The position numbers were made by a program, and so were the translations under genes. Under the pieces are notes generated by a model. That model was not told where the DNA came from, did not search any database, and saw only the letters and a list, made by a program, of their open reading frames with translations. A stretch of DNA of 64,000 nt from Terriglobus albidus (GTDB lineage Bacteria; Acidobacteriota; Terriglobia; Terriglobales; Acidobacteriaceae). Every line of letters begins with the position of its first letter. Within the stretch, counting starts at the first letter, position 1. This document shows positions 1 to 64,000 of this stretch, piece by piece. The DNA is taken from the NCBI RefSeq assembly GCF_025685425.1, contig NZ_JAGTAS010000052.1, positions 62,001 through 126,000 of the forward strand, read 5' to 3'.

Positions 1-2
1 CC

Positions 3-1055
3 TCGCGTTCGCTTGGTCTTCCGCTGGTGCTCTTTGCCATCGCCGAATCGCTGCAAGACCAGCCACGCTGGGTGCGCATCGTGATTTTCCTCGTGCCGGG
101 CAGCCTGCTCCATCCGCTGATCGCCGCCTGCGGGATTTACCTGATTGCACTGATCGTTGCCCTTCGCAGCGGAAACCGCGCCATGGTGTACGGCGTCATC
201 GCATTTGCCCTGGCGACATCGACGGCCGTCCATTGGCTTGCACCGGTCGAATCTTCTGCCTATCGCGAAGCCGCCGTCTCCCGGACCTACTGGTTCCTTA
301 CTCGCTGGAGTTGGGATGAAATCATCGGTGTGATTGCGCCGATTCTGTTGCTTTTGGCTCTGGATCGCTTTCGTCTGACAACCTTCACCGATACCTTTTC
401 GACCTTCCTGCGGGCTCTCTGTCTCGGTGGGATCGTCACCATCGTGGTCAACCTGCTGTTCGCACATCCCGAGAGCGGCAACCATCTGGTCGCCAGTCTG
501 CAGCCTCTTCGCTTTTTCACATTTCTCTATCTGGTGATGGCTCTGGCGCTCGGCTCACTACTTGCACTGATACCTCGCAGGATTGTTGGTGGACTCATCA
601 TCGCCGCACTCGCGGTATTTCTTTTCCTGGTACAGCGCAATATCTATCCGAACACGGTTCATCTGGAACTCCCCTGGCGAACCTTGTCCAATGAGTGGGA
701 ACGCGCCTTCCTCTGGATACGGGAACATACGCCGCAGGACGCCGTATTCGCGATGGACTCCGACTACCACAACCTTCCGGGCGAGGATACCCACGTCTTC
801 CGCGCAATTGCGCTGCGCGATGCGTTGCCGGATTATTCCAAAGATGGAGGGATCGCTGCGGTAAAACCATCCGTTGCGAACGACTGGATCCGCGGTGTAG
901 CCCTGCAGCGTGATCTCGATGCCCTGGATGACACGACACGTATCGCCAGAATGAAACCGGCGGGTGTGACCTGGGTGATCCTTCGCCCTTTAGCCAACAC
1001 CCGCCTTGATTGTCCCTACGTCGATCACGATATCCGCATCTGCCGGATTCCGTAG
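3..1055 (+). CDS. Polytopic membrane protein, 5'-truncated by the window edge
   Basis: The reading frame is open to the left edge, so the gene almost certainly begins outside the window; the first internal GTG is at 27. The visible part (about 350 residues) has roughly seven to eight hydrophobic segments over the first 200 residues and then a soluble C-terminal domain of about 130 residues beginning with a WIREHTPQDAVF segment. That layout (membrane bundle followed by a WIRE-HTP-type periplasmic tail) resembles uncharacterised GT39/GT-C-like glycosyltransferase relatives, but no catalytic acidic loop is visible in this piece. Function is therefore not assigned. It converges on the DUF3857 gene on the other strand. 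Confidence 0.7.
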   Translation, partial: SRSLGLPLVLFAIAESLQDQPRWVRIVIFLVPGSLLHPLIAACGIYLIALIVALRSGNRAMVYGVIAFALATSTAVHWLAPVESSAYREAAVSRTYWFLTRWSWDEIIGVIAPILLLLALDRFRLTTFTDTFSTFLRALCLGGIVTIVVNLLFAHPESGNHLVASLQPLRFFTFLYLVMALALGSLLALIPRRIVGGLIIAALAVFLFLVQRNIYPNTVHLELPWRTLSNEWERAFLWIREHTPQDAVFAMDSDYHNLPGEDTHVFRAIALRDALPDYSKDGGIAAVKPSVANDWIRGVALQRDLDALDDTTRIARMKPAGVTWVILRPLANTRLDCPYVDHDIRICRIP

Positions 1056-1234
1056 TTCTTGGTGTATTGCTCACCGCAGTACGGGTCGATAAGAAGATTT
1101 CTCCGCGCCCGTTGGTCGCTACGAAATGACAAACGAAAATACGCTCGCGCGAAGCGCGATACCCACCGTTCGCGATCAAACCGCGAAGAATTGGGGCACC
1201 GAGTATCTACTGCTTCCGAATTCGTCGATAACCC
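1056..1234. other. Intergenic spacer with hairpins and a short dispersed motif
   Basis: This gap separates two convergent genes. It contains two small inverted repeats (about 1145-1159, TCGCGC-GAA-GCGCGA; about 1169-1188, TTCGCG...CGCGAA) and a stretch (1092-1135) whose two halves recur at 19361-19439, including CGCTNCGAAATGACAAACGA. No open frame with coding character is seen. Confidence 0.4.
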
Positions 1235-3253
1235 CTAGTTGCTTGCTCCCGAGGCTGTAGCCGCAGGTGCGGGCTGCAATACGACGTTCTCCTGATCCTT
1301 GGCCTGCAGCTTGTTATAGAAGGTCCGGATTGTCGGATAATCGGTGACTGGGTAGATCAGACCGTTGCGCGCGAGGTTACGGCGAACCGTGATCGTGTTC
1401 GTCACCTGCTGGCTGCTGATGTCATACAGCATGCTGTCCAGAATCTTGTCCTGCGTTGTACCAGGAGCCGACTCGACCTTCATTCCTGCCGGAAGAACAT
1501 AACGGACCGCATCGCGTTCCCATACTTCATAGTTGAAGTAGACCGGAAGCTCACGCTTTTCATGCGGGAACGCAGCCTTGGCGCGCGACTCATAGATATC
1601 GCCGGGAAGAATCATACGCTTCGAGGTCGCTACACCTACAGGACCACTCACCTTCAGCGCCACTTTCAGAGGCTTTTCGTAGTCATAGAGCTGCTCGATC
1701 TTCGTGACCTCCGCTTCCATGCCGGCGGGCAGCATGGCTTCCACGGCATCCTTCAGATCGCGGTTCAACTCTGTTTCGTCGGTACGGGTTGCACGTTGAC
1801 GCCAACGTACGGCGGGAGCTCCCATGAAAGTAAATACGCCTACACCAGTTGCTTTGCCTGTTTCGTCGAGTTTCAGATCAGCGACTCGCTGCACCTGAGA
1901 GTACTTATAGCTCTCGCCCGGAAGCTCCGCGACCTTGACACCCTGATCCGTCTGACGAATGCCACCGGCATACGTGTGCTTCCAATCCAAGTGTCCGTAG
2001 GGAACATACTTCATGCCTGGATCAAAGAATTGTTCCTTACCATCGACAACGACAATCGCGACCAGATCATCAAGTTGCGAAAAGGAAAGCCAACCAGGAA
2101 GAAAGATCCTGTCATCTCGGCGTACTACCGCCATTCCGTAGGCCTTCATACCCGCAGCCTTCGCCATCGCGAGGAAAAGACCGGCCAGATCATCACTGCT
2201 GCCGCGCTTTCGGGCGAGGACGTCATCGGCGGACTTCACGGCCTTGAGGCCATTGGCCTTATCTTCGGAGGCAGTGCGCGCGCGGGTAAAGTCCGTGTTG
2301 TCCATCGCCATCACAGCGGCGTAAATCTTCTTCAGCTTGTCGTCCTGCGTCGTGGCACCGGCGATGGTTTCCGTCGTGAAGGACCGTACAGCGCCGGACG
2401 GCTCAGCAAACTTGTCGATGTCCTTCGACCATTTCTTGCCTTCCGACTGCCAGAACTCATCCGCGCTCTTGTAGCTCAGGTAATAGAACATCACCCGGTA
2501 GCTATTGCTTTTCATGGGAGGCATATAGTCCTCCTCAACCACAGCCGGAATATCCTTCGCATTCAACTCGAAGATGATCTGACCGTTATTCCCATTTACA
2601 CCAGGCAATTGCGTCTGCTTGATCTCTGTACCTTTGGGAAGAATCGGCGTCCAGGAGATTCGTGTGTTGTTCTTTCCATCAGAGAAATACAACTCCCTGG
2701 TGCTGGGCTTCCATACGTAGTGCGCCTTCTGCACGTACAGGCCTCCCTGAACATCCCAGCGAGGGAAGGTATACCAGTTATCGTCCCAGCGTTTTTTGTA
2801 ATGCAGCTCGATAATGCTGCCCACCGTCACGTCCGGAAGGGTAACGACCTTCGCCGTGTACTTGTTCTCCTTAGTCTTTTCGATCACCTTTTCATAAGGT
2901 TTTCCCGTATATGGGATGATCGTCCCATCGGGATGGATCGTGCGTCCCTGAACATCATCGATATTCCAGTACCAGCCATCATTGCCGTGGTACTGCACCA
3001 GTTCATAGTCCGCATTTTTTCTCCCCTCTTCGTTAAGAATTTTGATGCGAACATAAGCGCTGAACATATGGAGCCCGTCTTCCGTCAGCTCGTCATAGTT
3101 CAGAATCACGGCCGAAGCTCCCGGCGCCTGCGGGAAGCTTGTCATCTTCAGTTCATCCTGTGTCGGCGTAATCCACTGATCAGCAGCGTGCGCCACGCCG
3201 CTTCCTACCACCAACGCCGCTGCCAGATAGGCGGCACGTATCATCCGAAACAT
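1235..3253 (-). CDS. Exported DUF3857 / transglutaminase-like protein with degenerate active site
   Basis: Start is taken at the ATG with GGAGG five bases upstream (MFRMIRAAYLAAAL...), giving a 672-residue protein with a Sec signal peptide ending near AHA. An N-terminal DUF3857 beta domain (about 30-250) is followed by a transglutaminase-like core and a C-terminal DUF2569/beta-type tail. The canonical Cys of the core (G-D-C-K in its neighbour) is Ser353 here (RGSSDD), the His position is Asp396, and only the Asp (FFDPG, Asp411) remains, so protease-like catalysis is unlikely. It lies 23 bp downstream of the intact paralogue, presumably in one transcript. Role: unknown periplasmic protein; binding or partner role is inference. 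Confidence 0.85.
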   Translation of the reverse strand: MFRMIRAAYLAAALVVGSGVAHAADQWITPTQDELKMTSFPQAPGASAVILNYDELTEDGLHMFSAYVRIKILNEEGRKNADYELVQYHGNDGWYWNIDDVQGRTIHPDGTIIPYTGKPYEKVIEKTKENKYTAKVVTLPDVTVGSIIELHYKKRWDDNWYTFPRWDVQGGLYVQKAHYVWKPSTRELYFSDGKNNTRISWTPILPKGTEIKQTQLPGVNGNNGQIIFELNAKDIPAVVEEDYMPPMKSNSYRVMFYYLSYKSADEFWQSEGKKWSKDIDKFAEPSGAVRSFTTETIAGATTQDDKLKKIYAAVMAMDNTDFTRARTASEDKANGLKAVKSADDVLARKRGSSDDLAGLFLAMAKAAGMKAYGMAVVRRDDRIFLPGWLSFSQLDDLVAIVVVDGKEQFFDPGMKYVPYGHLDWKHTYAGGIRQTDQGVKVAELPGESYKYSQVQRVADLKLDETGKATGVGVFTFMGAPAVRWRQRATRTDETELNRDLKDAVEAMLPAGMEAEVTKIEQLYDYEKPLKVALKVSGPVGVATSKRMILPGDIYESRAKAAFPHEKRELPVYFNYEVWERDAVRYVLPAGMKVESAPGTTQDKILDSMLYDISSQQVTNTITVRRNLARNGLIYPVTDYPTIRTFYNKLQAKDQENVVLQPAPAATASGASN

Positions 3254-3276
3254 CTCAACCTCCAAACCATCTCTTG

Positions 3277-5271
3277 TTACTTCTTTTTCAGAACGACGTT
3301 GCTTTGCTCGTCGTAACCGATTACACCTGCGAGCTTCTGCACTTCTTCGTATTTCGCCGCGGGCAACTCCACCTGCCGCACCACGTATGTCCGTGTGTAA
3401 TGCAGCTTGCCGCCTTCAACCTTACTGGCGCTCTCATACGAGGCCCAGCCCATATCCATCTTCACCGGATCGGGGATTTCGTCCGCCACATAGCCCTGCG
3501 GCAATTCGATCTCATAGTCGTCTTTCACTTCTCGTGCGGCGCCAAGATCGATGGGATATACACGGGCCTTTCTATCTGTCTCCAGACTGTCAGTTCCGAG
3601 CACGCGAGGACGCATCATCAACAAAGAGCCCGCAGGTCTGGCAAAGCTTGATGCCTTCAAGGCATAGGACATCTTCAAATCTTTCGTAAGCTCCATGGTG
3701 TTCTCAACTTTCAAACCGTCATAGCTGAAATTCACCAGATCGCGTCCGAGCATACGATCAAAGATCTCGTGCTGTTCTTTCTCAGTCCCGGTACGAAAGA
3801 GCCGACGATGCCGATCGGCGATATCACCGAAACGGCTTTCTATTATCTGCCCAGTCAGTGAGCCGTCTTCCGCCAGCTTGAACTGGCCTGTACGGCGGAT
3901 TGAATTCATTTCGGGATCGAGAATTGGAAATGCAATGACTTGACTGTACTTCCCGTCCATCAGTACGCCATAGCCGCCTTGCAGGTTGTACTCAAGATGC
4001 CCGAATGGCGTGTACTCCCAGGTTGGATCGAAGATTAGATACCGCTTGCCATTATTTGCCTTCACGATGGCATGCAGCTTAGAAGACTCGTAGTCCGCCG
4101 GAAGTTCGATCGCCGCAATCATATGGTTCCCGGCAATCGATGGAGCATTAGGATCCACCACACCCCGATCAGAGTCCACCATCACCCATGTCGAGCGGAT
4201 ACCAACACCAGAGAGCATGGCTGAGAGAAGCGTCGCTTTATCTTTACAGTCGCCGTATTTGTTTTTGTAGATCTGTTGTGCCGGATGGGGCTGGTACCCG
4301 CCTACTCCGATTTCGATGGCAACATACCGAATCTGACTCTGTACATACTCCGCAATCGACTGGACTTTCTCCGCAAAATCCGTCTTACCGGCAATCAGCT
4401 CCTGTGCCTTAGCGGTCATCTCCGGCGTGGCATCGTTACGTCCTTTCGCAAGGACGTCATACCACTCGCCGATACTCTCCCAACTTCCCTTCGTCGCGTT
4501 AGGAATCGGGGCTCCAAAATAGTGGACGGACATGCGCTTCGTCTGCCCTCGCCATTCCGGAGCCATATTGACGTCTCGCAGATCAACTGGCGGCTCGTTG
4601 GAAACTTCCCACAGATACTTACCTTTTTCAAGATCGACCGGGACAGTTTCCTTCTTTCCCTTCCAGACCTCTTTGTATTCCACGCCTGGCGGCAACTCCA
4701 GCTTCAGGCGCTCTTTCAGAACCGGGAGCTCCTCCTGAACGTGCCAAATATATTCCGTAGAGTAGGGACGAGCCTCGCGCTCGTACTCCATGGCAACAAT
4801 CGCCCCAGGATCGCCGGCCGGCGCAGTACCTCCCCTATAGCGATCATCCGAATAGAGCAGATAACCCTCGTAAGAACCGTGGTCTGCAATCTCGTTATCC
4901 TTCAACTCGTACTCATGACCATCCGGTCCAATGCTCCAGATTTTCAGAAGACGAAGTTTCGAATCACCGTCGTAGGAAGCTCCGAGATGTGCATAGCCCC
5001 TACCCTGTGGGCGCAGAATCTTGATGGCCACGCGGTGATGCTCCACTGCACGCAGGTCGCCGCTTACGGTATAGGTAGTATCCGAAAGCAGGACAACGGC
5101 ATTGGTATTTGCAGGGTATGAGGGCAGCGGCTGCTTCGCAGCCTCTTTCAGCCAGTCAGGCAGGACCGGTTTCTTTTCCGCGAATGCAGAGGAGCTAAGC
5201 AGCGCGACGAAACAGGCACATGCGAGGAGACGAACCGAGGAAGGAAAGGCAAGAGAACGATTCAGGAACAC
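3277..5271 (-). CDS. Exported DUF3857 domain protein with intact transglutaminase-like triad
   Basis: I favour the GTG at 5271, preceded by AGGG, because it gives a compact signal peptide (RLLACACFVALLSSSAFA); the frame extends to a GTG at 5343 without a ribosome site. An N-terminal DUF3857 domain is followed by a transglutaminase-like fold with Cys342 (YGDCKDKATLL), His383 (GNHMIAA) and Asp415 (FDPTWEYTPFG), the expected thiol-protease-type triad, and a C-terminal beta domain. Likely periplasmic. It forms a two-gene unit with the degenerate paralogue downstream. The substrate is unknown; proteins of this architecture are common in Acidobacteriota and Bacteroidota. Confidence 0.85.
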   Translation of the reverse strand: MFLNRSLAFPSSVRLLACACFVALLSSSAFAEKKPVLPDWLKEAAKQPLPSYPANTNAVVLLSDTTYTVSGDLRAVEHHRVAIKILRPQGRGYAHLGASYDGDSKLRLLKIWSIGPDGHEYELKDNEIADHGSYEGYLLYSDDRYRGGTAPAGDPGAIVAMEYEREARPYSTEYIWHVQEELPVLKERLKLELPPGVEYKEVWKGKKETVPVDLEKGKYLWEVSNEPPVDLRDVNMAPEWRGQTKRMSVHYFGAPIPNATKGSWESIGEWYDVLAKGRNDATPEMTAKAQELIAGKTDFAEKVQSIAEYVQSQIRYVAIEIGVGGYQPHPAQQIYKNKYGDCKDKATLLSAMLSGVGIRSTWVMVDSDRGVVDPNAPSIAGNHMIAAIELPADYESSKLHAIVKANNGKRYLIFDPTWEYTPFGHLEYNLQGGYGVLMDGKYSQVIAFPILDPEMNSIRRTGQFKLAEDGSLTGQIIESRFGDIADRHRRLFRTGTEKEQHEIFDRMLGRDLVNFSYDGLKVENTMELTKDLKMSYALKASSFARPAGSLLMMRPRVLGTDSLETDRKARVYPIDLGAAREVKDDYEIELPQGYVADEIPDPVKMDMGWASYESASKVEGGKLHYTRTYVVRQVELPAAKYEEVQKLAGVIGYDEQSNVVLKKK

Positions 5272-5427
5272 AGCTACAAACCCTTTGCAGATCAAGCCAA
5301 CGAGCGGGCCAAGGAATGACGGGCGGAGAACGATTTCTTCCACGCCTGACGTACCAAAGTTGGAGATGTAGCTGCTTTATATCCTGCGCACGGACGAGAG
5401 GCAAGAGAATTTGCACAGGATTTATAG

Positions 5428-5531
5428 CATTTTCCCAGTTCCTGAATATCCGGAAAGGACATGCAGCGGCGTTTTCTTTGCGGAAAACACCCATAGATGC
5501 GGAAGCCTACACTACCTCACAAGGAAAATCC
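5428..5531 (+). repeat. Dispersed 108-bp palindromic element, copy A
   Basis: Diverged copy of the family described at 39695-40032. It starts GCATTTTCCC, carries the internal hairpin GGCGTTTTC/GGAAAACAC (one mismatch), and ends AGGAAAATCC. It begins one base after the bcsC stop codon (5533-5535 on the minus strand) and fills the gap between bcsC and the DUF3857 gene. Confidence 0.8.
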
Positions 5532-5532
5532 T

Positions 5533-8500
5533 CTACGGCACACGTAACGGGCGGAAACCGTCGTACGGGAACAGACCCGTCGGGTAGTCTTCTGTCGGCA
5601 CCTGCGGCTTGAACAGGTAGCGGAAGAAGAAGCCGGCCGTAATGGTGTTGTAGTTGTTCGTATTGTTGCCGTTCAGAATGCCGCCGACGTACCAGTGATC
5701 GGCGATGCGGTAACTCATCTCAGAGTTCAAAGAGTAGTTCAGCCCGGTGCTGGTGTTGACCGGATACTCTCCGCAGGTATGCGCCGCAATGGAGGGCAGC
5801 GTGCAACCCGAGAACGCCCCGGTCTGCAGTGACGTATCCAGGGGATAGTACTTGGCGTAGGCTTCCTGGAAGCTTTGCACGCCCACAGCACCGGCGATCG
5901 TATAGTGCCAGTTCGTGCCGTAGAAACCATTGAAGGTGACAGGCATGGCGCCGAGGAAGTACGCGTTCGGGCTGAAGTATCCGCCCATGCCGTAGGTCAT
6001 GCCGCGCTGGTTGTTGTCATAGTGCATGCCGAAGAAGCTGGCGCCGAGATTCAAAGAGCCATAGCCCGGGAACTGCTTCACCCGCCAGTAGGAACCGACG
6101 GTGCCTTCGAACTTCCGGTTATCCAGGACATGAAATCCGGTCAGAGAGGCCCCTGCCGCACTGACGTAGAAGCCTGCACGCTCATTGCCGAAGTCGAGAC
6201 GCAGACCGCCTCCGGTGGAGACGACGCCGCCCCAGATGTTGCCCGCGAAGACCGGTGTGGCAGAGCCCGGATCGCGCATACCGGAGTAGGACAGCTGTGT
6301 GTCTTTCACGTTGTCGCGATCGGCGAACAACAGGAAGTGGCCACCGAAGGGACGCCAGCGCCCATGGCCGATGACATTGGTTACGAGGAACTCGTAGGGG
6401 GTGAAGCCAACCGACACCGCCATATTGGTGGTTACCAGTTGCGCCTCGCCACCGAGGCCGGCCGTAAGCTGCTGCGACGGCTGATTGATGGCGTTCAAAG
6501 GAAGTGTGCCCAGAATCGGCACCGTGCCGCTGGCGTTCTGGTACGACGCAAGATCGAGCGAGCCCGCATTCAGGAAGACAGCCCGTGGAATGATGCTGAG
6601 CCGCAGTGTCTTATTCGCGACCAGCGTCGCCTCGAAGGGCGATTCCAGATCGAACAGCCGGTTCATACCCGAGATGCCGCTGCGATAACGGGCAAGAGCC
6701 GTCGCGCCGATCCATGAGGAATAGCTTGCCTCCAGAGAAGCCAGGTCCAGTTCGGCCTGCTGCCGCTCGCTGAGAGGAGGTCCCGGAGTCAGAGCCGCAG
6801 TGCGATCCCAACTGCCACGCAACGGCGGAACGTTCTTTGCCAACAGCATGGGATCCGTTGGAGGATTTTGCAGCGGGTAGCTTGGTCCCAGATCAGGATA
6901 GGGTTGACCGCTCAGCGCGACAGGGACGCCAGGATAAAAGAGTGGAGCCTGCTGCGGTCCGGTGGAGGTTCCCTCGACAGAACGGCTGCGTACCGTCCGG
7001 CGCCCGGTCGTAGCCGGACGACGTACTGGCTGCGGATACTGCTGTCCGTAGCTCTCTGTCCCGGTAGCCGCACCGGCGTTCTGCGCCAGGCCGCCACGAT
7101 ACTGATAGTTCTGCTGCGTCTGAGGAGCCTGAACCGCCGAACCCGTGCCGCCCTGCGGCTGCGGAATCTGCGTCTGCGCGGCGTTGTACGGCTGACCGTT
7201 GTACTGCGTCTGGGTCAGGGGAGCAACATCGATCGGGTCCTGCGGAGGATGGCTCGTACCAACCAACGGTCTCGGGTCGGACTGTCTGCGACGGGTGGCG
7301 GCGGCTTCGGCTGCCGCGATGTCCGGATGAGAGGATGACGACGGCAAACGGCCAGTGCGCCTGGAGTTCGGCACATACTTCGCCGTCGGAACAACGTCTG
7401 TCGGCTGCTGCATCTTCGGCTGGATGGGCTGGAGATCCGATCCCAGATCCACCGGGGCCGCCTGCGCCATATAGGCGGCATTCTGGTTTACGCTTTGCGG
7501 GTTGAACGGAACGTAGGGACCGTAAACTTCACCGCGAGCCTGCTGCTGAGCTGGAGGGCCATAAGCGGAGAGAGGACCTGCGCCATTGACTGCCTGCTCT
7601 GTCAACCGCCGGATCTGCTCCCGCTGATATGCCATGTAGTCATTGGCATTGACGGCATTGCCGTTGGTGTCCGTCTGCGGGAAGGCCGGCAAAGCGCTCT
7701 GAGCGGTGGCCTCGGGCTGTTGCTGGCCGAACGGAGCAAGCGCCGGATTCGCCTCCGCCTGCGGAATGTAATCCTTTAGCCGCGTCGTCGTTCCCGGACG
7801 AGCCGGCGTGCGCTGCTGCTGGTAGGCCGGATTCGTCATATACGACGGCACCAGAGTGCCATTCGGAGGAGCGCCGTTTCCCTGTAGCTGTACCGGCGCA
7901 GTCCCGTACTGATTCGAGTAGCTGGGAAGATAAGGCGGAGGCGCCGGAGCTGCGATCTGTCCCGTCACCATGGCTGCATCTGATCCCGGAGCCATCAACT
8001 GTGCCAGATCCATAGCCTGCGTCGCATTGGGCAGACGGCCGCCATTCTGGGCTGCGAGGCTCATCTCGGCAGCGAGCTCAGCACCTGGATCTCCCGGAGG
8101 CATCGCATTGAGACTTGCTTTGTAGTAGTCCGCCGCACGTTCGCTGTCTCCGCGAGCCTGCTCGAACTTCGCCGCAAGGATCAGCATTTGCGCATCCTTC
8201 GGATACTGATCGAGGCCATAACGCAGCCACGTCTCGGCATTCTTGGTATCGTTCGCCGCCAGGGCAGCCCCGATGGCGGCCTTGTAATCGGTCGCCGACG
8301 CCGTCGTCATGTCCTGCGAACGGAAGATAGCAACTGCCTGTTTCGGCTGACCGGCACGCGCATAGCCCGTTGCCAACGCGCGAATTACAGCCGGATTATC
8401 GGGAAAAGCCTTCGCCGCGGCGTTCAGAATCGCCAGCGCACGGCGAATGTTATTGGCCGCCACAGCCTGATTGGCGCGGCGTACTGCCCAATTCGCCCAG

Positions 8501-10854
8501 ATGGTCTGCACTGTACGGCGCTGTTCTTCATTCAGGTCATTGCGGCTGCCAATCATCATTAACTGGCGATAGAGACCGGAATCGTTCTGGGAGTTATAGA
8601 GCAGCCAGGCGTCCTGGATATCGATATCCGCGGGAGGCGCCATATTCTGCCTGGCATAGTGTTGCTGCACGCGCTGCAGAAAGACCATCGCCTGCTGCGG
8701 CTGCCCCAGTCCCCCGTAGATACCGCCTACGGTCTGCAGATACTCCGGATCCAGTTCGAGCTGCTTGCGTGTCTGCTGCGGAATCTGCTGTACCTGCGCC
8801 AGGGCTTCCTGGTCATGGCCACTGGCATGAAGTGCCGTCAACAAACCCTTCCAGCTATCGAGCCGGTCAGGGTTCTCCGTCAGAACCTGGCGATAGATGG
8901 CATACGCCTGCTGGGCGTTGCCGCGCTTCATGTAGATGCCTGCGAGTTCCGTCTGCATGGCGACCGATGGCTTCTGCCCGGCCATACTTGCCTGCGAGAC
9001 GGCCTTCTCCAGCATGTCCTGCGCAATATCGAGCTTGTTCTGTGCATCGTAAACCGCAGCTACCGTGCTGACGAAACCAGGATCGCGAAGTGCCTGATCA
9101 TACGCGGAGGGGGGCATACTCTCCAGCGTCTGCTCGGCAAGCGCATCATTCTTCATGGCATGCTCAACGCGCACCAGCCCCTGCCAGGCGGCAACATTCG
9201 CAGCATCTTCACTCAACACCTGGCGATAGAGCCCGGCGGCCTGATCCATGTGATTGCCGGCCAACAGAAGGCCGGCGTACTGCAGCTGGGTCTCGATTTT
9301 GATACCACGCCCATCAGCGGGAAAAGGGAGCTCAAGGGCTCCCTTCAACACTCGCTGTGCATCTGCGTCTCGACCTACGGCCGAGTAGGCCGAGGCCAAC
9401 GTTCGCAGGAAGTCCGGGTCTTTCATGAGCTGAGCTCGCACCCCCGCCGGCATCTTCCGTTCTGTTGCCAGTGCAAGAGCTGCATTCCCTGCCTGATATT
9501 GAGCCGTAAACAAGCCTCTCCAGCCGGTAATGCCGCTGGCCCTCAGCTTGATGTACTGCTCGTAGTACGGAGCCGCGGCTTCAGGCTGCTGCGCCTTCAT
9601 CAAGGTTCCAGCCAGACCTTCGAGTGCTTCCGGGCTGCCGGGCTTCATGTCCAGCGCCGCACGGAAGTGCTTTTCGGCGGTTGTCAGATCGCTCTCATTC
9701 AGGGCTGAGGTTCCCTCGCCCATCGTGTACCAGAACCGCGAGGTCGACAGCGCATTTTCCAGACCGGCATCGCGCGCTCCGTCCTGCTTGGCCTGCTCCA
9801 GGAAGCTGATCGCTCCACCGAAGTTCGACTGCTGCATGCGGATATAACCCATGCCGGCCAGCGCACGCGGATTATCCGGATTCTTTGCCAGCAGCGCCTT
9901 GAAGCGCTCTTCCGCGTCTGTCAGCCGTTTTCCATTCAGTGCAGCATAGGCGGCCTGCTCTTCCTGGCTTACCTGGCGATTCGCAACGATCTCCGCCTGC
10001 TGTTCCGGAGTCATCGCCGGCCCCTGTGCTGCGGTACGAGCTCCAGTCCGGACCGATGCAGCAACGCGAGCCTGCGTGCTCTTCATCGCCGTCTCAAGGG
10101 CGGGATCCTTGTGCTTTGCGAGATAAGCGCGGATGTCGGAAAGAGCTGCCGGATTCTGCGCATCCCAGGTCAGCGACTGGCGCAGCGCTTCCATGGCTCC
10201 CGGATCATTCGGGTGACGCTCCAGATACCGCCGGCCTTCGGCGCGGGTAGCCGGGTTGTAGGTCAGGATGCGTCCCAGAGCGATCTGATAGCGCGAATCC
10301 TGCGGATACTTATCAATGAGAGAACGAAGACCGGCGATGGCGTGAGGGCGACCGTCTTCGGTTGCCGATTCGGTCTCGTAATAGGCCAGCGCCCAATCGC
10401 CCGGAGGCGGCGTTCCACCAAAGACCTGGCGATAGATGTTCATCGCCTGCGCATACTGTCCGGCCTGCGCCAACTTGCCAGCCTGCTGCAACTGCTGCAG
10501 CTGGTTCTGCTGGGTCATCATGTTCTCGGCACGCTCAATATTCGGATCGTTCGGGCTAACCGCCCGCAGGCGATCCAGGTACTGCTTTGCCTGCTGCTGA
10601 TTTCCCGCAAGCTTGGCAGCACGAGCCAATCCGCCCAGCGCCTCAGGATTATTGGGATCAGCCAGCAGCACCTGCTGCCAGGTCTGAGCCGCCATATCCA
10701 TGCGTCCCTTTACTTCAAGAGAGTGCGCCTTATCCAGCAGAGCTGCCGTCGTCGACGCATTTCCCTGCGCCCAGGACATGGCAGGCGTGCCCATCATGCC
10801 CGCATATAGCGCCAGGCTGGCCGTGAGCATTCGCATTGGTGGCAGATTCTTCAT
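5533..10854 (-). CDS. bcsC: Cellulose synthase operon protein C (TPR periplasmic scaffold plus outer-membrane barrel)
   Basis: BcsC guides the nascent cellulose chain through the periplasm and across the outer membrane. The 1773-residue protein (ATG at 10854; a TTG lies four codons upstream) has a signal peptide, about 935 residues of TPR repeats (30-965), a Pro/Gln/Ala-rich low-complexity segment (about 965-1355) and a C-terminal beta-barrel domain (about 1370-1773, WRPFGG, FFFRYLF) typical of the family. E. coli BcsC is about 1150 residues, so both the TPR tract and the linker are enlarged. It is the last gene of the bcs operon, 140 bp after bcsZ. Confidence 0.95.
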   Translation of the reverse strand: MKNLPPMRMLTASLALYAGMMGTPAMSWAQGNASTTAALLDKAHSLEVKGRMDMAAQTWQQVLLADPNNPEALGGLARAAKLAGNQQQAKQYLDRLRAVSPNDPNIERAENMMTQQNQLQQLQQAGKLAQAGQYAQAMNIYRQVFGGTPPPGDWALAYYETESATEDGRPHAIAGLRSLIDKYPQDSRYQIALGRILTYNPATRAEGRRYLERHPNDPGAMEALRQSLTWDAQNPAALSDIRAYLAKHKDPALETAMKSTQARVAASVRTGARTAAQGPAMTPEQQAEIVANRQVSQEEQAAYAALNGKRLTDAEERFKALLAKNPDNPRALAGMGYIRMQQSNFGGAISFLEQAKQDGARDAGLENALSTSRFWYTMGEGTSALNESDLTTAEKHFRAALDMKPGSPEALEGLAGTLMKAQQPEAAAPYYEQYIKLRASGITGWRGLFTAQYQAGNAALALATERKMPAGVRAQLMKDPDFLRTLASAYSAVGRDADAQRVLKGALELPFPADGRGIKIETQLQYAGLLLAGNHMDQAAGLYRQVLSEDAANVAAWQGLVRVEHAMKNDALAEQTLESMPPSAYDQALRDPGFVSTVAAVYDAQNKLDIAQDMLEKAVSQASMAGQKPSVAMQTELAGIYMKRGNAQQAYAIYRQVLTENPDRLDSWKGLLTALHASGHDQEALAQVQQIPQQTRKQLELDPEYLQTVGGIYGGLGQPQQAMVFLQRVQQHYARQNMAPPADIDIQDAWLLYNSQNDSGLYRQLMMIGSRNDLNEEQRRTVQTIWANWAVRRANQAVAANNIRRALAILNAAAKAFPDNPAVIRALATGYARAGQPKQAVAIFRSQDMTTASATDYKAAIGAALAANDTKNAETWLRYGLDQYPKDAQMLILAAKFEQARGDSERAADYYKASLNAMPPGDPGAELAAEMSLAAQNGGRLPNATQAMDLAQLMAPGSDAAMVTGQIAAPAPPPYLPSYSNQYGTAPVQLQGNGAPPNGTLVPSYMTNPAYQQQRTPARPGTTTRLKDYIPQAEANPALAPFGQQQPEATAQSALPAFPQTDTNGNAVNANDYMAYQREQIRRLTEQAVNGAGPLSAYGPPAQQQARGEVYGPYVPFNPQSVNQNAAYMAQAAPVDLGSDLQPIQPKMQQPTDVVPTAKYVPNSRRTGRLPSSSSHPDIAAAEAAATRRRQSDPRPLVGTSHPPQDPIDVAPLTQTQYNGQPYNAAQTQIPQPQGGTGSAVQAPQTQQNYQYRGGLAQNAGAATGTESYGQQYPQPVRRPATTGRRTVRSRSVEGTSTGPQQAPLFYPGVPVALSGQPYPDLGPSYPLQNPPTDPMLLAKNVPPLRGSWDRTAALTPGPPLSERQQAELDLASLEASYSSWIGATALARYRSGISGMNRLFDLESPFEATLVANKTLRLSIIPRAVFLNAGSLDLASYQNASGTVPILGTLPLNAINQPSQQLTAGLGGEAQLVTTNMAVSVGFTPYEFLVTNVIGHGRWRPFGGHFLLFADRDNVKDTQLSYSGMRDPGSATPVFAGNIWGGVVSTGGGLRLDFGNERAGFYVSAAGASLTGFHVLDNRKFEGTVGSYWRVKQFPGYGSLNLGASFFGMHYDNNQRGMTYGMGGYFSPNAYFLGAMPVTFNGFYGTNWHYTIAGAVGVQSFQEAYAKYYPLDTSLQTGAFSGCTLPSIAAHTCGEYPVNTSTGLNYSLNSEMSYRIADHWYVGGILNGNNTNNYNTITAGFFFRYLFKPQVPTEDYPTGLFPYDGFRPLRVP

Positions 10855-10994
10855 TCCTACTCGCAAATCCTTAGGCGGCGAGGGGGTATCTAGAGAGACA
10901 CCGCGTCGCAGCTTAGCTTACCGCTTTTCTTAGGGTTTTGTCCCTGTTTTTTTCCGCTATTAACTGCGGAATCACTAGTTTACGGCGTGAGTTG

Positions 10995-12170
10995 TTACTT
11001 CCACTTCAGCTTCAATCGTCCTTCTTTGTCAATACGAAACCGCTGTTCCTGCCAACCGGTGGCAAACATCGCCAGGTTCTGGTCGTAATAATCACCATTC
11101 CTGCCATAGAGTCCCGTCGATGGATCCTTCAGAGCCGCCAGACGATCCATCTGCGTCTTGGCCTGTTGTTTCAATCCCATCATCTGCAGATAGGGAGCAA
11201 GCGCCGCCGAAAAACCGACCGGGCCATCCGCGTTCAGCACCTTACCTTCTGAGTCCACCTGCAGCGGCGGAGCCAGGTTGGCACGCATATAGTTCGTCAT
11301 GCCGCCGAGCGGCGCCGCCAGCTCCCGAAGTCCCGGTGTTCCCGGATCGCTGATTCCGAGCCACAGATAGACGCGAATAGCGTCATAGCTCCCTACCGGG
11401 ACACCTTCATTCTTCCCAGTGGCCAACTGCGCGGGAGTCAAGGAAGGACGTACCCCACCTGGACCGGCCAGAACCCAGTCCATGACAAAGCCGCCACCAC
11501 TTCCCTGAGCCAGCAACTGAGGCATCGCGTCCAGAACCGTCGACCACGGTCCCTGAGGGTTTTCCTTCGCCAGACGCACAAGGACGAAGGGCGGCAAATA
11601 GCTGGGGTTCAAAATGTAGGTGGTTGGTTCGGGATGAAATCCCTGTGGGCCCGGAAGGATTGTCGTTCCCAGCCCCGGCGCCAGAACGACTTCACTCTGC
11701 GCGATGCGGCCGGCCATGACAGTCCCCAGCTTGGCGTAACGATCGTCGCGCCAGATGCGTCCGGCTTCCAGAAGCGTATAGGCCATCCAGAGATCGGCAT
11801 CTGACGCCGCGTGATCATCCAGCACCTTCCATTGACCTTCAGGAGACTTGCCCCAATTCCAGGCAGGCAGACGCAACGTCATGTCGCCGCCCGCAAGGTT
11901 CTCCTCTGTCCACTTCAGCAGCTTGTCAAACCGGCCGCGATCGCCGGCAACCAGAGCGAAGAACATGGCATAGGCCTGTCCTTCGCTGGTGGTCCGATCC
12001 TGCGCCGTACGATCGATGACACGTCCCTGCGGGTCAACGAACTTCGCGGCGTACTTCTCCCACAGGTCCCAGGGCTGTTCCGCCCGGCACCCCTGGCCGA
12101 GCCAGGCCACAAGGGTCACCAGCAGCGCAACACATGCACTCGCGCTTACCCGTTTTTTGCTGCTCCGCAT
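10995..12170 (-). CDS. bcsZ: Endo-beta-1,4-glucanase, glycoside hydrolase family 8
   Basis: Periplasmic cellulase of the cellulose synthase operon, thought to trim or edit the emerging glucan. The 391-residue protein has a signal peptide (ACVALLVTLVAWLGQG) and GH8 signatures: the general acid Glu63 in TTSEGQAYAMF and the Asp-rich motif ASDADLWMAYTLLEAGR (Asp124/Asp126). Tyr- and Trp-rich (alpha/alpha)6 barrel segments continue to residue 340. The ATG at 12170 is 12 bases after the bcsAB stop; a GTG directly before it is possible. Position between bcsAB and bcsC is the standard operon place. Confidence 0.94.
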   Translation of the reverse strand: MRSSKKRVSASACVALLVTLVAWLGQGCRAEQPWDLWEKYAAKFVDPQGRVIDRTAQDRTTSEGQAYAMFFALVAGDRGRFDKLLKWTEENLAGGDMTLRLPAWNWGKSPEGQWKVLDDHAASDADLWMAYTLLEAGRIWRDDRYAKLGTVMAGRIAQSEVVLAPGLGTTILPGPQGFHPEPTTYILNPSYLPPFVLVRLAKENPQGPWSTVLDAMPQLLAQGSGGGFVMDWVLAGPGGVRPSLTPAQLATGKNEGVPVGSYDAIRVYLWLGISDPGTPGLRELAAPLGGMTNYMRANLAPPLQVDSEGKVLNADGPVGFSAALAPYLQMMGLKQQAKTQMDRLAALKDPSTGLYGRNGDYYDQNLAMFATGWQEQRFRIDKEGRLKLKWK

Positions 12171-12182
12171 CACCGGCTCTCT

Positions 12183-15100
12183 TTACTCGCCCTGCAGGCG
12201 GACTCTGGCCCGGTGCCGCAACCATACCCGGATGAGGCCGGCCATCAGGAAGGAGAAGCCCATGACCAGGATCACTACCGTCCAGGAGAACTGCGTGAAG
12301 AACAGCTTCAGCCTCGCCCAGAGCGACAGATAACCCACGTGGTAGACATAGTTGCCAATGCGATATGACGAAAACTTCTCGCCATGCAGCACGCTGACCG
12401 ACTGCGCAATATCCGACGACTGAGAGTCCCGAAGGAAGGTCGTCAGAAACTGCGGAATCACTGAGTGATCCCGCGCTGCAATCACCACGACAGATCTGCC
12501 TGAGTTGTTCGGCCACTCGATGCCTTCGAGGATCGTGTCCGGCAGGCCGCCGGCCATCGTCAGCTCTCCGGTCTGCACGTGGTCGCTCGAACGCACCTTC
12601 CACCAAGCATTCTGCAACGGCGTGAAGAAGCCCTGCGTATCCTGCACATGCAAGCCGCCGCCGTCGATGCGCACCGGAAGATCGTTCTTCAGCATGCTCA
12701 GAGCCGGCTGATCTTCAACTGTTCCAAGAACGATGTAATCCTTCTTGGAGTCGCGCTTCATTCCGTCGGCCGTCACAACCGTAACATCGGTGGCCGGATA
12801 GCCGGTCTGCGCTCCGAAGTGTCCCATCAACGTCAGGTACTCTTCGATCTCGTCGGTCTGCGCGTTATCGGGAATGACGACGGCGGTCTCTGACAGATCC
12901 TTCATGCGGGTGAAGGGATATCCGGCATTGGCGAAGAGCTCGAGATTCGGCAGCACCGCCCAGTGAGGAATATCGCGGATATCGAGATAAGAACCCTTCA
13001 GGATTGCGCCCTGCAGATTCAGCGGAGCGGTGTCCTGACACTTCCCCTTCTTCGCAATCTGGAAGACGAACTTCAGCATCAGCGAATTAGAGAAGGGCCG
13101 CATATTCACGACCGGCACTGGAATGGGTGTCTCCAGAATCGCGCTGGCCTTGTCCTGATGCGGCATCGGCGTCGAGCTGACATACGCGCCGTTCATATAG
13201 ACCTGCAGCGTGCTTTCATTGGCCAGCGGTACCGGGTTGTAGCGGTACTCCATGTGGAACCCGAGATTCTGCTTCGCCACGCAGTCGTAGCAAAGATCCG
13301 GAGGCACACGCATGTAGACGCCCAGGGGGACGCTGCCATCGCCCTGCAACTCGGCCTGCTGTGTGATATCTCCCACCGTGCGGAGCTGATCGGTCGGCAG
13401 CCATCGCGGAGCATCATCCGGTTGGCTGGCAGCCGGATGTTTCACCTGCACGCTCACCTGGCCTCCCTGCCACATGGACCGCTGCAGTGCTAATCCCATC
13501 GCGGCCTTCACCGTGTCTTCTGCGCTGTCGCCTGTAAGGATCAGCACCTTTGAGTAGGGATCGCTCGGATTCGTTCGCATGGCCACCGTGGGGCCACTAC
13601 TTCCCGTAACACTTAAAGCCGCGGGTAACTCAGACGCATTCTCACTGATGACGATCGCGTTCCCCTGAGGAATGGTCCCAAAAGAGACAGGGAAACGTAC
13701 CGGGCGGTAGTCGGTAAGAATGCCGAAGTACGAAGCGACGATACCTGCGGCCTGCAAACCTTTCGGCGTGGGCTGCGAAAGAAAGACGATCGGGATCGAC
13801 GGATGCAGATTCACCGCGGCATCGTAGAACGGCAGCGGCAGCAGCTTGAGATCGTCCTGCAGCGGCAGCAGATTGCCGGCCAACTCGATCGTCGTGGTGG
13901 TGTCCACGTGGCTCCACAGCGTGGAGTGTGACGGATCTTCGCACTGCAGCGTGTAGTGCCCGACGAACTCGAAGGTGATCTGGTTGTCATGCACCAGCAT
14001 CTCCGCCGGCAGGGTCAGTGTCGCTTCCAGCAGAGCGTTATTCTCGAAAGAACGTGCATTGCTCAGGCTGTTCTGCGCCGCGATCTTCTGCTCGGGAGTC
14101 AGATCGGCCGGCTCACCTACAAAGTTCGGCTGGGTTGTCACCGGCAAGGTTGCAAACAACGTGCCGTTCACGCTCACCTTCAGGTGACTGATCGCCGGCA
14201 GCAGGCCGGGCGAAAAGTGATACCTCAGGTGCATCGTCGCCGACTTTACGACCTGGTTCTGCGGAATTGAAAAGTAGGTCGAGTGATAGGCATCGACACC
14301 ACGCAGCACGATGGTGTCGGGAACACCAATATCCGAGAGCGTAAAGATATTGTCGAACTGTCCCGGAGGAACCGGGCGAGCCTGCACACCGCCATCATGT
14401 CCGGGCAACTGGGCCTGAGGAGCGCCGGTGGGCGCTACTCCTCCTCCGTTTGCATTCGGAGAGGTCGCCGGCAGCATTGGCCGGGCCTGCGCCTGAGCCT
14501 TGCCCGCGCCCATCAGCATCGCTGCCAGCACCAGCACAGGAGCAACACTGGCTGCCATCTTCTCTGTCGTCTTCTTCTTCATCAGGCCCTTAACTGTCTG
14601 CTGCAGACCAAATATCGCCAGCCGGAAAATTCTCATAAGACTCACCAGCGGCTTATCAATTTCACGAGACTCGCCCCAGCCAAGCCAGGTATCGGCGCGC
14701 GAGTACAGCACCATCGTCAGCGCCTCTTCTTCCTCAATCGTCAGCGAATCGAACTGCGCGCGAAGCTGTACGCCGTCGTACCACACCACTGTGGCGGGAA
14801 GTTCGGCATCGCCATCCAGTACGGGGAAGACAACCTTGATGTTGTCGCCGGCATGGAGCGTTGCATTGCCATCCACGTTCATCTGCAGACCACCGCTGGA
14901 GATATCAGCGGTAAGACCGGAGATCACCGCACCATCCGGAGTAATGACGTCCGCCGGCACACTCATCGTGATACGCACGGTCTGACGCCGCTGCTGGCTC
15001 TCCCACGCCACAGCCGTCGCTACGCCCAGAATCATGATCGAGAAGAACGTCCAGATTACGTTCATCCAGATCGTGCCCGGGTGTGTGCCGTCATACAGTC

Positions 15101-16751
15101 CGCTTAGATAGTTGAACGGAAAAGGAAGCGTGGGCGAAAAGTAGAAGTAGCGCGGAATCGCCATCAGCAGACCGATGACGTTCAGCACCAGCATCACCAG
15201 AAATGGCTGCGCAATGCGGGAGTCAAAGAACCTGCGATTAACCACGCCGCCCTTCGCCGTCACATTGAACGCCCCCAGCTTAGGGTTAATCAACGCCATC
15301 ATCGTCGGCAGAAAGATATACGGCGCCAGCACGGTCTCGTAGATCTCATTCCAGAACGAGTGCCGGTGCTGTCCCTGGATACGCGAGTTGGTAATGCTTG
15401 AGAGCACCAGGTGCGGGAAGGCATACGCCAGAATCGCAGCCCAGTAGCCAGGGATATTGGTGTGACCAAGGATCAGGTAGATCAGAGGCGCGGTCAAAAA
15501 GATCAGACGCGGCAGACCATACAAGAAGTGCGACATCGCGTTGAAGTAGCAGAGGCGCTGCGCCGGCTTTAGTCCCTTGGCAAAGAGCGGATTGTCCGTA
15601 CGCATGACCTGGATCATGCCGCGCGCCCATCGGATGCGCTGCTTGACGTGGCCGCTCAGGCGCTCCGTTGCAAGGCCGGCTGCCTGCGGAATGTTGATGT
15701 AGGCCGTGTTCCAGCCGTTGATCTGCATACGCAGTGAGGTGTGCGCGTCTTCCGTGACCGTCTCGACCGCGATGCCGCCGATCTCATCCAGAGCTTCGCG
15801 GCGCAGTACCGCACAACTTCCGCAGAAGAAGGTGGCGTTCCAGAAGTCATTACCATCCTGCACAATGCCGTAGAACAGCTCGCCTTCGTTCGGAATGACG
15901 CGGAACTGTCCCAGGTTGCGCTCGAACGGATCGGGCGAATAGAAGTGGTGCGGCGTCTGCAGCATCGCCAGCTTGCGGTCGCGCAGGAACCATCCCACTG
16001 TTACCTGCAGGAAGCTGCGCGTCGGCACGTGGTCGCAATCGAAGATCGCTACCAAAGGAGCACTCAGGCGCTTCAGCGCGCGATTAATATTGCCGGCCTT
16101 CGCATGCGTGTTATCGTCACGCGTCATGTAGCCGATACCGGCCTCTTCACAGAACGAACGAAACTCTTCGCGCTTTCCGTCGTCAAGGATGTAGACGTTC
16201 AGCTTGTCCGCCGGCCAGTCGATGTTCATGGCCGCAAGCGCGGTGTAACGCACCACGCTGAGCGGCTCGTTGTACGTCGGAATCAGCAGGTCGACCTCGG
16301 GCCACTCATTCGGATCCTCCGGTAGAGGCACCGGTGTGCGGCGCAAAGGCCAGATGGTCTGCAGATAGCCAAGATAGAGGATCAGGAAAGCGTAGGTCTC
16401 CGCAAAGCAGAGCGTCAGGATGAAAAAGGCATCCAGCGGTCCCCACTTCGTTCCGGGGTCCTGGAAGAACTCCACCACTGTTGCGATACGCCAGTAGCCA
16501 TAGCGGAAGGTCGAAAAGACCGACGCGAGCATCAGGGTCAGAGTGACCAGGTAGCTGCGGGAGCTCCGGTCCATCCATACACCAATCAGCACCGTCAGCA
16601 GACCAAGTACAGCCTGCTGCGGCCACGACAACCGGAGCATGCCTGTTGTTCCCAGAACGAAAACGCCGCCCAGGATCACGAGCACCCGAACCAACTTCAT
16701 TACCAGACTGTCGCCAGTCTCAAACTCACGCCACGCACCGGTATGCGTCAT
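12183..16751 (-). CDS. bcsAB: Cellulose synthase catalytic subunit fused to regulatory subunit (BcsA-BcsB)
   Basis: One continuous frame of 1522 residues holds both subunits of the inner-membrane synthase. The BcsA half (1-about 720) has several membrane spans, GT2 motifs DDG (190-192), DCD (238-240), FFCGS (308-312), TED (333-335) and QRIRW (371-375), then a PilZ domain with RQTVR (589-593) and DISSGG (616-621), so c-di-GMP activation is expected. A hydrophobic segment at about 733-755 ending QAQA starts the BcsB half, whose jelly-roll/ferredoxin domains run to a C-terminal span (SWTVVILVMGFSFLMAGLI). The start is the ATG overlapping the bcsQ stop (ATGA). Known fused AcsAB proteins of Komagataeibacter have the same layout. 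Confidence 0.95.
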   Translation of the reverse strand: MTHTGAWREFETGDSLVMKLVRVLVILGGVFVLGTTGMLRLSWPQQAVLGLLTVLIGVWMDRSSRSYLVTLTLMLASVFSTFRYGYWRIATVVEFFQDPGTKWGPLDAFFILTLCFAETYAFLILYLGYLQTIWPLRRTPVPLPEDPNEWPEVDLLIPTYNEPLSVVRYTALAAMNIDWPADKLNVYILDDGKREEFRSFCEEAGIGYMTRDDNTHAKAGNINRALKRLSAPLVAIFDCDHVPTRSFLQVTVGWFLRDRKLAMLQTPHHFYSPDPFERNLGQFRVIPNEGELFYGIVQDGNDFWNATFFCGSCAVLRREALDEIGGIAVETVTEDAHTSLRMQINGWNTAYINIPQAAGLATERLSGHVKQRIRWARGMIQVMRTDNPLFAKGLKPAQRLCYFNAMSHFLYGLPRLIFLTAPLIYLILGHTNIPGYWAAILAYAFPHLVLSSITNSRIQGQHRHSFWNEIYETVLAPYIFLPTMMALINPKLGAFNVTAKGGVVNRRFFDSRIAQPFLVMLVLNVIGLLMAIPRYFYFSPTLPFPFNYLSGLYDGTHPGTIWMNVIWTFFSIMILGVATAVAWESQQRRQTVRITMSVPADVITPDGAVISGLTADISSGGLQMNVDGNATLHAGDNIKVVFPVLDGDAELPATVVWYDGVQLRAQFDSLTIEEEEALTMVLYSRADTWLGWGESREIDKPLVSLMRIFRLAIFGLQQTVKGLMKKKTTEKMAASVAPVLVLAAMLMGAGKAQAQARPMLPATSPNANGGGVAPTGAPQAQLPGHDGGVQARPVPPGQFDNIFTLSDIGVPDTIVLRGVDAYHSTYFSIPQNQVVKSATMHLRYHFSPGLLPAISHLKVSVNGTLFATLPVTTQPNFVGEPADLTPEQKIAAQNSLSNARSFENNALLEATLTLPAEMLVHDNQITFEFVGHYTLQCEDPSHSTLWSHVDTTTTIELAGNLLPLQDDLKLLPLPFYDAAVNLHPSIPIVFLSQPTPKGLQAAGIVASYFGILTDYRPVRFPVSFGTIPQGNAIVISENASELPAALSVTGSSGPTVAMRTNPSDPYSKVLILTGDSAEDTVKAAMGLALQRSMWQGGQVSVQVKHPAASQPDDAPRWLPTDQLRTVGDITQQAELQGDGSVPLGVYMRVPPDLCYDCVAKQNLGFHMEYRYNPVPLANESTLQVYMNGAYVSSTPMPHQDKASAILETPIPVPVVNMRPFSNSLMLKFVFQIAKKGKCQDTAPLNLQGAILKGSYLDIRDIPHWAVLPNLELFANAGYPFTRMKDLSETAVVIPDNAQTDEIEEYLTLMGHFGAQTGYPATDVTVVTADGMKRDSKKDYIVLGTVEDQPALSMLKNDLPVRIDGGGLHVQDTQGFFTPLQNAWWKVRSSDHVQTGELTMAGGLPDTILEGIEWPNNSGRSVVVIAARDHSVIPQFLTTFLRDSQSSDIAQSVSVLHGEKFSSYRIGNYVYHVGYLSLWARLKLFFTQFSWTVVILVMGFSFLMAGLIRVWLRHRARVRLQGE

Positions 16752-18835
16752 CGTTCCGTCCACCTTGCTCCGCGGAATCCGGCTGTTGCCGGCGCGGTAG
16801 CCGCGCGCACCCACGTTGCGACATTCATGAAGTCTTCAGAGACAGGGCTCGACGGAGCATAGTCGATCACCGTCATGCCCTCTGCCAGAGCCTCACTCAC
16901 CGCCGGATTCCGGCGAATGGTAAAGGGCAGAAGACGATCGCCAACCAACTGACGCATCACCTCACGCACATCCAGGTGCAGCGGCAGCGAAGAATCGAAC
17001 TGATTCAGAACATAGTTCGGCCGTACCGGACGCCCGTCGGCATCCGTAACACCGTGGAAGAACTTCTCCACCGCCTGCAGACTGATGACCGAGTTCATGT
17101 CGGGAGCCAGAGGCACAATGACCGTAGGGTTCAACCGCCCCAGGCGGCGCAGCAGCCAGCTCGAGCCGGAGCTGAGATCCACGATCATGCGATGAGCTCC
17201 CTGGCTGTTACGGGCGATCTCATCCATCACCCACTCCTGAGTTGCCTGATCATTGCCCTTCTGGTCGAGCTCATAGTTCACCAGATAGATGGGAGCATCA
17301 GTGCTTCCAGGCGGCGGAGAGAAGGTCCGCACTACGCTCGGACGCAGTTCACGCGCACCGAAATAGAACGGCAGCAGGCCATGGGATGTGGTATCGGTGA
17401 GCAGTACCTTCTCGCCCATGCTGGACATGGCCCGGCCGAGTGTAGCCACCATGCTGGTCTTACCGACACCGCCGGCGAGAGAAAAGATGACGAGGGTCGG
17501 AACGCGGTACTCCTGCTTACGCGCAGGCTGCGGCTCATTCTGTTCCTGCGAATGATCGAACACACCCTTCAGCGCAAACCAGCGCGAGGCAACACGCTCA
17601 CGCGAGTGCTGCAATGTATCGGGCACTGGCTGGGGCTCTTGCTGCACGGGCTGAGGCTGGGGACGCTGCTGGCGGTCTTCGCCATACAGCCATGCCGGAC
17701 GCACCGGACCCTGTTCCCGCTGTGCTGCCGGCATCATGCCACTCTGCCGCACCGGAGCAGGGCGATACATTGGCTGGACCGGTTCACGCTTCTCGGGCAT
17801 CGTCTCAACGCGTTCCTGCGGAGGATAGTTTTTAAGCGGCGTCTCGTGGACGGGTGGCAATGTAACCTCGCGAGGCTGTGGCTCTTGCCGAGGCATCGGA
17901 GGAGCAGGAATAAAGTTACGGACCGGTTCGGCAGGTGGCTCTGGCACATCCGGGCGCGGAGGCATGGTTGCCGGGCGCTCTTCATAATGCGGCATGGGGC
18001 TCTCCGGAGCTGGGATAAAGCTGCGCTGGGGCGCCTGGTAACGCGGCTCTTCGCGATATGCGTTCATCTGCGCTGTCGGGATATCCGGATGATAGCCGCG
18101 CCGCGGCTGCTGCTCCTGCGAGGCTGCCGGCTGTTCGGCAATACGCTCGGGCTGCCTGGGCGTCACCGGGTCAACGATGGGGACCTTCTTCATGCCCGAT
18201 GAAAACCCGGGCTGCACGCGCACGGCCGCGCGAATTGCGGAGCTCTGCCGCAAAGCAGCAGCACGCTCGGCAGAAGAGGTGTGCGGGCGATGAATATGGT
18301 GCTCGACCTCCACGTCGTGCACGGGCTTGCTGTACGGATCACTGATCTCGCCTGGGACGGCGGGTTGAGGCTGTTCGTTCGGCCAGCGACGCTGCTGCAG
18401 CTCGGCATGCGCGTGGGCTTCGGCCGCCTCGCGTTCGGCACGGCGGGCCGCAGCCTCCGCCGCAGCGGCAGCTTCGGCATGACGCGCTGCCTCCAGTCGA
18501 TCCTGCGCAGCCTTCTGCGCCTGCCGCGCGCTCTCAGCAGCAACAGCAGCTCTTTGTGTCTCTTCCGCGTCAGCCGCTTCCTGTGAGAGCTTCTCAGCAA
18601 CTTCCTCTTCGTGGCGCGCGGCCTCTTCTGCTTCTACCTTCGCCTTCTCTTCCGCTTCGCGCGCGGCTTCTGCGGCGCGATGCTTCATCTGGGCGCGGAA
18701 CTCACGCCGCGACGCCGAAAAGTCACGATACTTCGCACCCTGCAGATTCGCCCACGAGTACAGTACGGCGACGTCTTCAGGGGTCTCGTCCGCAGCTTTC
18801 TGCTCTCCACTCCGCTCCGGATTGTTGCTGTCCAT
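16748..18835 (-). CDS. bcsQ: BcsQ-like ParA/MinD ATPase with long coiled-coil and proline-rich extension
   Basis: First gene of the cellulose operon; AGGAG sits six bases before this ATG (MDSNNPERSG). The 695-residue product has a short conserved-looking N-terminal piece (VAVLYSWANLQGAKYRDFS), an Ala/Glu-rich coiled coil (about 40-150), a Pro/Gln-rich tract (about 150-420) and a C-terminal P-loop ATPase. The P-loop is AGGVGKTS (454-461), followed by LLTDTTSHG and VDLSSGSSWLL, matching BcsQ more than MinD; the signature lysine of deviant Walker A ATPases is Ala. E. coli BcsQ is about 250 residues and localises synthesis to the pole. The N-terminal region may replace BcsP/BcsR-type accessory proteins (inference). 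Confidence 0.82.
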   Translation of the reverse strand: MDSNNPERSGEQKAADETPEDVAVLYSWANLQGAKYRDFSASRREFRAQMKHRAAEAAREAEEKAKVEAEEAARHEEEVAEKLSQEAADAEETQRAAVAAESARQAQKAAQDRLEAARHAEAAAAAEAAARRAEREAAEAHAHAELQQRRWPNEQPQPAVPGEISDPYSKPVHDVEVEHHIHRPHTSSAERAAALRQSSAIRAAVRVQPGFSSGMKKVPIVDPVTPRQPERIAEQPAASQEQQPRRGYHPDIPTAQMNAYREEPRYQAPQRSFIPAPESPMPHYEERPATMPPRPDVPEPPAEPVRNFIPAPPMPRQEPQPREVTLPPVHETPLKNYPPQERVETMPEKREPVQPMYRPAPVRQSGMMPAAQREQGPVRPAWLYGEDRQQRPQPQPVQQEPQPVPDTLQHSRERVASRWFALKGVFDHSQEQNEPQPARKQEYRVPTLVIFSLAGGVGKTSMVATLGRAMSSMGEKVLLTDTTSHGLLPFYFGARELRPSVVRTFSPPPGSTDAPIYLVNYELDQKGNDQATQEWVMDEIARNSQGAHRMIVDLSSGSSWLLRRLGRLNPTVIVPLAPDMNSVISLQAVEKFFHGVTDADGRPVRPNYVLNQFDSSLPLHLDVREVMRQLVGDRLLPFTIRRNPAVSEALAEGMTVIDYAPSSPVSEDFMNVATWVRAATAPATAGFRGARWTER

Positions 18836-18928
18836 AACTGCTCCTTGAGCCTCATGTGTCGTAAACCGGCCAGCCAATCCTGCCCGGAAAAGACACACTT
18901 TTCCGCAATTGTTCGATCTAATGCCCTG

Positions 18929-18957
18929 AGCGTACTGAGCTTAAGAACCCAAGTCAA
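18929..18957 (-). promoter_or_regulatory. Candidate sigma-70 promoter of the cellulose operon
   Basis: On the minus strand TTGACT is followed after exactly 17 bases by TACGCT. It lies about 95 bases upstream of the bcsQ start and no competing box of equal quality is seen. Inferred from sequence only. Confidence 0.4.
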
Positions 18958-19006
18958 TCACCAGCGGATGCTACTTAAGTGTCAGAAACCACGCATTTTG
19001 AGCCTC

Positions 19007-19025
19007 ATGGAAAGAGTCTTTCCAT
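19007..19025. repeat. Perfect 8-bp inverted repeat upstream of tRNA-Lys
   Basis: ATGGAAAG-AGT-CTTTCCAT lies between the bcs promoter candidate and the tRNA. It could be an operator for either divergent unit or a small terminator-like hairpin; no T-run follows. Confidence 0.35.
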
Positions 19026-19077
19026 AGGGCTGGGTCACCCTGAACATGCCTCATTTGTGCTACCTTGAAGAAAGTGC

Positions 19078-19153
19078 GAGAGCGTAGCTCAGTTGGTAGA
19101 GCATCGCCCTTTTAAGGCGCTGGTCCTGGGTTCGAGCCCCAGCGCTCTCACCA
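19078..19153 (+). tRNA. tRNA-Lys (anticodon TTT)
   Basis: A 76-base cloverleaf with encoded CCA. The acceptor stem GAGAGCG pairs with CGCTCTC, the D arm GCTC-AGTTGGTA-GAGC is standard, the anticodon loop is CTTTTAA (anticodon TTT, lysine), and the T arm is CTGGG-TTCGAGC-CCCAG. The outermost anticodon-stem pair is a T-C mismatch. It stands alone, divergent from the bcs operon. Confidence 0.97.
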
Positions 19154-19442
19154 CTCTTCCTTCGCTTTTCTTCTCGACTCAGGCGATTCTACCCACTCCG
19201 TGGGCGGCCTGAACCGCACAGTAGTACCCATCTGGGCACGAATCCTGAACGTTACCTGCCGGGCACGGATCTGTCTGGGATGGGAGGCCATCTTTCTACC
19301 CTTCGGTGAGCCGGGAAGGAATGTATCGCGCTATGCCGAGTCGCACAAGAACATCGGTAGAGAAGCAGATTCTCCGCTACGGCTTCACCCCAGCCAGCAA
19401 CGCTGTCCGGGGACCCGAACGCTCCGAAATGACAAACGAACT
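19154..19442. other. Non-coding gap after tRNA-Lys
   Basis: No convincing gene is seen in these 289 bases. The right end (19361-19439) shares two blocks with the spacer at 1092-1135, again just outside the 3' end of a minus-strand gene. It may be a degenerate dispersed element. Confidence 0.35.
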
Positions 19443-20648
19443 CTAGCCTACCGGTCTGTCAGGGACTGGTGCGGTAGCGCAGAAACGTTCCAGGAACTCC
19501 GCCGCATATTGCTGCAGCAGTGTGTTCACCCGCTCCGCGCTCTCAGAGGCCACGATCAGCCCGGCGTGATGATGGCGCTTCAGCGTCTCAACCACCTCCG
19601 GTGCATCGAACGGCGAGAGATCCGGCTCCGCCATCTTTGCCAGGCATAGCACGCTGCCGGCATAGAGGCTCTTGAGGCGAGGCAGGTCATACTCATTTCC
19701 GGACATCGATGCGACCTCGATCTTCGCCCATTCTCGCCACAGATTGATCCCGGTAGAGTGCTCGATGACATCCGCGATATATGCTCCGCCAACGCGGGCG
19801 GCCGATTCCAGGAAGTAAAACTCGCCATCCTCGTCTGCCTTGATGAACTCGGTATGGGTCACGCCGCTCACCATCCCCAACGCAGGTATAAGGGTTCCGT
19901 GAGCCTCGATCAGCATACGGGCGTCCAGACTATCGCGGTGGATAGCGCGTGTGGTGAACACGCCGCCTTCATGCATCACCTTCATCGGCGGAGCACCGTA
20001 CTGATGTACAGCATTGAAAAGGATGCGGTGCTTCCAGGTCACGCCATCCACATGGAAGACCTCGCCCGGAACAAATCGTTCCAGGAGATAGTGGCTCTGC
20101 TTATCGCCAAGCTCATCCAGCAACGGCCAAAGATGCTGCGCCTGATGAATCTTCTGAATCCCAATCGCAGAGGCGCTGGAACGCGGCTTCAGCAGCCAGG
20201 GTCCCGGAACGCTCTGCATAAACTCCCGCAGATCCTCGTAGTTCAGAACCGGCGTAAACTCCGGTACAAGCACACCTGCTCTCTGAGCACGCTGCCGCAT
20301 CGCCAGCTTGTCGCGAAAGAAGCGTGTAGTCGACTGCCCCATTCCCGGCAGACGCATATGCTCCCGGATCAGCGCAGCCGCTTCGAGGTCGAACTCGTCC
20401 AGCGCGACAATGCGATCAATGCGCTGGTGCCTTGCCCGATAGGTCACCGTATTCAGCACCTGTTCCGGGGTAAGCCCCTCGGGCATCGTCATCACGTCGG
20501 CCAGGGCCTCGCGCGGCCACGAGGCGTCCTTCAGCTTTTCGACCGTCAATAGCAAGACGTTGCAGCCGAGCCTCGCGGCCTCGCTGAGAAACGCCTTGCC
20601 CTTCTCATAGCTGCTGATGCACAGAATCGTCTCTCTGCCGTCGCTCAT
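19443..20648 (-). CDS. ATP-grasp domain protein (carboxylate-amine/thiol ligase-like)
   Basis: The 401-residue protein starts at the ATG preceded by GAGGA eight bases upstream. An N-terminal Rossmann-like preATP-grasp part (1-110) is followed by the ATP-grasp fold: PWLLKPRSSASAIGI (phosphate-binding lysine region), LLERFVPGEVFHVDG, and HTEFIKADEDGEFYFLESAARVGGAY with the Glu/Asn-type metal region replaced by ESAAR. Closest general match is the carbamoyl-phosphate-synthase-like/CARNS group that joins a carboxylate to an amine. It is 43 bp downstream of hldE and may be cotranscribed. Substrate not identifiable. Confidence 0.8.
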   Translation of the reverse strand: MSDGRETILCISSYEKGKAFLSEAARLGCNVLLLTVEKLKDASWPREALADVMTMPEGLTPEQVLNTVTYRARHQRIDRIVALDEFDLEAAALIREHMRLPGMGQSTTRFFRDKLAMRQRAQRAGVLVPEFTPVLNYEDLREFMQSVPGPWLLKPRSSASAIGIQKIHQAQHLWPLLDELGDKQSHYLLERFVPGEVFHVDGVTWKHRILFNAVHQYGAPPMKVMHEGGVFTTRAIHRDSLDARMLIEAHGTLIPALGMVSGVTHTEFIKADEDGEFYFLESAARVGGAYIADVIEHSTGINLWREWAKIEVASMSGNEYDLPRLKSLYAGSVLCLAKMAEPDLSPFDAPEVVETLKRHHHAGLIVASESAERVNTLLQQYAAEFLERFCATAPVPDRPVG

Positions 20649-20691
20649 AGCATTCCTCTTGCCGGTCACCATTAGAGCTGCAGGGCGGAGT

Positions 20692-22161
20692 TCAGCAGAC
20701 GCCCGTAAGCTTCTTTACGATGTTGGTCGTTGAGAACCCGGCTACGGTTGGCACGATCTCGACACGGCCTCCCGCTGCAATGACATCTTCATGGCCCACA
20801 ACCGTCTCGATGGTGTAGTCGCCACCTTTCACCAGAACGCTCGGCTTCAATTCACGGATCAGTTCCAGAGGCGTGTCTTCATCAAACAACACAACGGCAT
20901 CGACCGCGGCCAGCGCCGCCATCACGCGAGCGCGTTCCTGCTCTCCCACGACCGGACGCGTTGGCCCCTTCAGGCGCTGCACGCTGGCATCGGTATTCAG
21001 ACCTACGACGAGCTTGCTGCCGAACCGCCGGCAGTCCTCGAGCAGCGTGATGTGTCCAACGTGCAACAGGTCAAAACATCCGTTGGTGAAGACGATGGTT
21101 TCGCCGGCGGAACGCCACTCCTCGACACGGCGCTTCACGCGGTCCCGATCGAGCACACGTTCATCCGACCGCAGGTTCTGGCTCGGCGTCAGCAGCTCAA
21201 CCAGTTCGCCGGAAGTGATGGGCACAGTGCCAACCTTGGCGATAACAATGCCGGCAGCCAGATTCGCCAGCTCGATCGCCGTCTCAACCTTCAGACCACC
21301 AGCCAGGCTGGCCGCAAGTGTGGCAATGACTGTATCTCCCGCACCGGAGACATCGAAGACCTCACGTGCCCGGGCCGGCGAGTGATAGGTGTATCCAGGC
21401 CGTACGATCCGGATTCCTTTCTCGCTCATCGTGACCGTCAGGTATTCGAACTCGTGCTCCACCACCTGCTTCTCCGCGGCATGCAACAGGGCGTCCACCT
21501 CATTGGAAGGAACTCCCGTTGCCTGCGACAGCTCATTCAAGTTTGGGCAGACGGTCGTTGCTCCGGAGTACTTGCCCAGGTCACGTGTCTTCGGATCCAC
21601 AAGCACTGGAATCGCGCGGTCGCGTGCGGCGCGGATCACAGCCTTGCACAATTGCTCGGAAAGCGCGCCTTTGGCGTAGTCACTGAGGATGACAGCGTCC
21701 GCATGCGCGACTGCTGCAACAGAGGTGTCAATCAGGCGCTGCAGTTCCTCAGGGGAGGGCTTCTTCTGGCTTTCGATATCGAGCCGCAACATCTGCTGGG
21801 TGCGCGCCACGATACGGGTCTTCGAGATGGTAGGCAGGCTGCCTGTGATGACCGGGCCATAGTTCACGCCCTCCTGATCGAGCAACGCAGCCAGTTCTTC
21901 CTTTTCACGGTCGGCGCCCCAGAATCCTGCAAGCGTGGCGTGTAGGCCTAGTCCGGCAAGGTTCATCGCCACATTTGCGGCGCCGCCGGCCCGTTCATAC
22001 CGCTGTGCATGGCGCAACACCGGTACGGGAGCTTCGGGCGAGATGCGCTCCACCTCGCCATGAATGTAACGATCGAGCATGATGTCGCCCACAACCAGAA
22101 CCCGGAGGTCGGAAAAACCGCCCTCCAGCAACCCGAGCACCTCATGAACCTGCGGAAGCAT
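20692..22161 (-). CDS. hldE: Bifunctional heptose-7-phosphate kinase / heptose-1-phosphate adenylyltransferase
   Basis: Makes ADP-heptose for the LPS inner core. The N-terminal PfkB-type kinase (about 15-330) has the GDIMLDRY start, GGAANVA substrate motif and DVSGAGDT (270-277) with the catalytic Asp. The C-terminal nucleotidyltransferase (about 345-489) has FTNGCFDLLHVGH (358-370) and the LKGPTRPV loop. Length 489 residues is as expected for HldE. It sits 45 bp downstream of a GT9 glycosyltransferase, fitting a heptose pathway module and confirming a diderm LPS-bearing host. Confidence 0.96.
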   Translation of the reverse strand: MLPQVHEVLGLLEGGFSDLRVLVVGDIMLDRYIHGEVERISPEAPVPVLRHAQRYERAGGAANVAMNLAGLGLHATLAGFWGADREKEELAALLDQEGVNYGPVITGSLPTISKTRIVARTQQMLRLDIESQKKPSPEELQRLIDTSVAAVAHADAVILSDYAKGALSEQLCKAVIRAARDRAIPVLVDPKTRDLGKYSGATTVCPNLNELSQATGVPSNEVDALLHAAEKQVVEHEFEYLTVTMSEKGIRIVRPGYTYHSPARAREVFDVSGAGDTVIATLAASLAGGLKVETAIELANLAAGIVIAKVGTVPITSGELVELLTPSQNLRSDERVLDRDRVKRRVEEWRSAGETIVFTNGCFDLLHVGHITLLEDCRRFGSKLVVGLNTDASVQRLKGPTRPVVGEQERARVMAALAAVDAVVLFDEDTPLELIRELKPSVLVKGGDYTIETVVGHEDVIAAGGRVEIVPTVAGFSTTNIVKKLTGVC

Positions 22162-22206
22162 CGTCTCTCCTTCTCCTCATCATCATCGCATCCCGGTCAC
22201 AATCCA

Positions 22207-23289
22207 TCATTTCGCCACTGTTGACAGAGCAGCACGCACCTCGTGCATCACCTCGTCTACAGTGATTGACATCAGGCACTTCCTTTTCTGGACAATGCAG
22301 GTCTCCAGATTGCATCCATAGCAGTCAACCTTGTGATATATCACCCTGTGTCCCGGGCCATAGGGGAACCAGACTGCCGGCTTATTGCGAGCGGCGAAGA
22401 TCGCCACACATGGTGTTTGCACCGCTGCTGCAAGATGCATTGGACCCGAGTCGTGGCCGACAAACAACCTGGCATGAGCAAGTGCCGCGGCGCTCTCACG
22501 TGGGGTTAGCTTGCCGCAGAGATTCACCACCGGACCTCCGCCAGCTGCGCGCCATCCATCGGCTGCCGCTTCACTGACTGCACTTTCTTCTGGAGCTCCT
22601 ACAAGAGCCAGACCGAACTCCGGATAAGCCGCGCCTATCTGCGCCAGCAGACCGCGCCAGTTCTCTACGCCCCAGTCCTTTGCCTGCATCTTGGTGCCAA
22701 CGCTGGCAGCGATAACCGGACGCTCGCCCAAAGGCTGCAGCAGAGCCGCAGTCTTGTCCTTTTCCGCAGGCACAAGCTCCAGATCCCAGCTTGCGGCATC
22801 GTCCAGATGCGCATCGCCCAACTCGGCGATATTCCTCGCATGTTTAGCCGCCTCCGGCTCGTAGATGCCATTTTCGTCCAGACGATTCTGCTGCATGTCT
22901 TCGGTCAAGGGAAGGCCCACAAACTTCTTCACCCCGGCTAGACGAAAGAACGCGGCATCGCGCTTCGCGTTGGCGAGACCACGGCCGGCTGCAAGATAGA
23001 CAAAGACATCGGGCTTGAACCGTCGTATCTCCCAGGCCAGCTTCGCCAACGCAAGAGGACTTCGTGTTCCTACCTGATAGTGCATGTATCCATGAATCAG
23101 CCCCGTGGAGCCCAGAACCGCCGCTGCCGCAGGAGCCTTGCTGCTTATAGGCCAATTCGTCAACATGCGCCGCTCAGCGTTTGGAAATGCCCGCGCGATA
23201 AGACGCAGGCAAGGAAGAACAATGAGCGTATCCCCAAGACTTCCCAGACGATAGACCAGCACTCGCTTTGCATCGAAATTTGGAGTCAT
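22207..23289 (-). CDS. Glycosyltransferase family 9 (heptosyltransferase-like)
   Basis: A 360-residue two-domain GT-B enzyme. Family 9 signs include the N-terminal RVLVYRLGSLGDTLIVLP, the ASVGTKMQAKDWGVENWRGLL donor-site start, and GHDSGPMHLAAAVQTPCVAIF near the C terminus. A Cys-rich C-terminal stretch (CYGCNLETCIVQKRKC) is common in this group. It probably transfers heptose from ADP-heptose (made by adjacent hldE) onto lipid A-core or another glycan. Its start lies only 23 bases from the divergent DUF4254 start; the true start could be a GTG nine codons in (VLVYRLG). Confidence 0.9.
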   Translation of the reverse strand: MTPNFDAKRVLVYRLGSLGDTLIVLPCLRLIARAFPNAERRMLTNWPISSKAPAAAAVLGSTGLIHGYMHYQVGTRSPLALAKLAWEIRRFKPDVFVYLAAGRGLANAKRDAAFFRLAGVKKFVGLPLTEDMQQNRLDENGIYEPEAAKHARNIAELGDAHLDDAASWDLELVPAEKDKTAALLQPLGERPVIAASVGTKMQAKDWGVENWRGLLAQIGAAYPEFGLALVGAPEESAVSEAAADGWRAAGGGPVVNLCGKLTPRESAAALAHARLFVGHDSGPMHLAAAVQTPCVAIFAARNKPAVWFPYGPGHRVIYHKVDCYGCNLETCIVQKRKCLMSITVDEVMHEVRAALSTVAK

Positions 23290-23312
23290 TACACATAGAA
23301 TATCCGCTTAGC

Positions 23313-23927
23313 ATGTCTGTTCTGTTACTCGATGCGTTCGCCATCACCGCGGCCCAGGATCTTCAGACCAAAAACTGGCATCTGCCCGAGCCTTCGCGCA
23401 CCACGCCGGCGGACCCTTTCGACGGCCTGCTCAGTCAGCTCCATCGAGCCAACTTTGACCTGTGGCACGAGGAAGACAGGGCCCGTGATCCCAACGCCAG
23501 TTCTGATCAGATTGCGATTACCAAACGAGCAATCGACATTTTGAACCAGCGCCGCAACGATGTTGTCGAACAGCTCGACCGCGCACTACTTGCTGCGCTG
23601 GCGCCACTCTCGTTACCCAACGCGGACGCGGCGCTGCACTCAGAGACGCCGGGGCTGATCCTTGACCGGCTCTCTATCCTTGCGCTCAAGATCTTCCATA
23701 CTCAGGAGCAGATTGACCGCACCGACATTACCGAAGAGCATCGCTCCAGGAACCAGGCCCGCCTGGCGATGCTCACGGAACAACGCAACGATCTCGCGGG
23801 CTGCCTGGATGCTCTTTGGAGCGATATCACAACCGGTAGACGCCGCTTCAAACTCTACCGGCAGTTGAAGATGTACAACGATCCGACACTGAATCCTGTG
23901 CTCTATGCCCGCAGAAGCGTCTCGTGA
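23313..23927 (+). CDS. DUF4254 family protein
   Basis: The 204-residue protein is read from the ATG at 23313 (MSVLLLDAFAIT); an upstream frame extension has no support. It is mostly helical with LHRANFDLWHEEDRARDP and IDILNQRRNDVVEQLD, features I associate with DUF4254, a family of unknown function often seen beside GT9-type glycosyltransferases. Soluble, no signal peptide. It is divergent from the GT9 gene, so a role linked to LPS sugar assembly is possible but unproven. Confidence 0.75.
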   Translation: MSVLLLDAFAITAAQDLQTKNWHLPEPSRTTPADPFDGLLSQLHRANFDLWHEEDRARDPNASSDQIAITKRAIDILNQRRNDVVEQLDRALLAALAPLSLPNADAALHSETPGLILDRLSILALKIFHTQEQIDRTDITEEHRSRNQARLAMLTEQRNDLAGCLDALWSDITTGRRRFKLYRQLKMYNDPTLNPVLYARRSVS

Positions 23928-23942
23928 CAAGTTTGGCGTTTC

Positions 23943-23971
23943 TTGACCTGTGCGCGTATCCTGCGTATAAA
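23943..23971 (+). promoter_or_regulatory. Strong candidate sigma-70 promoter for the TPR gene
   Basis: TTGACC and TATAAA are separated by exactly 17 bases, 71 bases before the ATG at 24042. It is the best sigma-70-like match seen in the window. Confidence 0.6.
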
Positions 23972-24041
23972 TCACCAACGACCCTTTTAGACGCTACCCC
24001 TTGCTCTTAACTCCGCGTCTGAATCAACTGGAACCGCAACC

Positions 24042-24599
24042 ATGGCCACGACCAAAGCCAAAACAGCAAATAATATACGTCGCATGCCTCGCACCATCGC
24101 TGCCCAGCCCGCCCCCGATGCTGCTCGCCAGCAGGCCCTCGAACAGTTCTCTGCTGCCGTCCAGTTGATGCAGTCCGGTAAGTTCGATAAGGCTCTCGCC
24201 GCTTTTGAAAAGCTCCTTCCCGATGCGCCCTTCGAACTCGCAGATCGCATCCGCACCTTCCGTACCGCCTGTGCCAAGCAGACAGAGAAGGTCGCCGCCA
24301 AGTTTGCGTCAGAAGAAGAGCGCTGCGACTATGCCGTTGTTCTGTTGAACGACGGCAACTATGCCGACGCACGCGAACACTTCGATGAAATTCTAAAGAA
24401 GAACCCGCAGAGCGACTTCGCTCTCTACGGTCTGGCAGTGCTGTCGTCGATGACAGGAGACTTTACCGCCTGTCTGGAGCACCTGACCGCGGCTATCAGC
24501 ATGAATCCGCAGCGCCGTATCCAGGCACGTTCTGACTCCGACTTTCAGGACATGGCCGACGATCCGCGGTTCACGGAACTGCTCTATCCCGAGACCTAA
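24042..24599 (+). CDS. Small cytoplasmic TPR protein
   Basis: The 185-residue protein has no signal peptide. Residues 30-65 (ALEQFSAAVQLMQSGKFDKALAAFEKLL) and 92-160 (CDYAVVLLNDGNYADAREHF; LYGLAVLSSMTGDFTACLEHL) are TPR-type helical pairs, leaving about three repeats. Monocistronic: own promoter candidate upstream and a strong hairpin terminator 20 bases after the stop. Partner protein unknown. Confidence 0.8.
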   Translation: MATTKAKTANNIRRMPRTIAAQPAPDAARQQALEQFSAAVQLMQSGKFDKALAAFEKLLPDAPFELADRIRTFRTACAKQTEKVAAKFASEEERCDYAVVLLNDGNYADAREHFDEILKKNPQSDFALYGLAVLSSMTGDFTACLEHLTAAISMNPQRRIQARSDSDFQDMADDPRFTELLYPET

Positions 24600-24616
24600 A
24601 CCATTACGCATGCAAG

Positions 24617-24656
24617 AAAGAGAGGGCGTGGCCAGTGGCCACGCCCTTCTCTCTTT
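24617..24656. terminator. Bidirectional rho-independent terminator
   Basis: A near-perfect stem (AAAGAGAGGGCGTGGCC / GGCCACGCCC-TTCTCTCTTT, loop AGT) lies between the convergent TPR and regulator genes. T/A-rich ends on both sides fit termination in both directions. Confidence 0.85.
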
Positions 24657-24674
24657 GATTCAGTAGAAAAGCTG

Positions 24675-25451
24675 TTAATTCGGCAGTGAAATCTCGGTGG
24701 TATTGGCCGGGCCGGAGGCGCCACCGTTTTCCGTGTCCTGCATGTAGCGCTTGAGCAACTGATGATGCAGGCAATAGAGAGCCAACTCCAGGCGATCGCT
24801 TACGCCCAGCTTGTCGTAGATCTTACGCAGGTAGTTCTTGATCACCTGTTCGGTAGTGCCTAGCTGGAAGGCGATCTCCTTGTTACGCATACCGCGCGTG
24901 ATGCAGGAGATGATCGAAATCTCCTTGGGCGACAGGCGTGGCTGCACCTTCGGGTTGGTGAGAGTCGTCGCCTGTGCGCGATAGGCCTCGATGACCCAGT
25001 TGATCGACTGATTGTCGATCCAGGTCTCACCGGCCGCAATCTTGCGGACGCACTTCACGAGCAGATCGGGGGAGATGGATCGTGCCACGACACCGCGCAC
25101 GCCGCGGCGATACAGTTCCACGGTATTCGCCTCATCAGTCTCCACCACCTGGACAATGATCTTGGCGTCCGGAGCTCGCTTGACCAGCTCGGGAATAGCG
25201 TCGATGGTGCCGGCGATCATCTGCCCTTCAAGCAACACCACATCGGTCGGATAGCGCTGCAGAGCCTGATAGAGATTGGGAAGATTCTCTGCCTGAGCGA
25301 CGACACGGATATCGTCTTCAACGGCAAAGATCTTTCGCATCCCCACACGATAGATGGCCTGAGAGTCGGCCAGAATCACACGAATGGCGCTACCTGCACC
25401 GGTTTGTCCTTCAGTTACATCCACGTCCTGGATCGGTTCGTTCCCACTCAT
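24675..25451 (-). CDS. NarL/FixJ-type response regulator with Glu in place of the phospho-acceptor Asp
   Basis: A 258-residue protein with an N-terminal receiver-like domain (about 22-145) and a C-terminal LuxR-type HTH (about 168-230: LSPKEISIISCITRGMRNKEIAFQLGTTEQVIKNYLRKIYDKLGVSDR). In the receiver the acidic pair is reduced to ADS, the expected DVVLLD is DVVLLE (Glu75), and the usual lysine after beta5 is absent (VVARSIS). Phosphorylation control is therefore doubtful, and Glu may mimic the active state. It follows a PilZ gene by two bases, and no histidine kinase is adjacent. Targets unknown. Confidence 0.88.
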   Translation of the reverse strand: MSGNEPIQDVDVTEGQTGAGSAIRVILADSQAIYRVGMRKIFAVEDDIRVVAQAENLPNLYQALQRYPTDVVLLEGQMIAGTIDAIPELVKRAPDAKIIVQVVETDEANTVELYRRGVRGVVARSISPDLLVKCVRKIAAGETWIDNQSINWVIEAYRAQATTLTNPKVQPRLSPKEISIISCITRGMRNKEIAFQLGTTEQVIKNYLRKIYDKLGVSDRLELALYCLHHQLLKRYMQDTENGGASGPANTTEISLPN

Positions 25452-25453
25452 AC

Positions 25454-25789
25454 TCAGCTAGCCTCAAGAGAATACTCATCGATCACCACAGCCGCTTTTT
25501 GTTCTGTTTCAGACTGCTGATGACGTACAACCCTGCCCACACAATGCACCTTGACATCCGTAGCCGTACCCATAATGGCGGACGGCATGGCCATCGTAAA
25601 TTCCACCTTTGTGTCTACTCCAGGCAGCTTTCTCGCTACCAACAACAGGCCGCTGGCAGAAACGTTCTCTGTCATCGCCTCGAGGATGCCTTCGGGGGTC
25701 TGCAGACTCACTTGCAGCCGTAGGGGAAATCGCACGGCAGTGCGTACAGGGTCTTTCGTCAGAGCGAAGCTGGGAGGCAGATAGGACAT
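25454..25789 (-). CDS. Single-domain PilZ protein (c-di-GMP receptor)
   Basis: The start chosen is the ATG with GGAG seven bases upstream (MSYLPPSFALTK), giving 111 residues; a longer frame to 25870 lacks a ribosome site. Both c-di-GMP motifs are intact: RTAVR near residue 16 and ENVSASG (NxSxxG). It sits two bases ahead of the atypical regulator, so the two are almost certainly cotranslated. The pair could link c-di-GMP to transcription, perhaps of exopolysaccharide genes such as bcs (inference). Confidence 0.88.
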   Translation of the reverse strand: MSYLPPSFALTKDPVRTAVRFPLRLQVSLQTPEGILEAMTENVSASGLLLVARKLPGVDTKVEFTMAMPSAIMGTATDVKVHCVGRVVRHQQSETEQKAAVVIDEYSLEAS

Positions 25790-25907
25790 ACGATTTCTCC
25801 CGCGGAATTGGGGCCCTTGTAACCTCTTACCCTCTTCATGGTTACCACGGTGGACCCCAGTGTAACTCATTTACAAATACCCGCTACCTCAATTTTGAAA
25901 CAAGAAG

Positions 25908-27119
25908 TTACCGTTTCGGGAAGAAGCCGGCGGAACCGCCGACCCAGGTTTTATCCTGGTTATGGTCGACTCCCATCATGAGTCCGCGTCCCATCCTGGC
26001 GAGACTGATCATCGGCTGCATCCGTTTTCCCTCCGGCCAGAGATAAAGAATCCGCACCTCAACCTGGGTTGCTCCCTCAGGTGTCTGAATGACCGGCTCA
26101 AACTGAACCCGCTCCTGCAACAGGTAATTCCGTCGATCCCCTTCCGGGATCGAGCGCAACACGGTCTCTTGTGGGGAAAACGTAATTCCTTTTCCTGCAA
26201 AGGAATACAACGGTTTCAGAATCCATTGCTCGCGTTTTTCAGGAAGCCGGTCGCGATCTTTGCCCGCCATCCAGTCATCCAAAAATACCGCGGCGGGAAC
26301 CATTCGATGGCGCAGATATGGAAGCGAGAACTTGCTGATGCGGAAATACCAGTTCGGATGGCCGGCCCACTCGACCTCAAGTTCCTCCCGGTAGTCGAAG
26401 CCCGGGACGATTCCCTTCCGTTCCATCTCATCGACGATTGCCCGGTTGTAGATCCGTTTGACGGGAATCTCACGGCCATCGGATTCATACACCAGGCCCC
26501 GGCCACGCCGCTTCAGCGCGGTTACGTCCACGATCCGGATGCCCAGACGGTCCGCATGCACGTGGAAGTCCGGCAATGTCTTCTGCTCCGTGGGAGTCAC
26601 GTCGGCCAGAACCACTTCTTCCGGATCATGAGAGCCGACAATCTCTTGCCGCAGCAGCTTCCAGTAGCCAGCCTCGTCCAGGCCTCCCAAAAACCAGGAA
26701 CAGTCGTCGATTCCGAAGACCTCCGCATAGGCGCTGGATAGGACTGCCTGATAACCGAAGATGGACGGAAAGGCCTGCATCTCAACCAGGCGCGGCCGCA
26801 GTGTGCCGCCCGGCTCGCGAACCAGACCGAAATCGATGGCCAGGAAGAGAGGTTGACCGCTCTCCTGAGACACACGGTAGCGCTCCGGCACGGTTGCGGC
26901 AGAGTCCCGCATGTACTCAGGGTTTTCCGTCAGTTGCAGGGTAAGCTCCTCCCCCGCCTGCACCATCTCGTCGAGTGTCTCGCGGGCGAAGAAGCATGGC
27001 GTCTCCGCCATGCGGAACTGGACGCTGGCGCGTGTGCGCTCGTCCATCAACCGCTGCAACCGGCTGTATTTTTCCGAGGTAAACCCCGCGTTGAAGCGTT
27101 CCCGCCAGCCGGCCAGCAT
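25908..27119 (-). CDS. Uncharacterised protein with ATP-grasp-like C-terminal part
   Basis: The frame extends to 27200, but its first 27 codons run into repeat copy B, so the ATG at 27119 (MLAGWRERFNAGF) is preferred, giving 403 residues. The C-terminal half has ATP-grasp-like features: REQWILKPLYSFAGKGITF, YLLQERVQFEPVI, VEVRILYLWPEGKRM and a terminal WVGGSAGFFP. The N-terminal half (LVEMQAFPSIFGYQAVL) has no motif I recognise. Soluble. No obvious operon partner: the DUF1080 gene upstream is separated by the repeat. Probable ligase or kinase-like enzyme of unknown substrate. Confidence 0.65.
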   Translation of the reverse strand: MLAGWRERFNAGFTSEKYSRLQRLMDERTRASVQFRMAETPCFFARETLDEMVQAGEELTLQLTENPEYMRDSAATVPERYRVSQESGQPLFLAIDFGLVREPGGTLRPRLVEMQAFPSIFGYQAVLSSAYAEVFGIDDCSWFLGGLDEAGYWKLLRQEIVGSHDPEEVVLADVTPTEQKTLPDFHVHADRLGIRIVDVTALKRRGRGLVYESDGREIPVKRIYNRAIVDEMERKGIVPGFDYREELEVEWAGHPNWYFRISKFSLPYLRHRMVPAAVFLDDWMAGKDRDRLPEKREQWILKPLYSFAGKGITFSPQETVLRSIPEGDRRNYLLQERVQFEPVIQTPEGATQVEVRILYLWPEGKRMQPMISLARMGRGLMMGVDHNQDKTWVGGSAGFFPKR

Positions 27120-27147
27120 TCGATCTCTTCTCCCCGCAGACGCTTGA

Positions 27148-27255
27148 GCATTTTCCCTGTTGCCGGGTATTCCGGAAGGGGCGTGAAGCGGCGTTTTCAT
27201 TGCGGAAAACGCCCATAGATCCGGAAGCCCTACACTACACCTGCAGGGAAAATGC
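27148..27255 (+). repeat. Dispersed 108-bp palindromic element, copy B
   Basis: Full-length copy: begins GCATTTTCCCTGTTGC, ends CTGCAGGGAAAATGC, with the internal hairpin GGCGTTTTC...GAAAACGCC intact. It occupies the gap between the DUF1080 stop and the ATP-grasp-like gene start. Confidence 0.9.
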
Positions 27256-27307
27256 TATCGCCCCGCACGAGGCGGGGCGATGCTGGCGCCTTGATGGCTA
27301 GCTTAGG

Positions 27308-28264
27308 TTACTTCAGCTCCTTGAGGTACACATTCCTTACCCAATATTCGCCAGTCGATTCCACTTCGATACCGAGCTTACCGCTGGCGCGGAAGTACTT
27401 CGGATCGAGATCGACGAATGAGGTGATGAGGTGACCGTTCATGAAGATCTGGGTCGTATTGCCCTTGGCAATGATCATGAACGAATTCCAGTCATCCTTC
27501 TTAAACCACTGATTCAGCTGATCCTTTTCCGCAATGGTCGCCGTCGCGAAGGTAGGCTTGCCAGGCTCTGCGAGGATAGCGTGTCCCGGGGGCGAGATGA
27601 TGGAGCGGCCACCCTGCTCATAGAACATGCCTGACCACATGTTGCCGGCGTCGAAGTCGGCCTGTGGTCCAAAGAGATCCCACTTGGCCTGCGACTCCTT
27701 GCTTGGCGGAGTTCCGGGGTTCGCGCATGCCGGCGGACGCGGAGGCACCCCAGCCGGACGAGCTGCTCCCTGACCGGCGGCAGCGCCGGCGCCTGCAGCA
27801 GCCCCCGCAGGACGAGGAGCTCCCCCACCAGCCATCCGCTGACGCGGCGGATAGACCGTTCCTGTCGGCTTCTCTGTGAGATAGCTGCGGAACTGCATAC
27901 CGCCGTTCACGCGTTCTGTCCCCTTGAAGTCGTACTTCAGGATGAAGTCGGCGGGCTCGCCTCCTTGCCACACCAGATACACCGTGCCGGTGGGGTGCTC
28001 GCAGGTCGGATGGATGTAGATAGCGCCATCCTTGACTGACCAGAGTGAGGTATCACCGTCCCAACCCTTCAGGCTGCTGCCATCGAAGAGGGGTGTGAAG
28101 CCGGTATTGTCGGTGTAGTCGTACGGCGCGGAACCACGCGGATTGAAGCCTGGCGGAAACGCAGGGGCGGCCTGACCGGCCGGAGCCTGTGAGACGGCCA
28201 TTGGGGCTGCCAGCATGAGGGCAGCGGCGCCAAGGTGCAGTGGAATCGAAAACAGCTTCTTCAT
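27308..28264 (-). CDS. Exported DUF1080 (3-keto-disaccharide hydrolase-like) protein
   Basis: The 318-residue protein has a Sec signal peptide (MKKLFSIPLHLGAAALMLAAPMAVSQ). A DUF1080 concanavalin-like fold is indicated by FTPLFDGSSLKGWDGD, DFILKYDFKG, GMQFRS, WNSFMIIAKGNTTQIFMNGH and the LGIEVESTGEYWVRNVYLKEL ending. A low-complexity Ala/Gly/Pro insert interrupts the domain at about residues 148-188. Family members act on 3-keto-glycosides or bind glycans. The Gfo/Idh/MocA oxidoreductase lies just upstream on the same strand, a common pairing for keto-sugar metabolism. Confidence 0.88.
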   Translation of the reverse strand: MKKLFSIPLHLGAAALMLAAPMAVSQAPAGQAAPAFPPGFNPRGSAPYDYTDNTGFTPLFDGSSLKGWDGDTSLWSVKDGAIYIHPTCEHPTGTVYLVWQGGEPADFILKYDFKGTERVNGGMQFRSYLTEKPTGTVYPPRQRMAGGGAPRPAGAAAGAGAAAGQGAARPAGVPPRPPACANPGTPPSKESQAKWDLFGPQADFDAGNMWSGMFYEQGGRSIISPPGHAILAEPGKPTFATATIAEKDQLNQWFKKDDWNSFMIIAKGNTTQIFMNGHLITSFVDLDPKYFRASGKLGIEVESTGEYWVRNVYLKELK

Positions 28265-28380
28265 CGGTAGATAGCCTCCAGAGCTTACAAAATGAGTCGT
28301 CTCAGGTACAGACCCGAAATTTCCCTCTTCAAGACTGCGAACGGAATCCTACCCGAACGGAGTCAACTTCGCCTAGGGCA

Positions 28381-28413
28381 TGTCATCAAATTCCTGCACA
28401 GGAATGGATGACA
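28381..28413. repeat. 33-bp interrupted palindrome between Gfo/Idh/MocA and DUF1080 genes
   Basis: Two nested arms pair: TGTCATC with GATGACA and ATTCCTG with CAGGAAT, centred on CA. It could be an operator for the DUF1080 gene, whose start is about 115 bases further on, or a hairpin ending the upstream transcript; no T-run is present. Confidence 0.5.
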
Positions 28414-28473
28414 CACTGTCGAAGCGATGACACTCCCGGGGTAATGCCGGCGCGTGCAGAGACGCACGCACCG

Positions 28474-28539
28474 GTCTGGAAGTCTCACCCCAAAACGTCT
28501 GGAAGTCTCACCCCAAACGTCTGGAAGTCTCAACCCAGC
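28474..28539. repeat. Three tandem copies of a 21-23-bp repeat
   Basis: The unit is GTCTGGAAGTCTCACCCCAA plus 1-3 bases; the third copy has one change (CTCAACCC). The third copy contains the stop codon of the Gfo/Idh/MocA gene, so the array straddles its 3' end. Confidence 0.85.
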
Positions 28540-29861
28540 GTCATCTTGACCGGATCCCAGTGAATGATAGAGCCCTTCTCGACGCTGCGGTTCGCCAGCA
28601 AAGCCGCGCCTGCCGCGCGGAAGCCAAAGGTGGCATCTTCAACCGGCTGCTTGCGGGTTCGTACTGAGTTGAAGAAGTTCCGGAAGTGATCGTAGTTATC
28701 CGCATAACCCTTTTCCGCAGAGAACTTCTGGATCGTTTGCGGAGGCGCGCCTTCGGGATGGGTGACCGGATACTTCTTGCGGTACTCCGCGAACGTCTCC
28801 TTCTGTATCGCTTCGCTGAAAGTGCTCACGGTAAAGCCGGGCTCCTTCTCGTGCGGAACACGGGTTACCGTCACGGTGTTGCCGGCGATCTCCATCGTTC
28901 CCTCATCGCCCGTAAACAGGAAGCCTTCGCTCTCTTCTCCGCCGTTTACGAAGTTCACGCGCAGGCTAAGGTTGAAGCCCTCGGGATAGTCGAAGAGCGC
29001 CAGCAGGACATCGTTAGCATCGCGGCCGTCGTTCCAGTAACGGATCGCGCCGGTCGCCATCGCCCGTGTAGGTCCGTTCGATCCTGTAATGAAGTGGGTT
29101 CCGCTGAAGAGGTGGACAAACAGATCCCCGGCAACGCCAGAACCGTAGTCGCTCCACTTGCGCCACTGGAAGAAGCGCTCCGGACTCCACTCATGCTTCG
29201 GAGCGGAACCGAGGAAGCGCGGCCAGTCGCAGGTCTGCGGGCTGGCATCCACAGGAACGGTATAGTTCCAGGCGCCGATCGAGGAGTTGCGGTCCCAGCG
29301 GGCGTTGATGGTATTCAGCTTGCCGATAGCGCCCGCGGCCAAGAGCTCCTTGGCCTTGGCATAGACGACGGAGCTGACGCGTTGGCTGCCAACCTGCAGG
29401 ATGCAGCCGGTCTCCTTTGCCGTGCGGACGATCTCAGGTCCGTCCTCGTAGACGTGGATCATCGGCTTTTCGAGATAAACGTCCTTGCCTGCCTTCATGG
29501 CATCTACTGCGGCCTGCTTATGCCAGTGGTCAGGCGTGGCGATCAGTACCGCATCCACATCGGGACGAGCAAGAATCTCTTTGTAGTCGCGCGTGGTAAA
29601 GATATCGCTGCCCCAGAGCTCTTTGCTGTGCGCTAAGCGGCCATCATAGCAATCCGCAACCGCAACCAGCTTGACACCCGGAACCTGTACGGCCCAGCGC
29701 GCGTCGCCCTGCCCCTGAATGCCGGCGCCGATCAGCGCAAGCTGGATGGTGTCATTCGGCGACTTTACGCGCGGTCCCTGAGCATGCAGGGAACGCAAGG
29801 TGACTGCTCCGGCAGCAGCCATAGCCGAAGAACGAAGAAACAACCGGCGATCCATATCCAT
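28530..29861 (-). CDS. Tat-exported Gfo/Idh/MocA family oxidoreductase
   Basis: The start is the ATG eight bases after GGAGG (MDMDRRLFLRSS), giving 443 residues. A twin-arginine signal (DRRLFLRSSAMAAAGAV) precedes a Rossmann NAD(P) domain (LALIGAGIQGQG) and the family motif YLEKPMIHVYEDGPEIV with the catalytic-site lysine; the C-terminal domain has GDLFVHLFSGTHF. Such Tat-exported members carry a bound cofactor and oxidise sugars or derivatives in the periplasm. It is upstream of the DUF1080 gene on the same strand, so a joint role in keto-glycoside turnover is likely. Its last codons lie inside a tandem repeat. Confidence 0.9.
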   Translation of the reverse strand: MDMDRRLFLRSSAMAAAGAVTLRSLHAQGPRVKSPNDTIQLALIGAGIQGQGDARWAVQVPGVKLVAVADCYDGRLAHSKELWGSDIFTTRDYKEILARPDVDAVLIATPDHWHKQAAVDAMKAGKDVYLEKPMIHVYEDGPEIVRTAKETGCILQVGSQRVSSVVYAKAKELLAAGAIGKLNTINARWDRNSSIGAWNYTVPVDASPQTCDWPRFLGSAPKHEWSPERFFQWRKWSDYGSGVAGDLFVHLFSGTHFITGSNGPTRAMATGAIRYWNDGRDANDVLLALFDYPEGFNLSLRVNFVNGGEESEGFLFTGDEGTMEIAGNTVTVTRVPHEKEPGFTVSTFSEAIQKETFAEYRKKYPVTHPEGAPPQTIQKFSAEKGYADNYDHFRNFFNSVRTRKQPVEDATFGFRAAGAALLANRSVEKGSIIHWDPVKMTLG

Positions 29862-29966
29862 CCTGTAAGCCTCCACTTTGTGAGTCCAGACAGGTATACG
29901 GGGAAGAGGCTGTGCTCGGCAACTGGCGGAATGTCCTACGCTTAACCTTTGTGCGACGACACCAGC

Positions 29967-30392
29967 CTAAAGCGGCGCAGTCGTGAAATCGCTGATGAAC
30001 TGAATTCCCGGAATATGGAGCTTCTGCAGCCTCTTGTCCCCAGTCAGGAAAAGATCTACTTTTTCCACTGCAGCCGCTGCAAGATGAATTGTGTCCGCTG
30101 CCGATGTGCGATGCTCCGCACGGATTCTTGCAAAGATATCGACCGCTCTTTCGTCGAAGCTCAACAATCGAATGCCGGCGACCCGCATTCCTTCGCGAAC
30201 CGCTCGGGCTGTCTCTTCATCTTTGTCGCGATAGGCCCCCGCAAGAATTTCACCTAGCGCAAGATGGCTGGTACAGAGCTCATCTCCTCGCTCCAGAGAG
30301 CGTTTGCGCAGATAGGCCACACGATCGCCGAACTGCGTGTCGTCCTGAAAGAGGTAGATGAACAGCATCGAGTCCCAGTAGATGCGGCTCAT
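29967..30392 (-). CDS. PIN-domain ribonuclease (VapC-like toxin)
   Basis: The 141-residue protein has the PIN acidic site: Asp7 (IYWDSML), Glu48 (LALGEILAG), Asp100 (AADTIHLA) and Asp119 (TGDKRL). Length and motif spacing fit VapC toxins that cut tRNA or rRNA. Its start overlaps the stop of the upstream 134-residue gene by four bases, the usual antitoxin-toxin coupling. The local DNA looks richer in A and T than neighbouring genes, which would fit acquisition by transfer. Confidence 0.88.
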   Translation of the reverse strand: MSRIYWDSMLFIYLFQDDTQFGDRVAYLRKRSLERGDELCTSHLALGEILAGAYRDKDEETARAVREGMRVAGIRLLSFDERAVDIFARIRAEHRTSAADTIHLAAAAVEKVDLFLTGDKRLQKLHIPGIQFISDFTTAPL

Positions 30393-30793
30393 TGAGACTC
30401 CTTACGATCACTACGCAGCTCTTCCAGAAATGCTTTGGCTCCTTCACGAATAGCACCTCGCAGCGAGCCACGTAATCCAAGAAGAGAGTCCTTGGCTGGA
30501 GTCACATCTGGGCTCCGGGCCTCCGGTTTATTTGCAGACCGAAATTCGTATCGTGTCGTCACGCGATAGTCGTCGCCTAGAACCCGAACAGAAACGCCTT
30601 GCGCCTGCTGTAATTTTTTAGATTTGAGAGCCTCGCATATCTGTCGAACGTGGCTCGGTGGGAACCCCTCTTGGAAAAGCTTTTCCTGTAACTCCCCCAC
30701 CTCGATGACAACGGAGCCATCTATCGAATCTTTTTTTGAGAGATAGTCGCGAATAGCTACATCGCGTACCAATTGACTGCTCCCTTTGCCCAT
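30389..30793 (-). CDS. Putative antitoxin partner of the PIN toxin, unrecognised family
   Basis: A 134-residue hydrophilic protein coupled by ATGA overlap to the PIN gene. I do not recognise a VapB, Phd, AbrB or RHH fold. Residues 27-85 (VVIEVGELQEKLFQEGFPPSHVRQICEALKSKKL...VLGDDYRVTTRYEF) look like a helix-helix-wing arrangement, possibly winged-helix DNA binding; the C-terminal part (about 95-134) is basic, helical and could wrap the toxin. Antitoxin function is inferred from position only. Confidence 0.6.
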   Translation of the reverse strand: MGKGSSQLVRDVAIRDYLSKKDSIDGSVVIEVGELQEKLFQEGFPPSHVRQICEALKSKKLQQAQGVSVRVLGDDYRVTTRYEFRSANKPEARSPDVTPAKDSLLGLRGSLRGAIREGAKAFLEELRSDRKESQ

Positions 30794-30936
30794 CTCTCCC
30801 TCGTTTTGTTGCCGGACTATAGAGCGGGCCTTCAGCCCTTCCCTTCAACACACCAGTGAAGCTGGGGCGTTGCCCAGGCTGATATAGAACGCACCTTCAG
30901 TGCTTTTGTCTCGCCTCTCCAAAGCCCTTATTCATC

Positions 30937-30968
30937 AAAATACAGTATTTTCATTACTGGTACAGTAT
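30937..30968. promoter_or_regulatory. Palindrome and repeated TACAGTAT box ahead of the ABC-F gene
   Basis: AAAATAC-A-GTATTTT is a perfect dyad at 30937-30951, and TACAGTAT occurs at 30941 and again 20 bases later at 30961, about two helical turns. The region is shared by the divergent antitoxin-toxin pair, so it could be its operator or control the ABC-F gene. Confidence 0.4.
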
Positions 30969-31005
30969 GAAGAGTTTTGCGAGAGCAAATTATCCTGAAG
31001 GAGTA

Positions 31006-32814
31006 ATGCCTCCGATTCTGAATGCACGCACCATCAGCAAGGCCTTTGGGGCCTCGCCGCTCTTTCGCGATATCTCGCTCACCATCTCGGACGGCGACCG
31101 CATCGGCCTGATCGGCCCTAATGGCGCCGGCAAGTCGACATTGCTCTCGATCCTTGGCGGCCAGCAGGAGCCGGACTCAGGCGAAGTTGCAAGCCGCAAG
31201 CGCGCCCGTGTCGCCTATGTGGCTCAGGACTCGGAGTTTGCCTCTGGACGCACCGTTCGTCAGGTGCTGGAAGATGCCCTCGCCAAGGCTCACGTCCCGG
31301 AGGACGAACGCGACGGCCGCCTGCACGAAACCGTGGGCCGCGCAGGATTCCCATCGTTCGATTCGGAGGCCGCTTCCCTATCCGGAGGCTGGCGCAAGCG
31401 CCTTGCCATCTCCGAGGCCACCATCACGCGTCCTGACGTGCTGATGCTGGACGAACCGACGAATCATCTTGACCTGGAAGGCATCGAGTGGCTGGAAGAG
31501 CTACTGCAGCAGGCGCCTTATGCCGTCGTGACCATCTCGCACGATCGCTACTTCCTGGAAAACGTCGCCACCGACATCATCGAGCTGAACCGCATCTACG
31601 CTGAAGGATTGCTGCGCGTCCGTGGATCGTACTCGCGTTTTCTGGAAGAGAAGCAGAGCTATCTCGCCTCCCAGTCGCGGGAGCAGGAGGCGCTTCGGAA
31701 CCGCGTCCGCACGGAGATTGACTGGCTGCGCCGCGGCCCGAAGGCACGCACCACCAAGAGCAAAGCGCGCATCGATAAGGCAAACGAGCTGATCGGGCAA
31801 CTCGCGGACGTAAACTCGCGCACCAATACCCGCACGACCGATATTGATTTCACCGCCTCCGACCGCAAGACCAAGCGGCTGATTGAACTGGAGAATCTCG
31901 GCTACGAGATCGACGGCAAGACCATCTTCCGCGATCTGAGCTTCACCTTCACCGCCGGTACCCGCGTGGGGCTGGTCGGCCCTAATGGCAGCGGCAAGAC
32001 CACCCTGTTGCGTCTGCTGCGGAACGAAATCCAGCCGACCTCCGGCGCCATCAAGCGGGCCGAATTTCTGCGCACGGTTTACTTCTCCCAGCTTCGTGAG
32101 ATCGATTCTTCCCTGACGCTGAAACAGGCGCTGACGCCGGACGGCGGAGACTCCGTCACCTTCAATGGCCGCCAGATCCATGTTGCGAGCTGGGCCAACC
32201 GCTTTCTCTTCACCGGCGAGCAGCTCAACCAGCCCGTGGATCGGCTTTCAGGCGGCGAGCGCGCTCGCGTGCTGATCGCGCGGCTGATGCTGCAACCGGC
32301 CGACCTGCTGCTTCTGGACGAGCCTACGAACGACCTCGACATTCCAACACTCGAGATTCTGGAAGAATCGCTGCTTGAGTTTCCTGGAGCCCTGGTTCTG
32401 GTCACTCACGACCGCTATCTGCTCGACCGCGTCTCCACGACCGTGCTCGGTCTGGACGGCGAGGGTGATGCGGCTCAATTTGCCGATTACAGCCAGTGGG
32501 AGGAGTGGAAGAGCCAAAAAGAGGAGCCCGGCAACGCCACCCCTGCCCGTGAAGAGAGCACAACGCCTGCCATCGAGGTCCGCGCGCAGAAGAAAAAGCT
32601 TTCCTACCTGGAAGCCCGGGAGTTCGCCACGATCGAGCAACGCGTGGAAGAGGCGGACGAACGGGTTGTCGCACTGAAAGCGAAGCTGGAAGACCCTGCC
32701 GTGGCCACAAACGCCGCCGAGTTACAGGCGACGTTGGCGGAGCTGGAGACGGCACAGACCGAAATGGAAACGCTCTATGCCCGCTGGGCGGAGTTGACCG
32801 AGAAGGCCGGCTGA
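31006..32814 (+). CDS. uup: ABC-F family ATPase, Uup type
   Basis: Translation-linked ABC-F protein with two ATPase cassettes and no membrane domain. Cassette 1: GPNGAGKST, LSGGWRKRLAI, DEPTNHLDLEGIEWLEELL; cassette 2: GPNGSGKTT, LSGGERARVLIARLM, DEPTNDLDIPTLEILE. The linker between them is Arg/Lys-rich and the last 75 residues (after about 525) form the Uup-type C-terminal coiled coil. The ATG at 31006 follows GGAG closely and matches the usual MPPILNA-type start; an ATG 13 codons upstream at 30967 has no ribosome site. 602 residues. Confidence 0.92.
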   Translation: MPPILNARTISKAFGASPLFRDISLTISDGDRIGLIGPNGAGKSTLLSILGGQQEPDSGEVASRKRARVAYVAQDSEFASGRTVRQVLEDALAKAHVPEDERDGRLHETVGRAGFPSFDSEAASLSGGWRKRLAISEATITRPDVLMLDEPTNHLDLEGIEWLEELLQQAPYAVVTISHDRYFLENVATDIIELNRIYAEGLLRVRGSYSRFLEEKQSYLASQSREQEALRNRVRTEIDWLRRGPKARTTKSKARIDKANELIGQLADVNSRTNTRTTDIDFTASDRKTKRLIELENLGYEIDGKTIFRDLSFTFTAGTRVGLVGPNGSGKTTLLRLLRNEIQPTSGAIKRAEFLRTVYFSQLREIDSSLTLKQALTPDGGDSVTFNGRQIHVASWANRFLFTGEQLNQPVDRLSGGERARVLIARLMLQPADLLLLDEPTNDLDIPTLEILEESLLEFPGALVLVTHDRYLLDRVSTTVLGLDGEGDAAQFADYSQWEEWKSQKEEPGNATPAREESTTPAIEVRAQKKKLSYLEAREFATIEQRVEEADERVVALKAKLEDPAVATNAAELQATLAELETAQTEMETLYARWAELTEKAG

Positions 32815-32836
32815 GCGGGTGGTATCCTCGAAACAA

Positions 32837-32962
32837 ATGCACTTCAGTCCTGATTTCCATCAGAAGGCCCGCCGCCTCGCATGGCGCATTTTGCTCGTCG
32901 CCATCGTGTTGGTGGTGATGCATCACGGCTATACGTTTGGGCAGTGGTTGCAGAAACATTAG
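32837..32962 (+). CDS. Possible 41-residue single-span membrane peptide
   Basis: The frame MHFSPDFHQKARR... has a basic N-terminal end followed by one hydrophobic segment (ILLVAIVLVVMHHGYTFG) and stops just before the inverted-repeat element. It lies 22 bp after the ABC-F gene and could be cotranscribed. No clear ribosome site; treated as tentative. Confidence 0.4.
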   Translation: MHFSPDFHQKARRLAWRILLVAIVLVVMHHGYTFGQWLQKH

Positions 32963-32976
32963 GTTAGGGATATCAC

Positions 32977-33177
32977 CCATACACCGGGTGCCCATCCATT
33001 GCAAAGCAATGGGTGGGATTGAAGCCGGCTCGATATTTGAATACCGGTATAAGTAAACCTGCACGAATTTACCCTTGAGGGGTCGCTCAATCTCTCGCAA
33101 AGACTAAGAGCGGTTCGAGCACCAGCTCGAATAATTCCACCCATTGCTTCGCAATGGATGGGGCACCCAGTGTATGG
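32977..33177. repeat. 201-bp MITE-like element with about 44-bp terminal inverted repeats
   Basis: The left arm (32977-33020) and the reverse complement of the right arm (33133-33177) match at about 41 of 45 positions, starting CCATACAC-GGGTG. Each arm also folds on itself (CCATTGC-AAA-GCAATGG; CCATTGC-TTC-GCAATGG). The 112-base centre has no gene. Non-autonomous transposable element or paired REP hairpins are the two options. Confidence 0.75.
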
Positions 33178-33235
33178 ACTACTTGAGATACTTTTCTCTG
33201 GTAAAGACGCGCAGGCGGTCAGAAACTGTCTTCGT

Positions 33236-34495
33236 ATGAAGACGATACTGGCGACGCTTCTTCTTTCCTCTTCCCTTCTTCTCGCACAGCAAAAGCAGAC
33301 GGTTCTGCATGCGGCCAGGCTGTATGAGGCCGAAACCGGCCGCATCCTTACTCCGGGGGAGATCCTCATCGAAGGCGATCACATCGCCGCCTCTGGCGTC
33401 CGTGTCGAGCGTCCGGCGGGGGCGGAGACAGTCGATCTCGGCGACCGGACGCTGATGCCCGGCCTTATCGATGCGCATACGCATCTGTTTCTGCATCCCG
33501 GCGCTGAAGATGCACAGACCTTCGAGGAGTCCGTGCCTCAGCGCACCCTTCTAGCCGCTGAGGCAGCGAAACAAGACCTGCTTGCCGGCTTCACCGCGGA
33601 ACGAGATATGGGAACCGAGGGCGCAGGTTCAGCCGACTCCGCGGTCCGCAATGCCATCAACAGCGGCCTGATTCCGGGGCCGCGCATGCGGGTGTCCGGC
33701 AACGCCATCTCCATCACCGGTGGTCATGAAGACGCGATCCACTACAACCCGGAGCTGCATCTTCCCTCAAACGCGACCTATGCCGACACCGCGGATGACC
33801 TGGTGCGGGTGATCCGCCAGCAGCTCAAAGAAGGCGCGGATTTCATTAAGATCTACGCCACGGGAAGCGACCGGCTGCGCGACGGTGTCTTCTCCTCTCC
33901 CTACCAGTACACGGAGGATCAGCTCAAAGCCGCAGTCGATGAGGCACGCCGTCAGGGAGCGACCGTCGGTGTGCACTGCACCACCGATCCGGCGGCACTG
34001 TTTGCCGTACGCGCTGGAGTCGTCTCTATTGACCACGCCGACCAGCTCTCGCCGGAGACCATGCGGCTGATGCGCGAAAAACAGATCTACGCCGTGCCGA
34101 CCTTCGCCATCGGCGAATACTTCGAGCAGCATGCGGCAACTCCGGCGGCAGCCGCCAGCCGCCATGCCGTGAACCAGTTCCATATCGCGGAGTTCAAGAA
34201 GCAGATGGCGGCAGGAGTTCCCTTCGCCGTCGGTTCAGACGTCGGCCCGTTCCCCCATGGCACGCAAGCCCGCGAGATGGTCCTGATGGCCGAGTATGGG
34301 ATGAAGCCCGCCGATGTATTGCAGGCAGACTATCTCCACGGCGCCCGGCTCCTGGGCTGGGAGGGCCGCATAGGCACACTTCGGCCGGGAGCATGGGCCG
34401 ACGTTATCGCCGTACCAGGCAATCCGTTGGACGATATCTCCGCGTTGACCCGGGTCGCCTTCGTTATGAAGAACGGACTGATCTATAAGCGCTGA
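33236..34495 (+). CDS. Exported metal-dependent amidohydrolase (Xaa-Pro dipeptidase-like)
   Basis: The ATG at 33236 gives a signal peptide (MKTILATLLLSSSLLLAQ) and 419 residues; an upstream frame running into the inverted-repeat element is not used. Metal ligands of the amidohydrolase superfamily are visible: His81 and His83 (DAHTHL), Lys in DFIKIYATG, His in GVHCTT, His in SIDHADQ and Asp in VGSDVGPF. The C-terminal GRIGTLRPGAWADVIAV strand closes the beta-sandwich. Members act on dipeptides or related amides in the periplasm. Monocistronic as far as visible. Confidence 0.9.
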   Translation: MKTILATLLLSSSLLLAQQKQTVLHAARLYEAETGRILTPGEILIEGDHIAASGVRVERPAGAETVDLGDRTLMPGLIDAHTHLFLHPGAEDAQTFEESVPQRTLLAAEAAKQDLLAGFTAERDMGTEGAGSADSAVRNAINSGLIPGPRMRVSGNAISITGGHEDAIHYNPELHLPSNATYADTADDLVRVIRQQLKEGADFIKIYATGSDRLRDGVFSSPYQYTEDQLKAAVDEARRQGATVGVHCTTDPAALFAVRAGVVSIDHADQLSPETMRLMREKQIYAVPTFAIGEYFEQHAATPAAAASRHAVNQFHIAEFKKQMAAGVPFAVGSDVGPFPHGTQAREMVLMAEYGMKPADVLQADYLHGARLLGWEGRIGTLRPGAWADVIAVPGNPLDDISALTRVAFVMKNGLIYKR

Positions 34496-34546
34496 CAACT
34501 GTCAGCACCGCGGAAGGAAGGCATGCCAGAAATCGCAGATTGGGAC

Positions 34547-34578
34547 GAAAAAGCGGCGTGCGCACACGCACGCCGCTT
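34547..34578 (-). terminator. Rho-independent terminator of khpA
   Basis: A 12-bp perfect stem (AAGCGGCGTGCG / CGCACGCCGCTT) with a 4-base loop, followed on the minus strand by a run of T. It lies about 32 bases after the khpA stop and also faces the amidohydrolase end. Confidence 0.85.
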
Positions 34579-34610
34579 CCTGTTATTGGAACAGGATTTG
34601 AGCTTGTGGA

Positions 34611-34913
34611 TTATTCCACGTCGCCTTCATCCTCATCTTCCTCGACGATATCCAGTGCGAACCGATGCTGGAGTTTCATGCTGGCGGCACCGAGGATGGT
34701 ACGCAACGATCTTGCCGTCCGTCCCTGTTTGCCGATCACTTTACCAACGTCTCCAACCGCGACTCGGAGCTGGAGTACTGTTGCTCCGTCGTCTTCCAAG
34801 GTATCGACAACTACCTCATCTGGCTTATCGACCAACGCGCGGGCGATTTCCAGAACAAGGTTACGCATATTTTCTACTGGGCCTGTAGGCTCCGATTGCA
34901 CAGCCTGACTCAT
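34611..34913 (-). CDS. khpA: KH-domain RNA-binding protein KhpA
   Basis: The ATG at 34913 has AGAGG eight bases upstream and gives 100 residues. A single KH domain carries the GxxG loop in GKVIGKQGRTARSLRTIL, preceded by the typical MRNLVLEIARALVDKPDEV start of the family; the tail is acidic (EEDEDEGDVE). KhpA binds many RNAs, often with KhpB. It follows rpsP, as in most bacteria, but after 290 bases, and is closed by a terminator instead of leading into rimM and trmD. Confidence 0.93.
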   Translation of the reverse strand: MSQAVQSEPTGPVENMRNLVLEIARALVDKPDEVVVDTLEDDGATVLQLRVAVGDVGKVIGKQGRTARSLRTILGAASMKLQHRFALDIVEEDEDEGDVE

Positions 34914-35203
34914 CACACACACCTCTTGGGAGTAAAACGCCTCCTGAACTCTTCACAGCGACTCTTGTCCCTCTTTTGGGATCTTTCGAGCACACTGCTA
35001 CTTGCAGAGTCCCGGCAGCGATACGAACCAGCCGAGTGGTTAATACACGGCCAGCCCGCTGTTGCCAGATCACTTCCGTCTGGAAGGGAACTGTTGGGAG
35101 AAGTTTACGTGAGCAGGCCGCCAAACGAACAAGCGAAATGGTGCGAATGTTTTGCTTTTAGGCACCGGAAACCTCGTTACTTAGGCCACCGGCAAAAGGT
35201 AAC
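34914..35203. other. 290-base non-coding interval between rpsP and khpA
   Basis: No gene is recognised. On the minus strand just after rpsP there is an imperfect hairpin (CTTAGG-TACC...GGTGGCCTAAG, about 35178-35208) without a T-run, possibly an attenuator separating rpsP from khpA. The khpA ribosome site is at its left end. Confidence 0.35.
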
Positions 35204-35446
35204 CTAAGCAGCAACGGGGGTCTTCGCAAAGAGCTTCGCGACGATCTCAGACATCTGCGCGCCCTTGCTGGTCCAGTACTCAATGCGCTCGCGGTTGAGA
35301 TTGACGGAGGCGGGATTGGTACGGGGGTTATATGTGCCTACCACTTCCACGGAACGGCCGTTGCGGGCGCGGTCCTTCTCGATCACAACAACGCGGTAGT
35401 AGGGCTGCTTGCGCGCACCAAAACGCGCGAGACGAATCATCAGCAC
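35204..35446 (-). CDS. rpsP: 30S ribosomal protein S16
   Basis: An 80-residue protein with the complete S16 sequence pattern: MIRLARFGARKQPYYRVVV, DRARNGRSVEVVGTYNP and RIEYWTSKGAQMSEIVAKL. The GTG at 35446 has GAGGA six bases upstream; the ATG two codons later (35440) is the alternative. Structural protein of the small ribosomal subunit near h4/h15 of 16S rRNA. Followed by khpA after an unusually long spacer. Confidence 0.97.
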   Translation of the reverse strand: MLMIRLARFGARKQPYYRVVVIEKDRARNGRSVEVVGTYNPRTNPASVNLNRERIEYWTSKGAQMSEIVAKLFAKTPVAA

Positions 35447-35584
35447 AGGAAATCCTCAATCTCTCTTCTTGATTTGGGCAGGCCGGCTGTGCCGGTCGCG
35501 GGCCCACGCGGGAGCTACAGGGCCGCAGCCCGTCATTTCCCAACATCTAAGTATCGCGCAACTGGCCTCCGCGATGCAATGGGA

Positions 35585-36514
35585 TCAGGCGGGAAAGAGA
35601 AAGCGCAGCACATCGCCCAGGCGGGCGGCCCAGGCCTCCTCCGAATGGGTACCGGCCGGTTCCTCCACATATCGCAGGTGCTTTCCATCCCAACCCTTGC
35701 GGCGGAGCAAGGCGGCCATGGCTGCGGCATTGCGAACGTGGCGCCCGCCCTCGAGCAGGCCTATGTCCAACCAGATGCGCGGCTTAGGCTCAGGGTTGAG
35801 CCTCTCCACGTCGTCGAAGATGCTGCGGCGGGTCCACCACAACGAGGGAGACAACACGGCCAGGCGGCCAAAGATACCGGGGAAATGGAACCCCGTCCAG
35901 AGCGAGATAAGACCTCCAAGCGAGGATCCGCCGAGCCCGGTGTGTTCCGTTCCAGGAAGTGTTCGGTACCGGCTATCGACGAAGGGCTTTAGCTCCTCCA
36001 CGAGAAAGCGTGCGTAATTTTCCCCCTCTCCGCCACCTAATTGGGGATCGGAGGAGGGGGTGTACTCGGTAATGCGGCGAACTCCGGCATGAAAGATTCC
36101 GACCAGGATCAGCGATTCTATCTGGCCGGCGGCGGTTAACCGGTCGGCGGTGTCGTGCGCCCGCCAGGTCTGTCCGGGAACATGCGAGGTCCGCGGATCG
36201 ATCAGGTTCTGACCGTCATGGAGGTATAACGTGGCGAACCGCCGTTCCGGCTGTTCGAAGTACTGCGGCGGAAGATACACGAAGATCTCCCGGTCGCCAG
36301 GCAGGTGACGGGAGCGAAAGCCAGCGTAGCGGTGAAGACGCGGGGTGCGATCAAGTGCTGCGGTCTCTTCTCTGAACTGGTCCTCTGGCGGATACGGCGC
36401 GACGATAGTAAAACTCCCGGATAGAGCATTTCCCTGCAGGTGTAGTGTAGGGCTTCGGCATCCATGGGCGTTTTCCGCAATGAAAACGCCACTGCACTCC
36501 CCTTTCGGGGACAC
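35585..36514 (-). CDS. Alpha/beta-hydrolase esterase (PF00756 type)
   Basis: The enzyme core runs from about residue 60: REIFVYLPPQYF, TLYLHDGQNL, catalytic Ser198 in GLGGSSLGGL and His290 in EEPAGTHSEEAW. It resembles Fes/IroE-like and carbohydrate esterases. The only usable start I find in frame is a GTG at 36514, which lies inside repeat copy C, so the first roughly 30 residues are encoded by the repeat; no ATG, GTG or TTG occurs between the repeat and the core. No signal peptide is evident. Either the repeat supplies the start or the true start was lost. Confidence 0.8.
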   Translation of the reverse strand: MSPKGECSGVFIAENAHGCRSPTLHLQGNALSGSFTIVAPYPPEDQFREETAALDRTPRLHRYAGFRSRHLPGDREIFVYLPPQYFEQPERRFATLYLHDGQNLIDPRTSHVPGQTWRAHDTADRLTAAGQIESLILVGIFHAGVRRITEYTPSSDPQLGGGEGENYARFLVEELKPFVDSRYRTLPGTEHTGLGGSSLGGLISLWTGFHFPGIFGRLAVLSPSLWWTRRSIFDDVERLNPEPKPRIWLDIGLLEGGRHVRNAAAMAALLRRKGWDGKHLRYVEEPAGTHSEEAWAARLGDVLRFLFPA

Positions 36515-36531
36515 CCGGTAACAGGGAAAGC
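36426..36531 (-). repeat. Dispersed 108-bp palindromic element, copy C (inverted)
   Basis: The only copy in reverse orientation: it starts GCATTTCCCTGCAG, contains GGGCGTTTTC...GAAAACGCC, and ends CAGGGAAAGC. It covers the start region of the esterase gene on the minus strand. Confidence 0.88.
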
Positions 36532-36532
36532 G

Positions 36533-36844
36533 CGAGGGTGCGTCATCAAACTCGTGTCGTCAGCGCCGGGAGCAGATTTTTACGAGATCGAGGAGCGAGG
36601 AGAGAACTGTAGCTGGTCTACTGGAACGACGAGTGACGAAGAGATTGGGAAAATCTGCCCCGGCCCTTGGGTTGCGGCGCAAATTCGCCCATACTTCGTT
36701 GTCAGCCTCGACTGTGGACCCGCCACAGCCTTCGGCCTCCGCCTCGTATGAACAAATTTGCGCTCGCAACGCTGACGGCAGGAGTTTGAGGACGCACCCT
36801 GGGGTTAGGATGGCTTCAGCCTAGCAGAGCGGGGAGGGGCCCTC
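36533..36844. other. 312-base intergenic region with nested inverted repeats
   Basis: Separates divergent esterase genes. Three pairings are seen: GCAGATTTT (36572) with AAAATCTGC (36650); GTTGCG-GCGCAAATT (36671-36685) with AATTTGCGC-CGCAAC (36755-36770); and CTGTGG-ACCCG-CCACAG (36712-36728). No open frame with coding character. Could be a structured RNA or a decayed mobile element. Confidence 0.45.
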
Positions 36845-37555
36845 ATGAATCGGGAATATCACAAATGGTTCTCGCCTGCATTAGGACGCGAGATGGAGTT
36901 GTTGATCTTCGGTCATGGAGGCATGCCGGCGATTATCTTCCCCACCTCCCAGGGCCGCTTCTACGAGTTTGAAGACCGCGGCATGGTGGAAGCCGTCCAC
37001 CGGAAGATTCACCACGGACAGTTGCAGCTCTTCTGTGTAGACTCAGTCGACGCCGAAAGCTGGTATAACCGCGGGGCGCCTCCACGCTGGCGCGTCGCGC
37101 GGCATCTGCAGTATGAACAATACATCCTGAAGGAGGTGCAGGCCTTGGTGCGCCAGAAGAATCATGCTCCTCAACTGGCGCTTTCCGGTTGCAGCTTCGG
37201 CGGATTTCACGCAGTCAGCATGGCCCTGCGGCACCCGGATGTCTTCACCGGTATGTTGTCGATGAGCGGCGCCTTCGATCTCTCAGGCTTTCTGCACGGG
37301 TACTACGACCAGGACGTCTATCTGCTCTTCCCCACTCATTTCGTTCCAAATTTGCACGATCCCTGGTATTTGGATCGCTTCCGGAAGAACGTCTACGTTC
37401 TGGCGACCGGCGTCCATGATCAGTGCTGGGATGACAATGAAAAACTCGCAGCAGTCATGCGGCAAAAAGGAATCCCTGTAAGGCTCGATGTGTGGGGTGA
37501 CAACACGGGCCATGATTGGCCATCGTGGCAACGCATGGCCGCTGAATACTTTTGA
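36845..37555 (+). CDS. Alpha/beta-hydrolase esterase (PF00756 type), short form
   Basis: A 236-residue cytosolic-looking protein with GGGGAGG ahead of its ATG. Key residues: Ser117 in SGCSFGGFHAVSMAL, His223 in NTGHDWPSWQR, and an acidic residue in TGVHDQCWDDNEKL. The start REYHKWFSPALGREMELLIFGHGG is typical of esterase-D-like proteins in which the oxyanion strand follows the first beta strand. Substrate unknown. It is divergent from the other PF00756 esterase and followed after 83 bp by the histidine kinase gene. Confidence 0.88.
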   Translation: MNREYHKWFSPALGREMELLIFGHGGMPAIIFPTSQGRFYEFEDRGMVEAVHRKIHHGQLQLFCVDSVDAESWYNRGAPPRWRVARHLQYEQYILKEVQALVRQKNHAPQLALSGCSFGGFHAVSMALRHPDVFTGMLSMSGAFDLSGFLHGYYDQDVYLLFPTHFVPNLHDPWYLDRFRKNVYVLATGVHDQCWDDNEKLAAVMRQKGIPVRLDVWGDNTGHDWPSWQRMAAEYF

Positions 37556-37638
37556 GGGGAATAAACCTGAAAAATTTCGCTGTGCGTTTCTGATTTGCCT
37601 TACCGAAGAGTGCGTATCATCGTTCAACGAATATATCC

Positions 37639-39669
37639 ATGACCCAGCAGGCTCCCCCAATCCCGCTACCTCATCGCCGCACCCGTTTCCTTGACCGGCT
37701 GGATGCGGCGGTGGCTTCGCTCACGGATGCTGGAGAGGTAACGCGGATCGCCTGTAACCTGCTGCGCGATGATCTACGGGCTTCGCGTTGTATCTATGCA
37801 GAGTTGAACCAGCGGGAACATGAGTCGTCTTCGTTCGGAGAAGATCAGGAGCACTTCACATTTCCCGCTCCTGCAGTCCGGCCGCGCGAGTTCTCTGACG
37901 CTGCCATGACCTCGCTACGCGCGGGCCTGACCTTCGTCATCGAAAACACCGAGACCGACCCACGCGTAGCCGCGTCACGAGAGTCCTATCGACAGGCGGA
38001 TGTCCAGGCCCTGGTGTGCGTACCTGTACCGAAAAACCAACCTCTGGCTGCTGCGCTGGCCGTCCATAGCCAGCAGGCACGACACTGGACTCCCCAGGAG
38101 ATTGACCTCATCGAACAGGTCGCGGCACGGTGCTGGGAGTCGACAGTTCATCTGGCCACGTTGCAGGAGCTGCGAGAGAGCGAAGAGAACCTGCGATTAG
38201 CCATGGAAGCAGCGAACTTCGGATACTATGCCTACGAGCTTGGTGCGCCGCACATCAAGATCTCAAACCGTTTCGCACGGATCTTTGGCTACGATCAGAC
38301 ACCGGAAGACTGGACCTTCGATCGCTGGGTCGAACATCTGCACCCGGAAGAGCGGGACGCAGTCCTGGACGTGGTACAGACCTCAGAGCTGCATAACAGC
38401 AGCATCGAATATGAATCGCGCATCTTTCCCGCTGGAGTGGAGCGTACGGAAGACAATGTGCGATGGGTCTGGCTGCGCGCTCGTTATTCTCACCGGGAGA
38501 ACGGCCGCCGTTATCGTTTTGGAGTCATCGCTGACATTACAGAACGCAAACAGGCCGAGGCCGCGCTGGAAGCAAGCCGGCGCGAGGCATACCGGCAATG
38601 GACCGAACTGGAAGCCATCTATCAGACGGCGCCTATCGGATTGTCGCTCTATTCAGTGGATGAGTTTCGCTATCTGAGAGTCAACGATGTACAGATGGGT
38701 GTAATTGGTCTACCCCAGGAACAGATCATCGGCCGTCCGTTTCGTGAGATCGCGCCCGATCTATGGCCGGCGTGTGAACCGATCTTACGCAGAGTGGCCG
38801 CAGGCGAGACCATTCGCAATGTCATGCTGGAAGGTGAGCTCTCCACACGTCCCGGACAGCATCGCTACTGGACGGTTAGCTATATGCCGGTACGAGGAGA
38901 AGACGGTACGATACGGGCCGTGGGCGCTGTCATCATGGAGACCACCGCTCAGAAACGGGCAGAGCAGGCCTTGATCCAGAGTGAGAAGCTTGCTGCCGTA
39001 GGCAGGCTCGCAAGCTCCATCTCGCACGAGATCAACAACCCTCTGGAAGCAATCACCAACCTGCTCTACCTCGCGCAGCATACCGAGGGCCTGCCGCAGG
39101 AAGCCGCCGAGGCTTTAGTGATGGCGGAGAAGGAACTGTTGCGAGTCTCGCAGATTGCGTCGCAGACGCTGAGGTTTCATCGCCAGGCCACCAAACCAAC
39201 CTGGGTTACAGCAGTGGAGCTGCTGAAGCCGGTTGTCGCGCTCTATCAAGGCAGGCTGACAAACTCCAATCTTCGCCTCATCGAAGAGCATCACAGCGCA
39301 GAGCCGGTACAGTGCTTTGAGAATGATATCCGCCAGGTGCTGAATAACCTGATCGGTAATGCCATCGATGCAATGAAGAACGGCGGCGGCCGCGTTCTGA
39401 TCCGCAGCCGTGAAGCCACCGACTGGAAGACCGGCCGCAAAGGTCTGCGCATCACGGTAGCCGATAGCGGCAGCGGCATGTCCGAGGCGACCCGCAGGAA
39501 TATTTTCACGGCTTTCTATACCACCAAGGAAATGAATGGTACGGGACTGGGCCTTTGGATCTCCTTTGGCATTGTGGGCAAACATGAAGGCGTCCTGCGC
39601 TTCTATTCCAGTGACCGTCCAGGCCGTAACGGCACGGTCTTCTCGCTCTTCCTGCCGCGATACGGATGA
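37639..39669 (+). CDS. Soluble GAF-PAS-PAS sensor histidine kinase
   Basis: A 676-residue cytoplasmic sensor: GAF domain (about 15-175), PAS with PAC (about 185-305, ending GVIADITERKQAE), second PAS (about 320-440, ending VIMETTAQKRAEQ), then a HisKA dimerisation domain with His463 in ISHEINNPLEAITNL and an HATPase_c domain with NNLIGNAIDAM, VADSGSGM and GTGLGLWIS. No membrane segment and no response regulator next to it, so an orphan kinase. Ligands of the GAF/PAS domains cannot be told from sequence. It ends 25 bp before the triple repeat array. Confidence 0.93.
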   Translation: MTQQAPPIPLPHRRTRFLDRLDAAVASLTDAGEVTRIACNLLRDDLRASRCIYAELNQREHESSSFGEDQEHFTFPAPAVRPREFSDAAMTSLRAGLTFVIENTETDPRVAASRESYRQADVQALVCVPVPKNQPLAAALAVHSQQARHWTPQEIDLIEQVAARCWESTVHLATLQELRESEENLRLAMEAANFGYYAYELGAPHIKISNRFARIFGYDQTPEDWTFDRWVEHLHPEERDAVLDVVQTSELHNSSIEYESRIFPAGVERTEDNVRWVWLRARYSHRENGRRYRFGVIADITERKQAEAALEASRREAYRQWTELEAIYQTAPIGLSLYSVDEFRYLRVNDVQMGVIGLPQEQIIGRPFREIAPDLWPACEPILRRVAAGETIRNVMLEGELSTRPGQHRYWTVSYMPVRGEDGTIRAVGAVIMETTAQKRAEQALIQSEKLAAVGRLASSISHEINNPLEAITNLLYLAQHTEGLPQEAAEALVMAEKELLRVSQIASQTLRFHRQATKPTWVTAVELLKPVVALYQGRLTNSNLRLIEEHHSAEPVQCFENDIRQVLNNLIGNAIDAMKNGGGRVLIRSREATDWKTGRKGLRITVADSGSGMSEATRRNIFTAFYTTKEMNGTGLGLWISFGIVGKHEGVLRFYSSDRPGRNGTVFSLFLPRYG

Positions 39670-39694
39670 TGCGGGCACGATCATCAGCAATAGA

Positions 39695-40032
39695 GCATTT
39701 TTCCTGTTACTGGTTATCCCGGAAGAGGAGTGCAACGGCGTTTTCATTGCGGAAAACGCCCATAGATGTGGAATCCCTACACTACACCTACAGGAAAAAT
39801 GCTTTAATCGCATTTTCCCTGTTGCTGGGTATCCCGGAAGAGGAGTGCAACGGCGTTTTCATTGCGGAAAACGCCCATAGATGTGGAATCCCTACACTAC
39901 ACCTACAGGAAAAATGCTTTAATCGCATTTTCCCTGTTGCTGGGTATCTCGGAAGAGGAGTGCAACGGCGTTTTCATTGCGGAAAACGCCCATAGATGTG
40001 GAATCCCTACACTACACCTACGGGAAAAATGC
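39695..40032 (+). repeat. Triple tandem array of the 108-bp palindromic element (copies D, E, F)
   Basis: Copies at 39695-39802, 39810-39917 and 39925-40032, period 115 bp, joined by the 7-base spacer TTTAATC. They are almost identical. Each begins GCATTTT(T/C)CCTGTT, has the perfect hairpin GGCGTTTTC-ATTGCG-GAAAACGCC, then CATAGATGTGG...CTACACTACACCTAC, and ends GGAAAAATGC. The outer edges of the array extend the inverted ends to TAGAGCATTTTTCC and GGGAAAAATGCTCTA. Confidence 0.97.
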
Positions 40033-40816
40033 TCTAGCTTTCCTACTTCTTGCCGCAACTGTGCTACCGGCAGAGACAGCGCGTGTAGCTCTACACAATG
40101 CCCTGGCGCACACGCAGGCCTCTGCTGTCGTGCTGGATGCGGTCTCCGGAAAGATACTCGCGCAGGAAGGGATGCCGAGACGCGGCACTCCGGGTTCCAG
40201 CATCAAGCCGTTTGTGTTGGATTATGCCCTGCAGCACGGGCTCGTACAGCCACAGACCCAGGTGTATTGCCGCCGCGATCTGCATATCGGCGGACGCAGC
40301 GTGTCGTGCACGCATCCGGCGGATGAACCACTCTTCGATGCGGAGAATGCTCTGGCTGAGTCCTGCAATATCTGGTTTGCGGCGCTGGCGCAGCGTATGC
40401 CGGCCGGCGATGTCGAACAGGCTGTTGCTGCTACGGCACTGCCACATGAGAACTTGGCCGGCGCGACTGTGGATCAGCGGCAACTCGCCGTCCTCGGGCT
40501 TTGGGGAAGCACGGCGTCGCAGCTGGAACTTGCCCGGGCCTATCGTGCCCTGCTTCAGAGATTGCCTCAGGGGGGCGTTGTGGAACGCGGGCTGCAAGCG
40601 TCGGTGGAGCGAGGCATGGCGAATCCGGCAGCGACCAGAGGAATGACTATTCTGGGTAAAACAGGTACCGCTCGCAATCCGGGCGAAAGCTGGACACATG
40701 GATGGTTCGCCGGCTCGGTTCCCGGACGCTGGATCGTCGTCATCTACATCCCGAAAGGTGATGGCGGCACGGCAGCGAGGTTGGCCCACCGGTTCTTCGA
40801 GGAGATGGCACGTTGA
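39998..40816 (+). CDS. Stand-alone penicillin-binding transpeptidase domain protein
   Basis: A small (272 residues) exported serine transpeptidase with all three motifs: SSIK (SxxK, in PGSSIKPF), SCN (SxN, in ALAESCNIW) and KTG (ILGKTGTARN). The signal-like segment ALAFLLLAATVLPAETA starts right at the edge of repeat copy F, and the first start codons available (GTG 39998; TTG 39977) lie inside the repeat. It is translationally coupled by a TTGA overlap to the SpoIID-peptidase gene. Role: peptidoglycan cross-linking or carboxypeptidase activity, or a beta-lactam sensor/hydrolase; class D beta-lactamases share the motifs. Confidence 0.85.
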   Translation: MESLHYTYGKNALAFLLLAATVLPAETARVALHNALAHTQASAVVLDAVSGKILAQEGMPRRGTPGSSIKPFVLDYALQHGLVQPQTQVYCRRDLHIGGRSVSCTHPADEPLFDAENALAESCNIWFAALAQRMPAGDVEQAVAATALPHENLAGATVDQRQLAVLGLWGSTASQLELARAYRALLQRLPQGGVVERGLQASVERGMANPAATRGMTILGKTGTARNPGESWTHGWFAGSVPGRWIVVIYIPKGDGGTAARLAHRFFEEMAR

Positions 40817-42486
40817 AGGCAGTCTGGTTGCTGACGTTTCTTCCGGCACTGGCCATGGCACAAAGCGATGGTGGGGGCCGCGATGTCACCATTGCCATGT
40901 TCTCCACGCACGCAGTCCATGCCGTCACCCTCGCTGCTACCGGCGAGGGCGCATGGACAGCAACCTGCGCCGCCTGTGCCCATCGTCCGCTCGCTACACC
41001 GATGCGCTTCGCAAAAGGTGAGATCTTTGCCGGAGGTCCTGTTCGCGTTACCGACGATGCTTCCAAAGAGACCCGCACTGCGACCGGGATATGGCATCTG
41101 CGTGCCACTGCCGAGGGGATGGATATTGTCCTCTCGCTTCCGAGTGAACGCTACGTCGCCGCTGTCGTCTCTGCCGAGGGCTCTCCCAGCGAGAAGCCGC
41201 AAGCGCTGGAAGCCCTGGCCATTGTGGCCCGTACCTATGCTTTGAACGGCAGGCATTGGAAGCCGAGAGCCGGACATCTGCCGGCGGAGCTATGCGATAG
41301 TACACAGTGCCAGGCCATGCGTCTGGGCCATATCTCCACCAGCATCGAGACGGCCGTACGTTCCAGCACAGGCGAAACCATGTGGTTCCGTGGACGCAGA
41401 GCCGAGGTCTTTTTCAGTCAGCACTGCGGCGGCGAGACCGAGGCCGCAAGCGCCGTGTGGCCAACCTTGCGCACTGCGAAATATCTTGCGGCGCATCCCG
41501 ATATCTTCTGCGTCCGCCGTGACAAAGCCGCGTGGCATACGGAAGTTCCCACGGCTCAGCTCATGGAGATCGCACATGCAGAAGGCTGGAAGCTTCCGTC
41601 TCAGCTCGCAGACCTGCGTGTAACCCAACGCAGCCCTTCTCATCGTGTGCTCAAACTTGATCTCATCGGCGAGGACGGCGCACGCTTCCCTGTCGCCGCA
41701 AGTTCACTGCGGCTGGCGATCGGACGTGCACTCGGATGGAACCGGGTCCGCAGCGATCTCTATGACGTTGCCGTGCGAAATGACCTCGTGGTCTTTGATG
41801 GACACGGCCATGGACATGGTGTTGGCTTATGCCAGGCAGGAGCGAGCGAGATGGCGGTTCAGGGCAAGTCTGCCCGCGAGATCGTCGAGTATTATTTCAC
41901 CGGAGTCTCCGTAGGAATTACACCGAATGATGCCGGCTGGCAGCAAAGCTCCAACGGCCCATTACGGATCCGATCCGTAGGAAACGACGCAGTGTATGGA
42001 GCAACCATCCAGCATGCATGGGCCGAGGCTACCAAACGCTTCCCCGTGCAGAAGGCGCTGACGCCTGAGATCGTCGCCGCGCCCTCGGTCGAGATCTTCC
42101 GGCAGATGACCGCTTCTCCCGGCTGGCTGCTGGCCGCGACGCGCGGGAACACCGTAGTGCTGCAGCCATGGAGCATCCTTCGCAACCAGGCTGACAACGT
42201 GCTGCTGCATGAGTTCCTGCATCTGTGTATCGAGTCGGAAGCTGGGGCCAAAGCCCCGCTCTGGCTGCGTGAGGGTCTGGTGGAGTACCTGGCCGGCGAC
42301 GCACAAAGCGGAGAGACGATGCAGGCTGCATCTCTGGAAACAGCGCTGCGCAGTCCCTCCACACAGCACGAGAGCCAGCAGGCTCACGCTGCCGCGGCGG
42401 CGAAGGTGCGCGCCCTGGTCGGCCGCTATGGAATAACTTCTGTGCGTGCCTGGCTGGGCTCCGGCGTGCCGTCCGGCATTGCCTGA
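40813..42486 (+). CDS. SpoIID/LytB domain protein fused to an HExxH zinc-peptidase-like domain
   Basis: The TTG start overlaps the upstream stop and has GGAG eight bases before it. The 557-residue protein has a signal peptide (MKAVWLLTFLPALAMAQ), a SpoIID domain (about 85-370; conserved Glu122 in VVSAEGSPSEK, ALAIVARTYAL, HCGGETE and GHGHGHGVGLCQAGA) and a C-terminal domain with HEFLH (466-470) plus Glu487 in WLREGLVEYL, the pattern of peptidase-MA-like gluzincins. SpoIID cuts denuded glycan strands of peptidoglycan. The fused peptidase and the transpeptidase partner suggest an envelope-remodelling pair. Its last 61 bases overlap the convergent membrane protein gene. Confidence 0.9.
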   Translation: MKAVWLLTFLPALAMAQSDGGGRDVTIAMFSTHAVHAVTLAATGEGAWTATCAACAHRPLATPMRFAKGEIFAGGPVRVTDDASKETRTATGIWHLRATAEGMDIVLSLPSERYVAAVVSAEGSPSEKPQALEALAIVARTYALNGRHWKPRAGHLPAELCDSTQCQAMRLGHISTSIETAVRSSTGETMWFRGRRAEVFFSQHCGGETEAASAVWPTLRTAKYLAAHPDIFCVRRDKAAWHTEVPTAQLMEIAHAEGWKLPSQLADLRVTQRSPSHRVLKLDLIGEDGARFPVAASSLRLAIGRALGWNRVRSDLYDVAVRNDLVVFDGHGHGHGVGLCQAGASEMAVQGKSAREIVEYYFTGVSVGITPNDAGWQQSSNGPLRIRSVGNDAVYGATIQHAWAEATKRFPVQKALTPEIVAAPSVEIFRQMTASPGWLLAATRGNTVVLQPWSILRNQADNVLLHEFLHLCIESEAGAKAPLWLREGLVEYLAGDAQSGETMQAASLETALRSPSTQHESQQAHAAAAAKVRALVGRYGITSVRAWLGSGVPSGIA

Positions 42487-43180
42487 GTCTGCGCCAGGAT
42501 CGCCAGCACTAGAGAGATCACTGCGCCATCGAGGATCACGACAAAGCCGAGGCGTGCCAGCAGACTGAAGAGCTCCACACTGAGACCATGACCCGGCTTC
42601 CAATCCATCATCTTGCCGGTTACGGTTGTCGCCAGCACGCATAACAACACCAGGCCGACCCACCAGGTGAGACTGGCGAGAGTGCGGAGTACAGCGCGCG
42701 GGCGGCCGATGGTCACTGCATAACTGACGGCAGCCAGAAGGCCGGCGGCGATCCAGGTCAACAAGGTCCACAACCACCCGAGCCACTGGTAGATGTGGTT
42801 ATAGGTAAAGAAGCTTCGCAGACCGTGCGGGAAGCGCGAGTTCAGATAGCTGGCTCGCTGGGGGTCGCCCGCGTGCAGCGACGTGATCCATTGAGAAAGC
42901 AGGCACCCCAGCAGCACAGCAACGATGATGGAGGCGGCCCCGAGCAACAAGCGTCTGCGCGTGCGTTCTTTGCGCGCCAGCCAGAGTGCGATCCACGACT
43001 GTCCGCCGGTAGCAATGGCCACAACCAGAATGCCGAGAATCAAGGAGACTGCCACCTGCAGCACGCTGGCATCCGGCAGGCGCAACCATAACGTTGCCAG
43101 CAGACAGACTGTGACACCCAGGGCGATCTGGAGCAGGAGCAGCTTCAGGGTGAAGCGACGCAGCGCGCCGCGCAACAGGC

Positions 43181-43184
<4 letters not shown>
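42426..43184 (-). CDS. Polytopic membrane protein of the alpha-2-macroglobulin operon
   Basis: A 252-residue protein with about six hydrophobic segments (for example LLLLQIALGVTVCLLATLWL, VAVSLILGILVVAIATGG, LVLLCVLATTVTG, VVILDGAVISLVLAILAQ) and a charged loop RKERTRRR. No family recognised. The start overlaps the alpha-2-macroglobulin stop (ATGA), making it the third gene of that operon. It might anchor or assist the macroglobulin. The 3' end overlaps the SpoIID gene tail to tail. Confidence 0.75.
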
Positions 43185-48903
<5,719 letters not shown>

Positions 48904-48931
48904 TCAGGGCCGACAGGGTTTGATGAGCGAG

Positions 48932-51790
48932 TTAGAAACTAATTCGGGCTGCGAGCTGAATACTGCGCGGATCCCCTACTCCATTGGCTCCACCAAAGGT
49001 GGTGCTGGGCGTCGTGGGATAGGCTCCCGTCCCCCAGGTTCCATTGGGCAGCATGTCGTTGCGATGGTTCAGAACGTTGAACGCCTCCGCCATTCCCTCC
49101 AGATGGACGCGGTCGGTAAGAGCGATGGTGCGGCTGAGCCGGGCGTTGATGCCGAAGAAGTCGAATCCGATGCCGGTATTCCGGCCAATCACTGCCCCGG
49201 CAAGTCCCTCTGTGCACGGGTTCGTTGTTGCCAGAGAGTATCCGGCGGTGCAGGGACGCTGCGTTGTCTGCTGCTTCGTCTGTCCGCCGGTCACGATGTT
49301 GAACGGCAGCCGTGAGTAGTACTGCAGTACTCCGCCGAGCTGCCATCCGTGCGTGAGGTGCCCCGTGACCGTGCTGGTATGGGACGTCGGCGAGTGCGCA
49401 CTCAGATCGAAGATCAGGCGATGTCGCTGATCGTCATCCGAACGTCCGCGATCGACATTGAGATCGAAGTTATTAATCGGCGAGGAGAAAAAGAACTCGC
49501 TGATATTGTTGATGGCCTTCGACCAGGTATACGAGACCCGCGCCGATCCCCACGAGACTGGCCTCTGCACCAGCGAGACCGCCAAGCCGTCGTAATACGA
49601 ATCAAACAACGAATCGTAGTAGCGAACATTGCCACGGGAGTTGTCTGGCCGCGTGCCATCGAGATTGATGTTGCGGTTGATGGAAGAGAGCAGATGCAGG
49701 CCATGCGTGTGCTGGTAGCTAAGTCCCAGGGTTGTTGCGCCGGCCAATTGCTGCTCTATGCCGAGGCTCAGCTGTTGCGCGTAGGCATTCTGAATTCCCG
49801 AACGCATCAGCGTATAGCTGATCTTCGCCGCGGGGTTTGGCGTGGTGGAGACGTTCGGGAACGATGGTGCGCCGACATCGCCTGGAACATAGGTGTATTG
49901 CAGCAGGCGGCCCCGCGCAGGATCCTGCGTGTTGTTAGCCGACAGCAGCGCATTCGCCAGCGCGCGTAACGGAATGCGGTCATAGAACAGGCCGTAACTG
50001 CCGCGCACCACGGTACGACGATCGGCAAACGGCGACCATGCGAAACCGACGCGAGGAGAAAGGTTATTCGCATCGGTACTCACGGTCGATAGAAACTGCA
50101 GGTCGTACCGCAGACCAGCGTTGACGGTCAGCGATGGAAGCGCCTTCCATTCGTCCTGCACATAGAAGCCGACGTTGGGGTTGTTCTGGGTAATATGTGG
50201 CGTGCCGAAGTTCTGAGCGTAGCTGGAGTATCCAGTAGTGCTGGACAGAAAGGACGCCAACGAGGGAAAAGTGTAGTTTCCCGCAATCGACATGGGGAAC
50301 ATAATGGTGTCGCGGTTGAAAAGAAAGTCCATGCCGGTCTTCACCGTATGGGCTCCGCGCTGCATTACCAGATTGTCGACCAGCTCATACAAGTAGTTCA
50401 GGCGAGCAGCGGGCGAAGAAGAAAACCGCCCGAAGCTCGCGATGCCGCTGATCGTGATCGCAGGACTGTTCTGCGTATTCGACGGAGCGTCCAGGCTGTC
50501 ATAGGTGAACTGGCCACGGGTTTCGTTGAAGGTGCGCGGTGAAAGCGTCGCGATATTACTCGCTGCAACCGTGCGATTGATGTCGCGCACAGCGGTTCCA
50601 TAGCTGACGTCCGCCAATGCGCCTGCACCGCGTGCATTGACACTGTTCAGCCGGTAGTAGCTGTAACGCAATGTAAGTTGATCTTTGTCGCTGAAGCGAT
50701 GGTCGCCGCGCAGGAAGAGATTGTCGGAGTGCACTGTCGTCGGGTAGAGGGTCGTCGCGCCGGTTCCTACAGACAGACGAGGTCCGGTGAAGCCGAGAGT
50801 ATTCAAACGGTTGTTGATCGCCGTGGCGTTCGCGGGTGAGATGGTCACGATGCCGTTCGTGTTCAAGCGTCGTCCTTCGTAGTTACCGAAGAGAAAGCTG
50901 CGGTCGCGCCGCAGCGGTCCGCCAAGGCTGGCGCCGTACAGCCCCTGCGTCAGCGGCAGCGTGGTGCGCGACAGTGGATTTTGCGCGTTAAACCGCTGAT
51001 TCCGCAGAAACCCATAGGCCGTGCCATGCAGGTCATTGGCGCCGCTGCGCGTGACGATATTGAAGTAGCCGCCCATGGCCCGGCCGAACTCAGCCTGGCC
51101 ACCCGAGGTGACCACCTGGAACTCTCGCACCACATCCATGCCGTAGGAGTTACCCGCAAGCCCGGCGGCATCGTCGTTGGCTGAAAGGCCATCCACCACA
51201 AAGCTGTTGGAGAAGTTCCGCTGGCTGTTGATGGAGTACCCCTGGCCGATGACCGGGGAGGTTTCGGCGAAAGTCTGCGTGCTATTGGTATTGGTGGGGC
51301 TTACTCCTGGCGCCAGAAGCGCGAGATCAAGGTAGTTGCGGCCGTTGTACGGCAGCTCCGTCACTTCGGCCTGATGTACGGTCTCGGAGATCTGGCTGCG
51401 GTTGGCTTCGAGCGGCAGCGCCGTTCCGTCGACGACCTCCACAGTGACATTTTGCCCGGCAAGCGATACCTGCAGTACGAGATCAAGAGCCGCCCCAACA
51501 CCGAGCTGCACTTTCATACTGGTCGCTCGAAATTCGCGAGGCTGGGTGGCAAAGACATACTCCCCAACCGGAAGAAAGGGGAGACGGAAGCGGCCTCGCT
51601 CATCGGTCATGGTGGTGTAGTTCTGATTGGTTGCAACGGAACGAGCAGTGACAGGAGCTTGAGCAATAAGCGCGCCTGAGGGATCAAGGACGCGGCCGGT
51701 AACGGAGGCGCTGGTCAGCGTCTCCTGCGCATAGATGGCTGAGGTGGCAAAGAGGGACAGGGCGACAAGGGCCGCTCTCCGGGTAAACAT
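48932..51790 (-). CDS. TonB-dependent receptor-like outer-membrane protein with carboxypeptidase-regulatory domain
   Basis: The start is the ATG with GGAGGAAAGC directly upstream (MFTRRAALVALSLFATSAIYAQ), giving 952 residues; the longer frame into repeat copy G is discarded. After the signal peptide come a CarboxypepD_reg-like domain (about 28-105: VTGRVLDPSGALIAQAPV), a plug domain (about 125-260: ELPYNGRNYLDLALLAPGVS) and a 22-strand-type barrel ending in SIQLAARISF, with the C-terminal Phe. This is the Oar-like receptor type greatly expanded in Acidobacteriota. Ligand unknown; probably oligosaccharides or peptides. Confidence 0.92.
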   Translation of the reverse strand: MFTRRAALVALSLFATSAIYAQETLTSASVTGRVLDPSGALIAQAPVTARSVATNQNYTTMTDERGRFRLPFLPVGEYVFATQPREFRATSMKVQLGVGAALDLVLQVSLAGQNVTVEVVDGTALPLEANRSQISETVHQAEVTELPYNGRNYLDLALLAPGVSPTNTNSTQTFAETSPVIGQGYSINSQRNFSNSFVVDGLSANDDAAGLAGNSYGMDVVREFQVVTSGGQAEFGRAMGGYFNIVTRSGANDLHGTAYGFLRNQRFNAQNPLSRTTLPLTQGLYGASLGGPLRRDRSFLFGNYEGRRLNTNGIVTISPANATAINNRLNTLGFTGPRLSVGTGATTLYPTTVHSDNLFLRGDHRFSDKDQLTLRYSYYRLNSVNARGAGALADVSYGTAVRDINRTVAASNIATLSPRTFNETRGQFTYDSLDAPSNTQNSPAITISGIASFGRFSSSPAARLNYLYELVDNLVMQRGAHTVKTGMDFLFNRDTIMFPMSIAGNYTFPSLASFLSSTTGYSSYAQNFGTPHITQNNPNVGFYVQDEWKALPSLTVNAGLRYDLQFLSTVSTDANNLSPRVGFAWSPFADRRTVVRGSYGLFYDRIPLRALANALLSANNTQDPARGRLLQYTYVPGDVGAPSFPNVSTTPNPAAKISYTLMRSGIQNAYAQQLSLGIEQQLAGATTLGLSYQHTHGLHLLSSINRNINLDGTRPDNSRGNVRYYDSLFDSYYDGLAVSLVQRPVSWGSARVSYTWSKAINNISEFFFSSPINNFDLNVDRGRSDDDQRHRLIFDLSAHSPTSHTSTVTGHLTHGWQLGGVLQYYSRLPFNIVTGGQTKQQTTQRPCTAGYSLATTNPCTEGLAGAVIGRNTGIGFDFFGINARLSRTIALTDRVHLEGMAEAFNVLNHRNDMLPNGTWGTGAYPTTPSTTFGGANGVGDPRSIQLAARISF

Positions 51791-51893
51791 GCTTTCCTCC
51801 AAACGGATTAGGGCTGCCGCAGAGCGCGTCGTACAAAGACAGTAATACGCGCCATACAACGACAGCAGAGACGTTCTTGGACCGTTGGTTAAA

Positions 51894-52000
51894 GCATTTT
51901 CCTGTTGCTGGGTATCCCGGAAGAGGATTGCAGCGGCGTTTTCATTGCGGAAAACGCCCATAGATACCGAAGCCCTACTCTACACCTACAGGGAAAATGC
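51894..52000 (+). repeat. Dispersed 108-bp palindromic element, copy G
   Basis: Begins GCATTTTCCTGTTGCTGG and ends CTACAGGGAAAATGC with the internal hairpin GGCGTTTTC...GAAAACGCC intact. It lies between the receptor gene start and the stop codon of the small Cys/His protein, two bases from the latter. Confidence 0.9.
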
Positions 52001-52001
52001 T

Positions 52002-52472
52002 TCAGGAGAAAAGCAGAGCCGGCGGGCCGCGCTCCGAATCGGAGAGCGTATGCAGCACTAACTGCTGCGAAAGAGGCTGGGCATAGATGTGGTCGCGCGA
52101 GGCGCGGACCGGAGGAAGACTGGCGAAGAACGGAAGCGACGCGATCGGCTGCGCCGGAGCATCGATCGAAGCCGGGCAGAAGGGGCACTTCTCCACCGGT
52201 GTGGCAACATGCAGATGGTGCGGCTCTGCATCCTGACCGGGAGCGTCTTCCGCGACCATCTCGGCCATAGCTGCGCTCACTGCCTTATCTATCATTCCCG
52301 GCTTGCCCATCATTCCCATAGAGCAGCGGTGCTTGCCGTGCCGTCGGCAGCACGGCGGCAGATGCGCATCATCGTCCTGCATGGCGGCCAGCAGAGGCGT
52401 GGCCAGGGGCAGGGCGAAGGCGACCAGCAGCAGAATGGAGAAGAGCTTCTTCAATCTCCTTGATTGCACCAC
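52002..52472 (-). CDS. Exported Cys/His-rich small protein (DUF2946-like)
   Basis: A 156-residue protein with a signal-like segment (LFSILLLVAFALPLATPLLAA), a PCCRRHGKHRCSM cluster, a CPFCP motif and the ending RGPPALLFS. That set of features resembles DUF2946, small periplasmic proteins linked to copper or other metal uptake and often beside TonB receptors, as here. The start is uncertain: GTG at 52472, or a TTG six codons in, just after AAGGAG. The 3' end abuts repeat copy G. Metal binding is inferred. Confidence 0.65.
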   Translation of the reverse strand: MVQSRRLKKLFSILLLVAFALPLATPLLAAMQDDDAHLPPCCRRHGKHRCSMGMMGKPGMIDKAVSAAMAEMVAEDAPGQDAEPHHLHVATPVEKCPFCPASIDAPAQPIASLPFFASLPPVRASRDHIYAQPLSQQLVLHTLSDSERGPPALLFS

Positions 52473-52524
52473 TCCGTCGCGCCGTGTGCAAGCAATTCCG
52501 GGAAAAGGAGTGCGGTATTCGACG

Positions 52525-55500
52525 TCAAGCGACAGCCTTCACCGGAGCAGCGTGAAGTTGCGGTTGCGTGCGCTGGAGCTCCCGCAGGGCCGGTTTGCTG
52601 AGCGGACGCTCGTGCAGCAGCAGCTCAGCGGCACGCACTTTGGCATTCGCGTGGAACCACTGCTGAAAGATGTTGTCGCAAAGCAGGTTGGTCACTGCGA
52701 GCAGACACATGCCCTGATGGTGAGCCATCCAGCTCCGCACCAGCTCCGGTTGTTTATGATTCAACCGGTAGTCGGCAGCCTCATAGAATCCGTAATCGCC
52801 GACCCAGCCCATGTGCGCCATCCACCGCAGGTTAGCAATCGCCTGCTTGCGGATAAACGGCAATGTCAGGAAGGTGGAATAGGGCGAGATGACCGGCCCA
52901 TCTTCGGCGCCATACTTCAGCGCCAGGTCCGGGATGCCCCACGCCTGATACTGATAGCGTCCGTCGGGATCGCGTGTCGCCATGCCGCTCTCGGAGATTC
53001 CCCATGGCATGCCTTTGACGTGGTGCTGCTGGATGGCAATCGCAGACTCCATCGACCGCGTGATCAGGGTATCGGGATAGTGGCGCATCCACAGCGCGGG
53101 CATCAGGTATTCAAACATCGTGCCCGTCCACGAGAGCAAAGCAGCCTTGCCGTCCACGATCACATGGGAGCGGCCCAGACGGAACCACGCCCGTTGCGGG
53201 ATATCTCCCTTGGCGATGGCAAGAAAAGTAGCGATGCGCGCCTCGGAGGCGACGAGGTCATAGCAAGCTGGGAAGAGCTCCTTCTGCGCTCCATCGTATC
53301 CAATGGAAAGAAGCTGGCGCTGCGGCTCCAGCATGAAGTCGAAGCGCATGGCATTGGCATGCCAGCCGCTGAGATTAGCGATGTGTTGCACTTCGTGTAC
53401 CATGGCGCCAAGCGACTCCATCGCCGTCGGCAGCAGGACTCGCAGCTCGATTGCGAGTTCGCGGTCCGCGCCGGTGGCGGCATTCGCCAGGTGCATCAGG
53501 CGTTCGTCGAGCGAGCGCACATAGTCCACGGCATTCTGCAGCGCGGGAACAATCTCATTTTCGGGATCGGCGAAGACCGTCAGGTGAAACAGCGACTCGA
53601 ACTTCGGCAATAGCCAGGGAGTGTAACGCTCCACATAGTCGATGAGCTGCTTGCGGCGTCGCTCCGCCTCCGCAAGCACCCACTCTCCCTGGGCTTCGAT
53701 GCTCGGAAGTTCCATCAGCCAGCGAATACTGTCACGCAGTGCGGCGATGGAAGGAGAAGGTGGGAAGCCTTCGTGGCCCATCATCTTCCGGATCGCCGAA
53801 AACATCGTCTGCGTAAGGAGCGGCCGCTTCAAAATATCCTGCACACCGCCGGTAAGGGCGTAAAGACTGGCTGCCAGGTTGCCGCTATCCACAGAAGAGA
53901 TGGTGAATGGTGGAATCGCCTGCAGTGTGGGGATATCGATCCAGTTATAGATATGACCATTTACTTTCTCCAGGCGATCATAGGAGGCCATGGTGCCCAA
54001 CGTTGCGCGGGTAAATTCCGGCACGGTAAGGAAGCCCAGCTGCAGCGCCGCCTGGCGGGCATTGAAGAGCATGCCAAGGTTCGTGGGCGAAAGCGTGCGG
54101 GTCTGGTGCAGATTCTCTTCGGTGACATTGTCTGGAATCAGCCACTGGTTCTGCTCATCCCCAAACTCCGCATAGTATCGCCAGGTAAGCAGCGCCTGGC
54201 GCTCGAGAAACTCGCGATCCTCTGCCGATAAAGGAGCATCCAGCTTCCGCGGCGGCGAATTGAGCCAACCGGTGATCGCCGAGGTCAAGGCCCACAGCAC
54301 CAGGATTGGCCCGGCGGCGAAGAGATCCTTCCAGTGATGCAACGCAATGACGACGCCGATGGCGAAGGCGATGGCTGGAGAGATCTGCAGATAGATATCC
54401 AGCGAGCTGCGTGTACGAGCGGCCTCTGCCTGCGCGGCGGTCTCCCATTCCAGCAACTTTCGTCCAGTGAGAAAACGCCGCACCAGCGAACGCATAATGG
54501 CGTCGATGGAGAGCAATGCATGGTGGGGCAGAAACGCGAGGTTCAGAAGATTAAATCCGAGTGAGGACCAGAAGGCGCGGAAGCTCTCGATCACAGCCTC
54601 AGAGTTACGGCGTGCCATGGCGCGGCCGATGTTGAAGGCAAGCTGCACAAAGACCGGGAAGAGCAGCAGCATCAAGGTGACGAAGGTCCAGTAGCGAGCC
54701 CCTCCGGGCAGAAAAAGCCAGCCGCAGATCAGAAGGATAAAAGTGATCGGTTCCACCAGACTGCGGCGCAGGTTATCGAAGATCTTCCACTGCGAGATCA
54801 TGCTGATGGGGTTCTCGACCATCCGGCCCGACTCATCCGGAACGCTATTGAAAAGCCACTGCAGAATCTGCCAATCGCCGCGCACCCAACGATGCTTGCG
54901 GCGTGTATGCGCTGAATAGTGTGACGGATAATCGTCGATGACCTCGATATCTGTCACCAGACCGGCGCGAGCATAAGCGCCCTCAATCAGATCGTGCGAG
55001 AGCAGCATGTTACGCGGGAAGCGGCGATCGAGCACCTCATGCAGCACCGACGCCTCATAGATACCTTTGCCCGTGAAGCTGCCCTCACCGAAGAGATCCT
55101 GATAGACGTCGCTTACAGCACGTGTATAGATATCGAAACCGGTCTCACCGGAGTAGAGCGATGCAAGCCTCGAACGCGAGGCAGATTTTACGCTGACACC
55201 GACGCGAGGCTGCAGGATACCGTAGCCGCGCGTGACGATCCTGCGACGCGGGTCGATGATGGCCTGGTTAAGCGGATGCGATATGGTGCCGATCATCCGT
55301 GCGGCCGTGTTGCGCGGAAGCTGCGTATCGGAGTCGAGCGTGATGATGTAGCGTACCCGCTTCAACACGCTGACCGGCCCTGCCTTCACCGGGAAGCTGT
55401 CGAACTCACTCCGCAGCAGCTTATTCAGATCCAGCAGCTTTCCACGCTTACGCTCCCATCCCATCCATACACCCTGACGGGCGTTGAAGACGCGATGCCG

Positions 55501-56985
55501 GTGCAGCAGAAGGAAGCTTCCGCCTGTATCCTTCGCGTAGCGTGCGTTCAACTGATCGGTCATACGCACCGCAAGATCAACAAGCTCGTTGCGGTCTTCC
55601 ATACGCGGACGAATTTCGGAGTCGGGCAGATCGGTCAACAGACCGAAATACAGGTTTGGATCGGTGTTCGAGAGATAGCGCGCCTCAAGCTCATCGAAGA
55701 GATCGATGATCTGCTCCTCGTTCAGCAGAAGCGTCGGCACTACGATGAAGGTTGCAGCATCTTCCGGAATGCCTTTGGTGTAGTCAAGCTTGGGTAGAGC
55801 GCGCGGCCGGATAAAGGCAGTGATGGTGTTGTTGACCAGGTCGCTCGCGCCCTGCGTCGCCGGCAGCAGGGCAAGGAGCAGGGTTCCCATAACCGCCAGA
55901 AATGCGTGGTTCGGCACCAGGGGAACGATGAATGCCGCGATCGACAGCACAGAAACGACGAAGATACTGAGGATATAGGCCTCTTCGCGGTTTGCTGCCA
56001 AAGCGGCACGTATACGACCGACTAATGTGGGGTGATAGCCGATGCGATTTGCCAGCTCCGGGAACCCTTCTTCGAAGAGGTAGTAGCCCACATGTGCAAG
56101 GCGCCGCGCCAGACGCTGATCGGCGGGAGGATTGATCTCCGCCTGCCGGGCAAGGTCAAGTGCAATGTGGGCGACCTGCAGTTCACTGTAGTCGGAACGG
56201 CATGCCAAAGCGGCGACACGTTGCAGATATCCGGACCGGGTCTCCTCATCCATCGCTAGAAAGACGCCATAGGGATCACGCGCAAGCACGGGATAGAAGG
56301 CCACCATGTCCGGCGTGAGCAGCGACCACTCAAACTGCTGCAGACGCCGCAGTGAGTGAAGCGGCGCAGAGAAAGGTGAGTTCTCAATCGAGGGCATGGT
56401 GCCGGTAAACGCCTCAGCGGCGCGGTCGAGCAGAAACTCCACCTGTGCAAGACGCAGGAAGAACGGCAGTGCAATGGTCTCGTGCAGCAGCAAGGGATCT
56501 TCGGTTTGAATGACCGAGACAAAAACGAGGAGGGATTCGGGCGACCAGATGCCCTTAGCCGCATCCAGGTACTCTTCTGCGACACGCATAGCCCGAGGCA
56601 GAGCGCTATCTCCGGGAACGGTCACGCGCGGAAGCCGGCGGACATTCTTTTTACTGCTCTCGGCCTCGGTAAGCACTGCCTGCAGCATGCGGGAGCTCTC
56701 CAGAAGCTCCAGCGGAGGCGTGAGTTTGCGAAGGTCGACCACCGCCTCGCACCGGCGCAGAATCTCGCTCAAACGCGCAGTCACACGTTCCAGCCGCACT
56801 CCCAGATCGTCCGGCGCGTCTTTAGGACCCAGTTTCACTGGCCGCCACGCTGCCAGCAATGACTGCGCACGTTGGCGCAGCACCTCATCGCTGACGAAAG
56901 GCTTTTCCGGCAGACCCTCGGTCTCAAAAACCGGAGCCGTCAGAGGCAGGTGCTCGAATTCTGTATGGCCCTGAACTTCTGTCAT
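52525..56985 (-). CDS. Cyclic beta-1,2-glucan synthase-like membrane glycosyltransferase (GT84) with glycoamylase domain, no GH94
   Basis: A 1486-residue inner-membrane protein. An N-terminal soluble part (1-330) leads to a hydrophobic pair, then a GT-A glycosyltransferase with LDSDTQLP (about 550), EGSFTGKGIYEASV, SHDLIEGAYAR and RRKHRWVRGDWQI (RxxRW), further membrane spans (about 770-960), and a C-terminal glycoamylase domain (about 1240-1460: SWTGTMFEYLMP, GMPWGISES, YQAWGIPDLALK, WMAHHQGM). NdvB/Cgs proteins are near 2800 residues and end in a GH94 phosphorylase that sets chain length; that module is absent. It is 17 bp after an ABC exporter gene. Product likely a beta-glucan, linkage unproven. 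Confidence 0.85.
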   Translation of the reverse strand: MTEVQGHTEFEHLPLTAPVFETEGLPEKPFVSDEVLRQRAQSLLAAWRPVKLGPKDAPDDLGVRLERVTARLSEILRRCEAVVDLRKLTPPLELLESSRMLQAVLTEAESSKKNVRRLPRVTVPGDSALPRAMRVAEEYLDAAKGIWSPESLLVFVSVIQTEDPLLLHETIALPFFLRLAQVEFLLDRAAEAFTGTMPSIENSPFSAPLHSLRRLQQFEWSLLTPDMVAFYPVLARDPYGVFLAMDEETRSGYLQRVAALACRSDYSELQVAHIALDLARQAEINPPADQRLARRLAHVGYYLFEEGFPELANRIGYHPTLVGRIRAALAANREEAYILSIFVVSVLSIAAFIVPLVPNHAFLAVMGTLLLALLPATQGASDLVNNTITAFIRPRALPKLDYTKGIPEDAATFIVVPTLLLNEEQIIDLFDELEARYLSNTDPNLYFGLLTDLPDSEIRPRMEDRNELVDLAVRMTDQLNARYAKDTGGSFLLLHRHRVFNARQGVWMGWERKRGKLLDLNKLLRSEFDSFPVKAGPVSVLKRVRYIITLDSDTQLPRNTAARMIGTISHPLNQAIIDPRRRIVTRGYGILQPRVGVSVKSASRSRLASLYSGETGFDIYTRAVSDVYQDLFGEGSFTGKGIYEASVLHEVLDRRFPRNMLLSHDLIEGAYARAGLVTDIEVIDDYPSHYSAHTRRKHRWVRGDWQILQWLFNSVPDESGRMVENPISMISQWKIFDNLRRSLVEPITFILLICGWLFLPGGARYWTFVTLMLLLFPVFVQLAFNIGRAMARRNSEAVIESFRAFWSSLGFNLLNLAFLPHHALLSIDAIMRSLVRRFLTGRKLLEWETAAQAEAARTRSSLDIYLQISPAIAFAIGVVIALHHWKDLFAAGPILVLWALTSAITGWLNSPPRKLDAPLSAEDREFLERQALLTWRYYAEFGDEQNQWLIPDNVTEENLHQTRTLSPTNLGMLFNARQAALQLGFLTVPEFTRATLGTMASYDRLEKVNGHIYNWIDIPTLQAIPPFTISSVDSGNLAASLYALTGGVQDILKRPLLTQTMFSAIRKMMGHEGFPPSPSIAALRDSIRWLMELPSIEAQGEWVLAEAERRRKQLIDYVERYTPWLLPKFESLFHLTVFADPENEIVPALQNAVDYVRSLDERLMHLANAATGADRELAIELRVLLPTAMESLGAMVHEVQHIANLSGWHANAMRFDFMLEPQRQLLSIGYDGAQKELFPACYDLVASEARIATFLAIAKGDIPQRAWFRLGRSHVIVDGKAALLSWTGTMFEYLMPALWMRHYPDTLITRSMESAIAIQQHHVKGMPWGISESGMATRDPDGRYQYQAWGIPDLALKYGAEDGPVISPYSTFLTLPFIRKQAIANLRWMAHMGWVGDYGFYEAADYRLNHKQPELVRSWMAHHQGMCLLAVTNLLCDNIFQQWFHANAKVRAAELLLHERPLSKPALRELQRTQPQLHAAPVKAVA

Positions 56986-57002
56986 CATCCTTCTTTCGCT
57001 CG

Positions 57003-58820
57003 TTAGCGGTAACTTGCCGCTTGCATCTCAAACATCTCGGCGTAGAGCCCACCGGATTCCATCAGCTTCTGGTGATTTCCTTCTTCGATCAGACGACCGC
57101 CGCTCAACACTACGATGCGATCTGCCATGCGGACGGTCGAGAAGCGGTGCGAGATCAGCAGTGCCATCTTTCCCTGCGTCAACTCAGCAAAGCGTTCAAA
57201 GACCTCGAGTTCACTGCGGGCATCAAGCGCCGCAGTGGGCTCATCGAGAATCAACAACTGCGCATCTCGCAAATAGGCGCGCGCCAGCGCAATACGCTGC
57301 CATTCGCCGCCCGAGAGCTCCACACCGCCCTCGAAGCGACGGCCAAGAAGCTGGTCATAGCCATGCTCCAGCTTCGCCACCACCGTATCCGCGAGACTCT
57401 TATGCGCCGCATACTCGATCTCGCCCGCATCGAGTTTCCGATCGACACGGCCGACGCCAATGTTTTCGCGCGCGGTCATCTCGTACTTCATGAAGTCCTG
57501 GAAGATAACCCCGATCTCGTGGTGCAACTCCTCCAGCTTGTACTCACGCAGGTCGCGGCCATCCAGAAGGATTTGTCCCTCAGTAGGGTCATACAGCCGC
57601 GTGATGAGCTTGACGATAGTTGTCTTTCCTTGCCCGTTTTCTCCGATCAAAGCGACACGCTCCCCGGGGCGAAGCGTGAAGCTGAAGTTTTTGAGCACCG
57701 TACGGTTCGTTCCGGGATAGGTGAACGACACATTACGGAACTCGAATCCCTGACGGATGGGATTTGGCGCCGGCAATCCCTTCGGATCGGACCTTACGGT
57801 CGGCTCCATGCGGAAGAACTCGATCAGGTCAGTGAGGAACAATGCCTGATCGGCGATGCCGGAGGCGGTGGAGAACACCTGCTGCAGGTTCGAGTTGGCC
57901 TGCTGAATCGATGCCGTGAGAAAGGTGAAGTAGCCGATGCTGTACTCGCCCTGGATTGTCCTCCAGATGACGTAGACGTAGGCGCCGTAATAGCCCAGCG
58001 TACTGACCACGTTCAGCAGGCCGCCGATCAAAAGCTTGCGGCGCGCAAAGGCGGTGTCTTCGGCATGGATACCACGGGCCAGCTCGTCAAACTTACTGGT
58101 GAAGTAGTGACTCAGACCGAAGAGCTTGATTTCTTTGGCGCCGTCGCGGCTGCCGGCCACCTGGCGAAGGTAGTCCATCTGCCGCTTTGCTGGTGTCTGA
58201 CGGAAGTTCTTCGCATACCCCAGGAACGCAAAGTGAGTCTCGCCAAGGAACGACGGCAGCACCCCTACCAGCATCAGCAACACCAGCCATGGCGATGCCA
58301 GCACCAGGGCTGCGGAAAAGACAATGGTCGTGATGATCTGCTGTAGCAACCGGCCGATCTGCTGAATCATCACCAGGCGGTCCGTTGCCTGCACTCGCGC
58401 GCGCTCCAGGCGGTCGTGGAAGATGGGATTTTCGTAAGTGGTCAGGTCCAGCCGTGCCGCCTGCTCCATCACCTTGACTGAGGCGTAGTGGGTATAGCTG
58501 TTGGCCAGGAGAGCATCGCTGAAATCAATCGCCCGCATCATCAGACCGAGCACGACATTGATACCGATCTCGGCAGCGACCAGATACCAGAATCGCGGAT
58601 CAAGCGAACGGCCGCGCAACGTATCCGCGATGTCATTGATGATGTACTGCACAATCTTTGCGGCGGCAAAGGGGCACACGGCCACGATGATGCGCAGAAT
58701 CACACCCCAGATCACGGCCTTCCGGCTGGACCGCCACATGATCGTGAGCACCATCGGTACGTTGCGCAACGCGGCAACACGTTCTCGCCAGGGGTTCTGG
58801 TTGGTGGTCTTCTCGCTCAT
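57003..58820 (-). CDS. ABC exporter, fused permease-ATPase, possible glucan exporter
   Basis: A 605-residue half-transporter. The membrane domain (about 30-330) has five to six spans; the ATPase has Walker A GENGQGKTT (about 391), signature VELSGGEWQRIALARA (about 500), Walker B LILDEPTAALD and the H-loop LLISHRFSTV. It works as a homodimer. Followed after 17 bp by the GT84-like synthase, the same pairing as ndvA-ndvB in rhizobia, although NdvA-type sequence identity cannot be judged here. Export of the glucan or a lipid-linked precursor is the working idea. Confidence 0.88.
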   Translation of the reverse strand: MSEKTTNQNPWRERVAALRNVPMVLTIMWRSSRKAVIWGVILRIIVAVCPFAAAKIVQYIINDIADTLRGRSLDPRFWYLVAAEIGINVVLGLMMRAIDFSDALLANSYTHYASVKVMEQAARLDLTTYENPIFHDRLERARVQATDRLVMIQQIGRLLQQIITTIVFSAALVLASPWLVLLMLVGVLPSFLGETHFAFLGYAKNFRQTPAKRQMDYLRQVAGSRDGAKEIKLFGLSHYFTSKFDELARGIHAEDTAFARRKLLIGGLLNVVSTLGYYGAYVYVIWRTIQGEYSIGYFTFLTASIQQANSNLQQVFSTASGIADQALFLTDLIEFFRMEPTVRSDPKGLPAPNPIRQGFEFRNVSFTYPGTNRTVLKNFSFTLRPGERVALIGENGQGKTTIVKLITRLYDPTEGQILLDGRDLREYKLEELHHEIGVIFQDFMKYEMTARENIGVGRVDRKLDAGEIEYAAHKSLADTVVAKLEHGYDQLLGRRFEGGVELSGGEWQRIALARAYLRDAQLLILDEPTAALDARSELEVFERFAELTQGKMALLISHRFSTVRMADRIVVLSGGRLIEEGNHQKLMESGGLYAEMFEMQAASYR

Positions 58821-58916
58821 GGACTCTCAGTCAGGTTCAGGACTGCATCAATACATTCGCGTGTGCGGGACGCGACACAATGGCTGGTCCGTAGGATGCG
58901 CGCAACTGTAACGGAG

Positions 58917-59049
58917 GTTGTGCAAACAAGGGCTTCGGAGCCTCTCGTTATGCACAACATGAAGAGTCGGCCGACTGGAATTCCGATGTCGCTTCGCGCA
59001 TTGCGTCTTAACCCACAGATTGCCGGGGAGAACTTTCATGGTTCTCCCC
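58917..59049 (+). other. Leader region with two inverted repeats ahead of an ATP-grasp gene
   Basis: In the 289-base divergent gap, GTTGTGCA (58917) pairs with TGCACAAC (58951) around a short GGCT-TCGG-AGCC hairpin, and GGGGAGAAC (59025) pairs with GTTCTCCCC (59041). The second hairpin is about 60 bases before the GTG start and could act as an attenuator. No gene is seen in the gap. Confidence 0.35.
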
Positions 59050-59109
59050 GCAACTTCTTTCACACACCCGCACTACACTAGCCTGAAGCGAACGGAGGAT
59101 CCCCCTACT

Positions 59110-60117
59110 GTGAAGACGATCGGCGTTCTCTTTGGCATGGAAAACACCTTCCCCGGCGCACTGGTGGAAAACATCAATGCGCGCGGGCTCGACGGCATCC
59201 GGGCAGAGTTTGTGCAGGTTGGCGGTGTGGAGATGGGTGCCGCTTCGGGCTACGACGTCATCGTCGACCGAATCTCGCATGACATTCCCTTCTACCGCAG
59301 CTTCCTGAAGAATGCTGCTCTTCGTGGAACGCAGATCATCAACAACCCCTTCTGGTGGTCGGCGGACGACAAGTTCTTCAACTATGCCCTGGCCTCCCGG
59401 GCCGGGGTTGCGGTTCCGCGCACGGTGCTTTTGCCCTCCAAGCAACTGCCTCCGAACACCACGGAGCGCTCCATGCGCAACCTGCAGTATCCGCTCGACT
59501 GGGACACTATCTTCAGCTACGTCGGCTTTCCCGCCTTCCTGAAGCCGCACGACGGCGGCGGCTGGCGTGATGTCTACCACGTCCATAACGCGGAAGAGTT
59601 CTTCCATGCGTACGACCAGACCCGCGATCTGTGCATGGTACTGCAGGCGGCCGTGAACTTCACGGAGTACTTTCGCTGCTACGTCGTAGGCCAGAAGAAG
59701 GTTCGCGTCATGCAGTACGATCCGCGGCGGCCGCACCATGAGCGTTATGTACACGACGGCCCGGCTCCGGCCAAAACCCTGTTGAAGCGCGTTGAAAAAG
59801 ACGCCCTGACCCTCTGCCAGGCGCTCGGCTACGACCTGAATACGGTCGAATTCGCCTGCGAGAATGGCATCCCTTACGCGATCGACTTCATGAACCCGGC
59901 GCCCGATGCCGACCTGCACTCCGTCGGCAAAGCGAATTTTGACTGGATAGTAAATGCCGTCGCCGACCTGGCGATTGCACGGACCAAGCTGAGCGGCAAG
60001 CCTCCGGAACTGAAGTGGTCTGCCCTGCTCGGCGCACCGGAGGAAAAGCCGGCGAAGAAGCCCTCAAAGAAAGCGCCTAAGGCTCCAAAGGCCCCGAGGA
60101 CGCCTAGGAAAAAGTAG
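59110..60117 (+). CDS. ATP-grasp ligase-like protein with basic C-terminal tail
   Basis: Read from the GTG at 59110 with GGAGG 11 bases upstream (VKTIGVLFGMENTFP), 335 residues. ATP-grasp features: FSYVGFPAFLKPHDGGGWRDV, MVLQAAVNFTEYFRCYVVGQKKVRVMQYDP, and the metal-site segment NTVEFACENGIPYAIDFMNPAPD. It resembles the glutathione-synthetase/RimK-like group. The last 30 residues are Lys/Pro/Ala-rich (KKPSKKAPKAPKAP), a histone-H1-like tail unusual for an enzyme. It heads a unit with DUF6572 and GCS2 genes, so it may ligate an amine to a carboxylate in a small peptide pathway. Confidence 0.82.
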   Translation: MKTIGVLFGMENTFPGALVENINARGLDGIRAEFVQVGGVEMGAASGYDVIVDRISHDIPFYRSFLKNAALRGTQIINNPFWWSADDKFFNYALASRAGVAVPRTVLLPSKQLPPNTTERSMRNLQYPLDWDTIFSYVGFPAFLKPHDGGGWRDVYHVHNAEEFFHAYDQTRDLCMVLQAAVNFTEYFRCYVVGQKKVRVMQYDPRRPHHERYVHDGPAPAKTLLKRVEKDALTLCQALGYDLNTVEFACENGIPYAIDFMNPAPDADLHSVGKANFDWIVNAVADLAIARTKLSGKPPELKWSALLGAPEEKPAKKPSKKAPKAPKAPRTPRKK

Positions 60118-60158
60118 AGGCGATGCAGGCTTCGGGCCCGGCGTAGAGTAATACAGAT

Positions 60159-60488
60159 ATGGTTGATGAACCGAACAAAGTAGATCAGGTCTCCGTCACC
60201 AGCGACGGAGCCTACGTGCTCACTATTCAGGACCACTGGGACTGGGAGGTGGACTTCGATCACGTGCAGGTGCTGGAGGATAAACTGAACGCCTATCTCG
60301 GCTTTATCGAGGGCGGCCAGATGGAGGAGCTCTATCCGGCGTCGGCCAGGTTGCCGCTGGAGATCGACATCCAGTTCCAGTTCGCTCCCAGCGAGTTGGG
60401 TCTGCAGTTTTTGGCCGCCGCGAAGAACACGATTGAAGAGGGCGGCTACAAACTTACCTGGAACATTGTCACCGAGGCCAATGCCTGA
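60159..60488 (+). CDS. DUF6572-like small protein
   Basis: A 109-residue acidic protein starting NKVDQVSVTSDGAYVLTIQDHWDWEVD and continuing with helix HVQVLEDKLNAYLGFIEGGQ and strand LEIDIQFQFAP. The pattern resembles DUF6572, a family of unknown function. It sits 41 bp after the ATP-grasp gene and 34 bp before the GCS2 gene, so it is probably part of the same operon and may bind substrate or stabilise the ligases (inference). Confidence 0.7.
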   Translation: MVDEPNKVDQVSVTSDGAYVLTIQDHWDWEVDFDHVQVLEDKLNAYLGFIEGGQMEELYPASARLPLEIDIQFQFAPSELGLQFLAAAKNTIEEGGYKLTWNIVTEANA

Positions 60489-60522
60489 CAAGCGGACGGG
60501 GGCCTGATACCTTCATCTCACC

Positions 60523-61626
60523 ATGCGCCCATCGTTCTCGCTCGGCATTGAAGAGGAGTATCAGACTGTCGATCCTGAAAGCCGGGATCTTCGCTCGCAT
60601 ATCGCCACCGAGATGCTGGCCAAGGGCAGGCTCCGGCTGGAAGAGCGTGTAAAGGCCGAGATGCATCAGTCTGTCGTCGAGGTAGGCACGCGCGTCTGCC
60701 GCAATATTGAAGCGGCCCGCGAAGACCTCTACGATCTGCGGCGCAATATGGTCCGGCTGGCCGAAGAACACGGCCTGCTGCTGGTTGCCGGCGCTACGCA
60801 CCCCTTTGCGGACTGGCGTGTGCAGGAGATCTATCCGGATGACCGCTATAAACGCGTCGTAGAGGACCTGCAGCTTGTTGCCCGCGCCAACCTGATCTTC
60901 GGCCTGCATGTCCATGTTGGCATTGAAGACCGTGAAGCCGCGATCCGCATCATGAATTCGATGCGGTATTTTCTGCCGCACATTCTGGCGCTGAGTACAA
61001 ACTCCCCATTCTGGCTGGGGATGGAGACGGGCTACAAGAGCTATCGTGCGAAGGTCTTCGAGAACTTTCCCCGGACCAACCTTCCCGACAGCTTCGCGAG
61101 TTACTCCGAGTTCGAAAGCTACGTTAACCTGCTGATCAAGACCAACACCATCGACAACGCCAAGAAGATCTGGTGGGACATCCGTCCGCATCCTTTCTTC
61201 AATACCGTTGAGGTTCGCATCTGCGACATTCCCCTGCGCGCGGAAGAGTCAATCGCTATTGCCGCGCTGATCCAGGCGACAGCTGCGAAACTCTACAAGC
61301 TGCATGAAGCCAATGTGGACTTCCGCCAGTACAGCCGCGCGTTGCTGATGGAAAACAAGTTCCGCGCAGTGCGATACGGCCTTGACGGAAAACTGATCGA
61401 CTTCGGGAAGGAGGCTGAGGTGCATGAGCGGGATCTGATCCGCGAGTACCTCGCCTTCGTCGATGATGTTCTGGACGAGTTAGGCTCGCGGGCTGCGGTC
61501 GAAGCTCTCCATAACATTCTGGAACGGGGTTCCGGCGCTGACCGGCAGCTTGCCGTCTATCGGCAGACCGGGAGCCTGCGTGCGGTAGTCGACTACATGG
61601 CAGCGGAGACCAGGGCCGGTTTGTAA
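60523..61626 (+). CDS. ybdK: YbdK-type carboxylate-amine ligase (GCS2 family)
   Basis: A 367-residue member of the glutamate-cysteine ligase type 2 family. Start FSLGIEEEYQTVD carries the metal-binding Glu cluster; further family signs are FGLHVHVGIED, ALSTNSPFWLGMETGYKSYR, WWDIRPHPFFNTVEVRICD and the ENKFRAVRYGLDG segment. E. coli YbdK has weak glutamate-cysteine ligase activity; many relatives act in other amide-bond pathways. The operon with an ATP-grasp protein suggests a two-ligase amide or peptide route. Confidence 0.92.
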   Translation: MRPSFSLGIEEEYQTVDPESRDLRSHIATEMLAKGRLRLEERVKAEMHQSVVEVGTRVCRNIEAAREDLYDLRRNMVRLAEEHGLLLVAGATHPFADWRVQEIYPDDRYKRVVEDLQLVARANLIFGLHVHVGIEDREAAIRIMNSMRYFLPHILALSTNSPFWLGMETGYKSYRAKVFENFPRTNLPDSFASYSEFESYVNLLIKTNTIDNAKKIWWDIRPHPFFNTVEVRICDIPLRAEESIAIAALIQATAAKLYKLHEANVDFRQYSRALLMENKFRAVRYGLDGKLIDFGKEAEVHERDLIREYLAFVDDVLDELGSRAAVEALHNILERGSGADRQLAVYRQTGSLRAVVDYMAAETRAGL

Positions 61627-61880
61627 CGAATTAATGACAATCAAATTTTCTGTTCATTCCTCTTTTCAGAAGATTTAATCCGGCGTACATTTGTCTTCAG
61701 ATGAGCAGTTCCTATAGTCTTCTGCTCAACAGTTCCGTTACATTTTTGTTCCCTTTTGGGTTGTAGCAAGTTTTTGCAGTCTCCGGCGAAGCTATCGCCG
61801 ATGTGTATTCGCAATCATCCTTGTAGTCGCCGTCGTGTCGCTGTATCCAACCTGCAGTCTTTTTTGTGAGGGAAACACCC
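61627..61880. other. AT-rich 254-base spacer before the aminotransferase gene
   Basis: Lower GC than its neighbours, with short hairpins GAGCAG...CTGCTC (about 61704-61728) and CGGCGA-AGCTA-TCGCCG (about 61785-61801). No gene is recognised. It probably holds the transcription terminator of ybdK and the promoter of the aminotransferase gene, but no clear -35/-10 pair stands out. Confidence 0.3.
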
Positions 61881-63134
61881 ATGAGCTCGATCTTCGACGT
61901 CAGTTCCGCAGTCTCTCGCCGCAACTTCATGCGCCTGTTTGGCGCTGGCGCTGCGGCCGCAGCCACGCTTCCTAACTTCTCGCAGACCGCATTCGCGCAG
62001 GCAGCTGGCCAGGCTGCCGGTCGTCGCGGTATGGGCGAGCGTCCGATGATGGATAAGGATGTCATCGTGATCTCCTCGAACGAGAACCCGCTTGGACCGG
62101 CTCCTTCTGCTCTTGCCGCCGTCGCGCAGGCAGGCCCCACCGGCGGCCGTTATGACAAGTACGGTGTTGGCCCCGGCGTTGTGAAGACTCTCTCCGAGCA
62201 GTTTGGTCTGAAGCCCGGTTATGTTCAGCTCTATCCCGGTTCCGGCGGTCCGCTGGATATGGCGCTGATGTCGAACATCGGCCCCGGCAAAGGCCTGGTC
62301 ACCGCCGATCCTTCCTATGAGCAGGGCTCTCGCGCTGCCATGAAAGTAAAGGCTCCGCTGAAGCAGGTTCCGCTCAACGCCAAGTACGAGCACGATGTAA
62401 AAGCCATGCTGGCTGCCGATCCGAACGCCGGCGCTTTTTACATCGTCAACCCGAATAATCCGACCGGCACGATGACGCCGAAGGAAGACATCATCTGGCT
62501 GATCAACAACAAGCCCAAGGGCTCGGTTGTAATCGTCGACGAAGCCTATCACCACTTCTCCACCCATGAGTCGATCATCGATCAGGTTGCCGCGGATAAG
62601 GACGTCATCGTTCTGCGCACCTTCTCGAAGATCTACGGCATGGCTGGTGTCCGTGCTGGCTTCGCCATCGCCCGCCCGGATCTGCTGGAGAAGTTCGAAA
62701 CCCTGAGCGGCAACGTCAGCCTGCGCAACACGGCTTCAGTTTCGCTGCTCGCTGCTGCCGCTGCGGGCGCCAGCCTCCGTGATCCTGAGTTGGTTCCGCT
62801 GCGCCGCAAGATCAACACCGACATCCGCGAAGCCACGCTGGAGTTCCTGGACAAGAAGGGATACAAGATAGTTCCCGGCTCCCAGGCCAACATGTTCATG
62901 GTCGATGTCAAGCGTCCTGGCAAGGACTTCCAGCAGCTCATGATGAAGGAGAAGATCGCGATCGGCCGTACCTGGTCTGCCATGCCGACCTACGTTCGCG
63001 TCACCGTCGGCACCAAAGAGGAGATGGATAAGTTCCAGACGGCATTCGTCAAGTGCATGGATGTTCCTCCGGGAGCTGTCAATGCCTCACTGCACTCGGA
63101 GCTCTACATTCCCAGCGAACTGCACCGCGCCTGA
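61881..63134 (+). CDS. Tat-exported class I/II PLP aminotransferase (HisC-like fold)
   Basis: The ATG at 61881 follows GAGGGA by seven bases. The 417-residue protein starts with a twin-arginine signal (VSRRNFMRLFGAGAAAAATL, cleavage near AFAQA), then a complete fold type I aminotransferase: ISSNENPLGP, VNPNNPTGTMT, IVDEAYHHF and the PLP lysine Lys250 in RTFSKIYGMAGVRAGF, plus the substrate arginine region VRVTVGTKEEM. It resembles histidinol-phosphate aminotransferases but is predicted to work in the periplasm with PLP loaded before export. Monocistronic, with a terminator just after it. Substrate unknown. Confidence 0.92.
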   Translation: MSSIFDVSSAVSRRNFMRLFGAGAAAAATLPNFSQTAFAQAAGQAAGRRGMGERPMMDKDVIVISSNENPLGPAPSALAAVAQAGPTGGRYDKYGVGPGVVKTLSEQFGLKPGYVQLYPGSGGPLDMALMSNIGPGKGLVTADPSYEQGSRAAMKVKAPLKQVPLNAKYEHDVKAMLAADPNAGAFYIVNPNNPTGTMTPKEDIIWLINNKPKGSVVIVDEAYHHFSTHESIIDQVAADKDVIVLRTFSKIYGMAGVRAGFAIARPDLLEKFETLSGNVSLRNTASVSLLAAAAAGASLRDPELVPLRRKINTDIREATLEFLDKKGYKIVPGSQANMFMVDVKRPGKDFQQLMMKEKIAIGRTWSAMPTYVRVTVGTKEEMDKFQTAFVKCMDVPPGAVNASLHSELYIPSELHRA

Positions 63135-63161
63135 TGGCCGTGCGTTCCAAACCCGGAAACG

Positions 63162-63190
63162 AACCCCGGCTACGGCCGGGGTTCTTCTTT
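63162..63190 (+). terminator. Rho-independent terminator after the aminotransferase gene
   Basis: AACCCCGGC and GCCGGGGTT form a 9-bp stem with a TACG loop, followed by CTTCTTT. Located 28 bases after the stop. Confidence 0.8.
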
Positions 63191-63239
63191 CCACCGGACT
63201 GCACTGCCGTTCACAATGGCTTAAACTTGGAGTAACGCC

Positions 63240-64000
63240 ATGATGCAGACGGCCCAACAGCAGCAGCCCCTCCTCTCCACCTCGTTTCCCGCCGAGTTCA
63301 CACCTGGCGCCCGCTCCGCAGTGCGTACCTGCCTGCGTGTACAGCCGGAAGAAAAGGTCACTCTCATCACCGATGAAAAGTGCCTTTCCATCGCTGCCTC
63401 CATCGCGGCAGAGCTGGAGGACCTGGGTTGTATCTGGAATGGCTTTATCTTGGAACAACTTGCGCCCCGGCCGCTGGCGAACATGCCGCAGGCGGTTCTG
63501 GATGATATGGAGACCTCCCAGGTCTCAATCTTCGCCGTGGAAGTGCAGCCGAACGAGCTGCGCAGCCGTATGCAAATGACCGATGTGGTGAACCGCCAGG
63601 GAATCCGCCATGCCCACATGGTGAACATCACCCCCGAGATCATGACCCAGGGCATGCGCGCTGATTATCAGGCAGTCGATGAGCTCTCCCAGGCTGTACT
63701 GGATCGCGTGCAGAAGGCGACTTACGTCCGCGCCACAACCCCGGCAGGCACTGACCTGCATGTGGCGCTCTCGCCCGAGTACAAGTGGTTCAAGACCTCC
63801 GGCATCATCTCGCGGGAGAAATGGGGCAACCTGCCCGGCGGCGAGTGTTTTACCGCGCCAGGAGAGGTGAACGGTGTCTTCGTCGTGGACGGCGTTGTGG
63901 GCGACTATCTCTGCGCCCGCTACGGCATTCTGGAGCACACCCCGCTTACGATCTGGATCGAGGGCAACCGCATCCGCCGCGTAGCCTGCGATAACAAGCA
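63240..64000 (+). CDS. M29-type aminopeptidase, 3' end outside the window
   Basis: The frame opens with ATGATGCAG after GGAG (63229-63232) and stays open to the right edge, so about 253 residues are visible. The sequence pattern of thermophilic-type M29 aminopeptidases is seen: RVQPEEKVTLITDEK near the start, RHAHMVNITPEIM, VRATTPAGTDLHVAL, and GGECFTAPGEVNGVFVVDG with the first metal-ligand Glu residues. The remaining metal ligands would be downstream. Metal-dependent release of N-terminal residues from peptides; probably cytosolic because no signal peptide is present. Confidence 0.88.
   Translation, partial: MMQTAQQQQPLLSTSFPAEFTPGARSAVRTCLRVQPEEKVTLITDEKCLSIAASIAAELEDLGCIWNGFILEQLAPRPLANMPQAVLDDMETSQVSIFAVEVQPNELRSRMQMTDVVNRQGIRHAHMVNITPEIMTQGMRADYQAVDELSQAVLDRVQKATYVRATTPAGTDLHVALSPEYKWFKTSGIISREKWGNLPGGECFTAPGEVNGVFVVDGVVGDYLCARYGILEHTPLTIWIEGNRIRRVACDNK

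What the first reader, a model, noticed from the sequence alone, without database searches (positions are those of the whole stretch)
5428..52000. Seven-copy dispersed 108-bp palindromic element of unknown family
Copies at 5428, 27148, 36426 (inverted), 39695, 39810, 39925 and 51894 share inverted ends (GCATTTTCCCTG / CAGGGAAAATGC) and a perfect 9-bp internal hairpin (GGCGTTTTC / GAAAACGCC), with conserved blocks CATAGAT and CTACACTACACCTAC between. All are intergenic; copies A and G sit within two bases of a stop codon. Paired arms are kept while loops vary (copy A differs in one arm), which suggests selection or mobility of a folded DNA/RNA. It fits no element class I can name: larger than classic REPs, without an obvious target duplication.
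Basis: seen in the sequence. Interest (0 to 1): 0.72.

Follow-up and report, generated by a model that had tools for sequence, protein, structure and literature searches.

The report
TA-inserting MITE family of Acidobacteriaceae
The repeated palindrome is a tiny jumping DNA element of about 112 bases without a gene of its own, present in some hundreds of copies in certain Acidobacteria genomes, that inserts at the two-letter target TA and can land exactly inside a stop codon while leaving a stop codon in place.

Summary
The seven copies are real and far beyond chance. They belong to a dispersed family: 284 core matches in the window's own genome, 217, 204 and 188 in three congeners, 0 in the other 15 of 19 genus genomes held. 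A covariance model finds relatives in 61 of 300 genomes of the same family, 14 of 79 genera. The whole element is about 112 bp, GAGCATTTTCCCTG...CAGGGAAAATGCTC, flanked by TA. Best reading: a gene-less MITE, the kind of RUP, ERIC and Correia elements, moved by an unidentified TA-specific transposase. No Rfam family matches it, and no Y1 (RAYT) gene read is bracketed by it. Across seven genera the terminal and inner palindromes co-vary (19 of 26 pairs), but G-T and A-C mismatches are about equally common, which points to DNA rather than RNA. At 23 of 58 copies an end coincides with the stop codon of an ORF; TA plus the terminal G makes TAG, and 3 of 3 clean empty sites already had the stop there.

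The parts
5423..5535 (+). copy A, degenerate copy; its right end holds the TAG stop of the minus-strand ORF 5533-10866; shared with G002
27144..27259 (+). copy B; site empty in G002, occupied in G015 (target duplication not readable at this site)
36422..36535 (-). copy C (inverted); site empty in G015, copy present in G002; abutted by a second, unrelated dispersed repeat (about 36537-36800)
39691..39806 (+). copy D, first unit of a tandem trimer; left TA
39806..39921 (+). copy E, middle unit; internal junction GCTTTA-ATC-GCATTTT
39921..40036 (+). copy F, last unit; right TA. The whole trimer is absent from G002, G012 and G015
51890..52004 (+). copy G; shared with G002; right end holds the stop (TGA) of a minus-strand ORF
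37562..37566 (.). empty site: G002, G012 and G015 carry a copy here
48933..48936 (.). empty site with a single TA: G002 carries a copy here, inside the stop codon of a long ORF (TAA in the window, TAG in G002)
32814..32823 (.). empty site: G012 and G015 carry a copy here
23922..23930 (.). empty site: G015 carries a copy here

Best explanation
A non-autonomous miniature inverted-repeat transposable element (MITE). Shown: a gene-less unit of about 112 bp with 15-bp terminal inverted repeats sits between two TAs where the empty allele of a related species has one; it is present or absent at the same site in related species; most sampled copies lie between ORFs, and a good part exactly in stop codons, because TA followed by the element's terminal G reads TAG. 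Inferred: it is moved in trans by a TA-specific transposase (IS630/Tc1-mariner type is my first guess, from the TA duplication alone) that binds the terminal repeats and perhaps also the conserved inner palindrome GGCGTTTTC/GAAAACGCC; the paired changes in both arms would be the trace of that symmetric recognition at DNA level. Accumulation where insertion does little harm (gene 3' ends) would explain the distribution; no cellular function is needed.
For: Core matches 284/217/204/188, backward-pattern controls 0. Of 40 copies in the compared stretches of G000 and G002 (22 and 18), 13 sites are occupied in one and readable as empty in the other: 10 empty alleles hold a single TA at the junction (5 of these with both TAs intact in the filled allele), 1 reads TAGAGCTTTA, 2 show no clear TA. 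From, sites C and 32814 agree; at 23922 the G002 empty allele has the TA and the window does not. Terminal repeats recognisable in 123 unique full copies. 71 of 79 copies between ORFs. 25 of 116 ends (23 of 58 copies) coincide with an ORF's stop codon, while 10.4% of non-coding TAs lie in stop codons; in 3 of 3 clean empty sites of this kind the native stop is at that TA (given 9 of the 13 sites). Co-variation: 19 of 26 pairs and 75 cells, against shuffle means 8.1 and 14.7 and at most 7 and 16 in slid controls. G-T to A-C mismatches 26:28 (terminal) and 9:16 (inner), so no bias to G-U.
Against: No transposase gene bracketed by these ends was found among the PF13358, PF01609, PF13586 and PF01797 loci read. 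At the D-E-F site the empty alleles of G012 and G015 have no TA, unlike G002. The inner hairpin is more conserved than the rest of the element between orthologous resident copies (187/198 against 915/1075 positions, Fisher p=1.6e-4; 11 pairs, one G002 copy used twice), which plain neutral decay does not predict.
Confidence: 0.9

Rival explanations
1. REP/BIME-like repeat moved by a RAYT (Y1 tyrosine transposase).
For: Palindromic, dispersed, intergenic, sometimes clustered. Y1_Tnp genes occur in 11 of 13 genus genomes searched. Acidobacterial Y1 transposases flanked by long inverted repeats (TIRYTs) are in print (PMC3733652, section 16 read).
Against: TA duplication, whereas IS200/IS605-type Y1 enzymes make none (recalled). 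Y1 genes occur in genomes without the element too. Of 41 Y1 matches 32 were read with flanks: none is bracketed by the element; 6 have one copy nearby, against about 4 expected from its density in carriers. REPs are 20-40 bp (abstract of PMC3733652).
Confidence: 0.04
2. A structured RNA (small RNA or cis-regulatory RNA) spread over the genome.
For: Consensus folds better than shuffles: z -6.6 as DNA, -6.2 and -7.0 as RNA for the two strands; compensatory changes across genera.
Against: G-U and A-C mismatches about equally common; no Rfam family in the window or in 8 loci of other genera; RNAalifold on the cross-genus alignment keeps 9 pairs of the terminal stem only; copy A does not fold; presence/absence with TA duplication. 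Transcription was not testable.
Confidence: 0.05
3. A MITE whose inner palindrome has been taken up by the host as a DNA site (nucleoid, replication or termination protein), so that resident copies are kept by selection.
For: Inner hairpin arms 98% conserved among 80 copies (most were fetched by similarity, so biased) and slower to diverge than the rest of the element in orthologous copies; it co-varies across genera.
Against: About as many sites differ between G000 and G002 (13 sites) as are shared (7); 15 of 19 genus genomes lack this subfamily; transposase recognition plus recent spread, or gene conversion, can give the same conservation.
Confidence: 0.15

Closest known systems
RUP (repeat unit of pneumococcus)
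   Same: 107 bp, gene-less, terminal inverted repeats, TA target, 108-110 copies (passages of PMC2229807 and PMC3049150)
   Different: RUP has a proposed parent, IS630-Spn1; none was found here. This element has longer terminal repeats (15 bp against 9), an inner palindrome kept across genera and tandem arrays, and occurs in many genera of one family
ERIC / IRU
   Same: 127-bp repeat with TA at its ends and target duplication, spread through enterobacteria
   Different: other phylum; terminal repeat given as 7 contiguous bp. The sequences were not compared directly; the consensus has no match in 72,556 plasmid records
Correia / NEMIS elements
   Same: 107 or 155 bp, 24-bp terminal repeats, TA and target duplication; high copy number (recalled)
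   Different: other phylum; promoter, IHF and RNase III traits not tested here; sequences not compared directly
REP / BIME with RAYT
   Same: dispersed intergenic palindromes
   Different: size, TA duplication, no bracketed Y1 gene among those read

Membership tests
Bacterial MITE | under about 200 bp, no protein encoded | tested here: met
   about 112 bp
Bacterial MITE | terminal inverted repeats | tested here: met
   15 bp plus TA; 91.7% and 92.3% of cells paired
Bacterial MITE | target site duplication shown by empty sites | tested here: met
   TA; 10 of 13 sites;
Bacterial MITE | multi-copy and polymorphic in location | tested here: met
Bacterial MITE | parent element with matching ends | tested here: inconclusive
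   none found in the loci read of four transposase families in part of the carriers; many loci are cut by contig ends. PMC2229807 says such a match was not found or not sought for bacterial elements other than RUP
IS630/Tc1-mariner-derived MITE | TA duplication | tested here: met
   not specific to this family (recalled)
IS630/Tc1-mariner-derived MITE | ends match an IS630 of the genome | tested here: inconclusive
   the two near-identical DDE_3 copies of G002 have other ends; the other DDE_3 loci read (5 in all from the genus, 21 from 7 other-genus genomes) are not bracketed by the ends, but several are cut by contig ends
REP with RAYT | copies flank a Y1 transposase gene | tested here: not met
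   0 of the 32 matches read (of 41) bracketed
Rfam RNA families | match at gathering score | tested here: not met
   window; permissive search of the D-E-F region and of 8 loci of other genera

The most novel reading that the evidence does not exclude
A family-wide DNA element with a four-part architecture (terminal palindrome, TTGMTGGG box, inner palindrome, CTACACCTA box) whose terminal and inner palindromes both co-vary across at least seven genera, moved by a TA-specific transposase of unknown type that recognises an inner site or a folded strand, and which multiplies in place into tandem arrays through one stereotyped junction in which the left terminal GA is replaced by TC, ATC, GTC or ACC. 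If so, mobilisation here uses internal recognition and an in-place amplification step that I do not know of for TA-type MITEs.
Probability: 0.2. Interest if true: 0.72.

Novelty: new member of a known kind. Interest (0 to 1): 0.45.

Why it matters
It makes up a repeated-DNA layer in Acidobacteriaceae that I did not find described in the held open library. It explains seven intergenic palindromes of this window, gives an insertion marker for a little-studied group, and shows a neat way for a transposon to do little harm: a TA target plus a terminal G lets it sit inside a TAA or TAG stop codon and leave a stop in the same frame.

Tried and rejected
Candidate autonomous elements: two pairs of opposed ends about 1.0 and 1.9 kb apart (G000 C23, C28; chosen) proved to be pairs of ordinary copies around other genes. 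DDE_3, DDE_Tnp_1, DDE_Tnp_1_2 and Y1_Tnp loci: none bracketed by the ends; single copies or partial copies do lie near some of them (L088, L089, L094, L107, L121, L122, L284, L287, L295, L305, L315, L316, L319). Plasmid and phage collections: no match. Excision footprint: one orthologous site reads TAGAGCTTTA, but such palindromes are not in excess (1 in 742 kb; control palindromes mean 1.4). Extra helix GTGCAG/CTACAC: conserved, no clear co-variation. The RNAalifold consensus on A5 keeps only 9 pairs of the terminal stem and does not predict the inner hairpin; the counts are for the structure that I named. The G035 hit is only a hairpin of similar sequence.

Limits: the BLAST and CM genome searches score only part of the candidates per genome (12 or 9), so only the pattern counts are whole. 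The 40 other-genus regions were chosen by me from the places listed. A5 holds 49 copies from 21 genomes in 6 other genera plus 5 of the 7 window copies (E and F, array units, left out). All 49 are also found by a sequence-only profile, but they were first picked by a model with structure. My note gives 14 or more genera and 22 genomes for A5; that is wrong. In one search, of 158 hits 140 were full and 123 unique with flanks; A2 is a random 80 of 121 (2 much shortened ones dropped). In one search, 10 of 40 copies had no readable orthologous site. The sample counts some orthologous copies twice (copy A in both genomes, for one), and an insertion near a gene end could make a new stop, so the comparison is rough. 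The ORF distances partly reflect ORFs that end in the element. One of 13 arrays (L021) was mis-grouped by the script. Of the 84 or more stretches fetched only titles and positions were used.

Full report
What was checked. The seven copies exist as described. In the window's own genome (6.1 Mb, 58 contigs) a 32-base core pattern with up to 3 mismatches has 284 matches; three congeners have 217 (G002), 204 (G012) and 188 (G015), the other 15 of 19 genus genomes none, and the pattern read backwards none anywhere. BLAST with one copy finds it in 5 of 61 genomes, the own one included; the fifth, G035, has only a 57-base hairpin. A covariance model built from 80 copies (R1) has matches at E<=1e-4 in 61 of 300 genomes of the family, 14 of 79 genera, weak ones in two further genus genomes, G010 and G017, included; and at E<=1e-6 in 23 of 399 genomes of the class, all 23 being the own genome or labelled same genus or same family (how many of the 399 lie outside the family was not shown in full). 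The own genus is named by no call; Terriglobus is my guess from recall.

Ends and target. Aligned copies show ends TAGAGCATTTTCCCTG and CAGGGAAAATGCTCTA. Synteny with G002, G012 and G015 (about 87-92% identity over long blocks) gives filled and empty alleles. The clearest: G002 GCGCGT-TA-GAGCAT...ATGCTC-TA-GAAAC against the window's GCGAGT-TA-GAAAC at 48933; G000 GGG-TA-AAGC...GCTC-TA-AAGCTCACGG against G002 GGG-TA-AAGCTCACGG. Of 40 copies in G000 contig C56 (22) and the matching part of G002 (18), 7 sites are shared, 13 sites are occupied in one and readable as empty in the other, and 10 copies could not be placed. Of the 13, 10 empty alleles have a single TA at the junction (5 with both TAs intact in the filled allele), 1 reads TAGAGCTTTA, possibly a remnant, and 2 show no clear TA. 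Two more sites agree (C against G015; 32814 against G012 and G015); at 23922 the G002 empty allele has the TA but the window does not. The trimer D-E-F is absent as a whole from the three relatives; its empty site has a TA in G002 but not in G012 and G015.

Where it sits. In 742 kb of G000 and G002, 71 of 79 copies with enough flank lie between ORFs, with no preference for convergent, tandem or divergent gaps (12/49/10 against 96/345/102), median 23 bp from gene 3' ends and 115 bp from 5' ends (simple ORF caller, and part of the 3' distances come from ORFs that end in the element). At 25 of 116 ends, on 23 of 58 copies, a long ORF ends with a stop codon that begins at the flanking TA (or what replaces it), nearly always TAG made of TA plus the element's terminal G; 10.4% of non-coding TAs lie in stop codons (a rough comparison). 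Of 9 empty sites tested, 3 clean ones have such an end, and in all three the native stop is already at that TA in the same frame (TAA twice, TAG once); a fourth is the TAGAGCTTTA site. This explains why copies A and G touch stop codons.

Fold or not. Within the genus 93.7% of cells pair, but 21 of the 25 doubly changed cells belong to one pair (C-G or T-A), the number of such pairs is as in shuffles (4 against 3.4), and the inner hairpin shows none. Across 54 copies from seven genera, aligned without structure (A5), 19 of 26 pairs have changes on both sides (shuffles 8.1; slid controls at most 7) and 75 cells (14.7; at most 16): 13 of 17 pairs in the terminal stem and 6 of 9 in the inner hairpin. 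All 49 other-genus copies are also found by a sequence-only profile. Against this, RNAalifold keeps only part of the terminal stem, so the inner hairpin rests on the structure I named, and copy A does not fold. G-T and A-C mismatches are about equally frequent (26:28 and 9:16 on A5; 38:39 and 4:9 on A2). An RNA should tolerate G-U better than A-C, so the constraint looks like one on DNA: a DNA hairpin or, as simply, symmetric protein-binding sites. Rfam has no match.

Resident copies. In 11 orthologous pairs (one G002 copy used twice) the inner hairpin arms are identical at 187 of 198 positions against 915 of 1075 in the rest of the element (Fisher p=1.6e-4); flanks of 150 bp are 82% identical. 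This hints at constraint after insertion, but gene conversion or lower mutability is not excluded.

The mover. DDE_3 (IS630-type) genes occur in G000, G002 and G015, not in G012 and not in 6 non-carriers, and in 7 of 16 other-genus carriers; DDE_Tnp_1 in G002 and G012 of 4 carriers; DDE_Tnp_1_2 in 7 of 12; Y1_Tnp in 11 of 13, carriers and non-carriers alike. None of the loci read is bracketed by the element's ends; several are cut by contig ends. So the mover is unidentified, and IS630 is a guess from the TA.

Tandem arrays. Of 12 arrays grouped properly, 10 have the internal junction GCTYTA followed by ATC, GTC, ACC or TC and then GCATTTT (or a near variant), in place of GA; two, from G002 and G012, share one TA instead. 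In 9 of the 12 the units of an array are more alike than units of different loci (means over all 13: 0.93 against 0.88). Amplification in place through a defined junction, or spread of a dimer followed by homogenisation, would both fit; unexplained.

Verdict. A TA-inserting MITE family of the Acidobacteriaceae: a new member of a known kind, with a wide range and a co-varying inner palindrome. Papers: passages of PMC2229807, PMC3049150, PMC3733652 (section 16 whole), PMC6006769 and PMC8841776 (where the term is only in the reference list) were seen; of the others only search listings. No description of this element was found in the searches and 92 of the held open library, which lacks most subscription papers; the figure with the acidobacterial TIRYT repeats (PMC3733652, Figure 9) is not held, so those repeats were not compared letter by letter.

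Noticed in passing
window 36537-36800: A second dispersed repeat of about 265 bp (some copies about 305 bp) with ends AGGGTGCGTC...GACGCACCCT, with over thirty matches listed in G002, G012 and G015 together (a capped list), lying against copy C; in G002 one also sits inside a copy of the 112-bp element (L079).
   Followed up: partly
L131:13758 (G000 C56) against the copy of G002 at C1:4936741: Orthologous site where G002 has a copy and G000 reads TAGAGCTTTA, as if the element had been lost leaving both tips; such palindromes are not in excess in 742 kb.
   Followed up: yes
tandem arrays, e.g. window 39691-40036, L017, L019, L009: Internal array junctions replace the left terminal GA by ATC, GTC, ACC or TC in 10 of 12 separate arrays.
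   Followed up: partly
L082:12564-12679 (G002): A divergent copy inside the genus with a compensated inner hairpin (CCGTTTTC...GAAAACGG), suggesting a second subfamily.
   Followed up: no
L034:1517-1556 (G035): A lone hairpin CATGGGCGTTTT...AAAACGCCCATG in another genus, similar to the inner palindrome but without the terminal repeats.
   Followed up: no
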